From the NCBI RefSeq assembly GCF_003614185.1, contig NZ_KZ987724.1, positions 259,512-323,511 on the forward strand: a stretch of 64,000 nucleotides of DNA. Reading direction: 5' to 3'. Within the stretch, counting starts at the first letter, position 1. Each line of letters starts with the position of its first letter. Shown piece after piece: positions 1 to 64,000 of the stretch. This stretch comes from Paenibacillus aceti (GTDB lineage: Bacteria; Bacillota; Bacilli; Paenibacillales; Paenibacillaceae). Below the pieces are notes generated by a model, which did no database searches, was not told where the DNA came from, and saw only the letters and a program-made list of their open reading frames with translations. The position numbers and the translations under genes are program-made.

Positions 1-1338
1 ACGCTGAAGACGATCGGCCTGCTGAGCCTGATGGCGATGTCCGGTCTATTCGTTCCGGTAGAGGATGGTTGTCAACTATGTGTATTCGATGCGATCTATG
101 CGGACATCGGCGATGAGCAGAGCATTGAGCAGAGTCTCAGTACCTTCTCTAGCCATATGACGAATATTATCTCAATTCTGAAAAATATGACGCCGAAGAG
201 CCTGGTTCTATTGGATGAGCTGGGGGCGGGTACAGACCCGGCCGAAGGCTCGGCATTGGCGATTGCAATTCTGGAGCATATTCATTCGCTGGGCTGCAGA
301 ATGGTCGCGACCACCCATTATAGCGAGCTTAAGGCCTATGCCTATGAACGCAAAGGTGTCATCAACGCCAGTATGGAGTTTGACGTCAATACATTAAGCC
401 CGACCTACCGTTTGCTGGTAGGGGTACCTGGTCGAAGCAATGCATTTGCGATAGCCGAACGACTCGGACTCCCAGCCCCGATCCTTGAATTTGCCCGCGG
501 TGAGGTCAAGGAAGAGGATCTGCGGGTAGAGAATATGATTGCCAAGCTCGAAGAGAATCGCAATATCGCCGAGCAGGAGCGCGAGAATGCCGAGAAAATA
601 CGTAAGGAAATGGAAGATCTGCGCAGCAGGCATGCGGCCGAGCTAGAGAAGCTGGAGCAGCAGAAGGAACGCTATCTTGAGAAGGCCGAGGATGAAGCGA
701 GAGCTGTTATCGCCAAGGCTCGCAGCGAAGCCGAGAAGATTATCGATGAGCTGCGCCTGCTAGCCATGGAAGAAGGAGCTTCGGTGAAGGAGCATAAGCT
801 GATCGCTGCCCGCAAGCAGCTCGACGAGGCGGAGCCGGCGCAGCGCAAGAAGGCAGCCCCTCGCAAGGCGGCTAAGCCGAAGCGCTCGATCCAGCCTGGT
901 GATGAGGTGAAGGTGCATAGCTTGAACCAGAAAGGCCATGTTGTCGAGCTGTCTGGCGACAAAGAAGCGCTTGTCCAGCTTGGTATCATGAAGATGAAGG
1001 TTACGCTCGACGATCTTGAGCTGATTGGCTCAGCTCCTGTTACGAAGCCGATTCAACGAACCGCAGCCAATGTGAAACGAACCCGGGATGAGAATGTCCG
1101 GACGGAGCTGGATCTGCGGGGAGCTAATCTGGAAGAGGCGCTGATTGAAGTGGATCGCTTCATTGATGAAGCTTACTTGAGTAATCTGGGTCAGATCTAT
1201 ATTATTCATGGTAAAGGGACAGGAATTTTGCGCAGCGGCATTTCAGATTACTTGCGCAAGCATAAGCATATCAAGAGCTACCGTCTTGGAAATTACGGAG
1301 AAGGCGGCACAGGAGTTACGGTGGCAGAGCTTAAATAA
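1..1338 (+). CDS. mutS2: Endonuclease MutS2, 3' part (5' end outside window)
   Basis: The reading frame is open from base 1, so the gene starts before the window; about 445 C-terminal residues of a protein normally near 785 are visible. The visible part has the end of the MutS-type ATPase core (Walker B region LVLLDELGAGTDP), a charged coiled coil at about residues 165-270, a KOW-like segment (IQPGDEVKVHS) and a C-terminal Smr nuclease domain with HGKGTG. MutS2 acts on recombination intermediates and, in B. subtilis, rescues collided ribosomes; it is not a mismatch-repair MutS. The Smr domain looks complete and ends normally at TAA. Confidence 0.95.
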   Translation, partial: TLKTIGLLSLMAMSGLFVPVEDGCQLCVFDAIYADIGDEQSIEQSLSTFSSHMTNIISILKNMTPKSLVLLDELGAGTDPAEGSALAIAILEHIHSLGCRMVATTHYSELKAYAYERKGVINASMEFDVNTLSPTYRLLVGVPGRSNAFAIAERLGLPAPILEFARGEVKEEDLRVENMIAKLEENRNIAEQERENAEKIRKEMEDLRSRHAAELEKLEQQKERYLEKAEDEARAVIAKARSEAEKIIDELRLLAMEEGASVKEHKLIAARKQLDEAEPAQRKKAAPRKAAKPKRSIQPGDEVKVHSLNQKGHVVELSGDKEALVQLGIMKMKVTLDDLELIGSAPVTKPIQRTAANVKRTRDENVRTELDLRGANLEEALIEVDRFIDEAYLSNLGQIYIIHGKGTGILRSGISDYLRKHKHIKSYRLGNYGEGGTGVTVAELK

Positions 1339-1379
1339 TTCGTATGTAACGGATTAATCCAAGTGGGAGGAATAAGATC

Positions 1380-1463
1380 ATGCTGAAGAACCTGGCTAAG
1401 GTTTTATTCGCGGCTGCCGTATGCTTCATTATCGCGGGGATCGTCTATCTGTGTGTAGCATAA
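1380..1463 (+). CDS. 27-residue single-pass membrane protein
   Basis: This short ORF lies 41 bp after mutS2. It has a strong ribosome binding site (GGGAGG, 8 bp before ATG) and encodes 27 residues: a basic N-terminus (MLKNLAK) followed by one hydrophobic helix of about 18 residues that includes two cysteines. The site, the spacing and the clean membrane segment argue that it is translated. It is probably co-transcribed with mutS2 and the zinc-ribbon gene downstream. No family is recognised and no function is proposed. Confidence 0.6.
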   Translation: MLKNLAKVLFAAAVCFIIAGIVYLCVA

Positions 1464-1507
1464 CTATTTGACGCGAGAGCGGTCTTGAAACGGAAAGGAA
1501 GAGGACA

Positions 1508-2041
1508 ATGGAAACGACATTATGTCCATGGTGCCAGACAGAAATTGTATGGGATGAAGAGATAGGGCCTGAGGAATATTGCCCTTATTGCAATAATGAA
1601 TTGAAGGGCTACCGCACTCTGAATGTCGGAATCGGTGGGATCGAGGATGAAGCCGATGGCTACGACGACGAAGAAGATGAGGAGCAATCAGATTTCTGGG
1701 AGCATGAAGAGAGCGGACATCTCGATGCGATCCGCCGAGTCGAGACTTTCACTAAGGCGGGCGGAGATTTGCTGGCTTATGAGTCCGGTGTCGAGAAGCT
1801 GCTGGATAACCAGGAAGAGGTGCCGGAGTGCCCGCATTGCCGTGAATATATGCTGCTTGCCGGAAGCCAGCCTTTGCCGGACAGCTTCGTACCTGCGGTT
1901 CCTGCCGGATTGCAGAAGCCGTTAGTACCGAAGGCGGCCAAGCTGGATATCTACATTTGCTCCGCTTGCTTCCACGTAAGTCATTTCTTGAAGGAAGACG
2001 ATCGGATGCATTTGATCCGTACGGTGAGCGAGGAAGAATAG
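1508..2041 (+). CDS. Zinc-ribbon protein of unknown function
   Basis: The 177-residue protein has four CxxC-type knuckles: CPWC and CPYC in the first 26 residues, CPHC near residue 108 and CSAC near residue 150. They probably form two zinc ribbons. Between them is a very acidic stretch (about residues 50-70, rich in D and E). It has no signal peptide or membrane segment, so it is probably cytoplasmic. It follows the 27-residue ORF and is closed by a strong terminator. I do not recognise a characterised family; similar proteins are likely to be found in related Paenibacillus. Confidence 0.75.
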   Translation: METTLCPWCQTEIVWDEEIGPEEYCPYCNNELKGYRTLNVGIGGIEDEADGYDDEEDEEQSDFWEHEESGHLDAIRRVETFTKAGGDLLAYESGVEKLLDNQEEVPECPHCREYMLLAGSQPLPDSFVPAVPAGLQKPLVPKAAKLDIYICSACFHVSHFLKEDDRMHLIRTVSEEE

Positions 2042-2048
2042 ATATCAA

Positions 2049-2099
2049 GGGGCTGTCCAGAAAGTCTATGAGAGCTGACCGCTGGACGCCCCGTTTTTG
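2049..2099 (+). terminator. Rho-independent terminator after the zinc-ribbon gene
   Basis: The arms GGGGC-TGTCCAG and CTGGAC-GCCCC form a 10-12 bp stem followed by TTTTTG. It lies 8 bp after the stop codon. Confidence 0.8.
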
Positions 2100-2120
2100 T
2101 TGAAAGTGATTAATAAGTAC

Positions 2121-2187
2121 AAAAAAATCGCCTAATCTTGCAGAATGGAAGTTACCACACAACCAACTCAGGAAAGGGCGATTTTTT
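2121..2187. repeat. Inverted repeat with A-tract and T-tract ends
   Basis: AAAAAATCGCC at 2122-2132 is exactly complementary to GGCGATTTTTT at 2177-2187, with 44 bp between the arms. The A-run outside one arm and T-run outside the other would make a bidirectional terminator if the arms pair. The long loop is unusual for a terminator, and a remnant of a small mobile element is also possible. Confidence 0.5.
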
Positions 2188-2240
2188 GCGTAATCTATCG
2201 ACTAATATTAATAATCGTCCAATCGAGGAGGCTTAAAGAG

Positions 2241-2885
2241 ATGAAAAAAAACCGATTCATTTCCATGATGGCATGTTCTGTATTGCTGCTTTTAACCGTT
2301 GCATGTTCTTCCGTCGGAAAGGTCGATCAGGTTGGTCTTGGTGAACCAGTGACGATTGGAGCTGCCCAAGACTTCCCGAGTTACGCAAGCATAGATAGCT
2401 TGTCTCAAACAGCGGATACGATTATCAAGGGAACGGTGATAAGTACCAGAGTTGAAAAGATCAACGATATGGTCAAATCGGATTCTGAGGACGAGCAGGT
2501 TAATCCAGGAGGGGAGCCATCTGATATCAGCAAAATTTATACGATCTATACCGTCAAAATAAATGATACCTATAAAGGAAATTACAATCCAGGAGATACT
2601 ATCGAAGTTAAACAATTGGGCGGTCAGATTGGAACTGAAAATTTTGTATCAGAAAATAAGTTGGAAATTGGAAGTGAAAGTGATTACATCTTTTTCTTGG
2701 CTACTTATGTTAATACACCCGCAAATCTTTTGAATCCTATTCAGGGATTATATGTTTATGAACCACGATCTTTAAGTGAAGATGGGAAAATGAGCGATCG
2801 AGTCAAGATCACGGGTGCACATCCAGATAATAACTTAATACTCAAATTAGAGGACTTAAACAAAATAAAGAGTGAATACCATTGA
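2241..2885 (+). CDS. Putative lipoprotein, unknown function
   Basis: The 214-residue protein starts MKKNRF and has a hydrophobic signal segment ending in the lipobox-like LTVAC, so it is probably lipidated at Cys18 or close by and anchored outside the membrane. The start at 2241 is chosen because GAGGAGG lies about 11 bp upstream; the longer open frame lacks such a site. The mature part looks like a beta-rich secreted domain (KGTVIST, YKGNYNPGDTIEVKQ). The base composition is more AT-rich than its neighbours, and it sits beside an inverted repeat and a MITE-like element, which suggests accessory DNA. No function is assigned. Confidence 0.7.
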   Translation: MKKNRFISMMACSVLLLLTVACSSVGKVDQVGLGEPVTIGAAQDFPSYASIDSLSQTADTIIKGTVISTRVEKINDMVKSDSEDEQVNPGGEPSDISKIYTIYTVKINDTYKGNYNPGDTIEVKQLGGQIGTENFVSENKLEIGSESDYIFFLATYVNTPANLLNPIQGLYVYEPRSLSEDGKMSDRVKITGAHPDNNLILKLEDLNKIKSEYH

Positions 2886-2899
2886 TGTTTATCCAACAC

Positions 2900-4129
2900 T
2901 CAGGGGTTCGGCTTGGTTGTCCGGGTTAGTGAGAATAGCTGCATATCCGGGCGCGCTGTTCCGCTGATGACGTCTGTGACCATCTCTGCCGCTACCGTAT
3001 TACATACGGTGCCATTCCCTCCATAGCCCTCGATAAAATAGCAATGCGGATAATCCGGGTGCGTACCGATATAAGGCAGTCCGTCATGAGTATGTGCGAA
3101 TACAGCTCCCCAGCTATAATCGGCTCGGATCGAAGCGGCTTGCGGGAACATTTGCTGGACGTAATCGAGCAGCTGCTTGCTTTTCGCGATATACCGACTC
3201 TCATCGAGCTCTCCGCCAGGGAGTTGTTCATCTAGCCCACCGGCGATAATCCGCCCGTCCGGGGTCGTCCTTAAATAGTAATAAGGCCGCGCCGTCTCCC
3301 AGATAAGGCATCGCTCATACCATTTCTCAATTTTCCCGACCGGTTCGGTGACGATGACATAGGAGCTGGTCAATTCCGCGCCCTTTTCCTTCTTGTATCG
3401 CTGGGTCTCATATCCAGTGGCAAAGACAACCTGCTTGGCGGTAATTAGCGATTTACCGCAGCGGCACACCACCCGGTCCGACTTGAATTCACACCCGCTT
3501 ATTGCCGAACGCTCGAAGATCCTCGCCCCCTGCCTGACTGATTGCTCAACCAGACTCTGGATGAACGCATAAGGATTTAATTCGGCATCTCCTTTGGTGT
3601 AAATAGCGCCAGACTTTGTGAACGGAAAATGGGCAGAAATCTGCTCCTCATTCCACCATGCTGCATCGAATCCGTAATGCTGTAACGTGTTGTATTCTTC
3701 ACGAAGCATAGGCAAATCCTCTGGAGTGCTTGCATAATAGAGGCTGGCGCGGGGAATCAGTCTGGCGATCTCTGGAAAGGACTGGCTGATCCGCAGCAAA
3801 TGCTGGATGGCTTCCAGGCAAAGACAGTAGAAATGAACTGCAGCCTGCTCACCGAATGTATGAATCAAGGAAGTTAGTGTCTTATCATTAGAGAACTGCA
3901 GCAGACCGGTATTGGCCAATGAGCTGCCAGAAGCAATGGTGTCCCGTTCCACAAGTACGGTGTCGATATTTTTTTGCGAGAGCAGATATGCGGTTAAGGC
4001 CCCTCCCATACCTCCTCCGACGACGAGGACCTCACAGTCTATATCTTTAGCTAGAGCAGGATATGTAGTGGGATTAGGGGTTGTGGTTTGCCAATAGAGT
4101 TGACCGGAATGCAATTTCAAATAACCCAC
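2900..4129 (-). CDS. FAD-dependent oxidoreductase, DAO family
   Basis: The 409-residue protein has an N-terminal dinucleotide-binding motif (VVGGGMGGALTAYLL, about residues 35-50) followed by VERD, the usual FAD-binding start of the glycine/D-amino acid oxidase (DAO) family. The C-terminal part has the typical GYGGNGTV segment. It should oxidise an amine or amino acid in the cytoplasm, but the substrate cannot be read from the sequence. The gene stands alone on the minus strand, convergent with the lipoprotein gene with only 14 bp between them. Confidence 0.85.
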   Translation of the reverse strand: MGYLKLHSGQLYWQTTTPNPTTYPALAKDIDCEVLVVGGGMGGALTAYLLSQKNIDTVLVERDTIASGSSLANTGLLQFSNDKTLTSLIHTFGEQAAVHFYCLCLEAIQHLLRISQSFPEIARLIPRASLYYASTPEDLPMLREEYNTLQHYGFDAAWWNEEQISAHFPFTKSGAIYTKGDAELNPYAFIQSLVEQSVRQGARIFERSAISGCEFKSDRVVCRCGKSLITAKQVVFATGYETQRYKKEKGAELTSSYVIVTEPVGKIEKWYERCLIWETARPYYYLRTTPDGRIIAGGLDEQLPGGELDESRYIAKSKQLLDYVQQMFPQAASIRADYSWGAVFAHTHDGLPYIGTHPDYPHCYFIEGYGGNGTVCNTVAAEMVTDVISGTARPDMQLFSLTRTTKPNP

Positions 4130-4143
4130 TCCTTATAGATGAA

Positions 4144-4308
4144 GTTCAAAAAGCACATTTTTGATCACGAAGTAGCTCTAGAAGTAACTCGACATCGAAT
4201 CTCGAATTCAGCCGGGCCTTCCGGTGCTCACGTACCCACAACGTACGCTCCGCTCCTCAGTCCCTGCTTCATCCAACCTTCTCGGTGCTGAAAAATGAGT
4301 TTTTGAAC
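4144..4308. mobile_element. MITE-like intergenic repeat, copy A
   Basis: This 165-bp non-coding element begins GTTCAAAAAGCACATTTTTGA and ends with the inverted counterpart, an imperfect terminal inverted repeat of about 21 bp. It has an internal dyad (CACGTAC-CCACA-ACGTACG). The same core is found at 23961-24120 and in part at 4328-4498. No transposase gene is inside and no target-site duplication is obvious. Confidence 0.6.
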
Positions 4309-4327
4309 CACTATTTAAAGTGATGAA

Positions 4328-4498
4328 GTTCAAAAAGCACATTTTTGATAAGAAAACCGATCGAAGTCATTCAAGGGTGGGCGACCGCGATTCAAAGGTA
4401 GGTTTTCTTGCGATATAGAATTCATCAGCTTTCGCTGATAACGTATAAATTCTATATCTAACACGAAGTAGCTCGACATCGAATCTTGAATTCAGCCC
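4328..4498. repeat. MITE-like intergenic repeat, copy B (rearranged)
   Basis: It starts with the same left end as copy A (GTTCAAAAAGCACATTTTTGA). An insert of about 110 bp follows that contains its own inverted repeat (GATATAGAATT / AATTCTATATC around ATCAGC-TTTC-GCTGAT). It then rejoins the family sequence CACGAAGTAGCTCGACATCG and stops at TTCAGCC. The right terminal repeat is missing, so this copy is nested or truncated. Confidence 0.55.
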
Positions 4499-4609
4499 AA
4501 TTAGCTTGTTCACAAGGATGTCATCAGTATGTCCATTTTCAGGCATTATAAAAAATAGTTTCCGGGACATAATAGGCAAGAATTGAACTAAATTCAGGAG
4601 GAATAGGGC

Positions 4610-4843
4610 ATGAACAATATGCAAATGAAACCTCTCTCAGGGAAGGAATTGGATTATATCTCCGATTCGCTATCCAATGAGAACATGCTTATCAAGCTAT
4701 GTGCCGCAGCTAAAAGTGTGTCTGCTAATCCGCAGATCAGTCAGGTGATGGGACAGCATCTTCAAATGCATGAGCAGCATACTCATCAAATGATTGAAAT
4801 GATGAAGCAGCATCAGCAGATGGCTCCTACTCAAAGTCATTAA
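4610..4843 (+). CDS. Small CotF-like spore coat protein
   Basis: The 77-residue protein is rich in Met, Gln and His. Its N-terminal part (LSGKELDYISDSLSNE) resembles the start of CotF-type coat proteins, and the C-terminus is a His/Gln/Met tail (HEQHTHQMIEMMKQHQQ). It is preceded by AGGAGG and followed 57 bp later by a fuller CotF-family gene in the same orientation, which supports a role in the spore coat. It is shorter than a complete Coat_F domain, so it may act as a partner of the downstream protein. The match is by motif and context only. Confidence 0.65.
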   Translation: MNNMQMKPLSGKELDYISDSLSNENMLIKLCAAAKSVSANPQISQVMGQHLQMHEQHTHQMIEMMKQHQQMAPTQSH

Positions 4844-4900
4844 CACCAAGACGGCCGAGGGAGCGAATGTTCTGACTAAATTTCAGGAGGATAGCTTACG

Positions 4901-5320
4901 ATGAACCAACAACCAAATCAACAGCAGAATCAACAACAGAACCAACAGATATTGAAGGAGCAGGATCTGCTGGATGTGATTCTGTCGGATCTCAAAAGAA
5001 CGGTTAGGGAATATACGACAGCTACGACGGAATCGGCCTGTCCTGTCGTCAGAAGAATGTTCACGGATCTAACTAACAGTACGCTGCGCATGCAGGGGGA
5101 ATTGTATCAGGTGATGGATCAGAATCAGATGTATCCTACCCCAGCTCCGGCTCCGCGCCAGCTTATCGACAAGGAGATTCAGACGGCTCAGCAGAATCAT
5201 CAGCAGGCCCACCAGCTCTCGCAGCAGCAAGGGATGCAATCCGGGTCATTCATTCATCAGAGTAATGTAGAGACCCATTCTTCGAATGTAGGGGATTCGC
5301 AGAATCCATACTTAAGCTAA
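4901..5320 (+). CDS. cotF: Spore coat protein, CotF family
   Basis: The 139-residue protein has a Gln/Asn-rich start, then a four-helix Coat_F-type domain at about residues 17-78 (LKEQDLLDVILSDLKRTVR, then CPVVRRMFTDLTN), and a low-complexity Gln/His/Ser tail. CotF-type proteins are structural components of the spore coat made in the mother cell. A good AGGAGG site precedes the ATG. It forms a pair with the 77-residue gene upstream and is closed by a terminator at 5364-5408. Confidence 0.85.
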   Translation: MNQQPNQQQNQQQNQQILKEQDLLDVILSDLKRTVREYTTATTESACPVVRRMFTDLTNSTLRMQGELYQVMDQNQMYPTPAPAPRQLIDKEIQTAQQNHQQAHQLSQQQGMQSGSFIHQSNVETHSSNVGDSQNPYLS

Positions 5321-5363
5321 GCCGAATAGGTGGTATGGCGACTCACCAGTATTACCGTACTAG

Positions 5364-5408
5364 CCGTCCGCACTAAGGGAGATGATCCTTTATGGTGGAC
5401 GGTTTTTC
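5364..5408 (+). terminator. Terminator of the coat protein pair
   Basis: CCGTCCGC and the complementary GTGGACGG form the base of an extended stem, which is followed by TTTTTC. Confidence 0.8.
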
Positions 5409-5529
5409 TTTGCAGAAGCCAGAAATTCATGTAATATTAATATTAAATTTAGTTTTCGGCGGGATTGGCAAGGATGTTCTTACTGGCATCAGTTGTCGCC
5501 TGGCCGGAAGCAGCGCTGGAGGATGAAGG

Positions 5530-6030
5530 ATGAGACAAATGAGCGAGCTTAAGCTGAAAGTGCTGGATCTCCTGAAAGAGGACGCGAGGCGCGAGCCTGA
5601 ATTGTTAGCGACTCTGCTTGGCGCGACTCCTGAGGAGGTTGCCGCTGCGATCACGGAATTGGAAGAGGATAATGTGATCGTCAAGTACGCGACAATTGTA
5701 AATTCCAGCAAGCTTGATGATGAGAAGGTGACGGCGTTAATCGAGGTGCAAATAACGCCTGAACGCGGTAGAGGATTTGAAGCGATTGCGGAGCGCGTCT
5801 ATTTGTTCCCGCAAGTCATGAGCGTCTATCTGATGTCCGGCGCGTATGATTTGCTGGTAGAGGTGGAGGGGCGTAATTTGAAGGAAGTGGCGAGCTTCGT
5901 ATCCGACAAGCTATCTACGCTGGAATCCGTGCTTTCGACCAAGACCCATTTTATTTTGAAGAAGTATAAGCAGGACGGCATTATTTTTGAAGATCCTGAA
6001 GAGGATCGCCGACTTTTGATATCTCCGTAA
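5530..6030 (+). CDS. Lrp/AsnC-family regulator, AlaR-like
   Basis: The 166-residue protein has an N-terminal helix-turn-helix (about residues 5-50) and a C-terminal RAM/AsnC ligand-binding domain (about 65-150). It starts 7 bp after GGAGG and lies 13 bp before an aminotransferase gene. The same arrangement is found in B. subtilis alaR-alaT, where the Lrp-type protein controls the alanine aminotransferase. By analogy it probably regulates its own operon in response to an amino acid. A 20-bp AT-rich, partly palindromic stretch near 5432-5452 could be its binding site, but this is not shown. Confidence 0.8.
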   Translation: MRQMSELKLKVLDLLKEDARREPELLATLLGATPEEVAAAITELEEDNVIVKYATIVNSSKLDDEKVTALIEVQITPERGRGFEAIAERVYLFPQVMSVYLMSGAYDLLVEVEGRNLKEVASFVSDKLSTLESVLSTKTHFILKKYKQDGIIFEDPEEDRRLLISP

Positions 6031-6043
6031 AGGAAGTAATGAT

Positions 6044-7252
6044 ATGAGTGTAAATTCGCAGGATGTAGACAACAATAGCAAATCGATGACATCTTATCTA
6101 TCTCCAGTAGTGAGGGATATACAGCCCTCAGGTATTCGTCGTTTTTTTGACCTGGTTAGCGGCAATAAGGATATTATCACACTAGGTGTTGGTGAACCGG
6201 ATTTTATAACTCCTTGGCATGTTCGGGAAGCGTGTGTATATTCATTGGAGCGTGGGTTTACGAGCTATACGTCCAATGCAGGCATGCCGGAGCTTCGCGA
6301 AGCCATCGCGGAGTATCTATATACTAGCTATGATGTGAAATACGATCCGAAGGACGAGATTATCGTGACTGTGGGCGGAAGCGAGGCGATCGATCTTGCG
6401 CTCAGAGCATTGATTGTGCCTGGGGATGAGGTGCTTGTCCCGGCTCCATGCTATATATCCTATTCTCCGATCACTTCGATCGGCGGAGGGGTGCCGGTGG
6501 AAGTCGAGACCTATGCGGAGGATAGCTTCAAGCTGAAGGCGGAGCATCTGCAGGCCAAGATTACACCGAAGTCCAAAATATTAATCCTGAACTATCCAAG
6601 CAACCCGACCGGCGGTATTATGACCTATGAGGATTGGTTGCCGATTGCCAAGGTAGTTGAGGAGAATGATCTGATCGTCATCGCTGACGAGATCTATTCG
6701 GAGTTGACCTATGACCATAAGCATGTCAGCTTCGCCTCGATCCCAGGCATGAAGGATCGTACCTTGCTCGTGAATGGCTTCTCCAAGGCTTTTGCCATGA
6801 CCGGCTGGCGCATGGGTTATGTGTGCGGACACTCGGATCTGATCTACGCGATGCTGAAGATCCATCAATATACGGTGATGTGTGCGCCGGTGATGGGGCA
6901 GGTGGCTGCGCTTGAGGCTTTGAAGAACGGTCTTGAAGAGAAGGATCATATGGTTGAGTCTTATAACCAGAGAAGACGCTTGATCGTTCAGGGACTACGG
7001 GATATTGGATTGACCTGCCATGATCCGCAGGGGGCTTTCTACGCCTTTCCTAGCATCGCATCGACTGGACTTAGCTCCGAGGAATTCTCGCAAAGGCTGT
7101 TGATGGAGGCGAGGGTGGCTGCTGTACCTGGCAATGCTTTTGGCGGTGGTGGCGAAGGCTTCCTACGTTGTTCCTATGCGACCTCGGTCAGTCAGCTTAA
7201 TGAAGCGCTGCACCGGATGGGTCAATTCGTCCATAAGCTGAAGCAAGGTTAG
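6044..7252 (+). CDS. PLP-dependent aminotransferase class I/II, AlaT-like
   Basis: The 402-residue fold-type I aminotransferase has NYPSNPTGG for substrate and cofactor binding, the IADEIYSELTYD segment, and the PLP lysine in GFSKAFAMTGWRMGY. The C-terminal substrate Arg lies in LRCSYA. Together with the Lrp-type gene directly upstream, this matches the alaRT pair of B. subtilis, so alanine:2-oxoglutarate or a related amino-group transfer is likely. Substrate cannot be settled from sequence because this subgroup also includes aspartate and aromatic aminotransferases. Confidence 0.85.
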   Translation: MSVNSQDVDNNSKSMTSYLSPVVRDIQPSGIRRFFDLVSGNKDIITLGVGEPDFITPWHVREACVYSLERGFTSYTSNAGMPELREAIAEYLYTSYDVKYDPKDEIIVTVGGSEAIDLALRALIVPGDEVLVPAPCYISYSPITSIGGGVPVEVETYAEDSFKLKAEHLQAKITPKSKILILNYPSNPTGGIMTYEDWLPIAKVVEENDLIVIADEIYSELTYDHKHVSFASIPGMKDRTLLVNGFSKAFAMTGWRMGYVCGHSDLIYAMLKIHQYTVMCAPVMGQVAALEALKNGLEEKDHMVESYNQRRRLIVQGLRDIGLTCHDPQGAFYAFPSIASTGLSSEEFSQRLLMEARVAAVPGNAFGGGGEGFLRCSYATSVSQLNEALHRMGQFVHKLKQG

Positions 7253-7323
7253 GACTGGCGCTGCTCCCAGCATATTATTCACCTGGGAAAATGGTTCTAT
7301 TTAACATTTCTTTCAGTTATTAA

Positions 7324-7353
7324 TTGATCATTGTCCAATTCATATGGTATAAT
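7324..7353 (+). promoter_or_regulatory. Candidate sigma-A promoter of the Spo0E-like gene
   Basis: TTGATC and TATAAT are separated by 18 bp, 45 bp upstream of the start codon at 7398. Confidence 0.45.
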
Positions 7354-7397
7354 CTGTTTTCGGAGGAAGGTTATAGTTTCTCAGGGAGGGATAACAG

Positions 7398-7670
7398 TTG
7401 GGTTGTGGTGAATACAATCTGGTATATGATATGGCGGGGCTCTTGATCGCTGAAGAAGATGAATCGGACAAGTGGATGGTAGAAGCGAGCCGTAAGACTT
7501 CACCACAAGCAATGACCTTGGAGGATGAAATTCATATACTACGTAATAAAATGGAGAAGATCTTCTTGCAAGAGAAATCTTTTACCTCAGATATTGTAAT
7601 TGAAGTCAGTCATATGTTAGATCTGAAAATTAACGAGTTTATGAAGAACAGGCGCAGCAAGAACCATTAA
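7398..7670 (+). CDS. Spo0E-like aspartyl-phosphate phosphatase
   Basis: The 90-residue protein probably starts at TTG 7398, 9 bp after GGGAGGG. Its C-terminal half is a two-helix Spo0E-type domain (LEDEIHILRNKMEKIF, then SHMLDLKINEFM) with the family SxxxD motif as SHMLD. Spo0E proteins remove phosphate from Spo0A~P and so delay sporulation. The 35-40 residues before this domain are not part of the usual short Spo0E proteins, and the poor start codon implies low expression. Closed by a terminator at 7702-7731. Confidence 0.75.
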   Translation: MGCGEYNLVYDMAGLLIAEEDESDKWMVEASRKTSPQAMTLEDEIHILRNKMEKIFLQEKSFTSDIVIEVSHMLDLKINEFMKNRRSKNH

Positions 7671-7701
7671 TAATAATTGATCTGATAGGATTCAGAGATG
7701 C

Positions 7702-7731
7702 AGAAGATCTTTCAGGAGATCTTCTTTTTTT
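7702..7731 (+). terminator. Terminator after the Spo0E-like gene
   Basis: The arms AGAAGATCT and AGATCTTCT form a 9-bp stem followed by seven or more T. Confidence 0.85.
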
Positions 7732-7802
7732 CGTGGAAAAGCTCGCAGCATCGATTTATGGTATATTTGAAATATCGATTTTCTCGCGGACAGGAGGAAT
7801 AA

Positions 7803-8375
7803 ATGATGACGATTTATACGCGGACGGGTGACCAGGGTCAGACCTCGGTGATCGGCGGAAGGGTATATAAGGATGATGAGAGAGTAGAAGCCTACGGTAC
7901 GATAGATGAATTGAATTCCTTCGTCGGTCAGGCGGTGAGTCTTGCCGAGGGAGAGAAGTTTACTGATTTGCGAGAGGATTTGCTGCAGGTTCAGCAGGAG
8001 CTGTTCGATTGTGGCTCAGATCTGGCTTTTGTCAAAATCAAAGAGAGTAAGTATAAGGTGGGGCCTGAGCTGTGGCAGCGACTGGAGCAATGGGTCGATC
8101 GGTATGAGCAGGAGAATCCGGTGCTTGAGCGCTTTATTCTTCCGGGCGGCTCTCAGTTAGCTGCCGTTCTTCATGTCTGTCGTACGGTCTGCCGCCGTGC
8201 TGAGCGCCGGGTAGTGACCTTAGGCCATCAGACGGAGATTAACGAGGATGTTCTGAAATATATAAACAGACTGTCTGATTTCTTCTTCACGGTAGCCCGG
8301 ACTGCAAATGCTCGTCTGCAGGTTCCTGATGTAGAATATGTGCGCAGCAGGAAGGTGTTTGGCCATAAATCATGA
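7803..8375 (+). CDS. yvqK: Cob(I)yrinic acid a,c-diamide adenosyltransferase, PduO type
   Basis: The 190-residue protein has the PduO-type ATP-binding start YTRTGDQGQT, the helical core with VEAYGTIDELNSF, and the RRAERRVV motif. It transfers the adenosyl group of ATP to cob(I)alamin to make coenzyme B12. An AGGAGG site precedes it; ATG at 7803 or 7806 are both possible. It overlaps the next gene by 4 bp (ATGA), so the two are translationally coupled. No other B12 gene is near, and none of the visible enzymes is an obvious B12 user. Confidence 0.9.
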   Translation: MMTIYTRTGDQGQTSVIGGRVYKDDERVEAYGTIDELNSFVGQAVSLAEGEKFTDLREDLLQVQQELFDCGSDLAFVKIKESKYKVGPELWQRLEQWVDRYEQENPVLERFILPGGSQLAAVLHVCRTVCRRAERRVVTLGHQTEINEDVLKYINRLSDFFFTVARTANARLQVPDVEYVRSRKVFGHKS

Positions 8376-9331
8376 CGCAATACTATGAACCCATTATTTA
8401 TAGAGTTACAGAGCTTGAGGAAGGCTGGCTTGTGAAGACCGTGCTGCAGCGGCGTCTCGGTGTATCACGGAAGCTGCTGTCGCGAATCAAGCTGACCGAG
8501 CGCGGAGTGATGCTGAACGGGGAGAGAGTCTACATCAGCGTGCCGGTGAAGGCTGGCGATGTCGTATCTATCTCCCTGGAGCAAGAGGTGTCAGACGACA
8601 TTCTACCGCAGCCGATTCCGTTTGAAATCGTGTATGAGGATAATGCCCTGTTGATCGTGAATAAGGAGCCGGGGATCATCGTTCATCCGACCCATGGTCA
8701 CTATATGAATACGCTCGCGAATGGGGTCGTTCATTATTGGCAGGCCAAGGGGGAGAGATACCGATTTCGCCCGGTGCACCGGCTGGATCAGGAGACAAGC
8801 GGGATTATCGCTATAGCGAAGAATGCTTATATTCACCAGCATATCTCCGAGCAGCTTATCGCGGGACAAGTTACGAAGAAATATGTTGCTCTCGTTCATG
8901 GCTGTCCTCAGCCGGAGGCGGCTGCCATTGACGGTCCGATCGATCGTGATCCGCTAGAGCCACATCGCCGCATCGTGACCGAGGATGGATACCCTGCCTT
9001 AACCCATTATGAGGTGAAATCCTGCTATGGACAGGGGCGGGGCTCCTTGATAGAGCTGAGGTTGGAGACAGGGAGGACGCATCAGATTCGGGTCCATATG
9101 ACGTCCATCGGACATCCGCTGATCGGCGATAAGATGTATCGCTATCCTGAACTGGACAAGCTGGCGGAGAGCGAGCGCCAGAGTATTGACGAATTGGACG
9201 GCCTGATTGAACGGCAGGCGCTACATGCTGCGGAGCTTGGGTTCCGCCATCCGTTGACGGGGGAGGAGCTGATATTCTCAGCTCCGTTACCGGCGGACAT
9301 GGCAAATTTACAAGAAAAACTGCAGGCCTGA
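8372..9331 (+). CDS. RluA-family 23S rRNA/tRNA pseudouridine synthase
   Basis: The 319-residue protein has an N-terminal S4-like RNA-binding region (about residues 17-75) and an RluA catalytic domain with HRLDQETSGI, where the Asp is the nucleophile, plus GRTHQIRVHM and GHPLIGDKMY. It isomerises uridine in structured RNA; the exact site (RluD, RluC or YjbO/YlyB-like) is not determined. It overlaps the adenosyltransferase gene by 4 bp. A quadripartite intergenic repeat begins only 5 bp after its stop codon. Confidence 0.9.
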   Translation: MTQYYEPIIYRVTELEEGWLVKTVLQRRLGVSRKLLSRIKLTERGVMLNGERVYISVPVKAGDVVSISLEQEVSDDILPQPIPFEIVYEDNALLIVNKEPGIIVHPTHGHYMNTLANGVVHYWQAKGERYRFRPVHRLDQETSGIIAIAKNAYIHQHISEQLIAGQVTKKYVALVHGCPQPEAAAIDGPIDRDPLEPHRRIVTEDGYPALTHYEVKSCYGQGRGSLIELRLETGRTHQIRVHMTSIGHPLIGDKMYRYPELDKLAESERQSIDELDGLIERQALHAAELGFRHPLTGEELIFSAPLPADMANLQEKLQA

Positions 9332-9335
9332 ATTT

Positions 9336-9518
9336 TAACGAAACGGGGTATCGCTAATTCCGCCCAAAAGGGTGAATTGAACATCTGACGAAACTAGGTA
9401 ACGCTATTTGAGCAAATTTCTGGCTTAAACCCTGGATTTTATTAAAATAACGATATGGAGTTTCCTTAGATTCAAAAGCCCCTCATTTTTGCGAGAATAA
9501 CGATATGGTGTTTCGTTG
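9336..9518. repeat. Quadripartite intergenic repeat, locus 1
   Basis: Four units: two direct units starting TAACGAAAC (9336) and TGACGAAAC (9386), and two inverted units ending at 9468 (GTTTCCTTA) and 9518 (GTTTCGTTG). Direct units are 50 bp apart, inverted units 50 bp apart. The direct units carry the GGTATCGCTA or GGTAACGCTA core, the inverted ones the AACGATATGG core. No ORF is present. Confidence 0.85.
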
Positions 9519-9560
9519 GAAATCTGAGGGAGATTATAATTAAATTCAGGAGGGATTGAG

Positions 9561-9926
9561 ATGAGTATACTGACGGTTTATCACTATCCGAAATGCGGTA
9601 CCTGCCGCAAAGCGGTGAAGTGGCTGGAAGAGCACGGACATCAGCTGGAATTGCATAATCTTAAGGAAACGACCCCTTCAAGTGAAGAATTGACGGCCAT
9701 GATCGACCGCAGCGGACTGGAGCTGAAGAAGTTCTTCAATACGAGCGGTGAAGTGTATAAGGAGCTGGGGCTTAAGGACAAGCTTCCAGGGTTGTCACGG
9801 GAAGAGGCGATCGAACTGCTGGTCGCGAACGGCATGCTGATCAAGCGCCCGCTTGTTACCGATGGTCAACAAGTAACCGTGGGCTTCAAAGAGGAAGGAT
9901 ATAAGCAAGTCTGGGGAAAAAAGTAG
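9561..9926 (+). CDS. yusI: ArsC/Spx-family thioredoxin-fold protein, YusI-like
   Basis: The 121-residue protein has a thioredoxin-like fold with a CxxC pair in YPKCGTCRKAVKWLE, then FFNTSGEVYKELGL and the cis-Pro region LIKRPLVTDG. It belongs to the ArsC/Spx/YffB group and resembles B. subtilis YusI, a protein of unknown function. It lacks the features that would make it Spx itself, and there are no arsenic genes near, so arsenate reduction is unlikely. Good AGGAGGG site 8 bp before the ATG. An inverted repeat (AGTTGAACT at 9925-9933, AGTTCAACT at 9990-9998) follows its stop. Confidence 0.85.
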   Translation: MSILTVYHYPKCGTCRKAVKWLEEHGHQLELHNLKETTPSSEELTAMIDRSGLELKKFFNTSGEVYKELGLKDKLPGLSREEAIELLVANGMLIKRPLVTDGQQVTVGFKEEGYKQVWGKK

Positions 9927-10024
9927 TTGAACTAGGGCAAGGACTGATCGGAAGAACATTTCACCCGGCCGCCTGCATCTGGACTCATAAGTTCAACTTT
10001 CTAGTAGAGGAGTTAGTTATAGCA

Positions 10025-10915
10025 ATGATCGAACAAACGAAGGAACGTTTATTATTAGTGGACGGGATGGCTTTGATGTTCCGAGCCTTCTATGCTTCAG
10101 CTGCCAGCGGTTATATCCGGCGGACGAAGGCGGGGCTTCCGACCAATGCCGTCTACGGATTTATGCGCTATTTCTGGGACGCTGTACAGAAGTTCGAACC
10201 GACGCATATCGCCTGCTGTTGGGATTTGGGCAGCAAAACATTCCGCACGGAGCAATTCTCGGCTTACAAGGGCAACCGTTCCGATGCGCCAGATGATCTG
10301 ATCCCGCAGTTCTCAGTGATTCGTGAAGTGATGGATAGCCTTGGTATTCCTAATGTCAGTGCGCCTGGCTATGAAGCCGATGATTGTATCGGTTCATTGG
10401 CCGCTAAATTTAGCGAGGATATGGATGTGTTCATTCTGACTGGCGACCATGATATGCTACAGCTTATCACTGAGCAGGTTAACGTCATTATTATGAAAAA
10501 GGGCCATGGCAATTACATGGTATACACGCCGGAAAGCCTGCTCGAGGAGAAGCAATTAAGACCTAGGCAAATCATCGATATGAAAGGGCTCATGGGCGAT
10601 GCTAGTGACAATTATCCGGGGGTGCGCGGGATCGGCGAGAAGACGGCGCTGAAGCTTGTGCAGGAATATGACTCGGTTGAAGGTATACTGGCTAATCTGG
10701 ACGGGCTATCGAAATCGGTTCGTACGAAAATAGAGAATGATCTGGATATGCTGCATCTATCCAGACAGCTTGCTGAGATCCGTTGTGATGTGGAATTGGA
10801 GTGCTCGATTGAGGCTTGTTGCTTCGAACTGAACCCGGCGCTTGTGATCTCCAAGTTTGAGGAACTGGAGATGGCCAGTATCCCATCCTGGATGGGGCTG
10901 GCTATGGCCAAGTAA
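10025..10915 (+). CDS. ypcP: 5'-3' exonuclease, YpcP/FEN type
   Basis: The 296-residue protein consists only of the 5'-3' exonuclease module found at the N-terminus of DNA polymerase I. It has the acidic metal-binding motifs DGMALMFRAFY, YEADDCIGSLA, TGDHDMLQL and GDASDNYPGVRGIGEKTA, the last including the helix-hairpin-helix. It should remove RNA primers or flaps during replication and repair, like B. subtilis YpcP. The cytosolic protein has no polymerase domain and stands alone. Confidence 0.9.
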   Translation: MIEQTKERLLLVDGMALMFRAFYASAASGYIRRTKAGLPTNAVYGFMRYFWDAVQKFEPTHIACCWDLGSKTFRTEQFSAYKGNRSDAPDDLIPQFSVIREVMDSLGIPNVSAPGYEADDCIGSLAAKFSEDMDVFILTGDHDMLQLITEQVNVIIMKKGHGNYMVYTPESLLEEKQLRPRQIIDMKGLMGDASDNYPGVRGIGEKTALKLVQEYDSVEGILANLDGLSKSVRTKIENDLDMLHLSRQLAEIRCDVELECSIEACCFELNPALVISKFEELEMASIPSWMGLAMAK

Positions 10916-11050
10916 GGTTAGAGCGGTTTACTTTAAGGGGGGTTCCCACTAAAAATGTTTAATTTACATTGGGGGAGCCGCCCTTGTTCTATGTTTGCAC
11001 GGACTATCGCCTATACATAATTAATTTTTTTGAGTGGGGGATGAAGAAAG

Positions 11051-11935
11051 ATGAAGAAGAAGAGGTCATTGAGAATATTAATGTCCCGTATGAAGGGGAG
11101 ATCCACTGGGCTATTAGGGTTGCTGCTGCTTATCGCTGTACTGCTGGTCGCCTGTGGTGGGGGGACAGGAAGCGAGGACGCGGCGGGAACCGCTACTGCC
11201 GACGCTGCTGCTAACGGAGCAGAGACGACAGAGCCGGTTACACTCATCGTGTCAGCAGCGGCAAGCTTGCGAGATAGTCTGGAGAGCCTTACTCCGCAGT
11301 TCGAGCAGGAGAATCCAGGCATTACCGTAACTTATAATTATGGAGCGTCAGGTTCATTGCAGAAACAGATCGAGCAAGGCGCACCGGCGGATGTATTCCT
11401 ATCGGCTGGACAGAAGCAGATGGATGCGCTGATTGAATCAGGACATATCGAGGCGGAACAGAGCCTCAATCTATTAAAAAATAGTCTGGTCGTCATCGTA
11501 CCCGCAGATGCTAAGGTTGTCCCGGAGAGTCTGAACTTACTAGAGGACGCTGACACTGGCATCGGGATGATCGCTGTCGGTGAACCGGAGGTGGTTCCGG
11601 CCGGAATGTATGCCAAGGAATCGCTGGAGCATGAACAATTGTGGGACAAGCTCTATTCCAAAATGGTATTCACCAAAGATGTAACCCAAGTGCTCACCTA
11701 TATCGAATCCGGGAATGCGGATGCCGGGTTTGTCTATCTGAGCGATGCGAAGTCTTCTACGAAGGTGAAAACCGCATTTGCGATCGACGATTCCTATCAT
11801 CGGCCGATCGTCTACCCTGCTGGAATGGTGGCTGAGACCAAGCATAGGGAAGCGGCCCAAGCTTTTATGCAGTTCATTCGGGGAACGGCGGCGAGTGACA
11901 TCTTCACAGAGCATGGCTTCACGGTGGCGGAGTAG
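11051..11935 (+). CDS. modA: Molybdate ABC transporter substrate-binding lipoprotein
   Basis: The 294-residue protein has a basic N-terminus, a hydrophobic signal segment and the lipobox LLVAC, so it is anchored outside the membrane. The mature protein has the ModA hallmarks ASLRDSLESL, YGASGSLQKQIEQGAPADVF and GEPEVVPAGMYA, which bind molybdate or tungstate. The start codon is uncertain, because the G-rich site (GTGGGGG) is about 10 bp upstream of this ATG. A partner permease gene begins 8 bp downstream. No ATPase gene follows. Confidence 0.9.
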   Translation: MKKKRSLRILMSRMKGRSTGLLGLLLLIAVLLVACGGGTGSEDAAGTATADAAANGAETTEPVTLIVSAAASLRDSLESLTPQFEQENPGITVTYNYGASGSLQKQIEQGAPADVFLSAGQKQMDALIESGHIEAEQSLNLLKNSLVVIVPADAKVVPESLNLLEDADTGIGMIAVGEPEVVPAGMYAKESLEHEQLWDKLYSKMVFTKDVTQVLTYIESGNADAGFVYLSDAKSSTKVKTAFAIDDSYHRPIVYPAGMVAETKHREAAQAFMQFIRGTAASDIFTEHGFTVAE

Positions 11936-11943
11936 ACGAATTG

Positions 11944-12600
11944 ATGAATCGTGATTTTCTCATTCCGGTCGGTCTCTCCTTAAAGGTAGCGCTGATCGCC
12001 GCCGTGCTTGCTTTCCTGCTGGCCGGACTTGCGGCCTGGCGGATCGCGGATAAGAAATTCAGAGGCAAGCTGCTGCTGGAGACGGTCTTCATGCTTCCGA
12101 TGGTGCTGCCCCCGACCGTTGTCGGCTTTCTGCTACTCGTCATCTTCGGGCGGCGCGGATTCATCGGCAGAGCCTTCGAGTGGCTGACCGGGATGCCGAT
12201 TGTGTTCACTTGGGGAGCGGCTGTATTGGCTGCGGCGGTCGTCGCCTTTCCGCTCGCTTATCAGGCCGCAAAGGCGGGCTTTGCCTCGATTGATCGCGAT
12301 CTCCTTGAAGCCGGGCGCTCGCTGGGAGCTTCGGAATGGAAGCTGCTATGGCTGGTGGAGATCCCGCTTGCCCAGCGCTCGCTCCTGACTGCGTTCATCC
12401 TGGCCTTCGCCAGGTCGCTGGGGGAGTTCGGGGCGACGCTAATGCTCGCTGGCAATATCCCGGGCAGAACCCAGACGTTGCCGACGGCGATTTATATGGC
12501 AGTAGAATCCGGAGATATGACATCGGCCTGGCTATGGGCGGCGCTGATGATCCTGATCTCCTTCATCCTGCTCGCCGCAACCAACCCCCGCTCGGAATGA
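11944..12600 (+). CDS. modB: Molybdate ABC transporter permease
   Basis: The 218-residue inner-membrane protein has about five transmembrane helices and the EAA loop EAGRSLGASEWKLLWLVEIPL that contacts the ATPase. FGATLMLAGNIPGRTQTLP is typical of ModB. ATG at 11944 is preferred over the TTG directly before it. The stop codon lies inside a terminator hairpin, so the transcription unit ends here without modC; the transporter must use an ATPase encoded elsewhere. Confidence 0.9.
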   Translation: MNRDFLIPVGLSLKVALIAAVLAFLLAGLAAWRIADKKFRGKLLLETVFMLPMVLPPTVVGFLLLVIFGRRGFIGRAFEWLTGMPIVFTWGAAVLAAAVVAFPLAYQAAKAGFASIDRDLLEAGRSLGASEWKLLWLVEIPLAQRSLLTAFILAFARSLGEFGATLMLAGNIPGRTQTLPTAIYMAVESGDMTSAWLWAALMILISFILLAATNPRSE

Positions 12601-12610
12601 ACGGGGGTTT
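12583..12610 (+). terminator. Terminator overlapping the modB stop codon
   Basis: AACCCCCG and CGGGGGTT form an 8-bp stem around the stop codon region, followed by TTT. The T-run is short, so efficiency may be moderate. Confidence 0.65.
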
Positions 12611-12662
12611 AAGTCTGCCTATTGCGAATACGAAACATGGGCTGTCCTAACGCTCTGAATTG

Positions 12663-12795
12663 TAACGAAACGTGGTATCGCTATTTGCCTCAAAAGGAGC
12701 GATTTCAAAACCTAACGAAACGGGGTATCGCTATGGGGACAAATCAGGGACTAAATAGTGGATTTTCACCCAAATAGCAATATGGTGTTTCGTCC
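12663..12795. repeat. Quadripartite intergenic repeat, locus 2 (three units)
   Basis: Direct units TAACGAAACG start at 12663 and 12713 (50 bp apart). One inverted unit with core AGCAATATGG and end GTTTCGT closes at 12793-12795. The span of 133 bp from first to third unit equals that of the complete loci; the fourth unit is absent. Confidence 0.75.
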
Positions 12796-12861
12796 CGATA
12801 AAATCCCGCCCCGACCAGATAAATTCCTCTCGAAAATGCAGGCGTACCCAGTTGAAGTCCA

Positions 12862-13161
12862 TTAATCTGTGAAGTAAGGGTCGCCGACCACTTGGTAGAG
12901 GAAAGTTCGCAGTTCCTCGCCCTCTTGCTCATCCAGAGTGAAGAGACGCTCCAGATAGCCTTCTTCCTCCAGATCATCTGTGCCAAGGATGGCTGTGCGT
13001 CCATTCTGTAAATCGGCGACGAGCTTCTTGCCATAGAAGCGGTTTGTCGTCGTGACCGCGAGATCAAAGCGTTTTAGTGAATGTCCGATGAAGGTGACGA
13101 ATCTCGTTGAGGTGCTCTCCGTGCTGTCGGATAAGAAATCCAGATCATTTGGGTCAGTCAT
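12862..13161 (-). CDS. DUF3055 (SAV0927-like) protein
   Basis: The 99-residue acidic protein (TRFVTFIGHSLKRFDLAVTT, GKKLVADLQNGR, VVGDPYFTD) matches the DUF3055 family of small cytosolic Firmicute proteins of unknown function. The start at 13161 is chosen because AAGGAGG lies about 8 bp upstream; an in-frame upstream ATG lacks such a site. It is convergent with modB and divergent from the HRDC gene. Part of a quadripartite repeat lies just beyond its 3' end. Confidence 0.75.
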   Translation of the reverse strand: MTDPNDLDFLSDSTESTSTRFVTFIGHSLKRFDLAVTTTNRFYGKKLVADLQNGRTAILGTDDLEEEGYLERLFTLDEQEGEELRTFLYQVVGDPYFTD

Positions 13162-13242
13162 AATATAGACCTCCTTAAATTGCAATGTCTTTTGTCATTA
13201 TATCGGAAAAAATAGGGTTTGTGGGAAAAGGTGCTATAATCG

Positions 13243-13270
13243 TTGACAGTCCATTAAAAGATGGTACAAT
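13243..13270 (+). promoter_or_regulatory. Sigma-A type promoter of the HRDC gene
   Basis: TTGACA and TACAAT are separated by 16 bp, 113 bp upstream of the start codon at 13383. The leader between them contains a terminator-like hairpin. Confidence 0.65.
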
Positions 13271-13300
13271 TAGGGATAACAGTATACGTCTGGGGGAAGT

Positions 13301-13335
13301 ACCTCTCTTGCTATTAGCAGGGGAGGTGTTTTTTG
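13301..13335 (+). terminator. Terminator-like hairpin in the leader of the HRDC gene
   Basis: ACCTC-TC-TTGC and GCAG-GG-GAGGT pair across a TATTA loop and are followed by GTTTTTTG. It sits about 25-58 nt after the expected transcription start and 48 bp before the start codon, so it could act as an attenuator or end a short RNA of about 60 nt. No known riboswitch class was recognised. Confidence 0.6.
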
Positions 13336-13382
13336 TTGTTCTGGCCCCTTATGTAGCTGAATGTATAAAGGAGGCGAAGGGT

Positions 13383-14387
13383 ATGAGGATCGTATTTCTA
13401 AACAGTATGGAGAAGAGCTTGGAGGAAGGAGCTACAGCAGAGGCGCAGGTCTGGATCGGAGAAGATGAGGGAATATGGCATATGGGCTGGAATGAGCTCA
13501 AGCTGGAGGGGCAGCAGGAGACGGTCTGGTTCGAGGGCTCCTCGTGGTCGGAGATGCTCCTCGTCTACCGACATCGGCTGGCTGCCAAGCTGAGCGAAGG
13601 CTTCAGGCCGATTATCGAAGGGATATGGAACGAGGGCGATCTGGTGCAGGGCAGGGGCATGGCGGCGCAGAGATTGGTCTGTTATAGTGAGCTGCATCCG
13701 AATCAAGAACTGTATGCTGAACTCGTATCCTGGCGGAGAAGGAAGGCGTCAACGGAGCGTAAAGCCCCGTATTTGATAGCTAGTAATCGGCTATTGAGAT
13801 TGATCAGTGTGTTCTGCCCGCATACCAGGGAAGAATTGCTGCAGCTGCCCGGTGTCGGCGAGAATAAGGCGAATGAATATGGGGCTGAGCTGCTAGAGCT
13901 AACGCAGAATCGTGAGCAGACGAGAGCTTTCCCGCTGGACTGGGTGGAACAGACTATAGATGATGAAGCCTTCCGCTCTTGGGTATATCGACAGAAGGAA
14001 GTCAAATATCGGGCCGAGGCCGAGAAATTCAGCCTGCGCCGCAAGGTGCTGGAATGTCTGGCTGAAGGGATGAATATCAACGATATCTGTCTTCAGACGG
14101 GAATGGAGCGGAGGGATACGCTGGCCATGCTCGAGGTGCTGGAGAAGGACGGCTACCAGATCGAGGAGCTGATCAAGCTGGAGCTGCAGGATATGCCAGA
14201 TCAGGAACAGACAGCGGTATGGCAGGCCTTCGCCGAGCTCGGCGATGCTTTTCTGAAGCCGGTGTTGCTGCGGGTGTACGGGAAGGAAGGGGCTGAGGGG
14301 GGCCAAGCTGATCTATTATACGAGCGTCTGAGATTGATCCGTCTTCAATTCCGTCGCAGCGCGGAATCGGCTCAGAGAGCGGGATAG
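13383..14387 (+). CDS. HRDC domain protein with C-terminal helix-turn-helix region
   Basis: The 334-residue protein has an N-terminal region of unknown type, an HRDC domain at about residues 115-185 (ELVSWRRRKASTERKAPY, then LLQLPGVGENKANEYG) and a C-terminal helical region with a helix-turn-helix look (LAEGMNINDICLQTGMERR). HRDC domains bind nucleic acid and usually occur in RecQ helicases, but there is no helicase core here. ATG 13383 is chosen because AAAGGAGG lies about 11 bp upstream; the open frame extends further but includes the promoter. Its function may be in DNA metabolism; this is inference. Confidence 0.75.
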   Translation: MRIVFLNSMEKSLEEGATAEAQVWIGEDEGIWHMGWNELKLEGQQETVWFEGSSWSEMLLVYRHRLAAKLSEGFRPIIEGIWNEGDLVQGRGMAAQRLVCYSELHPNQELYAELVSWRRRKASTERKAPYLIASNRLLRLISVFCPHTREELLQLPGVGENKANEYGAELLELTQNREQTRAFPLDWVEQTIDDEAFRSWVYRQKEVKYRAEAEKFSLRRKVLECLAEGMNINDICLQTGMERRDTLAMLEVLEKDGYQIEELIKLELQDMPDQEQTAVWQAFAELGDAFLKPVLLRVYGKEGAEGGQADLLYERLRLIRLQFRRSAESAQRAG

Positions 14388-14414
14388 CTTGTCCGCGAAG
14401 CGCTTAACGACAGT

Positions 14415-14464
14415 AAAAAAGAGGAATATTCATAAACGGACAGATCCGCCAGTGAATATTCCTC
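14415..14464 (-). terminator. Terminator of corA (minus strand)
   Basis: GAGGAATATTCA and TGAATATTCCTC form a 12-bp stem. Read on the minus strand the hairpin is followed by TTTTTT (AAAAAA at 14415-14420). Confidence 0.8.
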
Positions 14465-14471
14465 ATGATGT

Positions 14472-15407
14472 TCAAATCCAGTCCCGCTTGCGGAATAAAT
14501 AGAACATGCCTACCCCAAGCACGGCCATAATGCCAAGGACTACATAATAGCTATATTTCCAATGCAGCTCAGGCATATTGTCGAAGTTCATTCCATAGAT
14601 CCCCGTAATCAGAGTCAGAGGAATGAAGATCGTTGTAATTGCCGTGAACACGCGCATAATTTCGTTCGCCCGGTTAGCGATCGAAGCCTGATAGGCTTCT
14701 CTTAAGTTCCCGATCAATTCGCGGAATGTATCGAAGTTTTCAGCGATTTTAACCGCATTTTCATAGATATCGCTGAAGTATTTTTGCAATTGATCGTCAA
14801 TCAGACGCAAATCCTTCTTATTTAAGATGTTAATAACTTCTTTTTGCGGACCGAGCATTTTCTTCAGCCACAGAATTTCACTTCGCAGCCCGATGATCTC
14901 GTTCAGATGCGAACGCTTCGTGTGCATCAGAATATCTTCTTCCAGATTCTCAATCTTCGTCTCAATCCGGTCGCCGACTGTGAAGTAATTATCCACGACA
15001 AGGTCGATGAGCAGATAGAGGAACCAGTCTGGCGCGCTGACCTCCTGTTCCCACAGGAGAGGCTTAACCGCGCGAAGCTCGTTGATTTTCTGCTTGGTAA
15101 CGGTAATGATATAATGCCGTCCGAGGAAAATATTCAATGACCGCAGGAAGATTTCCTCATCATCATAACGGATACTGTTCACTACAATGAAATAGTGATT
15201 CTCATAAGTCTCGATCTTAGGCCGCTGTTCTTCTTCCGAAAGACAGTCTTCAACGGCCAAATCATGCAGCGAGAATAGGGGTTGAAGCAGAGCGAGATCC
15301 TCGGTCCCTGCATCGATCCAATAGAACCCTTCCTCTGGAGGGGTAGTCGTAACTTCCACATCCTCTACTGCTGTAAATACGCCATCTTTAACATGACGAA
15401 CTTTCAT
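14472..15407 (-). CDS. corA: CorA-type magnesium/divalent cation channel
   Basis: The 311-residue protein has the large N-terminal cytoplasmic domain, the long stalk helix, and two C-terminal membrane helices with the signature YGMNFDNMPEL between them. It forms a homopentameric channel that admits Mg2+ and sometimes Co2+ or Ni2+. The start is supported by AAGGGAG. The leader of about 240 bp upstream contains a structured region that may sense metal, and a sequence complementary to the region beside the ribosome binding site. Confidence 0.95.
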   Translation of the reverse strand: MKVRHVKDGVFTAVEDVEVTTTPPEEGFYWIDAGTEDLALLQPLFSLHDLAVEDCLSEEEQRPKIETYENHYFIVVNSIRYDDEEIFLRSLNIFLGRHYIITVTKQKINELRAVKPLLWEQEVSAPDWFLYLLIDLVVDNYFTVGDRIETKIENLEEDILMHTKRSHLNEIIGLRSEILWLKKMLGPQKEVINILNKKDLRLIDDQLQKYFSDIYENAVKIAENFDTFRELIGNLREAYQASIANRANEIMRVFTAITTIFIPLTLITGIYGMNFDNMPELHWKYSYYVVLGIMAVLGVGMFYLFRKRDWI

Positions 15408-15500
15408 ATTTAATTCACTCCCTTTTCCTGGCCATTACGTCAGGGTATGCACTTTAGATGAAGCACAGGAAAAGACAGCGTCAATTCAGGATAGACATGG

Positions 15501-15650
15501 GAAAGAGGCGTCACTTAATAAAACACCGGGTAAAGAAGTGCCCGCGCTAAATCCACAGGTCGTCTGTTGACCGTTTTTTCCTATGCGGTTGTATAAAAAA
15601 TACCTCTGCGGACTCGGGTCGCCTTCCATCTCGGATGTTCACCTCTTCGT
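15501..15650 (-). promoter_or_regulatory. Candidate metal-sensing leader (M-box-like) of corA
   Basis: Read on the minus strand, AACGAAGAGGTGAAC can pair with GACGCCTCTTTC at the other end to close a domain of about 150 nt. Inside it GGTCAACAGA matches a conserved part of the M-box as I recall it, preceded by CCGCATAGG. Between this domain and the start codon, CTTTTCCTG and CAGGAAAAG can pair next to GGGAG. The position before a Mg2+ channel fits a Mg2+ riboswitch. It was not folded or matched by covariance. Confidence 0.45.
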
Positions 15651-15707
15651 TCCAGTTTTTAAACACTTGTCTAGTATAACGCTGTGTGCTTCGATGTTTC
15701 AAGAGGG

Positions 15708-15800
15708 ACTTCAAAAAGTCATTTTTTCATAAGAGGCCTTTGATCAAAGCCATTGCAAGGTTTGAGCGACGCGGTGCCAAGCGGGTTGTCGGTCATTTCC
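15708..15800. repeat. Diverged fragment of the MITE-like repeat, copy D
   Basis: CTTCAAAAAGTCATTTTTTC followed by ATAAGA and GCGACGCGG aligns by eye with the left part of copy B (CAAAAAGCACATTTTTGATA, later GCGACCGCG). No right end is seen. GACTTC-AAAAA-GTC is itself a short dyad. The rest of 15651-15842 shows no gene. Confidence 0.4.
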
Positions 15801-15842
15801 GGGGCCGCTTTCAGGCTGGATAAATTGAAAGTGATGAAAGAC

Positions 15843-15870
15843 TTGTGAAAATGTAGAAATGATGTATAAT
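15843..15870 (+). promoter_or_regulatory. Promoter of the metA riboswitch transcript
   Basis: TTGTGA and TATAAT are separated by 16 bp and lie about 47 bp before the SAM-I element. Confidence 0.6.
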
Positions 15871-15916
15871 GAGATCAAATCAAATTTAAAACAAATGAAT
15901 ACAAAATACATTTTTT

Positions 15917-16040
15917 CTTATCAAGAGTAGGTGGAGGGACTAGCCCGATGATACCCGGCAACCGGCGAGCTTCGCACGGTGCTAATTCTTGCAGGATCGA
16001 TCAGTCGCAGGACTGCTTGATCTCTGAGAGATGAGAGAGG
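15917..16040 (+). promoter_or_regulatory. SAM-I (S-box) riboswitch
   Basis: The conserved S-box landmarks are present in order: CTTATCAAGAG, GGTGGAGGGACT, GCCCGATGATACCCGGCAACC and a P1 3' strand in CTCTGAGAGATGAGAG that pairs with the first. It is followed by a terminator and then metA. When S-adenosylmethionine is bound, the terminator is expected to form and shut off metA-metI. Confidence 0.95.
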
Positions 16041-16060
16041 TATATTCAGTCAGATTTCAG

Positions 16061-16097
16061 ATGGCCTTTCTCGAATTACGAGTTAGGCCATTTGTTG
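16061..16097 (+). terminator. Riboswitch-controlled terminator before metA
   Basis: ATGGCCT-TTCTCG and CGAG-TTAGGCCAT form the stem, followed by TTTGTTGT. It is the expression platform of the SAM-I element directly upstream. Confidence 0.85.
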
Positions 16098-16165
16098 TAT
16101 CTCCAGCTTTTGAAAATGACAAATGATTTGTATTCAAATTTATGAAAATGAGGAGTGGGAACATT

Positions 16166-17101
16166 ATGCCAATCAAGATCCCGGATCATTTGCCGGCCAA
16201 GGAAGTGCTTAATCAAGAGAATATATTTGTAATGGATGAAAGTCGGGCATATCGTCAGGATATTCGGCCACTCCGCATTGCGATACTAAATCTTATGCCA
16301 ACAAAAGAAACGACGGAGACACAAATATTGCGTCTGCTCGGCAATACGCCTCTGCAGGTGGATATCGTACTTCTGCATCCGCGCTCCCACACCTCGAAGA
16401 ATACGTCGGCTGAGCATCTGGAAATGTTCTATAAAACTTTTGATGAAATTAAACATCGCCGCTTTGATGGTTTGATCGTGACTGGCGCTCCTGTGGAGCA
16501 GCTCGAATTTGAAGAAGTGAATTACTGGCAGGAGCTGCAGGAAATCTTCGATTGGAGCAAGACCCATGTAACTTCGACGCTCCATATCTGTTGGGCTTCA
16601 CAGGCCGGATTATATCATCATTATGGCGTACGCAAAGTCCACTTGGAACAGAAATGCTTCGGGGTATTCCCTCATACGGTGAACAAACCGCATGTTAAGC
16701 TGCTGCGCGGCTTCGACGAAGTATTCCAGGTTCCCCATTCCCGTCATACCGATGTCGCGCGAGAGGATATTGAGGCGATCGATGAATTGGAGATTTTGGC
16801 GGAATCGGAGGAGGCGGGCATTTATCTCGTTGCTACCAAGGATGGCAAGCAAATTTTCGTAACGGGCCATTCCGAATATGATCCTGGCTCCTTGAAGTGG
16901 GAATATGATCGGGATGTTGCCAAAGGGCTTGATATCGATCTGCCGCTTCACTATTATCCTAATGATGATCCTACCAAGACGCCGTTATCCACATGGAGAT
17001 CGCATGCAAACTTATTATTCTCCAATTGGTTGAATTACTATGTGTATCAAGAGACTCCATACAATATTGATGAAGCAAAAGAATTCATATATCAGATATA
17101 A
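16166..17101 (+). CDS. metA: Homoserine O-acetyltransferase (MetA fold)
   Basis: The 311-residue protein starts [15 protein letters not shown], which is the usual MetA start and has GAGGAG at the right distance, so the ATG 24 bp upstream is rejected. The catalytic Cys142 is in HICWASQ and the His/Glu pair in TGHSEYD. Residue 111 is Glu (GAPVEQLEF), the residue linked to acetyl-CoA rather than succinyl-CoA use in Bacillus MetA. It catalyses the first committed step of methionine synthesis and is controlled by the SAM-I riboswitch. Confidence 0.95.
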
Positions 17102-17137
17102 GCTTGCTATAGGCTTGGGAAGGGAAGAAGAATAGGA

Positions 17138-18307
17138 ATGGATAAAAAGTGGCATATCGAGAGTAAACTGGCGCAGATCGGTTCAATGGAGGAGCCGGTT
17201 ACAGGCGCAATCAATTATCCCATATATCAAGCAACGGCCTTTCGTCATCCGCGGCTGGGGCAGAGCACTGGGTTTGATTATTCCCGCACGAAGAGCCCTA
17301 CGCGGACGATCCTTGAACAAGCGGCGGCCGAGCTGGAGTCCGGAGATGCCGGGTTTGCCTGTAGCTCGGGCATGGCGGCGCTGCAAACCGTATTTATGAT
17401 GTTCTCGCAGGGAGATCATTTGATCGTCTCGCTGGATCTGTATGGAGGTACATACCGGCTGCTTGAACGCATCTTGGCGAAGTTCGGTGTGACGGCTTCC
17501 TATGTGGATACGAATGAACTGGATCAGTTGGAGAGTGTCCGCAAGCCGAATACCAAAGCGGTATTCATTGAAACGCCGACCAACCCGCTGATGATGGTCA
17601 CCGATATAGAGTTAGCAAGTAACTGGGCGAAGCAGCATGGGCTGTTGACGATCGTGGACAATACGCTGCTTACCCCCTATTTCCAGCGACCGCTGGAGCT
17701 TGGTGCGGATATTATCGTTCATAGCGCGACGAAATATCTAGGCGGACATAATGATGTATTAGCCGGAATCATCGTGACGAAAGGGGAGGAGCTGTCGCAG
17801 GAGATGGCCTTCCTGCACAATTCCCTGGGCGCTGTGCTCAGTCCCTCGGACAGCTATCAGCTGATGCGGGGAATGAAGACCCTGGCGCTGCGGATGGAGC
17901 GGCATGAGAGCAATGCGCTGGCGATTGCCAAATATCTGCAGACGCATCCGCAGGTGTCGGAGGTATTCTACCCGGCCCTGCCAGACCATCCGGGCTATGA
18001 AATTCAAAATAAGCAGAGCAGCGGCAATACCGGCATCTTCTCTTTCAAGGTGGCGGACGCCCGTTATGTCGAGCCAGTGCTGCGTCATCTTAAATTGATC
18101 GCCTTCGCAGAGAGTCTCGGCGGTGTGGAATCGCTGATGACTTACCCTGCGGTACAGACACATGCTGATATTCCGGTAGAAATTCGCGAAGCTATCGGTG
18201 TCGATGATCGCCTGCTGCGCTTCTCTGTAGGAATCGAGCATGTCGATGATCTGATCGAAGATCTACGGCAAGCGCTGGAGGCGGCAAGAGTAGAGATAGA
18301 AGGTTGA
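17138..18307 (+). CDS. metI: Cystathionine gamma-synthase / O-acetylhomoserine thiolyase
   Basis: The 389-residue Cys/Met-metabolism PLP enzyme has the cofactor lysine in HSATKYLGGHNDV, plus DYSRTKSPTR and AESLGGVESL. It joins O-acetylhomoserine from MetA to cysteine, or to sulfide, on the way to homocysteine; the split between these activities is not readable here. It lies 36 bp after metA in the same riboswitch-controlled unit. The usual partner metC is not next to it. A hairpin begins exactly at its stop codon. Confidence 0.9.
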   Translation: MDKKWHIESKLAQIGSMEEPVTGAINYPIYQATAFRHPRLGQSTGFDYSRTKSPTRTILEQAAAELESGDAGFACSSGMAALQTVFMMFSQGDHLIVSLDLYGGTYRLLERILAKFGVTASYVDTNELDQLESVRKPNTKAVFIETPTNPLMMVTDIELASNWAKQHGLLTIVDNTLLTPYFQRPLELGADIIVHSATKYLGGHNDVLAGIIVTKGEELSQEMAFLHNSLGAVLSPSDSYQLMRGMKTLALRMERHESNALAIAKYLQTHPQVSEVFYPALPDHPGYEIQNKQSSGNTGIFSFKVADARYVEPVLRHLKLIAFAESLGGVESLMTYPAVQTHADIPVEIREAIGVDDRLLRFSVGIEHVDDLIEDLRQALEAARVEIEG

Positions 18308-18380
18308 TTCCTGTAAAATGCAGGAATTTCCTTAGAACCGCGGAGTTTGAATGATAAAGCCTGCATTTCTGCAGGCTTTT
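18307..18380 (+). terminator. Tandem TGCAGG hairpins after metI
   Basis: Two hairpins lie 50 bp apart: ATTCCTG-TAAAA-TGCAGGAAT (18307-18326) and AAAGCCTGCA-TTTC-TGCAGGCTTTT (18356-18380). Sequence and spacing match the last two units of the element at 44082-44268, so this is half of that element. The second hairpin with its T-run is a plausible terminator for metA-metI. The rest of 18381-18607 holds no gene. Confidence 0.75.
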
Positions 18381-18607
18381 AATCATTCCAGCTCAAATTC
18401 CTAACTGACTCGTAGTTTCGTGAAACCTCTGTAGCCGTTTTTATTGAAAAAATCATCGATATACGCTCGTAAAGGGATCGCAGAAGCTTAGCATCTGATA
18501 CCAAATCATTTGCTGTTTTTTGGCCGGGAGTATGTTAGGATAAATTTATCATTATTATTATCTGCATTTGTGATAGTTATATATTGAAGTAAGAGGGAGG
18601 GCGCTAT

Positions 18608-19744
18608 ATGACAGCTATTGATCATATACTAGATAAAGCTCTTAAGGGAGAGCGCGTTAATCTGGAAGAGACGATTGCCCTGTTCGAATCCAGTGAAATT
18701 GAGAAGATGGGGCATGTTGCCAACATTCTTATGGAGCGCAGGCACCCTGAGCCTGTGACTACATTCGTGATTGGACGCAACGTGAACTATACGAATATTT
18801 GTGATGTCTATTGCCGTTTCTGCGCTTTCTATCGCAGACCTGGATCGGAAGAAGGCTATGTACTGCCTACTGAGACGATTCTGCAGAAAATCCAAGAGAC
18901 GATCGATGTCGGCGGGACAGAAATTTTGATGCAGGGGGGGACGAATCCGAACCTGCCGTTCAGCTATTATACGGATCTTCTTAAGGAGATCAAGGCTCAT
19001 TTCCCAGACATTACGATGCATTCCTTCTCTCCGGCGGAGATTATGAAGATGAAGGAAGTATCTGATGGACTATCCCTGGAGGAAGTATTGCGGCAAATCC
19101 ATGCAGCAGGTCTGGATTCTCTGCCAGGCGGCGGAGCTGAAATACTGGATGACCGCACACGCCGTAAGATCAGTCGGCTAAAGGGCTCCTGGAGGGACTG
19201 GATGGATGTGATGCAGACGGCGCATAAGATCGGTATGAATACGACAGCGACGATGGTGATCGGCTTCGGAGAGTCGATGGAGGAGCGGGCGCTCCATTTA
19301 ATGCGGGTGCGTGAGGCGCAGGACGAGTGCATTCAGAATCAGTATCCTTCAGAAGGCTTCCTGGCCTTTATCCCATGGACCTTCCAACCGGATAACACGA
19401 ATCTAAAGAAGGAAAGACAAACGCCAGAGGCTTACTTGAAGACTGTAGCGATCAGCCGGATTGTGCTGGACAATATCAAGAATTTACAATCCTCCTGGGT
19501 AACGATGGGACCTGAGGTAGGCAAATTATCTTTGCAGTATGGCTGCAATGATTTCGGTAGTACGATGATTGAAGAGAATGTCGTCTCATCGGCTGGCGCA
19601 ACTTATAAGGTGAATATCGAAGCCATTCTGTCCATTATCCGTGAAGCCGGCAAGATTCCAGCTCAGCGCAATACGAAATATGATATTCTGCGCGTGTTCG
19701 ATACAGATATGCATGTTGAACGGGATTTTGTAATGCAGAATTAA
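18608..19744 (+). CDS. mqnC: Cyclic dehypoxanthine futalosine synthase (radical SAM)
   Basis: The 378-residue radical SAM enzyme has the cluster motif CDVYCRFCAFYR and MQGGTNPNLPF, LDSLPGGGAEILDDRTR and IPWTFQPDNT, all typical of MqnC. It cyclises dehypoxanthine futalosine in the futalosine route to menaquinone. AGGGAGGG precedes the ATG. Its presence suggests that this organism makes menaquinone by the futalosine pathway; the other mqn genes are not in the window. Confidence 0.93.
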   Translation: MTAIDHILDKALKGERVNLEETIALFESSEIEKMGHVANILMERRHPEPVTTFVIGRNVNYTNICDVYCRFCAFYRRPGSEEGYVLPTETILQKIQETIDVGGTEILMQGGTNPNLPFSYYTDLLKEIKAHFPDITMHSFSPAEIMKMKEVSDGLSLEEVLRQIHAAGLDSLPGGGAEILDDRTRRKISRLKGSWRDWMDVMQTAHKIGMNTTATMVIGFGESMEERALHLMRVREAQDECIQNQYPSEGFLAFIPWTFQPDNTNLKKERQTPEAYLKTVAISRIVLDNIKNLQSSWVTMGPEVGKLSLQYGCNDFGSTMIEENVVSSAGATYKVNIEAILSIIREAGKIPAQRNTKYDILRVFDTDMHVERDFVMQN

Positions 19745-19852
19745 TTTATAGGTAACATTGGAAAGGCTACCTTTCATTCCATGGGCTTGATCCGTATATC
19801 CGTTTTCCCCTCACCATATACTTGTGAAGAGGAAGCGGAAGGGGGAAAGTCC

Positions 19853-20779
19853 ATGGATTTTTTTACAATTCGGATCAATATTGACGGTACAGAGTCAGGG
19901 GCCCGGTTTATAGAATGTTTCTCAGGGCAAGATCTGTATATCGACTCAGGCCAGCCAGCAATCAGCTACTTAGCAGACGGCAAAATCATGGATGTTCTCG
20001 TTGGCATATCTGGTGAAACTTCGCACGGACGTGGTCAGGCAAACCCAGGATGGGGAGAAGGACATGAGCGAATGATTGAGGGGATCGCCCGTTATGTGAT
20101 TGAGGTAAAGGAAGCGGCACTTATGTCCGCGATGCTGTCCAGGAAGTATTCCTTTGCCTCCCCCGAGGATTACGAAGCTGTGGTGAAGCAGGGCTTAAGG
20201 CTGCTCGGCCCAGATGAATTCGGTTTATCTGCCCAGAAGAAGAGAATCTCTTTGATCAAAAGGGAGCTGCAAAGCTATTTGCAGCATAATGCCTTCGTGC
20301 ATTTAGACGGCTTGCTGAACTTCAGGCTGCAGGAGTACAGGGATAAGTTGGAGGAAATTATCGACTACGCGGTGGATGAGCTCCTGCTTGATAAGCAGTA
20401 TGAAGAGTTCATCGGCTTGCTGCAGTATTTTGTTCATTTTCAGGAGCCCTTGACGCCACTGGTTCATTTGATGCACAAAAGAGATCAGGAATTCGTCATC
20501 CTTGATGAGCAATTTACTTCCATCCATATCCCTTCCGGCGGCGGTGTAGTAGCCCGAATTGCCGACCAGGAGCTTGAGATGGAGAATGCAGTCGTCAGTT
20601 CCTTGATCTCTCTGTCGCCGCTTCGCATCTTAATCCATACACCATGGCCCGAAATGCAGATGATCTCAACGATCTGCCGTATCTTTGGCGAACGGGTGCA
20701 GATCTGCTCTCAATGCCCGCAATGCACGATGTTCCATCAAGCTGAACGGTCGAGGGATCAACTGCTTGAGCCGCTATGA
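19853..20779 (+). CDS. ytxC: Sporulation protein YtxC-like
   Basis: The 308-residue protein has no clear catalytic motif. Its helical middle region (about residues 75-215) and a C-terminal beta/alpha part with two CxxC-like cysteines (QICSQCPQC) fit the YtxC family of sporulation proteins. It is placed directly before thrS, as in Bacillus. ATG 19853 is chosen because GGGGGAAAG lies just upstream; the open frame extends 24 codons further without such a site. The cellular role is not known. Confidence 0.75.
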   Translation: MDFFTIRINIDGTESGARFIECFSGQDLYIDSGQPAISYLADGKIMDVLVGISGETSHGRGQANPGWGEGHERMIEGIARYVIEVKEAALMSAMLSRKYSFASPEDYEAVVKQGLRLLGPDEFGLSAQKKRISLIKRELQSYLQHNAFVHLDGLLNFRLQEYRDKLEEIIDYAVDELLLDKQYEEFIGLLQYFVHFQEPLTPLVHLMHKRDQEFVILDEQFTSIHIPSGGGVVARIADQELEMENAVVSSLISLSPLRILIHTPWPEMQMISTICRIFGERVQICSQCPQCTMFHQAERSRDQLLEPL

Positions 20780-20791
20780 TCGCTCGATTTC

Positions 20792-20820
20792 TTGACTAGG
20801 GGACAGGATCGCTATATAAT
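20792..20820 (+). promoter_or_regulatory. Promoter of thrS
   Basis: TTGACT and TATAAT with a 17-bp spacer lie directly before the T-box leader. Confidence 0.75.
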
Positions 20821-20826
20821 TTACAC

Positions 20827-21156
20827 AATGAATCACCTTTTAAAAGCGATGACAAAGATATGAACCAGATTTTGAACTGTACAGAGAGAGGGAGCTTGGC
20901 TGGAACTTCCTTCGGTGTCGTTTTTGGTTTACCCCTTTGTAGCTGCTGTTCCGAACCCTGGACGAATTTGGGCGAATGTAGCATTTTTGTTGTCTGTTCG
21001 TTATTTATGGTACTAGGAATTGCCGGTTTATGACCGTTACACCATGCTCAAATTAAGGGCTTGTCCTGCTGCAATCTCGTTGCTGTCAAGACGGTCGAAT
21101 AAGGGTGGAACCACGGGTATATCACGCTCGTCCCTTTTACGGGACGGGCGTTTTTT
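20827..21156 (+). promoter_or_regulatory. T-box leader of thrS with terminator
   Basis: The leader of about 330 nt has the T-box motif AGGGTGGAACCACGGG at 21102-21117. It ends in a strong terminator, ACGCTCGTCCC paired with GGGACGGGCGT followed by TTTTTT (21124-21156). Uncharged tRNA-Thr should stabilise the antiterminator. An ACC codon at 20955-20957 is a possible specifier; its place in stem I was not established. Confidence 0.92.
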
Positions 21157-21208
21157 GTATGTCCGCTTCCGGCGGTCATGGTTAATTATTATGAGGGAGG
21201 CAATGAAA

Positions 21209-23146
21209 GTGGCAGTATCTATTACTTTACCGGACGGTTCAGTCCGGGAATATGCAGAAGGAAGTACATTTGAAGATGTAGCGGCATCGATTAGCAGCGG
21301 TCTGCGCAAGAACGCAGTAGCTGGTAAATTGAACGGGGTTGCTGTCGATCTGAATACGCAGCTGCAGGATGGTGCGAAGGTAGAGATTATTACTCTGGAT
21401 TCGCAGGAAGGTCTGGAAATTATGCGTCATAGCTGCGCCCACTTGATGGCTCAAGCTGTCAAACGGCTGTTCGGCGGCAAAGAAGTGAAGCTTGGCGTAG
21501 GCCCGGTGATCGAAGACGGGTTTTATTATGATATGGATCTTGAGCACCCGCTTAACCCTGAAGATCTGCAGAAGATCGAGAAGGAGATGGAACGAATTAT
21601 CGGCGAGAATCTGCCGATTACACGCCGTGAGGTAAGCCGCGAGGAAGCGATCGCGATCTTCACTGAGCTAGGCGATCCGTACAAGCTTGAATTGATCCGT
21701 GATTTGCCGAAAGGCGAGACGATCTCGATCTATGATCAAGGCGAATTCTTCGACTTGTGCCGGGGTCCACACGTTCCTTCCACAGGCAAGATCAAGATCT
21801 TCAAGCTGCTCAGCGTCGCTGGCGCATACTGGCGCGGCAACAGCGATAACAAGATGCTGCAGCGTATTTACGGGACAGCCTTCGTGAAGAAAGCCCAGCT
21901 TGATGAGCATCTGCATATGCTGGAGGAAGCGAAAAAACGTGACCACCGTAAACTCGGCAAAGAGCTGAGCATCTTTACTTTTAACAATCTGGTTGGACAA
22001 GGGTTGCCGATCTGGCTTCCAAAGGGAGCTACTCTGCGTCGTACGCTCGAGCGTTATATCGTTGACATCGAAGAGCGCCTTGGTTACCAACATGTCTATA
22101 CTCCGGTACTGGGCAGCACAGAGCTGTATAAAACTTCTGGGCATCTGGAGCACTATGAAGAGGATATGTTCCCGAGAATGCAGGTCGATAACGAGGAATT
22201 CGTGCTGCGTCCGATGAACTGCCCACATCATATGATGGTGTTTAAGAGCGATCTGCGCAGCTACCGTGATCTGCCGATCCGCATCGCCGAGCTCGGAATG
22301 CAGCATCGTTATGAAATGTCCGGCGCATTGACCGGTCTGCATCGTGTTCGTTCGATGACGCTGAATGATGCTCATATCTTCTGCCGTCTCGACCAAATCA
22401 AGAGCGAGTTCTCCCGTGTGCTTGATCTGATCAAACAGGTGTATAGTGACTTCGGAATCGATGAATACCGCTTCCGCCTGTCGTATCGTGATCCACAGGA
22501 TACCGAGAAATACTATCAGAATGATGAGATGTGGAATACTGCACAACGCATGTTGCGTGAGGTTGTAGAAGAGGCTGGCTTGCCGTTCTATGAAGCAGAA
22601 GGCGAAGCTGCATTCTACGGTCCGAAGCTGGACGTACAGATCAAAACGGCTCTGGGCAAGGAAGAGACCCTATCTACGGTACAGATCGACTTCCTGCTGC
22701 CAGAACGGTTCGAACTGGAATATGTCGGTGAAGATGGGGCGAAGCATCGTCCAGTGGTACTTCATCGCGGTATCTTGGGCACAATGGAGCGCTTTACGGC
22801 CTTCCTGCTTGAGAATTTTGCTGGCAATCTGCCACTCTGGCTGTCCCCAGTACAAGCGAAGGTGATTCCGGTATCCGCGCATTTCGAAGAATACGCCCGC
22901 AAGGTGGAAGAGGAACTGCGTGCCGGCGGCATTCGTGCTGAGAGTGATTTGCGTAATGAGAAGCTGGGATATAAGATTCGGGAAGCCCAGCTGGAGAAAA
23001 TCCCTTATATGTTCGTTGTCGGCGAGAACGAACAAAGCAGCGGTACGGTATCCGTACGTAAACGCGGCGAGGGTGATTTGGGAGCGAAGCTTTTAAGTGA
23101 GGTTATCGCCTCCTTGAAGAATGATATTGCTAACCATGTTATTTAA
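21209..23146 (+). CDS. thrS: Threonyl-tRNA synthetase
   Basis: The 645-residue class II synthetase has the N-terminal TGS domain (LPDGSVREY), the editing domain with [12 protein letters not shown], the catalytic core with RPMNCPHHM (zinc Cys) and the C-terminal anticodon-binding domain. The GTG at 21209 is 8 bp after GGGAGG and gives the usual start [13 protein letters not shown] 21203 in the same frame is only 2 bp from it. Expression is controlled by the T-box leader. Confidence 0.95.
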
Positions 23147-23164
23147 ATATCAGGTATAAATAGT

Positions 23165-23215
23165 GGCGCATATGGAGAACCTTCTGAAATAAGGGGGAGG
23201 TTTTTCGTATGCGCC
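23165..23215 (+). promoter_or_regulatory. Hairpin that encloses the start of the 3D-domain gene
   Basis: GGCGCATA (23165-23172) pairs exactly with TATGCGCC (23208-23215), which contains the ATG at 23209. Inside it AACCTTC pairs with GGGAGGTT, which contains the ribosome binding site and runs into TTTTT. The structure could end thrS transcription and also hide the start of the next gene. Confidence 0.6.
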
Positions 23216-23955
23216 AAATTATTTTATGGAAAAGATTTGTGTTGGGTGGTATTTTGACGGGGATGCTGCTGCATGGGATTACTCTGGAACAAGTTCCTGC
23301 GGTGGCCAAGTCGGCAAATGTGACGAATATAACGAAGATATCGTATGCAGATCCGTATTATAAACAGAAGCAATATTTCGATAAAATGCGCTTGCTGGAA
23401 AGTCAGGCCAAGCAGGACCAATTCGGCAATCCGGTGTTCCTACAGCATTCGGTGAAGAAGCCGAAGCCGATAGATACTGTGCAGGGGACTCCGCAGAAAT
23501 CGCAGGTGGAGAAGCCGGAGCCGCTTAAGAAGAAAGTGAGTACGGTGAAGGTCATGGCCACCGGGTATACGGCGGGTTATGAATCAACCGGTAAAAAGCC
23601 CAATCATCCGGAATATGGTATCACTTTTTCTGGGGTGAAGGTACGCCGTGATAAAAATACAGTCTCTACCATCGCCGCCGACCTGAAGGTGTTCCCGCTC
23701 GGAACCATTCTGTACATCCCTGGCTATGGCTATGGGATTGTGGCGGACAAGGGCTCGGCGATCAAGGGCAAGAAGATTGACTTGTATTTCAAGACGACCA
23801 AGCAGGTCTATAAAGAATGGGGCAAGAAGGAAGTCGAGGTTCAGGTGATCCGTAAAGGGAACGGCAAGCTGACGGAGGCTATGTTGCGTGAGTTGGGCGA
23901 GGCGATGGAGGTTAATCAGGAGATCCCCGAAGACCTCTGGAACGAAGCCGTTTGA
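23209..23955 (+). CDS. Secreted 3D-domain protein (YuiC/YabE-like lytic domain)
   Basis: The 248-residue protein has an N-terminal signal or anchor segment (about residues 10-30), a Lys/Pro-rich linker and a C-terminal 3D domain (about 110-215) with [24 protein letters not shown] and [17 protein letters not shown]. The last carries conserved Asp residues. The fold resembles lytic transglycosylases of the resuscitation-promoting type, so muralytic activity outside the cell is likely. Length and layout are closest to YuiC (Sps). Its ATG lies in the stem of a hairpin. Confidence 0.85.
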
Positions 23956-23960
23956 GAGGA

Positions 23961-24120
23961 AGTTCAAAAAGTTCGATTTTGATCACGAAGTATACCGTAG
24001 GAGCAGATTCGGCGTCGAATCTTGAATTCAGCCGGGTCTTCCGGTGCTCACGTACCCACAACGTACGCTGCGCTCCTCAGACCAAGATTCATCTAACAAG
24101 GTGCATATTTTGCCGGAACT
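23961..24120. mobile_element. MITE-like intergenic repeat, copy C
   Basis: It shares with copy A the stretches GATCACGAAGTA, CTTGAATTCAGCCGGG, TTCCGGTGCTCACGTACCC and CAACGTACGCT. Its ends AGTTC and GAACT are inverted, but the rest of the terminal repeat is diverged. It lies just after the stop codon of the 3D-domain gene. Confidence 0.6.
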
Positions 24121-24211
24121 CCTTGCATAATAAAGGTGGTGCGTTGAATGGACGCTCCGCGAAAATCCGATAAGAGTATTCTTGTCGCGAAATGCAAGGG
24201 AGGTGAAATCA

Positions 24212-24376
24212 ATGCCAAACCAAAATCAAAATAAAAACAAAGCAGCTTCTCCTGGCTATAAAACACCGAATGAGAAGTTCAATGCTGAGTTCGCTGAAGA
24301 GAACACGACGACCATCGCGAAGAAAGCAAAGGCTTCCCGTAATGCTGCGTCGAACCAAAGCTCCAACCAACAATAA
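24212..24376 (+). CDS. Gamma-type small acid-soluble spore protein
   Basis: The 54-residue protein is rich in Asn, Gln, Lys and Ala and contains FNAEFAEE, which resembles the site cut by germination protease GPR in gamma-type SASPs (TEFASE in SspE). Such proteins store amino acids in the spore and are broken down at germination. ATG 24212 is preceded by GGGAGGTG. Only one repeat unit is present, where B. subtilis SspE has two. A weak forespore-type promoter may lie near 24145-24174, but this is not convincing. Confidence 0.75.
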   Translation: MPNQNQNKNKAASPGYKTPNEKFNAEFAEENTTTIAKKAKASRNAASNQSSNQQ

Positions 24377-24399
24377 TTGCAGATACATCCGAGAATTTC

Positions 24400-24427
24400 A
24401 GGGCTCCCGTCAGGGTGCCCTTTTTTA
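24400..24427 (+). terminator. Terminator of the SASP gene
   Basis: AGGGCTCC and GGGTGCCCT form a stem with one mismatch around CGTCA, followed by TTTTTT. Confidence 0.8.
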
Positions 24428-24444
24428 TCGGCCCGGTCAAGCGC

Positions 24445-24627
24445 TAACGAAACTACTGAACGCTATTTGCTCAAAAACAACGGTAAAAAAATGTTAACGA
24501 TACTCCATATCGTTATTCCGGCGAAACCGACTCATTTAGTGCCTTTTTTGCTCAAATAGCGTTACCTAGTTTGGTTAGATTTTGGAAGACCGCTTTTTGG
24601 TGCAAATAGCGTTACCACGTTTCGTTA
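24445..24627. repeat. Quadripartite intergenic repeat, locus 3 (reverse polarity)
   Basis: Direct units TAACGA start at 24445 and 24495; inverted units ending GTTTGGTTA and GTTTCGTTA close at 24577 and 24627. Both pairs are 50 bp apart. The CCATATCGTT core is in the second direct unit and the GCGTTACC core in the inverted units, so the element is reversed relative to loci 1, 2 and 4. Confidence 0.8.
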
Positions 24628-24900
24628 GAGTTGGGGGAGGTCTGAGATTATGCGAATTATGCATTGTACCCATGGCGAACAACCCTGCACACCATGTGAT
24701 TCAACGTGAATCCTCCATAATAGCCCGTGGCCCCACACGAACTGCCGCACTTGCTCCATACAGTATGTAAAAAAAAGTAAACCACCTCGGTCTCGGGACC
24801 GATAGCATGTTCCATCCTGCGCCGCTGTTACTTGTCATCGGAATGCGTTACACTGTGGTTAGGATGATGACAAGTACGAAGTACGATGGAGGGATACATG
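24628..24900. other. Intergenic stretch before liaF, no gene seen
   Basis: No ORF with a ribosome binding site was found on either strand. The stretch contains a run of eight A followed by GTAAACCACCTCGGTCTCGG and a small dyad (CGGTC-TCG-GGACCG). A promoter for liaFSR is expected here but no convincing pair of hexamers was identified. Confidence 0.5.
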
Positions 24901-25941
24901 ATGAAACATAGCTATGTGGGCCGTATGATCGGCGGGCTTGTGCTGATATCGATCGGCGGTATTTTTATACTGAATATGCTCGGAATTACTGATATAAGCA
25001 TTGGGTATCTATTCTCTACCTTCTGGCCAGTATTCCTTATTCTCGGCGGTATCGCCAGTTTTGCGAATGGGGACAGGCGCGGTGGTAGTATGATCGGCAG
25101 TATGGTGCTGATTTTGGTCGGCGGATATTTCCTGGCCAGAAATTTGGATCTGGTTACCCTTGATCCGGGCCAATTCTTCAAGTTCTTCATACCAGCAGCG
25201 CTGATTATTGCAGGGGTCAATATGCTGTTCAAGCCGCGATCCCCTAAGAGTCAGGAACCTCCGTTCCCGCCGCCTGCTCCTCCGAAGCCTCCGGTTCCGC
25301 CAATCACGGAGATGGAATCGTCTCTGGACTCGATCTTCGATGCGATGGAGAAGCCGAAGAAGGAGAATAAGATGGGACCTGGTCCTGGTAATTTTAACTA
25401 TAATCCATTTGACGATAATCCATATAATATGAAGCAAGGACAAGGACAAGGGCATGGCCAAGGTCAGGGAATGCATGATGCTTATGGTCCGAAGGGGATG
25501 GATGACAAGTCAGGCTGGAAAGGGCAATTCCAGAAGGTGTTTAATGAGTTTGGCTCCAAGGAGACGCTTAATAAATCTGGCTTCATCGGCGATGTGCATA
25601 TGGGTCAGGATTACTTCGAGCTGCAACCGATGAATATATCGCATTTTATCGGAGATACGATTATCGACTTGACCAAGGCGCAAATTCCTTACGGGGAGAC
25701 GAGGATTAATATCTCGGCCTTTATCGGTGACGTGAAGATCTTCGTGCCTGACGATATGGAGGTTGGCGTTGTAGCCGTATCGAGTGCCTTTATCGGTGAT
25801 CTGTCCGTGCTCAAGCAGAAGGAAGGCGGGTTCATGAGCAACATCAAGGCGCAGACCCCATACTATAGTGAAGCTAACAAGAAAGTGAAGCTGATCGTCA
25901 GCGTATTTATCGGTGATGTTAAAGTGAACATGGTGGGTTGA
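24901..25941 (+). CDS. liaF: LiaF-like membrane regulator
   Basis: The protein has about 347 residues. The N-terminal part has about four membrane helices (residues 5-105), followed by a Pro-rich stretch and a Gly/Gln-rich linker. The C-terminal domain repeats FIGD five times (GFIGDVHM, HFIGDTII, AFIGDVKI, AFIGDLSV, VFIGDVKV), as in the LiaF cell-wall-active antibiotic response domain. LiaF inhibits the LiaSR system until envelope stress. ATG 24901 is 7 bp after GGAGGG; 24898 is an alternative. The long linker is unusual compared with the B. subtilis protein. Confidence 0.88.
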   Translation: MKHSYVGRMIGGLVLISIGGIFILNMLGITDISIGYLFSTFWPVFLILGGIASFANGDRRGGSMIGSMVLILVGGYFLARNLDLVTLDPGQFFKFFIPAALIIAGVNMLFKPRSPKSQEPPFPPPAPPKPPVPPITEMESSLDSIFDAMEKPKKENKMGPGPGNFNYNPFDDNPYNMKQGQGQGHGQGQGMHDAYGPKGMDDKSGWKGQFQKVFNEFGSKETLNKSGFIGDVHMGQDYFELQPMNISHFIGDTIIDLTKAQIPYGETRINISAFIGDVKIFVPDDMEVGVVAVSSAFIGDLSVLKQKEGGFMSNIKAQTPYYSEANKKVKLIVSVFIGDVKVNMVG

Positions 25942-25945
25942 TACT

Positions 25946-26992
25946 ATGATCGTTCAACGGATATTAAAAAGTACAAAATGGGAGCTGCTGGGATTTTTCC
26001 TTCTAACGGGCAGCCTGGCGGCGATTGCCTCCTATATCGGTGTGAAGGCGGGGATCATCATTATTGGTGATCCCCATGTCTGGTTCTATGAGTTAGTTGG
26101 CATTATTGTATTGACGCTTGTTATCGGCTATATCGCTGGCCGTCGATTACAAGGCCGGATCGATCTGCTGCATTTGAATTTGCTCCAGGCGGCTAAGGGA
26201 AATTTGTCCGTGCGCATGCCGGAGACCCTGGATCAGTCCTTCGCCGGAGTATATCATGAATTCAACAATATGACGGATGCGGTGGAGAAGAAGATGCAGC
26301 TGCTGCAGCAGCTTGGCGAGCAGGAGGTCGTGGAGAAGGAACAGGCCGCGGAGCTTGCCGTGCTGGAGGAACGGCGGAGACTCGCCCGCGATCTGCATGA
26401 TACGGTCAGTCAGCAGCTATTTGCTATTCATATGGCCGCTTCCTCGCTTCCTAAAGTGCTGGAGATCAATGAAGCTCAGGCACAGACCGTGATGGAGCAG
26501 CTCATTCTGATGTCGAATACGGCACAGCGGCAAATGCGTGCATTGATCGCACAGCTCCGTCCGATGGAGCTCGTCGGCAAGTCGCTGGCGGAAGCGCTGG
26601 ATCAGTGGTTCCCCGATTACTGTCGGCAGAATGGGCTTAAAGGGATTAAAGATCTGGATATTCAGGGGGATATGTCCGAAGCCAAGGAGCATCAGTTGTT
26701 CCTGATTATCCAGGAAGCGATGGCTAATATCGTGAAGCATGCGGGGGCAAAGGTCGTCAGCTTGTCCCTCAAGGAGGGGCCTAGGCAGGTGACTCTTAGT
26801 ATTAGCGATGACGGTCAGGGCTTCAGCAGCACTTACCAGAAGCCGGGATCCTATGGGCTGACTACGATGCGTGAGAGGGCTGAGAAGCTCGGCGGCAATG
26901 TGGAGATCATTAGTAAGCCGGGAGCCGGAACGACAATACGCGTACATATTCCGAAATTTGAGAAGGGGAAAGAGGCGGCAGGCGATGAGTGA
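25946..26992 (+). CDS. liaS: Sensor histidine kinase LiaS
   Basis: The 348-residue NarL-type sensor kinase has two N-terminal membrane helices (about residues 15-65), a HAMP-like region, the HisKA_3 phosphoacceptor site in RRRLARDLHDTVSQQL and a HATPase domain (ISDDGQGF, YGLTTMRERAEKLGG). It has almost no extracellular loop, which is typical of intramembrane-sensing kinases of the LiaS type. It starts 4 bp after liaF and overlaps liaR by 8 bp, so the three genes form an operon. Confidence 0.92.
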   Translation: MIVQRILKSTKWELLGFFLLTGSLAAIASYIGVKAGIIIIGDPHVWFYELVGIIVLTLVIGYIAGRRLQGRIDLLHLNLLQAAKGNLSVRMPETLDQSFAGVYHEFNNMTDAVEKKMQLLQQLGEQEVVEKEQAAELAVLEERRRLARDLHDTVSQQLFAIHMAASSLPKVLEINEAQAQTVMEQLILMSNTAQRQMRALIAQLRPMELVGKSLAEALDQWFPDYCRQNGLKGIKDLDIQGDMSEAKEHQLFLIIQEAMANIVKHAGAKVVSLSLKEGPRQVTLSISDDGQGFSSTYQKPGSYGLTTMRERAEKLGGNVEIISKPGAGTTIRVHIPKFEKGKEAAGDE

Positions 26993-27638
26993 TAAAATTA
27001 AGGTGATGATTGTTGATGATCATGATATGGTTAGAATGGGACTCAAAACTTATTTAATGATGGAGCCTCTCTTTGAAGTCATCGGAGAAGCGGGAAATGG
27101 CAAAGAAGCCGTTGAATTTATGAATTCCTGCCTGGAGAACGGGCTGCCTGATATTATATTAATGGACCTGATGATGCCGGTAATGAACGGTGTTGAGGCG
27201 ACGAGGGCGGTATTGGAGCAGTACCCACAGATCAAAATTGTCATCTTGACGAGCTTCATTGAGGATGATCTGGTCGTACAGGCTGTAGAAGCCGGGGCGG
27301 TCAGCTACTGCCTCAAGACGGTGTCTGCGGATGAACTGATCCATGCACTGCATCAAGCTAATCGGGGGATGCCGGTGATGACTGGCGAGATCGCCCAGGC
27401 TCTGACACGCGGTCTGCGCCAGCGGACAGTACAGGGCGATGATACGGATCTGACTGAGCGTGAGAAGGAAGTGCTGCTGTTAATCGCCGAAGGGAAGAGC
27501 AATAAAGAGATCGGCGAGGAACTGCATATCAGCATCAAGACGGTGAAGACCCATGTCAGCAACTTGCTGATGAAATGCGAGCTTGAGGACCGTACCCAAC
27601 TGGCCATTTATGCCCATCGTCAAGGGTGGGTCAGCTAA
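26985..27638 (+). CDS. liaR: Response regulator LiaR
   Basis: The 217-residue protein has a receiver domain (phosphoacceptor Asp in IILMDLMMPVMNG) and a C-terminal LuxR/NarL helix-turn-helix (LTEREKEVLLLIAEGKSNKEI). ATG 26985 overlaps the end of liaS and gives the usual receiver start IKVMIVDDHDMVR. It is phosphorylated by LiaS under cell-envelope stress. Possible targets in the window include its own operon, but no LiaR box was verified. Confidence 0.92.
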   Translation: MSDKIKVMIVDDHDMVRMGLKTYLMMEPLFEVIGEAGNGKEAVEFMNSCLENGLPDIILMDLMMPVMNGVEATRAVLEQYPQIKIVILTSFIEDDLVVQAVEAGAVSYCLKTVSADELIHALHQANRGMPVMTGEIAQALTRGLRQRTVQGDDTDLTEREKEVLLLIAEGKSNKEIGEELHISIKTVKTHVSNLLMKCELEDRTQLAIYAHRQGWVS

Positions 27639-27668
27639 TTTCCTGCTTTTATCTCCTTTTTAATTGTT

Positions 27669-27686
27669 TTTAAGGTATGTTTAAGG
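27669..27686 (+). promoter_or_regulatory. Direct repeat before the htrA-like gene
   Basis: TTTAAGG occurs twice with an 11-bp period (27669-27675 and 27680-27686). A one-turn tandem repeat of this kind is typical of OmpR/PhoB-type response regulator sites. The CAAAATAATAAATG stretch that follows is a possible -10 area. Confidence 0.45.
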
Positions 27687-27782
27687 TTCTTGGTACAAAA
27701 TAATAAATGTAAACGAGATAACAAACGGAACTTCAAACAATCAATTACCCCTGTAGTATTAAGGGGAAGGAGGTATATTACT

Positions 27783-29375
27783 ATGGAAGAGGATAAAAAC
27801 AAATCGGGTCAGCCATTCAGAGAGAATGAAAATGATAGATCGCAGGGAACGCAGGATTCAGGATCTCCCTACTATTACTCTTATGGTCCATTTCAATCCT
27901 ATAACAAAGAGACGGAGGGAACGACCACGAGTTATTCGAATAATGGCAGTTCAGAGGATGTAGAAATCACGAGACCTCAGCCAGTAAAGCCATTGCCTAA
28001 CACATACAATTATCGTTCCACAGCGGATAATATGAATGGCTCCAGTGGAGGCGGCGGGTCATTGCCACCTAAGAATTCAGGGAACTGGCAGTTCAATAAG
28101 CCGAAGCAGAAATCATCTATTAAATCGATCGTCGCCGCTTTTCTGGCGGGGATGCTGATTATGGGCGGCGGTATGGTGTTTGCGGATCGCGCAAATCTGT
28201 TCACAGGCAATCCGTCGACACCGGCTGTGGCTGAGCAGGGTGTGAATCAAGCCAGCAATTCGACGCCGACCAAGGCGGCAGCTACTTCTTATCCGGTGGC
28301 AGGTTCTACAGATGTAGCAGGTGTCGTTAAAGGAGCAGGCCCGGCTGTTGTCAAAATAGAAACCTTGGTTAAGGCGGGCAAGCAATCCAGCGGCAGCAAC
28401 CCATATACGGATGATCCGTTCTATCGTTTCTTCTTCGGAGATGACACGAATGGGGGCTACGGCAACAATGGAGGCGGCGGATCTTCCTCGAATTCGAACC
28501 AGTTGGTTCCAACTGGCATCGGTTCCGGCTTCATCTTCGATAAGACCGGCTATATCCTGACCAATGAGCATGTGGTTCATAATGCCGATGTGGTACAGGT
28601 AACGGTGCAGGATACCGAGAAGCCTTACGAAGCCAAGGTGCTGGGCACCAGCTATGAGCTTGACCTGGCTGTTCTGAAGATTGAAGGCGACAAAGACCTC
28701 CCGTCGATTCCACTGGGCAGCTCTGACAGTGCACAGGTCGGGGATTGGCTGGTAGCGATCGGGAACCCTAAGGGCTTCGATCACACAGTAACTACGGGCG
28801 TGCTTAGCGCGAAGGAACGCAGTATCACTATCGCTGGTGAGAATGGCGAGAAGGATCGTGAGTACGAGCATCTGCTGCAAACCGATGCTTCTATTAACCC
28901 TGGTAACTCCGGCGGACCGCTCTTGAACCTGAACGGGGAAGTAGTCGGGATTAACGTGGCTGTTAGCTCGGATTCCCAAGGGATCGGATTTGCGATTCCG
29001 GCCAGCACGGTTAATGAAGTGCTCGATAAGCTGAAGAATAATGAGAAGATTCCCCAAAAACCGGCTCCATTCATCGGTGCTACGTTGATGACGATGACGG
29101 ATGAAGTCGCAGCCCAAATGGCTACGGATGTGAAGGAAGGCTCGGTGGTAACCAACGTCGTATTCAAATCGCCAGCCTATACTGCAGACCTGCGTCCATA
29201 CGATATCATTACGGGGGCTGATGGCAAGAAATTTGCCACCAAGGAATCGCTGATTGAATATATTCAGAAGCAACAAGTCGATACTGAGGTCACGTTCAAT
29301 ATCGTCCGTGATGGCAACAAGATGGATTTGAAGATTAAGATCGGCAATAAGAACGACTTCCCGAATATTCAGTAA
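27783..29375 (+). CDS. HtrA/DegP-like membrane-anchored serine protease
   Basis: The 530-residue protein has a disordered cytoplasmic N-terminus of about 112 residues rich in Ser, Tyr, Asn and Gly. One membrane helix follows at about 116-134, then a trypsin-like domain with His in LTNEHVVHNA, Asp in ELDLAVLKI and Ser in NPGNSGGPL, and a C-terminal PDZ domain. It degrades or refolds damaged exported proteins at the outer membrane face. ATG 27783 has GGAGG upstream; the longer frame lacks a site. HtrA, HtrB and YyxA cannot be told apart here. Confidence 0.9.
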   Translation: MEEDKNKSGQPFRENENDRSQGTQDSGSPYYYSYGPFQSYNKETEGTTTSYSNNGSSEDVEITRPQPVKPLPNTYNYRSTADNMNGSSGGGGSLPPKNSGNWQFNKPKQKSSIKSIVAAFLAGMLIMGGGMVFADRANLFTGNPSTPAVAEQGVNQASNSTPTKAAATSYPVAGSTDVAGVVKGAGPAVVKIETLVKAGKQSSGSNPYTDDPFYRFFFGDDTNGGYGNNGGGGSSSNSNQLVPTGIGSGFIFDKTGYILTNEHVVHNADVVQVTVQDTEKPYEAKVLGTSYELDLAVLKIEGDKDLPSIPLGSSDSAQVGDWLVAIGNPKGFDHTVTTGVLSAKERSITIAGENGEKDREYEHLLQTDASINPGNSGGPLLNLNGEVVGINVAVSSDSQGIGFAIPASTVNEVLDKLKNNEKIPQKPAPFIGATLMTMTDEVAAQMATDVKEGSVVTNVVFKSPAYTADLRPYDIITGADGKKFATKESLIEYIQKQQVDTEVTFNIVRDGNKMDLKIKIGNKNDFPNIQ

Positions 29376-29410
29376 ACGGCAGGTCGATGCGTCTGATGCT
29401 GGGCGTAAGG

Positions 29411-29445
29411 AGGCGGCGGGCCTTGGGGCCTGTCGCCTTTTGCTG
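29411..29445 (+). terminator. Terminator of the htrA-like gene
   Basis: AGGCGGCGGGCC and GGCCTGTCGCCT pair around TTGG with wobbles, followed by TTT. Confidence 0.75.
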
Positions 29446-29609
29446 TAAATTTTAGATGTGTAATATATAATCTGAACCGCGATCATTTATCGTCGAATTG
29501 GCTTTGAAATAGAGGGTTTCTTATGTTTTGAGGCCAGTTTTGATAGAATGGTGGTGAGAGAATTTATTCGATGTAATGAGAAAAAGGCTCTGGATAAGGA
29601 GATGCTGTC

Positions 29610-30299
29610 ATGAGATCAGTAATATTGGTTATCGATGATGATGAGAAGATTACCTCCATGCTGAGGCGCGGCCTGGCATTTGAGGGCTATGATGTATATA
29701 CGGCGCAGAATGGATCGGAGGGTCTGTCCATGGTCATGTCGGCAGAGCCGGACGTAATTATTCTGGACGTGATGATGCCGAAGGTTGACGGTTTTGAAGT
29801 AATCCGCAGATTGCGCGAAGGCGGCAGCAAGGTCCCGGTTCTTATGCTGACGGCCAAGGATGAGGTGGAGAATCGTGTCAAAGGGCTCGATCTCGGGGCT
29901 GACGATTATTTGGTCAAGCCGTTTGCGCTTGAGGAGCTACTGGCTCGGGTTCGCGCTCTGCTTAGACGGAAGGACCAGGGTGGTGGCGAGACGAGCGAGC
30001 ATCGCTTGATCTTCGAAGATATCATTATGGATCTCGATTCACGTGAGGTTATCCGTGCCGGAGAACGGCTGGAGCTGACGGCGAAGGAATTCGATCTACT
30101 GCATCTGTTCATGCAGAATCCGAAGCGGCTCTTAACCCGAGATCTGATTATGGACAAAATATGGGGCTATGATTACAGCGGCGAGTCCAATGTCCTTGAG
30201 GTATATATCGCTATGCTGCGGCAGAAGACGGAGGAGTTCGGCGGGAAAAGGGTCATCCAGACGATCCGCGGCGCCGGTTACATTCTGAGAGGGGACTAA
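29610..30299 (+). CDS. OmpR-family response regulator
   Basis: The 229-residue protein has a receiver domain (DDDEKI, phosphoacceptor Asp in IILDVMMPKVDGFEV, LTAKD, and the Lys of DYLVKPF) and a winged-helix DNA-binding domain (LTAKEFDLLHLF, then VIQTIRGAGYILRGD). It is encoded 4 bp before a sensor kinase that is its likely partner. The closest described layout is MprAB-type envelope stress systems, which also sit beside HtrA-type proteases. This pairing is inference. Confidence 0.9.
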   Translation: MRSVILVIDDDEKITSMLRRGLAFEGYDVYTAQNGSEGLSMVMSAEPDVIILDVMMPKVDGFEVIRRLREGGSKVPVLMLTAKDEVENRVKGLDLGADDYLVKPFALEELLARVRALLRRKDQGGGETSEHRLIFEDIIMDLDSREVIRAGERLELTAKEFDLLHLFMQNPKRLLTRDLIMDKIWGYDYSGESNVLEVYIAMLRQKTEEFGGKRVIQTIRGAGYILRGD

Positions 30300-30303
30300 G
30301 AGC

Positions 30304-31767
30304 ATGTCGATTAGGTTACGACTCACCGCTTGGTACACCAGCATATTGGCAGTCGTATTGATCTTATTCGGTGCTTCGTTCTATGGATTGGTAAGGTATT
30401 ATACTTACCAGGAAGTGAAGAATCGGCTGGAGGAGCAGGTTAGTCGGGTTCGATCAAGTTTTTATTTAACGAATAATTTGAATGTTCAAGTAGACGCGGG
30501 TCAGCTCAATCGCTTGGAGGATGCACAAATCTACGTGCAGGTCTATAACTATTTGAATCGGACCCTGAGCCAGTCGCCCAATATGCAGGATCTGAATCTT
30601 AAATTTCCTGTGCCTGATGCAACTTCATCGAAACGAAAAATGACAGGCTTTCAGAGAATTCATATCGGTTCGAACTCTTTTTTGCTATATCAAGGCCCTT
30701 TGACATTCGATGATAAGACTAAGGATGTTGTTCACCTTCTGCAGATGGGCGCTTATACCGGGGCAGAGGATCGCTTGCTGGACCTGGTCAGGACCGTGCT
30801 GTTGATCGGCTCGTCTATTTCGCTTGTTTTTGCCGGTACGCTAGGTATGTTCTTAGCACGCCAGTCGATGGCGCCGATCGGCAAGGTGATTGAGGCGGCG
30901 AATGGAATCCAGACCGGGAATGATCTGAGTGTACGGATTGATTATGATGGGCCGGATGATGAGATCGGCCAGCTGATCGGGACGGTCAATCGCATGCTGG
31001 AGCGTACCGAGGGCTTCTATAATGAGCTGGATGAAGCCTATTTAACGCAGCGCCGCTTCGTCTCCGATGCTTCTCATGAACTAAGGACACCGTTGACGAC
31101 GATCCGCGGCAATGTTGATTTGCTGCAGAAAATGTGGGGGCAGGATGGAGAGAAACGGGTAGAGCTGGATGAAGAGCAGAAGCGCGTCTATACACTGGAG
31201 GCGATTACGGATATCGCCGATGAATCACGGCGGATGAGCCGTCTAGTCAATGATCTGCTGTCGCTGGCCCGAGCCGATGCGGGCAAGACTATCGCTAAGG
31301 AGCCGCTGGCACTCTCGCCATTAATCGAGGAGGTCATTCGCCGAGCACAGTTTCTTCCCCGTAACGCGGCTTGGCTGCAGGGGGATCTTGAAGCGGTAAA
31401 AGGCGTTGCTATTATGGGCAATAAGGATTATTTGCAGCAGCTGCTGTTCATCTTTATTGAGAATGCCTTCAAATATACGCCTGAGGGCAGCGTTACGATC
31501 GATGCGGCAAGGCAGGGAGAGCAGATTGGGATTCGGATCAGCGATACCGGCATAGGCATGGATAAGGATGAGGTTCCACACATCTTCGAGCGCTTCTATC
31601 GGGCCGATCCATCCCGTGGCGAGATTCAGGGCGTCGGGCTCGGCTTATCGATTGCGAAGTGGATTATCGATGAGCATGATGGCTCGGTGGAGGTAGTAAC
31701 CAAGCAGGGGGAAGGGACCACTTTCATCATCTGGCTTCCAGCTGTCTTTAATGCCTTGCCTGAATAG
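30304..31767 (+). CDS. Sensor histidine kinase of the EnvZ/MprB type
   Basis: The 487-residue kinase has two membrane helices (about residues 8-30 and 160-182) bracketing an extracellular domain of about 125 residues. A HAMP linker follows, then the phosphoacceptor His in [18 protein letters not shown], and an ATPase domain with N, G1 and G2 boxes ([32 protein letters not shown]). It starts 4 bp after the response regulator gene. The signal is unknown; the neighbouring protease and liaFSR suggest envelope stress. Confidence 0.9.
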
Positions 31768-31841
31768 GCTATAATAGGGAGGGTTCTTATTATCCGCTTA
31801 TCTCCCTAGGAGGGGCGTTATGGAAAGAAGGGATTATTTCA

Positions 31842-32795
31842 ATGGAAGTGCTTAAAATTACGCCGCGAGGCTATTGCTATGGGGTCGTCGATGCGATGGT
31901 GCTGGCCAGACAGGCGGCCCAGAATCTTGATCTACCGCGGCCTATATATATTCTTGGCATGATTGTGCATAACAGTCATGTTACCCAATCCTTCGAGGAT
32001 GAGGGGATTATTACGTTGGATGGCCCGAACCGGGTGGAAATCCTGAAGCAGGTTGAGAGTGGGACTGTGATTTTTACCGCTCATGGTGTCTCCCCAGAGG
32101 TCAGGAAATTGGCCCGTGAGAAAGGGCTGACGATGGTGGATGCTACTTGTCCTGACGTGACCAAGACGCATGTTTTGATCAAGGAGAAGGTAGCTGAGGG
32201 CTACGAGGTTATCTATATCGGCAAAAAGGGGCATCCGGAGCCAGAAGGGGCCATCGGCGTTGCTCCCGACAAGGTTCATCTGATCGAGAAGGAAGAGGAG
32301 ATCGCGGATCTGCATGTGACAGCGGATCGGATTATTATTACGAATCAGACGACGATGAGCCAATGGGATATCAAGCATATTATGAAGAAGCTGCTAGAGA
32401 AATACCCAGGGGCTGAGGTGCACAATGAGATCTGTCTCGCTACCCAGATGCGGCAGCAAGCGGTGGCCGAGCAGGCCAGTCAGGCTGATCTGGTCATCGT
32501 CGTAGGTGATCCACGCAGTAATAATTCCAATCGGCTTGCTCAAGTCTCGGAGGAGATCGCCGGGGTGACGGCATACCGGATTTCCGATGTGACGGAGATC
32601 AAGCGGGAATGGCTGCAAGGCATCAATAAGGTAGCTGTTACCTCGGGGGCTTCCACGCCTACGCCGATCACGAAGGAAGTCATTAATTATCTGGAACAGT
32701 ATAACCCGGATGACCCATCCACTTGGGAGATCGTCAGGACGGTCAATATGCAGAAGCTGCTGCCGCCTATTAAAGTCGGTGCCAAGAAGAAGTAG
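31842..32795 (+). CDS. ispH: 4-hydroxy-3-methylbut-2-enyl diphosphate reductase
   Basis: The 317-residue enzyme has the three iron-sulfur cysteines at Cys12 (RGYCYGV), Cys103 (DATCPDV) and Cys198 (NEICLAT), and HGVSPEVR and HPEPEGAIG. It makes isopentenyl and dimethylallyl diphosphate in the last step of the MEP pathway. The ATG has only a modest site (AAGAAGGGA). It depends on the Fe-S supply that the suf operon in this window could provide. Closed by a long terminator. Confidence 0.95.
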
Positions 32796-32820
32796 AGACG
32801 TATAGTAAGAGTTGAAATGA

Positions 32821-32886
32821 AACGGTAAATCACCGAAGTCTATTGATTCACATCGAATAGACTTCGCGTGGTTTGCCGTTTTTTTA
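32821..32886 (+). terminator. Terminator of ispH
   Basis: AACGG-AA-CAC-GAAGTCTATT pairs with AATAGACTTC-GTG-TT-CCGTT in a long stem followed by TTTTTT. The rest of 32887-33029 has three AAAAGC repeats and a TATAAT at 32996-33001 but no clear -35. Confidence 0.85.
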
Positions 32887-33029
32887 TGACTGTAATCTAT
32901 TGGCGAAATGGGGGAGGCGCTCTTGACGGAAAGGGGAGGATGAAGTATATTTGCTTTAATTATTAAAAGCTTAAAAGCGTTTATGTCTAAAAGCATATAA
33001 TGTCAACGCGAATGAAAGGGTGGAATTTC

Positions 33030-34073
33030 ATGATTATCGTAACTTCAAATCGTACGCCTGAGGAACGGATTCAGGAGATCGTGGCGGTGATTGAGAAGGA
33101 AGGGCTGCAGGTTCATATTTCACGTGGCAAGGATCGCACGATTATCGGGCTGATTGGCAGCATCGAACCGAAGCTGGCTGAGCATCTCCGGCAGATGAAG
33201 GATATTGAGAATGTGATTAAAATCTCGAAATCATATAAATTGGCGAGCCGTGATTTTCATCCTGAGAACACGGTTATCACGATCGGAGATGTGAAGATCG
33301 GCGGCGGGGATCTGGTCGTGATGGGCGGCCCGTGCGCGGTGGAATCTCCGGCGCAAATTGACGAGATCGCCAGTCTGGTGAAGGCGGCGGGTGGGCAGGT
33401 GCTGCGCGGAGGGGCGTTCAAGCCACGTACGGGCCCTTACAGCTTCCAGGGCATCGGTGTAGAAGGGCTGGCCATGATGGCCGAGGCTGGCAAGAAGTAT
33501 GGCCTGTTGACGATTACGGAGGTCATGACTCCGGAGTATGTCGATGTGTGTGCAGAGTATGCAGATATTCTGCAGGTCGGGACAAGGAATATGCAGAATT
33601 TCGATCTGCTGCGCAAGCTTGGCGACAGCGGCAAGCCGGTGCTGCTCAAGCGGGGCTTTAGTGCGACCTATGATGAATTCCTGAATGCGGCAGAGTACAT
33701 TCTCGCGGGAGGCAATCCGAATGTGATGCTCTGTGAGCGGGGCATCCGCACCTTTGAGACCTACACCCGCAATACGTTGGATTTGGCGGCGATTCCTGTG
33801 CTCCATTCATTAAGCCATTTACCTGTGATCGCTGATCCGAGCCATGGCACTGGACGCCGTGAACTGGTGGAGCCGATGACGAAGGCTTCGGTAGCTGCTG
33901 GTGCGGATGGGCTGATTATCGAAATGCATACCGATCCAGACAATTCGATGACGGGAGATGGCGTGCAATCCCTGTTCCCGGAGCAATTTGCTGCTTTGCT
34001 GCGAGATCTGGAGAAGCTGTCTCCGCTCGTAGGCAAGAGATTTGATACCCCTAAGCTCATTCAACACGGATAG
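33030..34073 (+). CDS. aroF: 3-deoxy-7-phosphoheptulonate synthase, ACT-like N-terminus
   Basis: The 347-residue enzyme has an N-terminal ferredoxin-like regulatory domain (about residues 1-70) and a DAHP synthase barrel with [32 protein letters not shown] and [11 protein letters not shown]. It condenses phosphoenolpyruvate and erythrose 4-phosphate at the start of the shikimate pathway. It is the type with feedback control through the added N-terminal domain. ATG 33030 gives the typical [12 protein letters not shown] start and has AAAGGGTGG upstream. No chorismate mutase domain is fused. Confidence 0.93.
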
Positions 34074-34124
34074 CTGCAGACGCTAATGTTCACCATTTTA
34101 TATGTGCTTGGTAGGTGTAAACAG

Positions 34125-34156
34125 AGCTCTCCCGTCGTCCAGACCGGAGGGCTTTT
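34125..34156 (+). terminator. Terminator of aroF
   Basis: AGCTCTCCCGTC and GACCGGAGGGCT pair with small mismatches around GTCCA, followed by TTTT. Confidence 0.75.
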
Positions 34157-34185
34157 ATACTATTTGTCTATAAGTTTGTACTCGA

Positions 34186-34224
34186 TGTAACAATACCTGA
34201 CATATGGTATAAAAATACCTTACA
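34186..34224 (+). promoter_or_regulatory. Tandem GlnR/TnrA-type boxes before glnA
   Basis: TGTAA-N7-TGACA (34186-34202) fits the TGTNA-N7-TNACA consensus exactly, and TATAA-N7-TTACA (34208-34224) has one mismatch. They are 22 bp apart centre to centre, two helical turns, and lie just upstream of the -35 hexamer. Confidence 0.8.
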
Positions 34225-34230
34225 TCGCTA

Positions 34231-34259
34231 TTGACGGCTTATTTTCGTGGTTTTATAAT
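34231..34259 (+). promoter_or_regulatory. Sigma-A promoter of glnA
   Basis: TTGACG and TATAAT with a 17-bp spacer. The -35 begins 6 bp after the second GlnR-type box. Confidence 0.8.
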
Positions 34260-34283
34260 GACCTCAGAATAAAACGAAAGCAT

Positions 34284-34316
34284 GAACGTTATCGATGGAT
34301 AACGGTTATAACGTTC
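34284..34316 (+). promoter_or_regulatory. Dyad in the glnA leader
   Basis: GAACGTTAT and ATAACGTTC are exact inverted repeats with 15 bp between them, and an inner pair (CGTTATC, GATAACG) overlaps. The dyad lies between the expected transcription start and the ribosome binding site, so it may be an operator or a leader hairpin. Confidence 0.6.
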
Positions 34317-34337
34317 GTGTTCTGGGGAGGAAACGAC

Positions 34338-35762
34338 ATGTCAGCAGAGCTTGTAATGAGAACGATCAAGGAAAAAGGAATTGAATGGGTGGATTTCCGG
34401 TTTGTCGACCTGTCCGGCCGAGCCCATCATATTACCCTTCCCGCCAAGCAGGTGAATGAGGATACATTCGTTAACGGGGTAGCTTTTGACGGTTCCTCCA
34501 TCCCTGGCTTTCGCGGGATCGAGGAATCTGACATGGTGATGATGCCAGATCACGGCGCGGTATATGTGGACCCATTTACCGCCCATCCGACGCTGAATGT
34601 ATTCTGCGATATTTACACGCCGGAAGGCGAGAGATATGAGCGTGACCCGCGCAGCATTGCTGTAAGGGCGGAGGAATATTTGCAGGGAAGCGGGATAGGA
34701 ACTGCGGCCTTCTTCGCACCGGAATCGGAATTCTTCATCTTCGATGATGTGCGCTATGAGAATAAGATTAACGGTACCTCTTATTCTGTTGACTCGGAGG
34801 AAGCGTTCTGGAATACGGGCCGTTCCGAGGGAGGTGGCAATAGCGGCTTCAAAATCCCTGTAAAGGGTGGCTATGTCCCCGTAGCTCCGGCTGACAAGCA
34901 GCAGGATATCCGCAGTGAGATGTGCCGGCTGCTGGAAGAAGCGGGACTCCAGGTGGAACGGCATCACCACGAAGTAGCGACCGCGGGCCAGGCGGAAATT
35001 AACTTCCGCTTCGATACCTTATTGAATACGGCGGATAATCTGATGGTCTATAAATATATCGTCCACAACACAGCGATTCAGTTCGGCAAGACCGCGACCT
35101 TCATGCCGAAGCCGCTCTTCGGCGATAATGGCAGCGGCATGCATGTGCACCAATCGATCTTCAATGGCGATACGCCGTTGTTCTATGAAAAAGGGGCCTA
35201 TGCGAATCTAAGCGAGACGGCACTGCATTATATCGGCGGTATTCTGTACCATGCTCCGGCCTTGATCGCATTTACGAATCCGAGCACGAATTCCTTCAAG
35301 CGTCTGGTTCCGGGCTATGAAGCTCCGGTAAACCTCGTCTATTCCAAAGGCAATCGCTCCGCGGCCGTACGGATTCCTGTAGCGGCGGTGACGCCTAAAG
35401 GCTGCCGGATCGAGTTCCGTACCCCGGATTCAACGGCGAATCCGTATCTTGCTTTTTCGGCGATGTTGATGGCGGGGCTTGATGGTATTAAGCGAAAGAT
35501 CGATCCGGTGAAGGAAGGCTACGGGCCATTCGATAAAAATATATATGAGCTATCGCGGGCGGAAAAAGATGGAATTCGCAGCGTGCCGGGTTCGCTTGAA
35601 GAAGCGCTGAATGCGCTTGAGGCAGATTGCGGGTTCCTGACGGAGGGCGGCGTGTTCACGAAAGAGTTCATCGCGAACTATATTGAATTTAAGCGTGCTG
35701 AGGCCAGAGCGGTGGCCATTCGCGTCCATCCGTATGAATTCGGCCTGTATTATGACCTGTAA
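34338..35762 (+). CDS. glnA: Glutamine synthetase type I, beta subtype
   Basis: The 474-residue enzyme makes glutamine from glutamate, ammonia and ATP. It has FDGSSIPGF, HHHEVATAGQAEINFRF, FGDNGSGMHVHQS and LVPGYEAP. Unlike the GSI-alpha enzymes of Bacillus (about 444 residues) it has the 25-residue insertion near residues 150-180 (EEAFWNTG, VKGGYVPV). It also has DKNIYEL at the E. coli adenylylation site and FRGIEESDM, where the GSI-alpha feedback Arg is replaced by Gly. It is thus E. coli-like. Regulation is by GlnR-type boxes upstream. Confidence 0.92.
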   Translation: MSAELVMRTIKEKGIEWVDFRFVDLSGRAHHITLPAKQVNEDTFVNGVAFDGSSIPGFRGIEESDMVMMPDHGAVYVDPFTAHPTLNVFCDIYTPEGERYERDPRSIAVRAEEYLQGSGIGTAAFFAPESEFFIFDDVRYENKINGTSYSVDSEEAFWNTGRSEGGGNSGFKIPVKGGYVPVAPADKQQDIRSEMCRLLEEAGLQVERHHHEVATAGQAEINFRFDTLLNTADNLMVYKYIVHNTAIQFGKTATFMPKPLFGDNGSGMHVHQSIFNGDTPLFYEKGAYANLSETALHYIGGILYHAPALIAFTNPSTNSFKRLVPGYEAPVNLVYSKGNRSAAVRIPVAAVTPKGCRIEFRTPDSTANPYLAFSAMLMAGLDGIKRKIDPVKEGYGPFDKNIYELSRAEKDGIRSVPGSLEEALNALEADCGFLTEGGVFTKEFIANYIEFKRAEARAVAIRVHPYEFGLYYDL

Positions 35763-35781
35763 GAAAGAAGCCCGAAGGCAG

Positions 35782-35817
35782 AGAAAGAGCACAGTCCATT
35801 AGGACTGCGCTCTTTCT
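35782..35817. terminator. Bidirectional terminator between glnA and pepT
   Basis: AGAAAGAGCACAGTCC and GGACTGCGCTCTTTCT pair across ATTA with one mismatch. The stem includes the pepT stop codon, so it serves both convergent genes. Confidence 0.75.
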
Positions 35818-37037
35818 TCGAATTTACGGGCGATGCCGATAATTACTTCGGTCGCCTTGATCATATTATCTACGGATACATATTCGAATTTGCCGTGGAA
35901 GTTCTCACCGCCAGCGAACAGATTTGGCGTCGGCAAGCCCATATAGGAGAGCTGGGAGCCGTCGGTACCGCCGCGGATCGGGGTGATGATCGGTTCGATC
36001 TTCAGATCCTTCATGACTTCAGCGGCTACGTTCACGATATCCATCACAGGTTCGATTTTCTCGCGCATGTTGTAATATTGATCGCGCAGATCGAGCGTAA
36101 TTCTGTCCGGGCCGTATTTCGCCTTAAGTTCATCAGCAATGCTCACCATCTTGGCCTTGCGGGCTTCAAAATTCGTCCGGTCGAAGTCGCGGATGATGTA
36201 ATGGAGCTTGGTCTGCTCTACATCGCCCGTGATCGAGGAAAGATGGTAGAAGCCATCATAGCCGTCGGTGTGCTCAGGGGCCTCCGCAGCGGGCAGCATG
36301 GCGTTGAATTCCATCGCGATCTTGGCGGAATTGACCATTTTACCTTTGGCTGATCCGGGATGGACGCTTACGCCTTTGCAGGTTATTTTGGCGGCGGCGG
36401 CATTGAAGCTCTCATATTCCAGCTCACCTAATGGCCCACCGTCTACGGTGTAAGCAAATTCAGCTCCAAAGGCGTCTACATCAAAACGCTCCGGTCCCCG
36501 GCCGATTTCCTCATCCGGTGTAAAAGCGACGCGGATAGTGCCATGCTTAATCTCCGGGTGCTGGATCAAATAGTTCATCGCGGTCATAATCTCAGCTATG
36601 CCAGCCTTATCATCCGCGCCTAATAGGGTTGTGCCATCGGTTGTAATCAACATATGTCCCTTGTATTTGTCCAGCTCTGGGAAATCACGCGGTGATAATA
36701 CGATATCGCCTTCCTTATTCAGGACAATATCCCCACCGTTATATTGTTCTATGATCTGTGGCTTCACGTTAGCGCCGGTGAAATCGGTCGCGGTATCGAT
36801 ATGGGCCAGGAAGCCGATGACGGGGACGTCCTTGACGGTGTTGCCCGGAAGAGTCGCCATCACATAACCATTATCGTCCAGACTGATATCCTCCATCCCG
36901 ATGGCCTCCAGCTCTTCAACGAGCTGTCTGGCTAGCGTAATTTGTCCGGGAGTGGACGGGCAGACTAGATTGTCTTCATTGGATTGGGTGTCAACTTGCA
37001 CATAGGAAGTAAAGCGGTTGATGATCTCGTCTCTCAT
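35799..37037 (-). CDS. pepT: Peptidase T (tripeptide aminopeptidase)
   Basis: The 412-residue M20-family metallopeptidase has the zinc-binding motifs [26 protein letters not shown] and [14 protein letters not shown], and the PepT-typical [20 protein letters not shown]. It removes the N-terminal residue from tripeptides in the cytoplasm. It is monocistronic and convergent with glnA, sharing a terminator. The start gives the normal PepT N-terminus ([20 protein letters not shown]). Confidence 0.95.
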
Positions 37038-37210
37038 CGAATTAGCCTCTTTTCATCGATTTAATCATTAATTAAATTGTATCAAACCCGGCGGCGGGAT
37101 GAAAGGGCGACAGAAAAGCAAACGGGGTGTATTAACGAAAAGCGCGGAGGAAGGTATACTTATCTGATAAGCCCATAAAGGGATAGGAGAACTATTTTGC
37201 GAGAGGAAGA

Positions 37211-38107
37211 ATGAGTATGGGTTATCAGTTAAAGAATGAGCAATTGATCGTTGATATTGCAGAGCAAGGACATTATCGAGGAACGCGCTTCGATTGGAGC
37301 GGCTTCATTACGGGAGTGACACTGCGGCAAGGGAATCACAGCTTCTGTGTACCGGAGAGTCCTACTCCGGGATTAGGCACGGGCGGCGAGGGACTGTGCA
37401 ACGAATTCGGCATCGCTGATCCGATTGGATATGAAGAGACCCAGCCCGGTGAGATGTTCCCCAAGCTGGGGGTCGGCCTGTTAACTCGGGGGGATGAGGC
37501 GGCGTATCAGTTTTATAAGCAGTACCCGGTGGTTCCTTTTCGCCAGGAGGTTATACAAGATAGTGCGTCTGAGCTAAGCTACACCATCTATCCCCAGGAG
37601 TGTCGTGGCTATGCGGCCCGGCTGGAGAAGCGGGTTCGCCTCGAGGACCATCGTCTCATAATCGACTACAACTTGCATAATGAAGGCAGCAAAACGATCT
37701 CTACGACCGAATATAATCATAATTTTCTCGGCATGGATCAGCGGGGGATTGGGCCGGGTTATACCTTGAAATTTCCGTTCGAACTGGAGCCTGAGGTAGA
37801 CGAAGAGGGATCGATGGATCACATGCTATTCCAAGGCCGTGAAATTCACTGGAGCGGTAGGCAGGAGAGCTGGTTCTACTTCCGTCTGAGGGGGGCAGCT
37901 CAAGCTTATAAGCCTCAGGGATGGATCTGGGATCTATTTCACAGCGAGAGTCGGGCCGGCGTAAGAGAGATTAGCACATATACGGTCGATTCTATCGCGG
38001 TATGGGGAGAGAAGCATGTCATTTCACCAGAAATATTCATTAGACTGCATGTTGCTCCAGGTGAAATCTATAGCTGGTCTAGGGTTTATGAGTTCTATAA
38101 AGCATAA
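37211..38107 (+). CDS. Galactose mutarotase-like fold protein
   Basis: The 298-residue protein appears to be a beta-rich protein of the galactose mutarotase-like superfamily: RFDWSGFITGV near the start, EYNHNFLGMD in the middle and VAPGEIYSWSRVYEF at the end. I recognise no aldose epimerase catalytic set with certainty, so the substrate and activity are open. It is divergent from pepT and has AGAGGAAG before the ATG. It may act in carbohydrate metabolism. No signal peptide. Confidence 0.65.
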   Translation: MSMGYQLKNEQLIVDIAEQGHYRGTRFDWSGFITGVTLRQGNHSFCVPESPTPGLGTGGEGLCNEFGIADPIGYEETQPGEMFPKLGVGLLTRGDEAAYQFYKQYPVVPFRQEVIQDSASELSYTIYPQECRGYAARLEKRVRLEDHRLIIDYNLHNEGSKTISTTEYNHNFLGMDQRGIGPGYTLKFPFELEPEVDEEGSMDHMLFQGREIHWSGRQESWFYFRLRGAAQAYKPQGWIWDLFHSESRAGVREISTYTVDSIAVWGEKHVISPEIFIRLHVAPGEIYSWSRVYEFYKA

Positions 38108-38181
38108 AAATTTATACTATATCTTGGTGAAGCGTTAATGTGTCAATTCTGCGAATTGATGCTATATACTGAAATATCAGC

Positions 38182-38210
38182 TTGCCGTTAAAAAGAATAG
38201 TTGCTATGAT
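38182..38210 (+). promoter_or_regulatory. Candidate promoter of serC
   Basis: TTGCCG and TATGAT with a 17-bp spacer, 57 bp before the start codon. A small dyad (TCAATT-CTGCG-AATTGA) lies about 40 bp further upstream. Confidence 0.5.
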
Positions 38211-38266
38211 TATGCTTATCAAAATTCTAAGCAGATTAAAGGGATAACAGGAGAGGATGGGGAGAA

Positions 38267-39355
38267 ATGGGTAAGAGAGCTTATAACTTTAACGCCGGGC
38301 CGGCTGCATTGCCGCTCGCGGTGTTGGAACGTGCACAAGCTGAATTTGTTGATTTTCATGGTACAGGAATGTCGATCATGGAGATGTCCCATCGCGGGGC
38401 TGTGTATGAAGGGGTCCACAATGAGGCGTCCAGTCGTCTGCTGCAATTGCTAGGCAATCCGCAAGGCTATAAAGTGCTATTCCTGCAGGGCGGAGCATCT
38501 ACACAGTTCGCTATGATTCCGATGAATCTTCTGACAGAAGGCAAGGTCGGGGCCTATGTGAAAACAGGAAGCTGGGCCAACAAGGCGATTAAGGAAGCAA
38601 AATTGATCGGTGAGACTGTAGTTGCGGCTTCCTCGGAGGAAGACAAGTACATGTCTATTCCGGATCTTAGCAAGCTGCAATTGCCGGAGAATGCGGCCTA
38701 TCTGCATCTTACTTCCAATGAGACGATTGAAGGTACCCAGTTCACACAATATCCGGATACAGGCAGCGTGCCGCTGATTGCGGATATGTCGAGCGATATT
38801 CTATGCCGTCCGTTCGATCTGAGCCAGTTCGGTATGGTCTACGCCGGGGCACAGAAGAATCTCGGTCCTTCCGGGGTGACGGTCGTGATCGCTCGTGAAG
38901 AGCTGGTGAACGATTCACCTAAGCATATACCGTCCATGCTTCGCTATGATACTCATGCCAATAACAATTCACTCTATAATACCCCGCCATCCTTTTCTAT
39001 CTATATGGTGAATGAAGTATTGCGCTGGATTGAAGAGCAAGGAGGTCTGCAGGCGGTTGAGAAGAACAATCGCGAGAAGGCCGCTCTCTTGTATGATGCG
39101 ATCGACAATAGCGGCGGATTCTTCCGTGGCTGTGCAAGTAAGGAGAGCCGCTCCCTGATGAACGTGACGTTCCGCCTGGCTGATGAAGAACTGGAGAAGC
39201 AGTTCATCAAGCTATCGGAGCAAGAGGGCTTTGTGGGTCTGAAGGGACATCGTAGTGTCGGTGGCCTTCGCGCTTCGATCTACAACGCTGTTCCGTATGA
39301 CAACATTAAGGCCCTGGTTGATTTCATGAATCATTTCCAACAACAAAACGGTTAA
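38267..39355 (+). CDS. serC: Phosphoserine aminotransferase
   Basis: The 362-residue PLP enzyme has the SerC start YNFNAGPAALP, HRGAVYEGVHNEA, LQGGASTQF and the PLP lysine in YAGAQKNLGPSG. It converts 3-phosphohydroxypyruvate to phosphoserine in serine synthesis. The gene is alone; serA and serB are not in the window. Confidence 0.95.
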   Translation: MGKRAYNFNAGPAALPLAVLERAQAEFVDFHGTGMSIMEMSHRGAVYEGVHNEASSRLLQLLGNPQGYKVLFLQGGASTQFAMIPMNLLTEGKVGAYVKTGSWANKAIKEAKLIGETVVAASSEEDKYMSIPDLSKLQLPENAAYLHLTSNETIEGTQFTQYPDTGSVPLIADMSSDILCRPFDLSQFGMVYAGAQKNLGPSGVTVVIAREELVNDSPKHIPSMLRYDTHANNNSLYNTPPSFSIYMVNEVLRWIEEQGGLQAVEKNNREKAALLYDAIDNSGGFFRGCASKESRSLMNVTFRLADEELEKQFIKLSEQEGFVGLKGHRSVGGLRASIYNAVPYDNIKALVDFMNHFQQQNG

Positions 39356-39378
39356 TTAAGTTTGGCTCTACAGTATGG

Positions 39379-39411
39379 ACCTTCCGTTGCCGCTGGCGAT
39401 GGGAGGTTTTT
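39379..39411 (+). terminator. Terminator of serC
   Basis: ACCTTCC and GGGAGGT pair with one wobble, followed by TTTTTC. Confidence 0.65.
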
Positions 39412-39541
39412 CATTTTGTTATGATTATATTTTTAAAACGATTCTTATACTTCGAAGTCTAAACTGTTATAATAGGTTAGGACTACCTTTAGACAGCTAT
39501 AGAGAAATACAGATTCTACCATTGATGAGGTGTTGATCAGC

Positions 39542-40006
39542 ATGGCATTGCATATCGTACTTGTGGAGCCGGAAATTCCGGCGAACACCGGGAATATTGC
39601 CAGAACCTGTGCCGCAACAGGCGCCCATTTGCATTTGGTGCGTCCGCTTGGCTTCAGCACAGATGACAAGATGATGAAACGGGCTGGTCTCGATTATTGG
39701 TACGCCGTAAATATCGAGTATCACGACTCGTTCCAGGAAGTGGAAGAGAAATACGCGGGCAGCCGCTTCTTTTTTGCAACGACGAAGGCCAAGCATTATT
39801 ACACAGATTTTCAGTTCCATGATGGGGATTTCCTGGTGTTTGGCAAGGAGACTAAAGGGCTATCCCCGGAAATTCTGGAGGCACATCCAGATACATTGAT
39901 GAAAATGCCGATGAGCGACAAAGTGCGCTCGCTCAATCTGTCCAACTCGGCGGCCATTATTGTATATGAAGCATTGAGACAGATCGGCTTCCCCGGGATG
40001 GAATAA
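39542..40006 (+). CDS. trmL: tRNA (cytidine/uridine-34 2'-O)-methyltransferase TrmL
   Basis: The 154-residue protein is a minimal SPOUT methyltransferase: LVEPEIPANTGNIARTCAAT, RPLGFSTDDKMMKRAGLDYW, VFGKETKGLS and MSDKVRSLNLSNSAAI form the knotted SAM-binding site. It methylates the wobble nucleotide of leucine tRNAs. ATG 39542 gives the typical MALHIVLVEPE start, with GAGGTG upstream; the earlier GTG in frame is rejected. Confidence 0.92.
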   Translation: MALHIVLVEPEIPANTGNIARTCAATGAHLHLVRPLGFSTDDKMMKRAGLDYWYAVNIEYHDSFQEVEEKYAGSRFFFATTKAKHYYTDFQFHDGDFLVFGKETKGLSPEILEAHPDTLMKMPMSDKVRSLNLSNSAAIIVYEALRQIGFPGME

Positions 40007-40256
40007 TCCTGAAAGCTTTCTAGATTAATAGACCACGCCGCGTTGAAATTTGTTATACTTTAACAGCAGATGATCGCTGGTCGTGGTCAAATACATAACC
40101 CTGCTGTTAACAGATCCGGTATTGGGGAAGCCGGACGATTATATTTAACTGTCGATATTAGCAGGAATCTGCAAAAAAATAGCGAAATATATATTTTAGC
40201 TAGGTATTTCGTTCTATTTTTACATAATAATTAATGTTGGAGAGGTGTATCATATC

Positions 40257-40502
40257 ATGAAACCTGCTGGTGTGGTCCGGAAAGTGGATCAACTGGGAAG
40301 AATCGTATTGCCAAAGTCGTTGCGTAAAAGATACCAAATGAATGAAGGTGATCCTGTAGAAATTCTCGTACAGGGCGATCATATCATTCTGGAAAGATAT
40401 CGCCCAAAATGTGTGTTTTGCGGTTCCATGGAGCATGTTAGTGACTTCAAAGAGCGTTCTATCTGTAACCAATGTCTGGTCGAGATGACCCATCTGACCT
40501 AA
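40257..40502 (+). CDS. AbrB-like transition-state regulator with C-terminal zinc ribbon
   Basis: The 81-residue protein has an N-terminal AbrB/SpoVT swapped-hairpin DNA-binding domain (GVVRKVDQLGRIVLPKSLRK). The usual AbrB C-terminal dimerisation region is replaced by a short segment with two cysteine pairs (KCVFCGS, ICNQC) that probably binds zinc. Start chosen at ATG 40257, 9 bp after GGAGAGGTG. It may regulate growth-phase genes; targets are unknown. Confidence 0.85.
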   Translation: MKPAGVVRKVDQLGRIVLPKSLRKRYQMNEGDPVEILVQGDHIILERYRPKCVFCGSMEHVSDFKERSICNQCLVEMTHLT

Positions 40503-40505
40503 TCA

Positions 40506-40548
40506 TAATAAATAAGCTTCCCGGACTCGGGAAGCTTATTTATTATAA
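40506..40548. terminator. Bidirectional terminator between two convergent genes
   Basis: AATAAATAAGCTTCCCG and CGGGAAGCTTATTTATT are exactly complementary around GACT. It closes the AbrB-like gene and includes the stop codon of the 34-residue gene on the other strand. Confidence 0.85.
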
Positions 40549-40647
40549 TCCTTTGGTTTTGTCATCGTTGTAGGATGAAGTAAGAATTCCGCATAAGAAC
40601 ATGGCCAATACAATAGCGATAATCCAGTACGTCAATGAGAAAGACAA
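40543..40647 (-). CDS. 34-residue single-pass membrane protein, TTG start
   Basis: On the minus strand a TTG at 40647 lies 6 bp after a strong GGAGGTG and opens a 34-residue frame. This consists of a short polar start, a hydrophobic helix of about 18 residues (TYWIIAIVLAMFLCGIL) and a charged tail (YNDDKTKGL). The combination of site, membrane segment and shared terminator makes it a likely gene. Family unknown. The 125 bp between its start region and the repeat at 40775 show nothing else. Confidence 0.6.
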   Translation of the reverse strand: MSFSLTYWIIAIVLAMFLCGILTSSYNDDKTKGL

Positions 40648-40774
40648 GGACGACACCTCCAAGTTAGCATCTCTTGTTCCTATTATATCCATCTCCGCGA
40701 CAAAAATAAATCTAAAATATGATATTGTTCATAGACAAGTGAAGAAATCGCGTTGCCGATGGCGCAGGTCAGCT

Positions 40775-40962
40775 AATAAGTGCGAATATGCAACTATATT
40801 GCTGCTTGTTACTATCCACCTGAGAAATAACTGTATAAATACAACTATTTCTCGCCGAAAGCCCCGTTTACGGTAAAATCAAGTCCAAGTAGTTGTATAA
40901 ACACACTTATTTTCTAAATTCGGGTCCATTTTCCGGAAAATAAGTGTATTTTAGCAGTTATC
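40775..40962. repeat. Quadripartite intergenic element, second sequence family
   Basis: Four related dyad units: centres near 40786 (TGCGAATATGCA), 40837 (TGTATAAATACA), 40899 (TGTATAAACACA) and, inverted, 40950 (TGTATTTTAGCA). Centre distances are 51, 62 and 51 bp. The unit sequence is unrelated to the TAACGAAAC family, but the geometry is nearly the same. Confidence 0.7.
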
Positions 40963-40965
40963 TTT

Positions 40966-42033
40966 TTATTTGAAAAATAGAAAATGTGTAGGAACAGGAC
41001 GAAGCTGACCATCGGAAGGATGGTTCACGATCTTGCCGTTAACGACAAGCGAGGATGAGCCACCGCCATCCAGGTTGTACGCATCTTGAACTCCCAGCTT
41101 ATATAGTCTGCCCTGTAGTTCCTCCAGTGTAGCACCGGAGCCACCCTTCTCATTATATCCGTCCACGACGATGATCAGCAACTGATCGTCCTTGTAATTG
41201 CCGATAGCAGTTCGTGGTGCGCGTAAAGGAGAGGTTTTCCATTTTGCCGGGATTTCCTGCTTCTGGCCATTCTTCAGTAGAATCGGAACGAAGGAAGCGC
41301 CGAATTCTGGATTCAGCCGATCCAATTGCTCCTGACTGGAGAATTTTCCACCGATCAGTTTCCCCGATTTATTAAGTCCTACGAAGAATAGATCCTTATA
41401 GCTTGGTTCGAAGCTACCTAAATATTTGCCGTTCAGCATGGTTGTGCTTAGCGGGTAGCGCTCTTTTTCGGAGTCGGCGAATCCTCCGGGATTAATCCCT
41501 GCGACGGCGCCATAGCGTTTGGCTGCTGCCAATGTAGTCTCAGCGCCGCCTAGTTTGTCCTTGCCCAGTGTCATCTTCATCGCATCGGGAGATTTGAGCT
41601 TCACCTTCATGGCATAGCCGCGATAAGAGCCAGGATTTACGGTGAACAGCTCGATTCGAATCCGGTCTGACTCAATCGTCTTGTAAGGAGAGCCGAGCTT
41701 GCTCGTAATTTTATGGTTATAGATGATCTCCGGGCGTTTGGCTGCATTTTGTGAGGTCTGTACGATTTTGGACATGGTCGAGGTTGTCTTGTTGTACAGT
41801 TCAGCAGTCTTCTTAATCGACGTTATTGTTACTTTGGCATCCTGTTCTGCTTGATCCAGCTGTGCGGAAATCGCAGTGGTGGCAGCAGGGATGCCCGTAT
41901 CGACGGTAAATGGCCGGGTCTCCTGATGAAGATGCAGACCGGGTCCGCTAATCAGCATCGCGATCAGCAGACCGAGGAAAGGTCCTGTGGCGAGCAGAAA
42001 AAAACGATTGATTTGTTTGATAGGCGTCATCAT
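40966..42033 (-). CDS. Phosphodiester glycosidase family exported protein
   Basis: The 355-residue protein has an N-terminal membrane anchor or signal (about residues 10-32), a linker and a C-terminal phosphodiester glycosidase domain (NAGPA type) with GINPGGFAD, LRAPRTAIGNYKD, IIVVDGYN and YNLDGGGSSSLVVNG. Such domains cleave N-acetylglucosamine from phosphodiester-linked substrates, so a cell-wall polysaccharide or teichoic acid substrate outside the cell is likely. Its start overlaps the stop of the coiled-coil gene by 4 bp. Confidence 0.88.
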   Translation of the reverse strand: MMTPIKQINRFFLLATGPFLGLLIAMLISGPGLHLHQETRPFTVDTGIPAATTAISAQLDQAEQDAKVTITSIKKTAELYNKTTSTMSKIVQTSQNAAKRPEIIYNHKITSKLGSPYKTIESDRIRIELFTVNPGSYRGYAMKVKLKSPDAMKMTLGKDKLGGAETTLAAAKRYGAVAGINPGGFADSEKERYPLSTTMLNGKYLGSFEPSYKDLFFVGLNKSGKLIGGKFSSQEQLDRLNPEFGASFVPILLKNGQKQEIPAKWKTSPLRAPRTAIGNYKDDQLLIIVVDGYNEKGGSGATLEELQGRLYKLGVQDAYNLDGGGSSSLVVNGKIVNHPSDGQLRPVPTHFLFFK

Positions 42034-42434
42034 TTTAATAGATCCATCTTCTTCTGCAGTGCGGCCAGTTGTTTCTTGACTTCATTTAATTGCGAGTACA
42101 GCTTATTGCTGTTGTCGGTCTTGTCGCTCGAGTTGTCCTTCGTGAAGGTCAGCAGTTCATTGAAGACTTCAACTTTGCTGTTCAGCTCTTCAATCTGAGC
42201 GGATAGATCCGATAGCTGCGCTGTGTAGTCCGTCTTCATCGCTTCCGTGCGGGTCTGTATTTCCAGATTCATCTGTGTGATCATCGATTCTTTCAAATGA
42301 TTGCTGTATAAATAAGCGCCAGTAACGCCAAGAGCAATTAGTAGAACCCAGGTTAGTAGAACCAGCTTCGCGGAAGGCTTGCGTTTCTTTCTGTTGGGGA
42401 CGCTGTCTGTCGCCGGCTCTGTAGAGTAACGCAT
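42030..42434 (-). CDS. Membrane-anchored coiled-coil protein
   Basis: The protein has about 134 residues: a basic N-terminus (NRKKRKPSAK), one membrane helix (about residues 25-45) and an extracellular coiled coil (DLSAQIEELNSKVEVFNEL, QLNEVKKQLAALQKKMD). ATG 42434 is 5 bp after AGAGGTG. It overlaps the phosphodiester glycosidase gene by 4 bp, so both are made together. It may position the glycosidase at the envelope; this is inference. Confidence 0.75.
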   Translation of the reverse strand: MRYSTEPATDSVPNRKKRKPSAKLVLLTWVLLIALGVTGAYLYSNHLKESMITQMNLEIQTRTEAMKTDYTAQLSDLSAQIEELNSKVEVFNELLTFTKDNSSDKTDNSNKLYSQLNEVKKQLAALQKKMDLLK

Positions 42435-42678
42435 CATATCACCTCTAGATATCATTTCCAAGATTACATTCTATCATGTGGTATCGTTTCTCGCAAAATG
42501 TTGTATACCAGCTATTCTAGTGATGGGGTGGCTGAAAGCGAGAGGAAAATAGAGGGATCGCCAGCTGGATTGGGAGGGAGCCCAGGAGGATTTGGGGGTG
42601 AATCGATTTGAATTGATTTGCTGCAACAATTTGTCCTCAGGTACAATCGCCTTAGGGTGATGAATCGGGAAATGGGGG

Positions 42679-44019
42679 ATGAACGTGGAGGGGTGGCTGA
42701 AGCAGATGATAGAGCGTCTGCCGGGAATATTGGGGGATGAGATTGAGGGGTTTATTCGAGACGGAGATTTGATATCTTTTGCGGGAGGCTGCGGCGGGGA
42801 GCTGCCTGCGATAAAGCAGCGGCTGGAGCGAATTGAGGAGGAGCTGCAGAGAGCTGGTCGGCTCCAGGGCGAAGAGGAGCTGGAGGAGGCTGCTGCTGAA
42901 GCTTCGGTCTGGCTTCAGCAGTGGCTATGCTCCGCCTATGAGCAGGTAGAAGGCGGAGATCGTGGAGCGGTAGCAGCGGCGGCGGATCGCCTGCTGCTAC
43001 AGGATAGTGCGGCAGCCGCGCTGGAGCTTGTGTTCAGCGCGCTGCTTAAGCCGGGCGACGCGGTGCTGGTGGAGACGCCCAGCTCGCCGGAGGCGCTGTG
43101 GGCGCTGCGCAGCCGCGGCGCGATCCCTGTCCCGGTCAGCTGTGACCGGGACGGCATGCTGCCGGACGACCTGCGGCGTCTGATCAGCGCGGCGAAGCCG
43201 GCGCTGGTGTATGTGACGCCGCCGCATAGCGCCGGGCCGTCCGGCGCGGTGTGGAGCCAGCAGCGCAAGCTTGCGCTGCTGGAGCAGTGCGATCGGCATC
43301 GCGTGCCGATCGTGGAGGACGGCACCCCCAGCGGGGTGCCGGGGTTTGCGCGCGCCGCCGCCGGGCGTGGCGGCGCGCTCGGGGCGGGCTCCGCACCGCA
43401 TGGGGAGCCGTCCGATAGCTTGTATTCCCTTTGGCATCAGGATGCCAAAGGAGAGGGAACAAGCGTGATCGGACTGGATGCGTGCGAGCGGGCCCTGTTC
43501 CCTGCGCAGCCGCTAGCTTGGCTGCGCGCTGATGCGGCGATGCTCGACAGGCTCGCCGCCGCTCATCCCCAGGCAGCCCTGCTTAGCCCGGCTGCCTGTC
43601 GCGGCCGCCTTATGCTTCATTCACTGCTGGCAGATGCCAGCTTCTCATTAATGCAGCATGCGGCCGAGATTCTGGCGGAATATGAAGCCCGCCGAATATA
43701 TATGAAGCAATTATTCAAAGCCGCTGATTGGCGGGGCATCGAGATTCATGATCCAGGGTTCGGCCTATTCCTGTGGCTGCGCCTTCCCGAGGAAATCGAT
43801 CCTGAAGCACTGCTCAGGGCTTCTTTGCTGGAGGGGACAGCTTTCGTGCCGAGCCATCGATGCTATGCACCTGATCAGAATACGCCAGATCCAGAGCTAT
43901 CACCGCTTGGAAAAGGCGGATGGCTGCGCCTTAACTTCGCGGCTTACCCGAGCATGGGAATCGCGGAAGGAGTGGCCCGGATTGGAGATGCCCTCTCGGC
44001 ATTCACGGCAAGAAGCTAG
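42679..44019 (+). CDS. MocR-like aminotransferase-fold protein without the PLP lysine
   Basis: The 446-residue protein has the fold-type I aminotransferase layout of MocR C-terminal domains: YVTPPHSAGPSGAV, PIVEDGTPSG and the carboxylate Arg in LRLNFAAYP. There is no GntR-type helix-turn-helix. The motif that should read SFSK-x3-P-GLRxGW is ACERALFPAQPLAW, so the PLP lysine aligns with Arg and the phosphate-binding Arg with Pro, by eye. It is probably not a PLP enzyme. GC content rises steeply at 42950-43450. A GTG at 42685 fits the GGGGG site better than the ATG. Confidence 0.7.
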   Translation: MNVEGWLKQMIERLPGILGDEIEGFIRDGDLISFAGGCGGELPAIKQRLERIEEELQRAGRLQGEEELEEAAAEASVWLQQWLCSAYEQVEGGDRGAVAAAADRLLLQDSAAAALELVFSALLKPGDAVLVETPSSPEALWALRSRGAIPVPVSCDRDGMLPDDLRRLISAAKPALVYVTPPHSAGPSGAVWSQQRKLALLEQCDRHRVPIVEDGTPSGVPGFARAAAGRGGALGAGSAPHGEPSDSLYSLWHQDAKGEGTSVIGLDACERALFPAQPLAWLRADAAMLDRLAAAHPQAALLSPAACRGRLMLHSLLADASFSLMQHAAEILAEYEARRIYMKQLFKAADWRGIEIHDPGFGLFLWLRLPEEIDPEALLRASLLEGTAFVPSHRCYAPDQNTPDPELSPLGKGGWLRLNFAAYPSMGIAEGVARIGDALSAFTARS

Positions 44020-44081
44020 CTGTTATGCTGCAAACACCGTGCGTGGAAGCTCCGGAGTACCTAAAGAGTATCGAAATATCA

Positions 44082-44268
44082 AAAAGCCTGCAAAAATGCA
44101 GGCTTTAACACACAAAACCGCCTGTTTCCGTGAAATTCCTGCAAATATGCAGGCATTTCCTCCAAATTTCTCGAAACCAGGCTGATCCTAAGCAAAAACC
44201 TGCATAATCGCAGGAATTTTCTTTTTCGAGCCTATAATTATGATAAAGCCTGCATTTTTGCAGGAATT
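44082..44268. repeat. Quadripartite intergenic element, third sequence family (TGCAGG hairpins)
   Basis: Four hairpins of the form CCTGCA-N4-TGCAGG, some with AAAGC/GCTTT arms, have centres near 44094.5, 44145.5, 44206.5 and 44256.5, i.e. 51, 61 and 50 bp apart. Half of this element occurs after metI (18307-18380) and a single unit before spoVR (52212-52237). Confidence 0.8.
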
Positions 44269-44273
44269 ACTAC

Positions 44274-44530
44274 CCTAACGGAGTTACTCTCTGCTCGCTT
44301 AGCCCGTCCCAAGCCAATATGTTGAATGAGTTACGCGCCCCTGCTCAAAGTTACTCCGTTCTAAGCTAGTTTGGATCATGAACACAAAAGTTGCGCGGTT
44401 AGCACGGTTTATAACTAATTATCTACGCACGCATGGTGCGTCACCAGCCCAATCTATGCGTAAAAGTTCACAAGCATCTGTTAGCGCCTTGCCCCTCTCA
44501 AACCAATATGTTGAAAGATTTCCATGCAAT
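44274..44530. repeat. Complex non-coding repeats after the TGCAGG element
   Basis: TAACGGAGTTACTC (44276) has an inverted partner in GTTACTCCGTTC (44350). CCAATATGTTGAA occurs twice in direct orientation (44314 and 44502). A further dyad is ACGCAC-GCATG-GTGCGT at 44425-44441. No ORF with a ribosome binding site is present. It may be the remains of another intergenic element. Confidence 0.5.
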
Positions 44531-44564
44531 AGGTTCCTACCTGCATGCCAATAAGCGGTTTAGT

Positions 44565-45302
44565 CTATTTCTCAGCAGTTGGAGCGGCATTGCGCCAGCC
44601 ATCGATAATGTGACCATACTGCTTAAGTCCGTGCTCGCCTTCGGAGGTTAGGACGTAGCGGCCACGAGAGACTCGGCGGAACCAATGGTAGTAATTTTTC
44701 TGCAGGATGGTCGCCGCCTGTCCGATGCCGCTTAGCGCTTTGATGTCTTTCGGGGCCATTTCTCCGCCTTCTTGCAGCACCATAGCTACGCGCAGCGCCT
44801 TCTCACGATAGGCAGTCATCAGTTTGGTGCCGTGGCTGCCGCCAATATTGTAGTCACCGCTTCTTTCCTTGAATTCATATTGCAGACGCGCAGCCCGGGT
44901 CTTCACGATCCTTTGGGAAGGCGCTGGCAGATGATCTCCAGGCAAACAGTGGATCTCCACAAAAGGCGGTTTAGTTTTGTATTGCGTAATCGTAATGAAG
45001 CCGAGCCCAAGTCTGCGGCATAGATTCGTAATGTCGCTCCAGCGCTGATTGTGGGCTCCTTTCTTGGCACGGGTTCGCTCCACGGCCAAATAGACCTCGC
45101 TGCTCAGTTTCTGGCGCTCCACTCCTTGCAGCAGGAGGGGCAAATTGAAGCTTTTCTTCATTTCGACGATTAGCGGCTGATCTTGTTCCGGGTGGAAGCC
45201 GACCAGATCGCAATGCCGTACCTCGCCTTTAATTTCATAGCCCCGCTCCTCAAAAAAAGCCTTCAGCGGAGCATACAATTCCGTCTCATGCTTGACTGCC
45301 AT
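44565..45302 (-). CDS. DUF2161-like PD-(D/E)XK-type protein
   Basis: The 245-residue protein begins with a region typical of PD-(D/E)XK phosphodiesterases: CDLVGFHPEQDQPLIVEMKKS supplies the D..ExK residues. The rest contains a winged-helix-like C-terminus (ALSGIGQAATILQKNYYHWFRRV). It resembles the DUF2161 family of putative nucleases of unknown role. AAAGGAGAGG precedes the ATG. No restriction-modification or toxin partner is adjacent. Confidence 0.7.
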   Translation of the reverse strand: MAVKHETELYAPLKAFFEERGYEIKGEVRHCDLVGFHPEQDQPLIVEMKKSFNLPLLLQGVERQKLSSEVYLAVERTRAKKGAHNQRWSDITNLCRRLGLGFITITQYKTKPPFVEIHCLPGDHLPAPSQRIVKTRAARLQYEFKERSGDYNIGGSHGTKLMTAYREKALRVAMVLQEGGEMAPKDIKALSGIGQAATILQKNYYHWFRRVSRGRYVLTSEGEHGLKQYGHIIDGWRNAAPTAEK

Positions 45303-45394
45303 ATTGCCTCTCCTTTATATCCTAAAATTTATATGTAACTGGGAACGTTATGTATCATTAAAAATGCTATTTCGAAAAAGGCTGCCCTGAGTTG

Positions 45395-45576
45395 TAACGA
45401 AACTAGGTATCGCTATTTGCATCAAAAGGAGCGATTTTAAAATGTAACGAAAAGGGTATCGCTATTGCGGCCAAAAAACGGCTAAATGGTGGATTTCTGC
45501 TCAAATAGCGATATGGAGTTTCATTAGATTTGAATGGGGGCCGATTTTGCGAAAATAACGATATGGAGTTTCGTTA
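45395..45576. repeat. Quadripartite intergenic repeat, locus 4
   Basis: Direct units TAACGAAA start at 45395 and 45445, inverted units GTTTCATTA and GTTTCGTTA end at 45526 and 45576. The direct units carry GGTATCGCTA, the inverted units CGATATGGA. The flank GGCTGCCCTGAGTTG before the first unit is also seen, in varied form, at other loci. Confidence 0.85.
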
Positions 45577-46029
45577 GCGCTCCGGAGCTCCAGGAGGGAG
45601 ACTTGGCCGTGCTTTTCAACAGGCTGCATATTTGCAGCTTTCAGAGGTTGCCCCCCAACTCCCACGACTCTCCATCCATACCAGGCTATCCATACTAGTC
45701 AAATTATAGCACAGCCGGAAATGCAGCTCGAACGGTTCGCGATCAGGGAGAGGGCCCAGGTGTTCCACGTACAGAGTACATATTAAATCAACTATTCCGA
45801 CGGGAATAATTTATACAGAGAAAAAAGGTCAACTTCTTGCTTGTTTCCGCATAGGTATGTAATACACTTTTTCAAATTGAGTTATGTAGTAGGTGGCGTG
45901 GTTGAAGTAAGGTTGCAAGCTTACTGTAATAGTGAGTGTACGTTTTACTATCGATAGTGGACTTTTGAACAACCAGGATCAGGATCAAGGGACGGGGAGA
46001 CCCCAAGCGGAGTACAGGAGGTACCGAAC
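45577..46029. other. Intergenic stretch before prkA, no gene seen
   Basis: It holds a lone dyad (GGCTGCA-TATT-TGCAGC at about 45622-45638) similar to the TGCAGG hairpins, and AT-rich sequence further on. A mother-cell (sigma-E) promoter for prkA is expected, but no convincing -35/-10 pair was found. Confidence 0.5.
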
Positions 46030-47925
46030 ATGGATATTTTTGAACGAATAGCGTCTTACCGGGCGGAAAGCGATGCTCTGGCATGGAACGGAACATTTAA
46101 AGAATATGTCGCTCTGCTCGCTGAGGATCCTTCGCCCGCCATGACGGCGCATGCCCGGGTGTATGAAATGATTGAGTCTTATGGTGTGGAAGAGGTCAAC
46201 GGCCGGAAGAAGTATAAGTTCTTTGAGCAGGAGATCTTTGGGCTGGATCGGGCGGTGGAGAAGCTGGTCGAGGAATACTTCCACTCCGCTGCCAGGAGAC
46301 TGGATGTGCGCAAGCGGATCTTGCTGTTAATGGGCCCAGTGAGCGGCGGGAAATCAACGATCGTCACGATGCTTAAGCGTGGCCTGGAGAAGTTCTCTCG
46401 TACGGATCGCGGTGCAGTCTATGCTATCTCCGGCTGTCCGATGCACGAAGAGCCCCTGCATCTGGTTCCGCATGAGCTGCGCCCGGAGGTCGAGCGATCG
46501 CTGAATGTGCGGATTGAGGGGAACCTCTGCCCGGTCTGCCAAATGAGACTGAGGACGGAGTTCAACGGGGATATCGAGAAAGTGCCGGTGGAGAGAATTA
46601 TCATGTCTGAGGATAGCCGAACCGGCATCGGCACGTTCAGCCCTTCGGACCCGAAGTCACAGGATATTGCTGACCTGACAGGGAGTATCGATTTCTCGAC
46701 AATTACGGAATATGGCTCGGAGTCTGATCCGCGAGCGTACCGTTTTGACGGCGAATTGAATAAAGCAAACCGGGGGTTAATGGAGTTCCAGGAAATGTTG
46801 AAATGCGATGAGAAGTTTCTGTGGAATCTGTTGTCTTTGACACAGGAAGGTAATTTCAAAGCTGGAAGATTTGCCCTTATTTCCGCGGACGAACTTATTG
46901 TGGCCCATACTAACGAGTCGGAGTATAAGTCCTTCATCGCCAACAAGAAGAATGAGGCGCTGCAATCGCGGATGATCGTCATGCCGATCCCCTATAATCT
47001 GAAGGTATCGCAGGAGGAGAAGATCTACGCTAAGCTGATCGGTCAAAGTGACATGGGACATGTGCATATTGCGCCACATGCTCTGCGTTCGGCAGCGATC
47101 TTCTCTATTCTGACCCGATTGAAGGAGACGAAGAAGCAAGGGGTCGATCTGGTCAAGAAAATGCGCCTCTATGACGGGGAAGAGGTCGAGGGCTATAAGG
47201 ATGCCGATCTGAAAGAGCTGCAAAATGAATATCTGGAGGAGGGAATGTCCGGCGTTGACCCGCGTTATGTCATTAACCGGATTTCCAGCGCTCTGATCAA
47301 GCAGGATATTCAGTGCATGGGCGCGCTTGATATTCTTCGGGCGCTCAAGGATGGACTGGATCAGCATGCCTCCATTACGAAGGAAGAAAGAGAGAGATAC
47401 TTGAACTTCATCAGCATTGCCCGCAAGGAGTATGATGAGATCGCCAAGAAGGAAGTCCAGAAGGCGTTCGTATATTCTTTTGAAGAATCGGCCAAGACGC
47501 TGTTCGAGAACTATCTTGATAATATAGAAGCTTTCTGCAACTGGACGAAGCATCGCGATCCGCTGACCGACGAGGAACTGGACCCGGATGAGCGGCTCAT
47601 GCGCTCGATTGAGGAGCAAATCGGTATTTCTGAAAATGCCAAAAAAGCATTCCGCGAAGAGATTCTAATCCGAATATCCGCCTATTCCCGGAAAGGCCGC
47701 AAGTTCGAATATAATCATCATGACCGACTGCGTGAAGCGATTGAGAAGAAGCTATTCGCGGATTTGAAGGATATCGTCAAGATCACGACGTCGACCAAGA
47801 CGCCGGATGAGAATCAGTTGAAACGCATCAATGAAGTAAGCAAGCGTCTGATCGATGAGCATGGCTATTGCCCCGTGTGCGCGAATGAGCTGCTTCGGTA
47901 TGTGGGCAGTTTGTTGAACCGATAG
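46030..47925 (+). CDS. prkA: PrkA serine protein kinase / AAA+ sporulation protein
   Basis: The 631-residue protein has an N-terminal PrkA AAA+ domain with a Walker A region in LMGPVSGGKSTIV (about residues 96-108), a middle region, and a C-terminal domain with a kinase-like fold. It contains cysteine pairs (CPVCQ and, near the end, CPVCAN). In B. subtilis PrkA works in the mother cell and promotes sigma-K expression. AGGAGG precedes the ATG. Its usual partners yhbH and spoVR lie 6 kb away on the other strand. Confidence 0.95.
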   Translation: MDIFERIASYRAESDALAWNGTFKEYVALLAEDPSPAMTAHARVYEMIESYGVEEVNGRKKYKFFEQEIFGLDRAVEKLVEEYFHSAARRLDVRKRILLLMGPVSGGKSTIVTMLKRGLEKFSRTDRGAVYAISGCPMHEEPLHLVPHELRPEVERSLNVRIEGNLCPVCQMRLRTEFNGDIEKVPVERIIMSEDSRTGIGTFSPSDPKSQDIADLTGSIDFSTITEYGSESDPRAYRFDGELNKANRGLMEFQEMLKCDEKFLWNLLSLTQEGNFKAGRFALISADELIVAHTNESEYKSFIANKKNEALQSRMIVMPIPYNLKVSQEEKIYAKLIGQSDMGHVHIAPHALRSAAIFSILTRLKETKKQGVDLVKKMRLYDGEEVEGYKDADLKELQNEYLEEGMSGVDPRYVINRISSALIKQDIQCMGALDILRALKDGLDQHASITKEERERYLNFISIARKEYDEIAKKEVQKAFVYSFEESAKTLFENYLDNIEAFCNWTKHRDPLTDEELDPDERLMRSIEEQIGISENAKKAFREEILIRISAYSRKGRKFEYNHHDRLREAIEKKLFADLKDIVKITTSTKTPDENQLKRINEVSKRLIDEHGYCPVCANELLRYVGSLLNR

Positions 47926-48076
47926 CAAGGTGAGAAATAACAGATTTCAGCATCATTGAATATTTATTCATTTTCTGAAAATGTCTTAACAAATCACAAT
48001 TTTTACACTACAATTAAGAAGTAGCCTTTGATCGGGAACTGAATTTAGACAGCAGTCCAATCCTATATTTAAAAAC

Positions 48077-48113
48077 AGGGCGTACCCTTGTCGCGGTGCG
48101 CTCTTTCCAATTT
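48077..48113 (+). terminator. Possible terminator of prkA
   Basis: AGGGCGTACC and GGTGCGCTCT pair with wobbles around CTTGTCGC, then TTTCCAATTTTTTT. The stem is weak and 150 bp from the stop codon. Confidence 0.45.
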
Positions 48114-48188
48114 TTTTGGGCGGGCAAAATTACATGGTTTTGGAGTTGACGGTAAAACTTACATATTGCACAAGAAGGGACATACTTC

Positions 48189-49025
48189 ATGAAAAAGAGA
48201 TTGGCCGATATTGTAACCATTATGATTGGTGCGTTAATTTTTGCATTGGATGTTAATCTGTTCGTTATTCCGAATGATTTTGGCGAGGGCGGAGTTACTG
48301 GGGTTACGATCATTCTGTACTATTTATTTCGCTGGTCTCCCGGTCTGGTTAACTTCGTTCTTAATGCGATACTGCTAGTAGTAGGCTACAAGTTTCTTGA
48401 TAAGCAGACGACGGTCTATACGATTATCGCTGTCACATTCAACTCTCTCTTCCTGTATCTTACCGAGGGCTGGACTATCGCTTCCGATAATTTGATGATC
48501 AATGCGATCTTCGGCGGAGTATTTGCCGGGGTCGGTATCGGCTTGATTATTAAGGTGGGCGGGACGACAGCCGGATCGACGATATTGGCAAGAATCATGA
48601 ATAAGTATCTGGATTGGAATGTTAGCTATGCTCTGCTATTCTTCGATTTGATCGTGGCCTTCGCTTCTTTGTTCATTATTGGCGTACAGAGTCTGATGTT
48701 CACCATTGTGATGCTGTATATCGGTACTAAGGTGATGGATTTTATTATCGAAGGTCTGAATCCGAGAAAAGCGGTCATGATCGTGTCCAAGGAGCAAAAT
48801 CAGATCGCCGAGCAGGTGAATGTCGTGATGGAGCGGGGCGTTACGGTGCTTCACGGACATGGTTTCTATACGAAGCTGCCGCAGGAAATTTTGTATATTG
48901 TCATTAGTAAGCAGGAGATCAGTCAACTGAAGAAGATCGTGAAAGCGATCGATACGAGTGCATTTATTACGATTCATGATGTGCGTGATGTGTTCGGGGA
49001 AGGATTTATGGAGCTGTCGAAATAG
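48189..49025 (+). CDS. YitT-family membrane protein
   Basis: The 278-residue protein has five or six membrane helices in the first 190 residues (DUF161-type repeats) and a soluble C-terminal DUF2179 domain (GVTVLHGHGFYTKLPQEILYIVISKQE). Function is unknown; transport has been proposed for the family. The stop codon lies inside a terminator (GAGC-TGTC / GAC-GGCTC, then TTTTTT). Confidence 0.88.
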   Translation: MKKRLADIVTIMIGALIFALDVNLFVIPNDFGEGGVTGVTIILYYLFRWSPGLVNFVLNAILLVVGYKFLDKQTTVYTIIAVTFNSLFLYLTEGWTIASDNLMINAIFGGVFAGVGIGLIIKVGGTTAGSTILARIMNKYLDWNVSYALLFFDLIVAFASLFIIGVQSLMFTIVMLYIGTKVMDFIIEGLNPRKAVMIVSKEQNQIAEQVNVVMERGVTVLHGHGFYTKLPQEILYIVISKQEISQLKKIVKAIDTSAFITIHDVRDVFGEGFMELSK

Positions 49026-49038
49026 ACGGCTCTTTTTT
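49011..49038 (+). terminator. Terminator overlapping the end of the yitT-like gene
   Basis: GAGCTGTC and GACGGCTC pair around GAAATA, followed by TTTTTT. The first arm is inside the coding sequence. Confidence 0.8.
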
Positions 49039-49138
49039 GTATTGTACAATATTAACCCTGGATTAGAAGATTTTCCACCTCAAATTCAAGTATAGAGAGG
49101 GTAATATAGAGGTGAAAACACATCATGGGAGGTGCTTC

Positions 49139-49654
49139 ATGAGGATCATAGTAGAGGATACAGAGGAACAGTTCCACATTACTGCTGCACTTGAAGTTAC
49201 GAAGCAGGTCATCGCGAAGCCGGAGAGCGTCATGATGCTTGCGGGCGGCCAGACAACGATCGGGCTGCATCAGGAGTTAGTTCGTTTGCACCAGCAGTGG
49301 CATGTTGATTAAGCCAAAATGTATGCGTTTACATTGGACGAGTACATCGGATTACCCCCTGACGATCCAAGAAGCGTCAGCTATCGGATTCGTCATCAGC
49401 TGCTGCACCATGTGAATGTTCGGAGCGACCATATTCATATGCCCGATGGATTAGCTGCGGATTTGCAGGCGGCCTGTGCCGAGTATGACAGACTGCTTGA
49501 CGAGCATTCTGTTGATCTAGGAATTGTTGGTGTGGGGAGTAATGGGCATATCGGATTTAATGAGCCGGGGACGCCTCTTGTTCCTGCGTCTGTGCTGCAG
49601 CTTCATCCCTTTTTGACGGTTATCCTCGATAAGAAGGCGGCTAAATTATTGTAA
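49139..49654 (+). pseudogene. nagB: Broken glucosamine-6-phosphate deaminase (NagB)
   Basis: The frame starts at ATG 49139 after GGGAGGTG and encodes recognisable NagB segments: LAGGQTTIGLHQEL, FTLDEYIGLP and GVGSNGHIGFNEPGTP. It is interrupted by an in-frame TAA at 49310-49312, with no frameshift, and ends after about 171 codons. About 240 are normal, and the C-terminal third is missing. A functional deaminase would turn glucosamine 6-phosphate into fructose 6-phosphate. It precedes an intact ROK gene and a broken GH9 gene. Confidence 0.85.
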
Positions 49655-49723
49655 CTGTAATGAAGTCTAATCGTATATATAAGGATTACATAGATCAGGA
49701 TAAATAGAAAGGAGATCTACAAA

Positions 49724-50701
49724 ATGCGTGTTGGTATTGATGGACCGGTAACTGTAGGAATTGATATAGGTGCGACGAAAATATTGATCGGGTCGGTAAC
49801 GCGACAGGGGGAAATCGTTCATCAGACCAGATACGGGATTGACTTGAGTACGGAATCGCTATTAAAGAGCAGTATCTACCATTCTATCGCGGATTACATA
49901 CATGAGCACCGCAAGGAGAATCTGTCCGGAAATATCGGTGTTGGGGTGTTCGGACATGTTGACTTCGAGCAGGGAGACTGGCTTGGCACGATGAGATTGC
50001 CTGGGATGGAGATGATCCGATTCAGGGAGGATTTGAAGCTGCGATATGGAATGAATGTCGCCCTCGATAATGATGTACATACGGCGGCGCTGGCGGAGCT
50101 GCATCTGGGCAAAGGCCGTGAATACCGCCATTTTCTATATGTGAATGTGGGCACCGGGGTTGCTGCGGGAATCATAAGCGACGGCAGGCTTATACGGGGA
50201 GCGTCCAACTATGCAGGTGAAGTCGGTCACATTTTCGTCGGTCGTGATATGGAGCAGTGCATGTGCGGCAGTAGCTGGTGCCTGGAATCAGCAGCGTCCG
50301 GAGGCGGGATGATCAATCGGGTGATCCGCTGGATCAGCGAGTATCCCAATTCCAGGCTGCTCCCTTTGGTTAAATCCGGTGAGATTACTACCGCCGATAT
50401 CTTCAAGGCCGCGCGTCAGGGAGATTCACTGGCGACGAAGATACATAAGGAATTCATCTGGTCGCTCGGGATCGGACTGGTCAATCTCGTCAATATTCTT
50501 AATCCGGAAGCGATTATTATGGGCGGGGGCGTGATGCGGGACGGCTGGCTGTTGAAGGAGCTCAGTTCTTTTATCTATCAGAATACGACCGGGGTATCCA
50601 GAAGAGGCTTGAAGGAAATAACGGTCACAGAGCTGGGGCCGCAGGTGGCGGGCTTGCTCGGTGCGGCTTGTCTGGCATGGGACTATGAGAAGACAGGTTG
50701 A
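49724..50701 (+). CDS. ROK-family sugar kinase-like protein
   Basis: The 325-residue protein has the ROK ATP-binding start VGIDIGATKILIGSV, YVNVGTGVAAGI, and a zinc signature GHIFVGRD then CMCGSSWCLESAASGG. There is no N-terminal helix-turn-helix, so it is a kinase rather than a NagC/XylR repressor. The substrate is probably a hexose or amino sugar such as N-acetylglucosamine or glucosamine, inferred from the adjacent nagB and GH9 remnants. AAAGGAG precedes the ATG. The frame is intact. Confidence 0.8.
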   Translation: MRVGIDGPVTVGIDIGATKILIGSVTRQGEIVHQTRYGIDLSTESLLKSSIYHSIADYIHEHRKENLSGNIGVGVFGHVDFEQGDWLGTMRLPGMEMIRFREDLKLRYGMNVALDNDVHTAALAELHLGKGREYRHFLYVNVGTGVAAGIISDGRLIRGASNYAGEVGHIFVGRDMEQCMCGSSWCLESAASGGGMINRVIRWISEYPNSRLLPLVKSGEITTADIFKAARQGDSLATKIHKEFIWSLGIGLVNLVNILNPEAIIMGGGVMRDGWLLKELSSFIYQNTTGVSRRGLKEITVTELGPQVAGLLGAACLAWDYEKTG

Positions 50702-50732
50702 TTACTAGACTGGAAAGAGAGGGGAAGGCCGG

Positions 50733-51944
50733 ATGAAGATTCTAATCAATCATATTGGCTATGAGTCAAATGGAAGTAAGCGCGCTGTTATTATGGGCGG
50801 GGATGCAGATGAGGTGAATGGCTTTCGGGTGGTAGATTCTAAGAGCGGGCAGACTGTCTACTCTGGAAATGCTCAGCGCTGTGGCAGGGTGGATAAATGG
50901 AGGGAATGGCATTTCTGGACGGCTGATTTTGACGACTTGCAGACCGAGGGACAGTATTCTATCGAATGTGATTTTCTACTTCAAAGCGCAGCGCTGGCTG
51001 CGGCCAGCAGGCACGCCTATCCCGGCGATTATACGCGCGAGCAATATTTGTAGGCGGCGCGTGAAGCCTATGACCATCTGGCCGAGCATCATGCTGAATA
51101 TTTGAATGATGGGACGCCGAATCTCTTGGATGAGTATTGTGAGTTAACGGCTCTGACTGAGTTGTATAAGGCTTCTCTGGAACCGGATTATCTGAAAAAA
51201 GCAGGCGAATGCGTAGAGCGACTCATCGGATATTTGCATTCAAGTGGGGAGTTGGAGTGGTTACTGGAGCGCTAATGAGGAAGGACGTCCGTTCTTCCAT
51301 CCTTCGGATGCCGGATTACCTGTCGTCTCCTTGTTGAATTATTTGGAGCGGAGAAGGATCAAGAGCGGAGAAGCAAGATACTTGAGGCGGCGCAAAAGGC
51401 CATGGAGTTCGAATTGCAGATTACGCGGGAGACCAGCAATCCGTTCCATCTGGCGCGGCAATTGGTGCAGAGTGTTGATGGCAGAAGGTATACTTCCTTC
51501 TTCCTGCCGCATCAGACAGAAGCTTCCCCTTGGTGGCAAGGAGAGAATGCCCGGCTAGCGTCTCTTGCAGCGGCGGCCAGACTGCTGGCCAAGCATTTGA
51601 AGGAGGATGCTGAGGCTGACCTGAGGGGCAGATTGCTCAGGTATGCAGATGCGCAATTGAATTGGATTCTCGGGCTCAATCCCTTCGATAGCTGTATGCT
51701 TCAAGGCTCGGGACGCAACAATCCGCAGTACCATTTCGTGAACGGGTTCGATTATATGAACTGTCCGGGTGGCATCTGTAATGGAATTACGTCAGGATTA
51801 ACCGATGAGCAAGACATCGAATTATTCCTTAAATCCGTACCGGGGATTGTAGATGATAATTGGCGTTGGGCCGAGCAGTGGCTACCCCATGCTTCGTGGT
51901 ATATGTATGCGGTCGCGCTCGGTGATGATCTGGAAAAGAGTTAA
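50733..51944 (+). pseudogene. Broken glycoside hydrolase family 9 gene
   Basis: An N-terminal Ig-like part as in GH9 enzymes (INHIGYESNGSKRAVI, WHFWTADFDDLQTEGQYSIE) runs to an in-frame TAG at 51051-51053. Translation then continues in the same frame to about 51245, shifts once there, and shifts again near 51360-51400. The last part has the GH9 signature ILGLNPFDSCMLQGSG. The segment with the catalytic DAGD motif is absent, so there is also an internal deletion. The parent enzyme probably cut chito- or cello-oligosaccharides; family assignment is by motif. Confidence 0.75.
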
Positions 51945-51961
51945 CCAGTCTTTCGGAGCTC

Positions 51962-52143
51962 TAACGAAACACCATAACGTTATTTCGGCGAAATCAGCAC
52001 CCACTCAAATCTAACGAAACACCATATCGCTATTGGGGTAGAAATCCTCATTTCGCCCCTGATTTGCCCTGATAGCGATACCCCGTTTCGTTAGATTTTC
52101 AAATCCCTTTGTTTGACACAAATAGCGATATCTAGTTTCCTTA
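51962..52143. repeat. Quadripartite intergenic repeat, locus 5 (reverse polarity)
   Basis: Direct units TAACGAAACACC start at 51962 and 52012 and inverted units GTTTCGTTA and GTTTCCTTA end at 52093 and 52143. Here the direct units carry the CCATATCG or CCATAACG core and the inverted units AGCGATACC or AGCGATATC. Its orientation is thus opposite to loci 1, 2 and 4. Confidence 0.85.
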
Positions 52144-52211
52144 CAATTTAGAGCAGCCTCTTGTAACCTTAAAAATGCAGCTTCTCCCGCTTAGGGAGGG
52201 TGGTAAATGGG

Positions 52212-52237
52212 AAAAGCCTGCAAAACTGCAGGCTTTT
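52212..52237. terminator. TGCAGG hairpin between the GH9 pseudogene and spoVR
   Basis: AAAAGCCTGCA and TGCAGGCTTTT are exact inverted repeats around AAAC. A-run and T-run ends make it a bidirectional terminator. It is a single unit of the element at 44082-44268. Confidence 0.75.
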
Positions 52238-52253
52238 AGAAAGTCCTCATGGT

Positions 52254-53684
52254 CTATATAATCCTTCGGCTCACTTTATTGCCGTCATAGCTGAACATAG
52301 CGCTCTTGTCTTCGACTACAGTCTCCAGATGAACGGGTCTGCCCCAGAGTGTGTAGACATAAGGGAGCGTCCGCTCCAAATATTTCAGATCTAGCTCAAG
52401 CCCTTCGTATTGATGCTTCAGCAGCAGCTCGCCAGCACGATTGTAGTCACCGTCCTGCACGACGATGTAAGGAAATCCGCCATTCATGCGGGAGGCGACC
52501 AGTTGATCGCGCACGTTCTCCCAGGCCTTGTCAGTGATTTTCCACTCTGGGCCCTGTTTCTCGAAAATATACAGATCCAGATCATCCACTAGTTGCTTCG
52601 TCAAGTAGCTGCGCAGGAAGGAAATATCGGAGTCCAGCTCGCGTACATCGAAGATCTTCTCCCGGCCTTGTCCGGGGACCCGCCCGAATCTCGTCCGTTC
52701 TTCCTCTGTTGGCTCGTTCCAGCGCCGCTCGATATCCTCGAATATTTTCAAACCTAAATAATAGGGGTTCAGGCTCTGGGAAGGCTGCACGACAGAAGCG
52801 TTAAGCTTGGCGAATTCGATCGTCTCCTCGCTGCTCAGATCCATTTCACGCAGTATGCGCTGATGCCAGTAAGAAGCCCAGCCCTCATTCATGATCTTCG
52901 TCTCCATCTGCGGCCAGAAGTAGAGCATCTCCTCGCGCAGCATGCTCATAATATCACGCTGCCAATCCTCCAGATCCTCGGAGTATTCCTGTATGAACCA
53001 TAGCACATCCTTCTCGGGCTCCGGTGGAAAAGGAATCGCCTCCCCGCTATCCGGGAGGGCGGCGCTTTGGGTCTCCAGCTCCCACAGATCGTCATACTCT
53101 CCCTGCCGGATCGGTGCCTTTCGCTGCTCCTTGGCCAGGCGCTGCTTCGCTTCCATCTGCTGACGCTTATCGTAGCGCTGCGGCTTGATCAATTGACGAT
53201 CGACATGCTCTTGGATCGCCAGCACGGCATCGATGAAGGCTTCCACCTTGCTAGCACCATGGATCAGCTCGTAACCATTGATCCGCTGAGCAGTTGCCGC
53301 CATGCTCTCGACCATATCCCGATTCGTGGCGGAGAAACGCAGATTATTCTTGAAGAAGTCACAGTGGGCGAGCACATGGGCGACAATCAGTTTGTTCTGA
53401 ATCAGCGAATTACCTTCAAGCAGGAAGGCGTAGCAGGGATTGGAGTTGATGACGAGCTCATAGATTTTGCTTAATCCGAAATCGTATTGCATTTTCATTT
53501 TGTTGAAGGTCTTTCCGAAGCTCCAGTGGCTGAATCGAGTCGGCATACCATAGGCTCCGAAGGTGTAGACGATGTCTGCAGGGCATATTTCATAACGCAT
53601 CGGATAATAATCCAGCCCGAAGCCGTCGGCGATCTCCATAATTTCCTGAATCGAGTATTCTAGCTGCTCCAGCTCGGTCGTCAT
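52254..53684 (-). CDS. spoVR: SpoVR family sporulation protein
   Basis: The 476-residue protein matches SpoVR along its length: [21 protein letters not shown] near the start, [13 protein letters not shown]-like [18 protein letters not shown] and [13 protein letters not shown] in the middle. It takes part in spore cortex formation; the enzyme activity, if any, is unknown. It starts 1 bp after the yhbH stop and is therefore translated with it. Its 3' end is followed by a TGCAGG hairpin. Confidence 0.95.
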
Positions 53685-53685
53685 G

Positions 53686-54849
53686 TTATTTTTCCCCCTC
53701 CCGTTTGTGGAAAAAGCGCTTCAAGGCCTGATATACTTCACCCTTTTCCTTAATGACATAGTACAGGAACCGCTCATGCGTCAAATTCCGGTAGGCCGAC
53801 ATTAGTGTGCTGCTCCGGTTGTATTGATTCACCTCACCGTAGCCGAACATATTCGAGCGCTTCAATAGCTCGCCGATCAGCCGGGTGCAGCGTACATTGT
53901 CCGAGGTCAGATTGTCGCCGTCAGAGAAATGGAAGGGATAGATGTTGTAGCTGGATGGGGGATAGCGTTCATCGATGATTTCCAGCGCCTTCTGGTAGAC
54001 AGAGGAGCAGATCGTTCCGCCGCTCTCTCCCCGGGTGAAGAAGTCCTGCTCGGTAACCTCCTTGGCTTCCGTATGATGTGCGAGGAATACGATCTCAACT
54101 TTCTCGTACTGCTTGCGCAGAAAGCGGGTCATCCAGAAGAAGAAGCTGCGCGCGCAGTATTTCTCAAAATTGCCCATCGATCCGCTGGTATCCATCATGG
54201 CGATAATGACCGCATTGGAATGGGGGAGCTTCACATCCTCCCAGGTTTTATAGCGCAGATCATCCGGGGATATGCCATGGATGCCGGGTGAACCGGAGGT
54301 CGCATTGCGGCGCAGATTCTCCAATATCGTTCGTTTCTTGTCTATGTTGGACATCAGGCCCTTCTTGCGGACATCGTTGAAACGGAAGGAGACGGTCTCC
54401 AATTCGTCCTTCTCCTTCTCTTGGATGAAGGGAAGCTCCAATTCACTGAACAGCATATTCTCCAGGTCCTCGATGCTGATCTCGGCCTCTACGACATCAT
54501 GGCCGGGCTGATTGCCTGCCTTACCGCCTTTGCCGGCATCCTTGGGTTGATCCTGGGCCAGCACATCACCCACTTCACTATCCCCATCCCCTTGCCCGAC
54601 ATGCTTCTGCTTCTGATAGTTATGAATGAAGCGGTACTCCTCCAGATTGCGCAGCGGTACCTTGATAATCTGCTTGCCGTCCGACATGATGATATTCTCT
54701 TCTGTAATCAGATCAGGCAGATTCTGTCTGATCACTTCCCGTACCTTCTCTTGGTGACGCTGCTGGTCCTGATAGCCTTTACGGTGCAGCGACCAGTCTT
54801 CCTTGGAGACCACGAAGCTAGACTTATTCTGTTCAAATGAAGATGACAC
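53686..54849 (-). CDS. yhbH: YhbH/UPF0229 sporulation protein (DUF444)
   Basis: The 387-residue protein has a basic, Gln-rich start, an acidic middle and a C-terminal von Willebrand A-like domain with the metal site [14 protein letters not shown]. In enterobacteria the homologue YeaH is encoded with YeaG (PrkA) and YcgB (SpoVR), and the three are thought to act together. GTG 54849 is 6 bp after GGGAGGTG; the GTG nine bases upstream overlaps that site and is less likely. Confidence 0.92.
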
Positions 54850-54973
54850 GGTGGGCACCTCCCTATCGGAATGTCAGGATTTAAAAAGTAGCTGTAACTA
54901 AGTATATTCAAGCGGGGCGGTGATATGTGAGGGAGAGGCTCAGCTTGGCAGGTGAAATATTAACGGAGGGCAT

Positions 54974-55008
54974 TAAAACAAATAACCCGCCGATGAAGGC
55001 GGGTATTG
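54974..55008 (-). terminator. Terminator of the degV genes (minus strand)
   Basis: AACCCGCC and GGCGGGT pair around GATGAA. On the minus strand the stem is followed by ATTTGTTTT. Confidence 0.75.
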
Positions 55009-55035
55009 TGATTATAGCAGATCCGTGTTTCTGAA

Positions 55036-55890
55036 TTAAAGGGTCTTCTTCGTATATAGAATCCCGATCGTCTTCGCGCCGCAGTGGCTGGAGATGACGC
55101 AGCCAGCTTTGGAGATAGCGACTTCTCTTGCTCCGGTCTTCTCCTGCAGAATATTCTGCAAATAGACGGCATCTTCATCCGCGAGGGAATGAGTGACGAA
55201 GATCAGGTCATTGTCCATGTCGTCTACGCGAGCCAGCGCATTATCCAGCATTTGCTGCAGCGCCTTCTCACGGCTGCCGCGCACCTTATAGGCTGGGGTC
55301 ATCTTACCATCGATCACCTTGATCACCGGTCTGATCTTCAGCAGGCTGCTGACCAGGTTCTGCATACCCGAGCAGCGTCCGCCCTTATAGAGATAGTCAA
55401 GCGAATCGATGACAAATTCCGTCTCCACCTGCGGACGGGTTCGATGCAGCAGATCCATAATCTCTTCCATGCCCCGACCGTCTTCCGCTGCTCTGACCGC
55501 CTTCATGACCTGCAGTCCGATCCCAGTTGACAGGTTCAATGAATCGAATACATGAACCCGACCCTTCGGAAATTCGGCTGCAGCGATCAGGGCATTCTGA
55601 TACGTAGACGATAGCTCGGATGACAAGCTGATATATAGAATATCCCTGCCTTCCGCTATTGCGGGAGAGAAGGCTTGGGTGAAGTCGGCTGGGGAAGGAG
55701 CGGCCGTCTTCGGCAGCTTTCCAGTCTCACTAACTTTCTGATATAGCATCGGGGTATCCAGATCAACACCATCTTTATAAGTCTGCTGATCAAAGGTGAC
55801 ATACAGGGGAATGATGCCAATGTCATACTTCCCAATCCAATCGGATGGCAGGTCACATGTGCTGTCTGTGAATATTTTAATGTTTCCCAT
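55036..55890 (-). CDS. degV: DegV family fatty acid-binding protein, copy 1
   Basis: The 284-residue protein has the DegV landmarks IFTDSTCDLPSDW, FVIDSLDYLYKGGRCSG and VISSHCGAKTIGILYTKK. DegV proteins bind a fatty acid and act with FakA (DAK2-type) kinases to phosphorylate host or exogenous fatty acids. AAGGAGG precedes the ATG. It is a close relative of the next gene upstream (the two proteins look about two-thirds identical by eye), with 46 bp between them. Confidence 0.92.
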   Translation of the reverse strand: MGNIKIFTDSTCDLPSDWIGKYDIGIIPLYVTFDQQTYKDGVDLDTPMLYQKVSETGKLPKTAAPSPADFTQAFSPAIAEGRDILYISLSSELSSTYQNALIAAAEFPKGRVHVFDSLNLSTGIGLQVMKAVRAAEDGRGMEEIMDLLHRTRPQVETEFVIDSLDYLYKGGRCSGMQNLVSSLLKIRPVIKVIDGKMTPAYKVRGSREKALQQMLDNALARVDDMDNDLIFVTHSLADEDAVYLQNILQEKTGAREVAISKAGCVISSHCGAKTIGILYTKKTL

Positions 55891-55936
55891 TTTGTAGTCC
55901 TCCTTATGTGTTGTATAGTAAAGCTTTGTCTTCTGT

Positions 55937-56794
55937 TTAAACTCCAGACTTCTTAGTATACATGATTGCTACGGTATGTGGGCCACAATGGCTCGAAATG
56001 ACACAACCCGCTTGAGAAATAGCCACTTCTCGCGCACCTGTCTGTTCTCTAAGCACGGCGGCCAGCTGCTGGGCTTCTTCCTCGGCCAGCGTATGAGCGA
56101 CGATAATCAGATCCTGATCCATCGCTTCGCGATTTGCGAGTGCGTTGTCGAGCATTTTTTGTACGGCCTTGTCCTTTTTGCCGCGGACCTTATAGGCCGG
56201 AATAATCGAACCGTCGATCACTTTCAGAATCGGTCTGATCTTCAAGAGGCTGCCGATGAAATTTTGCATACCGGAGCAGCGTCCGCCTTTATATAAATAC
56301 TCTAGTGTATCAATGACAAATTCGGTATTTACCAGCGGTCTGATCTGCTTGATCAGAGCGACGATTTCCTCCGCGCTCTTGCCTTGCTCCGCCGCCCTGA
56401 CGGCCTTCATAACGAGCAGTCCGATGCCGCTGCACAGATTCAGCGAATCGATGACATGAATCCGTCCTCGTGGAAATTCCTCCGCCGCGATCAGGGCATT
56501 CTGATAGGTAGCGGACAGCTTGGAAGACAGGCTGATATAGACGATCGTCTCGCCACGCTCGATATACGGGCGGAAGATGTCTATGAAATCGGCTGGCGAA
56601 GGCGCCGTCGTCTTCGGAAGAACGCCCCCGGCATCGACTTTGCGATAGAGCCCCTCTGGAGTGATGTCGATCCCGTCCCGGTAAGTTGCATCTTCAAACA
56701 CTACATAGAGGGGAATGATCCCTATGTCATATTTCACAATCCAATCTGCAGGCAGATCGGAGGTGCTATCCGCGAATATTTTTACCTGTGGCAT
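55937..56794 (-). CDS. degV: DegV family fatty acid-binding protein, copy 2
   Basis: The 285-residue protein has IFADSTSDLPADW, FVIDTLEYLYKGGRCSG and VISSHCGPHTVAIMYTKK. The start at 56794 (MPQVKIFAD) fits the family and AAGGAGAGG; the open frame is 14 codons longer. It is the first gene of a two-gene tandem duplication that probably gives fatty acid carriers with different chain preferences. No FakA-type kinase gene is in the window. Confidence 0.92.
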   Translation of the reverse strand: MPQVKIFADSTSDLPADWIVKYDIGIIPLYVVFEDATYRDGIDITPEGLYRKVDAGGVLPKTTAPSPADFIDIFRPYIERGETIVYISLSSKLSATYQNALIAAEEFPRGRIHVIDSLNLCSGIGLLVMKAVRAAEQGKSAEEIVALIKQIRPLVNTEFVIDTLEYLYKGGRCSGMQNFIGSLLKIRPILKVIDGSIIPAYKVRGKKDKAVQKMLDNALANREAMDQDLIIVAHTLAEEEAQQLAAVLREQTGAREVAISQAGCVISSHCGPHTVAIMYTKKSGV

Positions 56795-56847
56795 ATACCT
56801 CTCCTTATAATAACTGATTGATGGTGTCGCAGGCATCTATTCCTGGA

Positions 56848-57258
56848 TTATAGATTTGCGAATAAGAACACGATGAGCGCTGGCAGTATAAATAATGCCG
56901 AGAATACCGTCCCCAGAATGGCGAATACCTTCTTGCGGTTTTTCATCGTTAATCCGACAATACCGAGAATAAGCGCGACCAGATTCACGGCGAAGGTTAG
57001 TACCAAGATCAAGACGCCAGCAATCGCGCTACCTTGTTGAATGAAATAACTCTCGAACAGTTCCTCAGGACTGTCCAGTACATTAGCCGCAGCTACTGAC
57101 ACAAGCACAGTGGCAACAATATAACCGAAGAACGACACCAGGCTCATGATGAAGGAGGCGATGCCAGGACCTGAATGTTTAGGCGATTGAATCGCTTGGT
57201 TAGCTTGCGCAAGGTGAGGCGGATATGTAGGGTAATTCCTCTGGTCAAAGTTTTCCAT
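56848..57258 (-). CDS. Small membrane protein, DUF4190-like
   Basis: The 136-residue protein has a Pro/Tyr/Gln-rich cytoplasmic start (NYPTYPPHLAQANQAIQ) and three membrane helices (about residues 33-58, 77-102 and 112-134). The loop after the second helix is NRKK-rich. It resembles DUF4190-type membrane proteins of unknown function. It lies 53 bp before the degV pair on the same strand and may be transcribed with it. Confidence 0.7.
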   Translation of the reverse strand: MENFDQRNYPTYPPHLAQANQAIQSPKHSGPGIASFIMSLVSFFGYIVATVLVSVAAANVLDSPEELFESYFIQQGSAIAGVLILVLTFAVNLVALILGIVGLTMKNRKKVFAILGTVFSALFILPALIVFLFANL

Positions 57259-57338
57259 TTAAATAAGTCTCCTTTAGGCCATAATTGTCACTCTGTTTAA
57301 TTTTTCATATCTCTGCCAAAAAATCAATGATTATTTCA

Positions 57339-57355
57339 CTAGTATATTATACTAG
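57339..57355. promoter_or_regulatory. Exact palindrome between two divergent genes
   Basis: CTAGTATA-T-TATACTAG is an 8-1-8 perfect palindrome between the DUF4190-like gene and ywdK. It could be an operator that serves both promoters. Confidence 0.5.
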
Positions 57356-57421
57356 AATGTATCAATCCGTTGGGTTAAGATGGTAAAAGGAAGATTTGAA
57401 GTATAAATAGGAGGCGTTAGA

Positions 57422-57802
57422 ATGCAACGCAAATATGCCGGGATCGGCGCTATACTCATGTTATTGTCTGTGGCGCTAGGCGCGTTTGGCGCCCATGTGC
57501 TGAAAGCGGAAATCGGAGAGGCTGCGTTGGGGACGTTCGAGACGGGGGTTCACTATCAAATGATCCATGGGCTCGGGATGATACTGGCGTCTGTGGCTGC
57601 CGCCTTTGGAGGCAATGCAGGTAGATGGCGCTGGGCGAATATCCTGTTTCTGATCGGGACGATTCTATTTTCAGGCAGCTTGTACCTGCTTGCTATTACG
57701 GGCTGGAGATGGTTCGGTCCGATTACGCCGCTGGGCGGGGTGTCCTTCCTTGCAGGCTGGCTGATGTTCATTCTGGCAGCATGGGATAAGAAGCAGCAGT
57801 AA
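57422..57802 (+). CDS. ywdK: DUF423 membrane protein, YwdK-like
   Basis: The 126-residue protein has four membrane helices and the DUF423 marks GAFGAHVLK, FETGVHYQMIHGL, FSGSLYLLAITG and ITPLGGVSFLAGW. Function is unknown. AGGAGG precedes the ATG. Confidence 0.9.
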   Translation: MQRKYAGIGAILMLLSVALGAFGAHVLKAEIGEAALGTFETGVHYQMIHGLGMILASVAAAFGGNAGRWRWANILFLIGTILFSGSLYLLAITGWRWFGPITPLGGVSFLAGWLMFILAAWDKKQQ

Positions 57803-57810
57803 AATAGATT

Positions 57811-57850
57811 GAAGCGGGCGAATCTACGAATGAAGTAGATGGTCCGCTTC
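57811..57850. terminator. Hairpin between ywdK and the next, convergent gene
   Basis: GAAGCGG-ATCTAC and GTAGAT-CCGCTTC pair around GAATGAA. The T-run is weak (CTTGCTGTTT). Confidence 0.6.
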
Positions 57851-57874
57851 CTTGCTGTTTCGGATAATAGCTCC

Positions 57875-58432
57875 TCATTTCTCGTTAAGATCGATAATTT
57901 CACTGAGATGAAAAGAATATACCTGCTTCTCGTCGACATGATAAACCGTCAATGTATAGGTCTCCGGAATAAAGTTCAAGATCCGGCATGGAATGCTGAG
58001 CCGTTCTCCATTGCGGTTGACCAGCAGGCGGACGAGTGAATTATCGGCGATGTATTTCTTGATCCAGTTTTCAAAAGCTTGACTTTTGGCTAAGTTCTCA
58101 AAGTTATGAGTAGGCTGGGCCTGAATCAGTTCCTTGGGAGATTCGCCTGATTTTGCAGTCTTATCATCGGTGGTGGATGTGTTGACCGCATTCTCATTCA
58201 GTCTCTTGTAGGACTTGGCGATGAATGACTGTTTCCTGTTCGTAAGCATGGAGCTGATGATCTCACCCAGCTCGATACCTGAATTGACCCGATAATCGAT
58301 AATGTCCTCATTGCTGTTCAGAAGCTGCAGCAGTTTTTGCAGTGCTTTTGCGTTAGTCTGCTCTCTGACTAGAATTTCTACATTAAATAGAAAACCTAGT
58401 TCCTCTTGGTCGTTTGCACTTGATTTCTTCAT
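57875..58432 (-). CDS. Conserved hypothetical protein
   Basis: The 185-residue soluble protein has an N-terminal helical segment (FLFNVEILVREQTNAKALQK), a low-complexity middle and a C-terminal part that looks like a small beta barrel (RLSIPCRILNFIPETYTLTV, HVDEKQVYSFHLSEI). I recognise no family. It is divergent from the suf operon, with about 340 bp between the start codons, so its promoter probably shares that region. Confidence 0.65.
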   Translation of the reverse strand: MKKSSANDQEELGFLFNVEILVREQTNAKALQKLLQLLNSNEDIIDYRVNSGIELGEIISSMLTNRKQSFIAKSYKRLNENAVNTSTTDDKTAKSGESPKELIQAQPTHNFENLAKSQAFENWIKKYIADNSLVRLLVNRNGERLSIPCRILNFIPETYTLTVYHVDEKQVYSFHLSEIIDLNEK

Positions 58433-58661
58433 ATTTCCCCCAAAAACTCATGTAATATAGCTTGTGCCCAAAAACATTTCATATGTTTTTACCCACTAAT
58501 CATAGCACTGCTTCAAAGGGAAGCATAGTCCTAAAATCTTATAACCATACGGGATTCATGGCGGATTGCAAGGTAATTCGTAGTATTCAAATCTATATTA
58601 AAAAGGAAATGAATCTTTGCTGCTTGCGTTGATTCGGGTTGCAAAGTAGGGTAGAATGGAA

Positions 58662-58729
58662 TGAGAATCAGTGAGAATCACCAATAATAATTCTAAACAG
58701 ATAATTATTAGAATTATTTATGCTATAAT
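58662..58729 (+). promoter_or_regulatory. suf promoter region with operator-like repeats
   Basis: TATAAT lies at 58724-58729. Upstream are AATAATTCTAA (58686-58696) and its exact inverted copy TTAGAATTATT (58708-58718), 11 bp apart, and a direct repeat TGAGAATCA at 58662 and 58672. The second arm covers the -35 area. A Fur/PerR-type regulator is likely (GATAATTATTAGAATTATT is similar to a Fur box). The rest of 58433-58661 shows no gene. Confidence 0.6.
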
Positions 58730-58773
58730 GACTTTACCACAAAAGAGAACGAGTAATGGAGGGTATGATCAGA

Positions 58774-59553
58774 ATGACAAAGTTCGTTGTTGAAGGTCTC
58801 AAAGCAACTATAGAAGGAAAGGAAATTCTCAAGGGAATTGACCTTGAAATAAAGGGCGGAGAAATTCATGCCATCATGGGCCCGAACGGAACGGGTAAGA
58901 GTACGCTTGCTTCCGCATTGATGGGACATCCTAAATATGAAGTAACCGATGGTTCTGTGAGCATGAACGGTGAAGATGTACTGGAAATGTCCGTGGATGA
59001 GCGCGCCCGTGCTGGCTTGTTCCTGGCGATGCAATATCCAAGTGAAATCGCTGGTGTCACTAACTCGGATTTCCTGCGCAGCGCGATCAACGCGCGTCGT
59101 GAGGAAGGCAATGAAATCTCACTGATTAAATTCATCCGCCAAATGGAGGGCAAGATGAAGGAACTGGAGATGAATCCTGAATTCGCTCACCGTTACCTGA
59201 ATGAAGGCTTCTCCGGCGGGGAGAAGAAACGGAATGAAATTCTGCAAATGATGATGATTGAGCCGAAGCTCGTGATTCTGGACGAGGTCGACTCGGGTCT
59301 GGATATCGACGCATTGCGTATCGTTGCCAATGGGGTGAACAGTATGCGTGATGAAGATCGTGGATTCCTGATCATTACACACTATCAACGTCTGCTTAAC
59401 TATATTAAACCGGATGTCGTTCACGTTATGATGCAAGGCCGGATCGTTAAATCGGGTGGTCCTGAGCTGGCAGAACGTCTGGAACGTGACGGTTATGATT
59501 GGGTCAAAGAGGAACTTGGAATTACGGATGAAACTGTCGGTCAAGAAGCCTAA
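58774..59553 (+). CDS. sufC: SufC Fe-S cluster assembly ATPase
   Basis: The 259-residue ABC-type ATPase has Walker A in MGPNGTGKST, the signature FSGGEKKRNEI and Walker B in LVILDEVDSGLD. It binds SufB and SufD and drives cluster assembly. ATG 58774 is 10 bp after GGAGGG; upstream in-frame ATGs overlap that site. First gene of sufCDSUB. Confidence 0.96.
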   Translation: MTKFVVEGLKATIEGKEILKGIDLEIKGGEIHAIMGPNGTGKSTLASALMGHPKYEVTDGSVSMNGEDVLEMSVDERARAGLFLAMQYPSEIAGVTNSDFLRSAINARREEGNEISLIKFIRQMEGKMKELEMNPEFAHRYLNEGFSGGEKKRNEILQMMMIEPKLVILDEVDSGLDIDALRIVANGVNSMRDEDRGFLIITHYQRLLNYIKPDVVHVMMQGRIVKSGGPELAERLERDGYDWVKEELGITDETVGQEA

Positions 59554-59573
59554 TACGGAAGGAGGGAACTGAA

Positions 59574-62085
<2,512 letters not shown>

Positions 62086-62086
<1 letters not shown>

Positions 62087-62508
62087 TGCAACTTGATGAT
62101 TTATATCGCCGTGTAATTATGGATCACTATAAAAACCCGCGCAACCGCGGAAAATTCGATGACGATTCGTTAACCGTAGATTTGAATAACCCGACCTGTG
62201 GGGATCGTATCTCGCTCCAGCTGAAGCTGGAGGATGGCGTGGTCAAAGATGCCCGCTTCAGCGGAGAGGGCTGCTCGATCAGCATGTCCTCGGCATCGAT
62301 GATGACTGAGGCGGTGAAGGGCCGGACCTATGCGGAAGCGATGGAGCTGGCGAACCGTTTCTCTTGCCTGATGCAGGGGAAAGCTGTCGAATTTGATGAG
62401 TATGAAGAGCTGGAAGCTCTGTCTGGTGTTAATAAATTCCCTGCCCGGATCAAGTGCGCGACATTGGCGTGGAACGCATTGAAAAAAGGGATTCATGAAG
62501 AAGAGTAA
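62086..62508 (+). CDS. sufU: SufU sulfur-transfer protein
   Basis: The 140-residue protein has three conserved cysteines (NPTCGDRISL, GEGCSISMSS, RIKCATLAWNAL) and the Asp that bind zinc. It accepts sulfur from SufS, as in other Gram-positive SUF systems. Its presence, rather than SufE, marks the operon as Bacillus-like. Confidence 0.95.
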
Positions 62509-62554
62509 ACCTGAGCTTATAAGCTTAATGAAAGTTTAAGGAGGTAATGCAGCC

Positions 62555-63952
62555 ATGGCCAAGAAAGCACCTGAAATGGAAGAGTATAAGTATGGCTTTC
62601 GCGACGAGCATAAGTCAATTTTTCAATCGGGTAAAGGCTTGACTCGCGAGATTGTGACGGAAATTTCCCGAATGAAGAATGAACCGGAGTGGATGCTTAA
62701 CTTCCGCCTGAAGTCGCTGGAGCAATTCGAGAAGATGCCGCTGCCGCGCTGGGGCGGAAATCTGGACGATCTTGACTTTAACGAAATTCAATACTATGTC
62801 AAGCCATCTGAGAAGCAAGGCAAGACATGGGATGAAGTTCCTGATGAGATCAAAGAGACCTTTGATAAGCTTGGTATTCCGGAAGCGGAGCAGAAGTTCC
62901 TGGCCGGGGTATCGGCTCAGTATGAATCCGAGGTAGTATATCACAGCATGCAGAAGGATCTGGAGGATCAAGGCGTTATCTTTATGGATACCGACTCTGC
63001 TCTTAGAGAGCATCCGGAGATCTTCCGTGAATATTTCGGTACGATCGTGCCTCCAGCGGACAATAAATTCGCCGCTTTGAACAGTGCGGTATGGTCTGGC
63101 GGCAGCTTCATTTATGTGCCGAAGGGCGTGAAGTGCGAGATTCCGCTGCAAGCCTACTTCCGTATTAACTCGGAGAATATGGGGCAGTTCGAACGGACGC
63201 TGATCATCGCTGATGAGGACAGCTTCGTACACTATGTAGAGGGCTGTACGGCTCCGATTTACAGCACGAACTCGCTGCACAGTGCTGTCGTGGAGATTAT
63301 CTGTAAGAAGAACGCTCGTGTTCGTTACACGACGATTCAGAACTGGGCGCCGAACATTTATAATCTCGTTACGAAGCGTGCTGTTGCCGAAGAGAATGCA
63401 ACGATGGAATGGGTTGATGGCAACATCGGCTCCAAGCTGACGATGAAATATCCAGCGGTCATCCTGAAGGGACGCGGCGCCAAAGGCAGCGTATTGTCCA
63501 TTGCTGTCGCCGGCAAAGGCCAGCTCCAGGATGCGGGCGCGAAGATGATCCACCTCGCACCGGATACGACTTCGACGATCATCTCGAAGTCGATCAGTAA
63601 GCATGGTGGTAAGGTAACATACCGCGGTCTTGCATCGTTCGGCCGTCAGGCTGAAGGCGCGAAGTCCAATATCAAGTGCGATACGCTGATTCTTGATAAT
63701 GAGTCGACTTCAGATACAATTCCATACAATGAGATCATGAATGATAACATTGTACTAGAGCATGAGGCGACGGTATCGAAGGTGTCGGAGGAGCAGCTCT
63801 TCTACTTGATGAGCCGTGGTCTGACCGAAGAGGAAGCGACGCAGATGATCATCATGGGCTTCATCGAGCCGTTCACGAAGGAACTGCCGATGGAGTACGC
63901 GGTTGAAATGAACAGATTGATAAAATTCGAAATGGAAGGGTCGATCGGTTAA
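62555..63952 (+). CDS. sufB: SufB Fe-S cluster assembly scaffold protein
   Basis: The 465-residue protein has [18 protein letters not shown] at the start, [20 protein letters not shown] and [20 protein letters not shown] in the beta-helix core. Near the end are [19 protein letters not shown] and [19 protein letters not shown]. It is the main scaffold on which clusters are built. It lies 46 bp after sufU with AAGGAGG. The 48 bases after its stop show no terminator before the window ends. Confidence 0.96.
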
Positions 63953-64000
63953 GATCAGACCTTCACAGTGGAAAAAGGGCGATCCCCAAAGTCATGACTA

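Follow-up and report, generated by a model that had tools for sequence, protein, structure and literature searches.

The 64-kb stretch of the Paenibacillus aceti genome analysed here (the window) carries five copies of an element that lie, as the earlier note had stated, between predicted genes; one small ORF, from a crude gene caller, overlaps the third. Matrix scans confirmed the element at all five loci with its units spaced 50/58/50 bp. Element 1 (9336..9518; units 9336+, 9386+, 9444- and 9494-; 50/58/50) lies between co-directional genes for a pseudouridine synthase and an ArsC-family protein, with its GG-class arm first. Element 2 (12663..12795) shows three units in the matrix scan (12663+, 12713+ and 12771-), and the missing fourth unit noted earlier is indeed not recognisable there. 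Element 3 (24445..24627) has four units (24445+, 24495+, 24553- and 24603-; 50/58/50), and element 4 (45395..45576; 45395+, 45445+, 45502- and 45552-) is flanked by the divergent DUF2161 and prkA genes. Element 5 (51962..52143; 51962+, 52012+, 52069- and 52119-; 50/57/50), with its CC-class arm first, occupies a convergent position 3′ of spoVR. From the first unit to the end of the third we measured 133, 133, 133, 132 and 132 bp at loci 1 to 5, which reproduces the 132-133 bp given before. The description of four units per locus holds except at locus 2, with the qualification that the second unit of element 4 (45445+), whose damage had gone unmentioned, has a 1-bp deletion (24 nt) and falls under the matrix threshold.

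A unit is 25 bp long (for example 9336..9360, + strand) and in the matrix scan is of the consensus type TAACGAAAC, a centre tetramer and a TATCGCTATTTG-like end. The window contains 10 copies of TAACGAAAC, where 0.23 are expected, a count matched by none of 100 shuffles. The element consists of four such quasi-dyad sites (TAACG/CGYTA) over ~183 bp, two direct and then two inverted, with starts 50/58/50 bp apart. Far from varying widely, this spacing was exact in 113 of 136 dereplicated elements. Among consecutive units scoring >20 and lying <=200 bp apart in 61 sources from the P. aceti genome (40 of them chosen for holding an exact unit), the distance was 50 bp in 44/45 '++' and 45/45 '--' pairs and 58 bp in 42/47 '+-' pairs; the remaining distances lead from one element to the next or span a unit that was not recognised. 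The unit order is palindromic and tandem element copies exist. The units resemble dyads, and those of some species are near-perfect palindromes, for example TAACGGCAC-N3-GTGCCGCTA.

The P. aceti genome contains 633 unit matches, compared with 3 in a reversed control. Searching further genomes for two copies, 50 bp apart, of the generic site TAACG-N11-CGYTATT revealed an order-wide family of constant geometry, with matches in 215 of 395 family genomes and 102 of 198 order genomes and 0 in the reversed control. The inner unit letters vary by species while the layout is constant, and units within one genome share their spelling. The family is patchy: 180 of the 395 family genomes gave no match at this stringency, so the element is not essential.

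Eight orthologous elements could be compared between D2_2 and GM2. In these eight loci of a single species pair, the units were 95.7% identical (582/608) and the spacers 74.2% (490/660); centre tetramers were identical at 108/128 letters and the last two unit letters at 47/64. The spacers differed at 26% of aligned positions with, by eye, few indels, the neighbouring DNA was ~80-91% alike, and one of the eight D2_2 elements had lost its fourth unit. That units are more alike than spacers in orthologous elements points to selection in place, and homologous conversion is unlikely to have copied 25-bp units yet left 25-bp spacers diverged. The earlier suggestion of selection on phase or folding survives in part: the data support selection on spacing and units (4% versus 26% different), but phase alone does not fit, as spacings vary by 1-2 bp within elements and no 40- or 60-bp variants were seen among the measured elements. 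Folding in its usual form fares no better, because in 51 elements the facing spacer columns paired at much the same rate as shuffled partners, with no sign of compensatory pairing, and the arm centres are anti-complementary. Repair templated by the opposite arm, which predicts complementary arm centres, is disfavoured for the latter reason.

IS1111-type elements were found inserted at the 5′ edge of units. Of 25 parsed copies, 19 lie inside a unit whose partner units stand where the element's layout predicts them; six, among them L221 of G019 and a copy from G031, are without the rest of the element at those offsets. The 3′ non-coding end of the insertion sequences contains a variable stretch, in a predicted 9-nt internal loop, whose complement equals the four variable letters of the target in 21/23 copies and six spellings, and among related copies this guide differs in step with the unit spelling of the host. 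A 62%-identical relative (L215 of G002) sits in non-unit sequence, and its end stretch matches its own target over six letters, by eye. The passages of PMC11208160 and PMC1525189 on IS621 and IS1111 describe a DEDD recombinase, a bridge RNA with a target-complementary loop and insertion into extragenic palindromes. The copies described here are similar in having a DEDD recombinase with Transposase_20 (DEDD_Tnp_IS110 and Transposase_20 domains in the D2_2 copy), an RNA-like 3′-end fold with a target-complementary loop and extragenic palindromes as insertion sites; they differ in that the target is a four-unit element and the guide follows the host's unit spelling. Judging from sequence and modelled fold, the guide may act within a putative bridge RNA.

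We favour, at a probability of about 0.48, the interpretation that the repeat is a dispersed docking element for a putative sequence-specific protein and that RNA-guided insertion sequences exploit it as parasites. Each unit would be a duplex binding site for a chromosomal protein, probably dimeric, and four bound sites at set distances would assemble into one nucleoprotein complex. A single complex of this kind would require unit letters and spacer lengths, but not spacer letters, to be kept. The specificity of the protein may drift between species, which would give the units of one genome their shared spelling, and IS1111 elements would exploit these abundant sites via a bridge RNA whose guide tracks the local spelling. 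On the other hand, a common spelling per genome would also be expected from successive bursts of a mobile element, which counts against docking. More doubtful is the fuller proposal of an order-wide four-site docking element under selection in place, its letters rewritten genome-wide by species, which would imply a co-evolving host factor and make the IS1111 guides a natural record of the rewriting. The series of guide stretches and matching targets across species could help in learning how RNA-guided insertion sequences retarget. The family is large and easily found by its pattern, with units versus spacers as an internal control that helps to separate constraint from copying, and with a protein isolated by means of the element, the function of such repeats would become directly testable.

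Alternatively, the repeat could be a selfish REPIN- or MITE-like element without host function, copied by a putative transposase or recombinase that reads the units, with the conserved letters as its recognition sites. This we consider less likely, although its distribution among relatives fits. Whole elements are present in one related genome and absent from another; that only one of the window's five is common to all three relatives compared counts against docking. G011, G031 and G032 carry an element upstream of prkA where the window's genome has element 4, which speaks for docking. At the pseudouridine synthase/ArsC site, the element finder returned an element from G000 and none from the other 29 of the 30 loci. 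At the spoVR 3′ site (30 loci, of 41 genomes), the elements in G000 and G011 differ in spelling from those in G012, G013 and G015, and G014 has a weak candidate further out; this comparison does not separate re-spelling from independent insertion, because elements are common in intergenic DNA. Short gene junctions where the element is absent, an apparent one-unit relic in G011, the separate subfamily of each species, the palindromic order and the tandem copies also agree with selfish spread, as do the outer units, which begin and end with TA, as TA-target MITEs likewise do. However, fixed copies should decay evenly, yet the units are kept far better than the spacers in place. At polymorphic sites the flanks cannot be aligned as far as the element, and no clean target duplication is readable; within the loci searched, no parent insertion sequence with the same ends was found, and genes flanked by half elements were limited to one loose + / -- pair, 3.8 kb apart.

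BOX, Correia, ERIC, RUP, NEMIS and bcr1-type MITEs are short palindromic intergenic elements with many copies and modular variants; the present repeat is like the last four in all these respects and unlike them in keeping its four-unit layout across an order despite different letters. Gram-positive extragenic repeats are, to our knowledge, much less studied than REPs. ERIC, RUP, NEMIS and bcr1-type MITEs are named in parts of PMC3733652, where GTAG and CGTC are names of REP tags; neither tag is present in our unit matrix or 51-element consensus (both TAACGAAAC...TATCGCTATTTG type). Sections of PMC3116915 describe REPs and REPINs of Pseudomonas and E. coli as high-copy, inverted extragenic quasi-palindromes targeted by the IS110 family, with compensatory spacer changes in REPINs. 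The shared features are short high-copy extragenic palindromes, mostly in inverted pairs at preferred distances, with conserved units, less conserved spacers of set length and IS110-family insertions; unlike the REPIN inverted doublet, there are four units here (++--, 50/58/50), and the spacers are without compensatory changes. A REP/RAYT origin is unsupported, as 13 of the 20 high-copy genomes tested (one of the 20 being 78% complete) lack the Y1 transposase (PF01797); this, together with the presence of the transposase in 3 of 4 zero-copy genomes, also speaks against selfish copying by such an enzyme, and new copies apparently arise without a Y1 (REP-type) transposase. The window's genome has 14 Y1_Tnp genes with identical scores, which look like one recent IS200-type element.

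Improbable, too, is a folded single-stranded DNA site read by a recombinase. Integron attC sites have paired outer and inner boxes and an unpaired centre, with strand polarity set by mismatches, and facing units here can pair at both box ends and not at the centre: positions 11-12 gave 5-13 matches of 136 against 35-55 expected, and the arms fell in opposite centre classes in 89/136 elements (shuffled mean 13.8). At these positions the anti-complementarity of crossed units comes close to that of facing ones (facing minus crossed -10, p 0.21), which makes the strong centre effect a feature of the arms and not of facing pairs. Over the nine variable positions facing units match less than crossed ones (-83 matches, p 0.0006), most clearly at positions 19 (p 0.04) and 25 (p 0.01); this deficit is negative in 6/6 species and significant in none, and shared descent may inflate what remains of the facing-unit effects. 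The deficit hints at a role for the palindromic state, something not expected from plain duplex binding. Exact spacing would be unnecessary for an attC-like site. The fuller docking proposal has an extension: should the enforced centre mismatches be functional, the element may be read folded, which would carry the attC principle beyond integrons.

It is equally improbable that the repeat acts as a transcribed structured RNA, be it a terminator, an mRNA stabiliser or a processing site. In favour, the five elements have computed palindrome folds of -38 to -63 kcal/mol (values without a shuffled control), elements lie nearer gene 3′ than 5′ ends (median 89 vs 177 bp), and of 94 contexts without overlap 30 are convergent. 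Against it, 17 of the 94 are divergent, contig-strand orientations are even (26 vs 25 of 51 elements), the spacers show no compensation, and Rfam searches at gathering thresholds gave two riboswitches, both outside the elements.

Docking at dispersed sites would have a counterpart in nucleoid and operator site arrays, in which dyad sites occur at set spacing chromosome-wide. The present repeat shares these properties, and differs in being often present or absent between relatives, in showing no terminus exclusion and in that its binding protein is putative. Exclusion from the replication terminus was considered in view of a 1.6-Mb gap (1.63-3.23 Mb) among the exact matches listed and rejected: 15-kb samples inside the gap hold elements, so the gap reflects the listing and not the chromosome; by GC skew the terminus lies near 1.3-1.5 Mb, and an element is present there too. 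A search with a dif consensus found nothing. No published name or description of the repeat was found in the part of the literature covered, and the account of global, inverted and tandem repeats in the P. vortex genome paper (PMC3012674) does not describe it. One blastn query each against plasmids and phages gave no match, and a viral collection contained one contig with an exact two-unit match on each strand.

All five elements reported in the earlier note were recovered, at 9336, 12663, 24445, 45395 and 51962 of the window, and their fixed geometry was borne out, with two forward units followed by two reverse units at start-to-start distances of 50, 58 and 50 bp. Each 25-bp unit, composed of TAACGAAAC, four letters and TATCGCTATTTG, is a quasi-dyad by itself (TAACG...CGYTA). 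The fourth unit of the element at 12663, described as lacking, is indeed unrecognisable, and the second unit of the element at 45395 is damaged. In the window's genome, where the contig carrying the window (at 259,512-323,511) spans 5.57 Mb, a search for the unit pattern allowing at most two mismatches gave 318 forward and 315 reverse matches, compared with 0 and 3 for the reversed control. For consecutive units in 61 sources from this genome, a step of 50 bp was seen in 44 of 45 '++' pairs and all 45 '--' pairs; 42 of 47 '+-' pairs had a step of 58 bp. The genome-wide spacing variance that the earlier note had proposed as a test proved small: 113 of 136 dereplicated elements were exactly 50/58/50, in a set that admitted only elements within 3 bp of the layout (56 from the window's genome, 48 from Paenibacillus sp. 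GM2, 12 from Paenibacillus sp. D2_2, 10 from compared genome G011 and 10 from others). The picture was similar without the 3-bp limit (51 of 63 '++--' groups), a scan that yielded 96 unit groups in total, the other 33 being partial, single or multiple sets. Layout variants included +++---, ++----, extensions of one arm by 50-bp steps and whole elements in tandem; at five GM2 loci (L144, L154, L156, L167 and L192), whole elements are tandemly amplified with locus-specific periods of ~200-270 bp.

The exact unit (at most one mismatch) occurs in 11 of 41 genus genomes and reaches high copy in four. A generic form, TAACG-N11-CGYTATT in two copies 50 bp apart, was found in 215 of 395 Paenibacillaceae genomes (16 of 19 genera) and in 102 of 198 Paenibacillales genomes (7 of the 11 families drawn), with 0 matches for the reversed control in both searches. 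Among the matches listed, the inner unit letters vary between species (TAACGAATC, TAACGGAC, TAACGGAAC, TAACGGCAC...GTGCCG and others), and three compared genomes (G012, G013 and G015) use TAACGGTTG. The layout is kept in complete elements of other lineages: of 30 rows, 27 of them distinct, 25 (22 of the distinct ones) are exactly 50/60/50 when measured on 23-mers, equivalent to 50/58/50. Hosts among the matches listed from the species collection were D2_2, GM2, P. glycanilyticus (two records), Paenibacillus sp. BK033 and a Paenibacillus MAG. On both strands of a viral-collection contig, IMGVR_UViG_3300002855_000222 (L350:9541-9723), two units match exactly at the element spacing; this stretch may be phage or host flank. 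Single units, some of them near-palindromic, also stand in head-to-tail arrays with a 50-52 bp period (G059 C1:1243597-1244020; G060 C21:88918-89243; loci L260, L262, L268, L269 and L271); these seem to be a related form that lacks the two-arm layout.

At eight orthologous D2_2 and GM2 elements, lying in DNA ~80-91% identical, and with gapped columns omitted, identical positions number 582 of 608 in the units (positions 1-23, centre excluded), 108 of 128 in the centre tetramers, 47 of 64 in the final two letters of the units, 490 of 660 in the spacers and 812 of 990 in the 80-bp flanks; one D2_2 element of these pairs has lost its fourth unit. Whole elements are gained and lost between relatives. 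No counterpart of the element at 9336 was found at the same pseudouridine synthase/ArsC junction in the other 29 loci examined, and in D2_2 as little as 14 bp separates these genes. The element upstream of prkA (45395) is the sole one of the five with a same-place element in G011, D2_2 and GM2, a comparison in which the element at 12663 could not be assessed in G011. Where GM2 has one intact element, G011 has a single unit that reads as its relic.

We favour the reading that the element is a docking site for a putative sequence-specific protein, which would dock on the units, because the units and lengths are kept and the spacer letters are not. Its weak points are that the protein is putative, the distribution patchy and the turnover high. 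The main rival is a selfish REPIN-like element moved by a putative enzyme. The element is REP-like in several respects, yet we do not class it as REP, because 13 of 20 high-copy genomes lack the Y1 transposase by which REP systems are defined, and three of four zero-copy genomes have it. The 14 Y1_Tnp genes on contig C1 of the window's genome (L242-L255) score identically and may reflect a recent IS200-type expansion; no such genes were found in GM2, G011 or D2_2. Homogenising recombination is unlikely, since the 25-bp units are alike while the 25-bp spacers have diverged. Repair between facing arms would have made the centres complementary, the reverse of what they are. The elements had no Rfam match, which speaks against the known structured RNA that the earlier note had named as a refutation, and its suggestion of an undescribed element agrees with the open-access literature searched, where no description was found; an earlier description elsewhere is possible because only this literature, which is not sequence-searchable, was covered.

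The arms belong to opposite centre-tetramer classes (CC versus GG) in 89 of 136 elements, against 13.8 expected by shuffling, and facing centres therefore rarely pair. At positions 11-12, the anti-complementarity of crossed units is nearly that of facing units, so that centre anti-complementarity belongs to the arms. Across nine variable positions, matches are fewer between facing than between crossed units (-83, p 0.0006, sign-flip test), with the clearest deficit at positions 19 and 25; each of the six species gives a negative value and none is significant singly, and the deficit may be inflated by shared descent. Facing spacer columns pair about as often as shuffled partners (51 exact elements, oriented by centre class).

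The units also serve as insertion sites. An IS110-family gene (Pfam domains DEDD_Tnp_IS110 and Transposase_20) adjoins a D2_2 element; at E <=1e-30, relatives were found in 8 of the 41 genomes of the genus, and none in the window's genome, G011 or GM2. The right-end junction, ...GTTCATAG|CAACGNNNN, is the 5' edge of a unit, and 19 of 25 parsed IS copies from six genomes lie inside a unit whose companion units stand at the offsets expected for the element; a more distant relative in G002 (L215) is inserted outside any unit. The 3' non-coding ends (mean column identity 88%, seven sequences) contain, besides a few further variable columns, a short variable stretch between conserved GCG and TTTGCAC (AGTTTCG, TGATTCG, TCAACCG, TAGTCCG, TGGTCCG or TTGTCCG). 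In 21 of the 23 copies whose putative guide could be read, this stretch has a reverse complement identical to the four variable letters of the target; the other two copies are one letter off. In the predicted consensus fold the stretch occupies an internal loop of 9 nt; the fold stands as a prediction because two-sided change occurs in one pair only. Two IS1111 lineages in one genome, G019 (L236, with a broken gene, and L213), have guides one letter apart (GACC and GACT), and their targets show the same one-letter difference. PMC11208160 describes predicted bridge RNAs encoded in the right end of IS1111 elements and the insertion of IS621 into REP elements, and PMC1525189 reported REPs as IS110-family targets in 2006.

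Both neighbours were called by a crude ORF finder for 106 of 115 elements with at least three units, and 94 of these 106 overlap no predicted ORF; these lie in 47 co-directional, 30 convergent and 17 divergent contexts, compared with 576, 151 and 148 among all adjacent ORF pairs. Another family of dispersed repeats (GTTCAAAAAG..., CGAATTCAAGATTCGA..., GAGCACCGGAAGGCC) is present at 4137-4497 and 23955-24097 of the window, at ~7030-7400 of L155, after the gene in L321 (G011) and in the flank of L213; by eye it is common to other Paenibacillus genomes, and in G011 it occupies the place of the window's element at 9336. Short repeats of hairpin-like form, AAAAGCCTGCA-N-TGCAGG(C), which may be terminators or yet another repeat family, lie at 18351-18375, 44078-44102, 44240-44264 and 52208-52232, and also 3' of spoVR in G011 and D2_2. 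A SAM riboswitch (Rfam RF00162, 71.2 bits) is located at 15915-16037.
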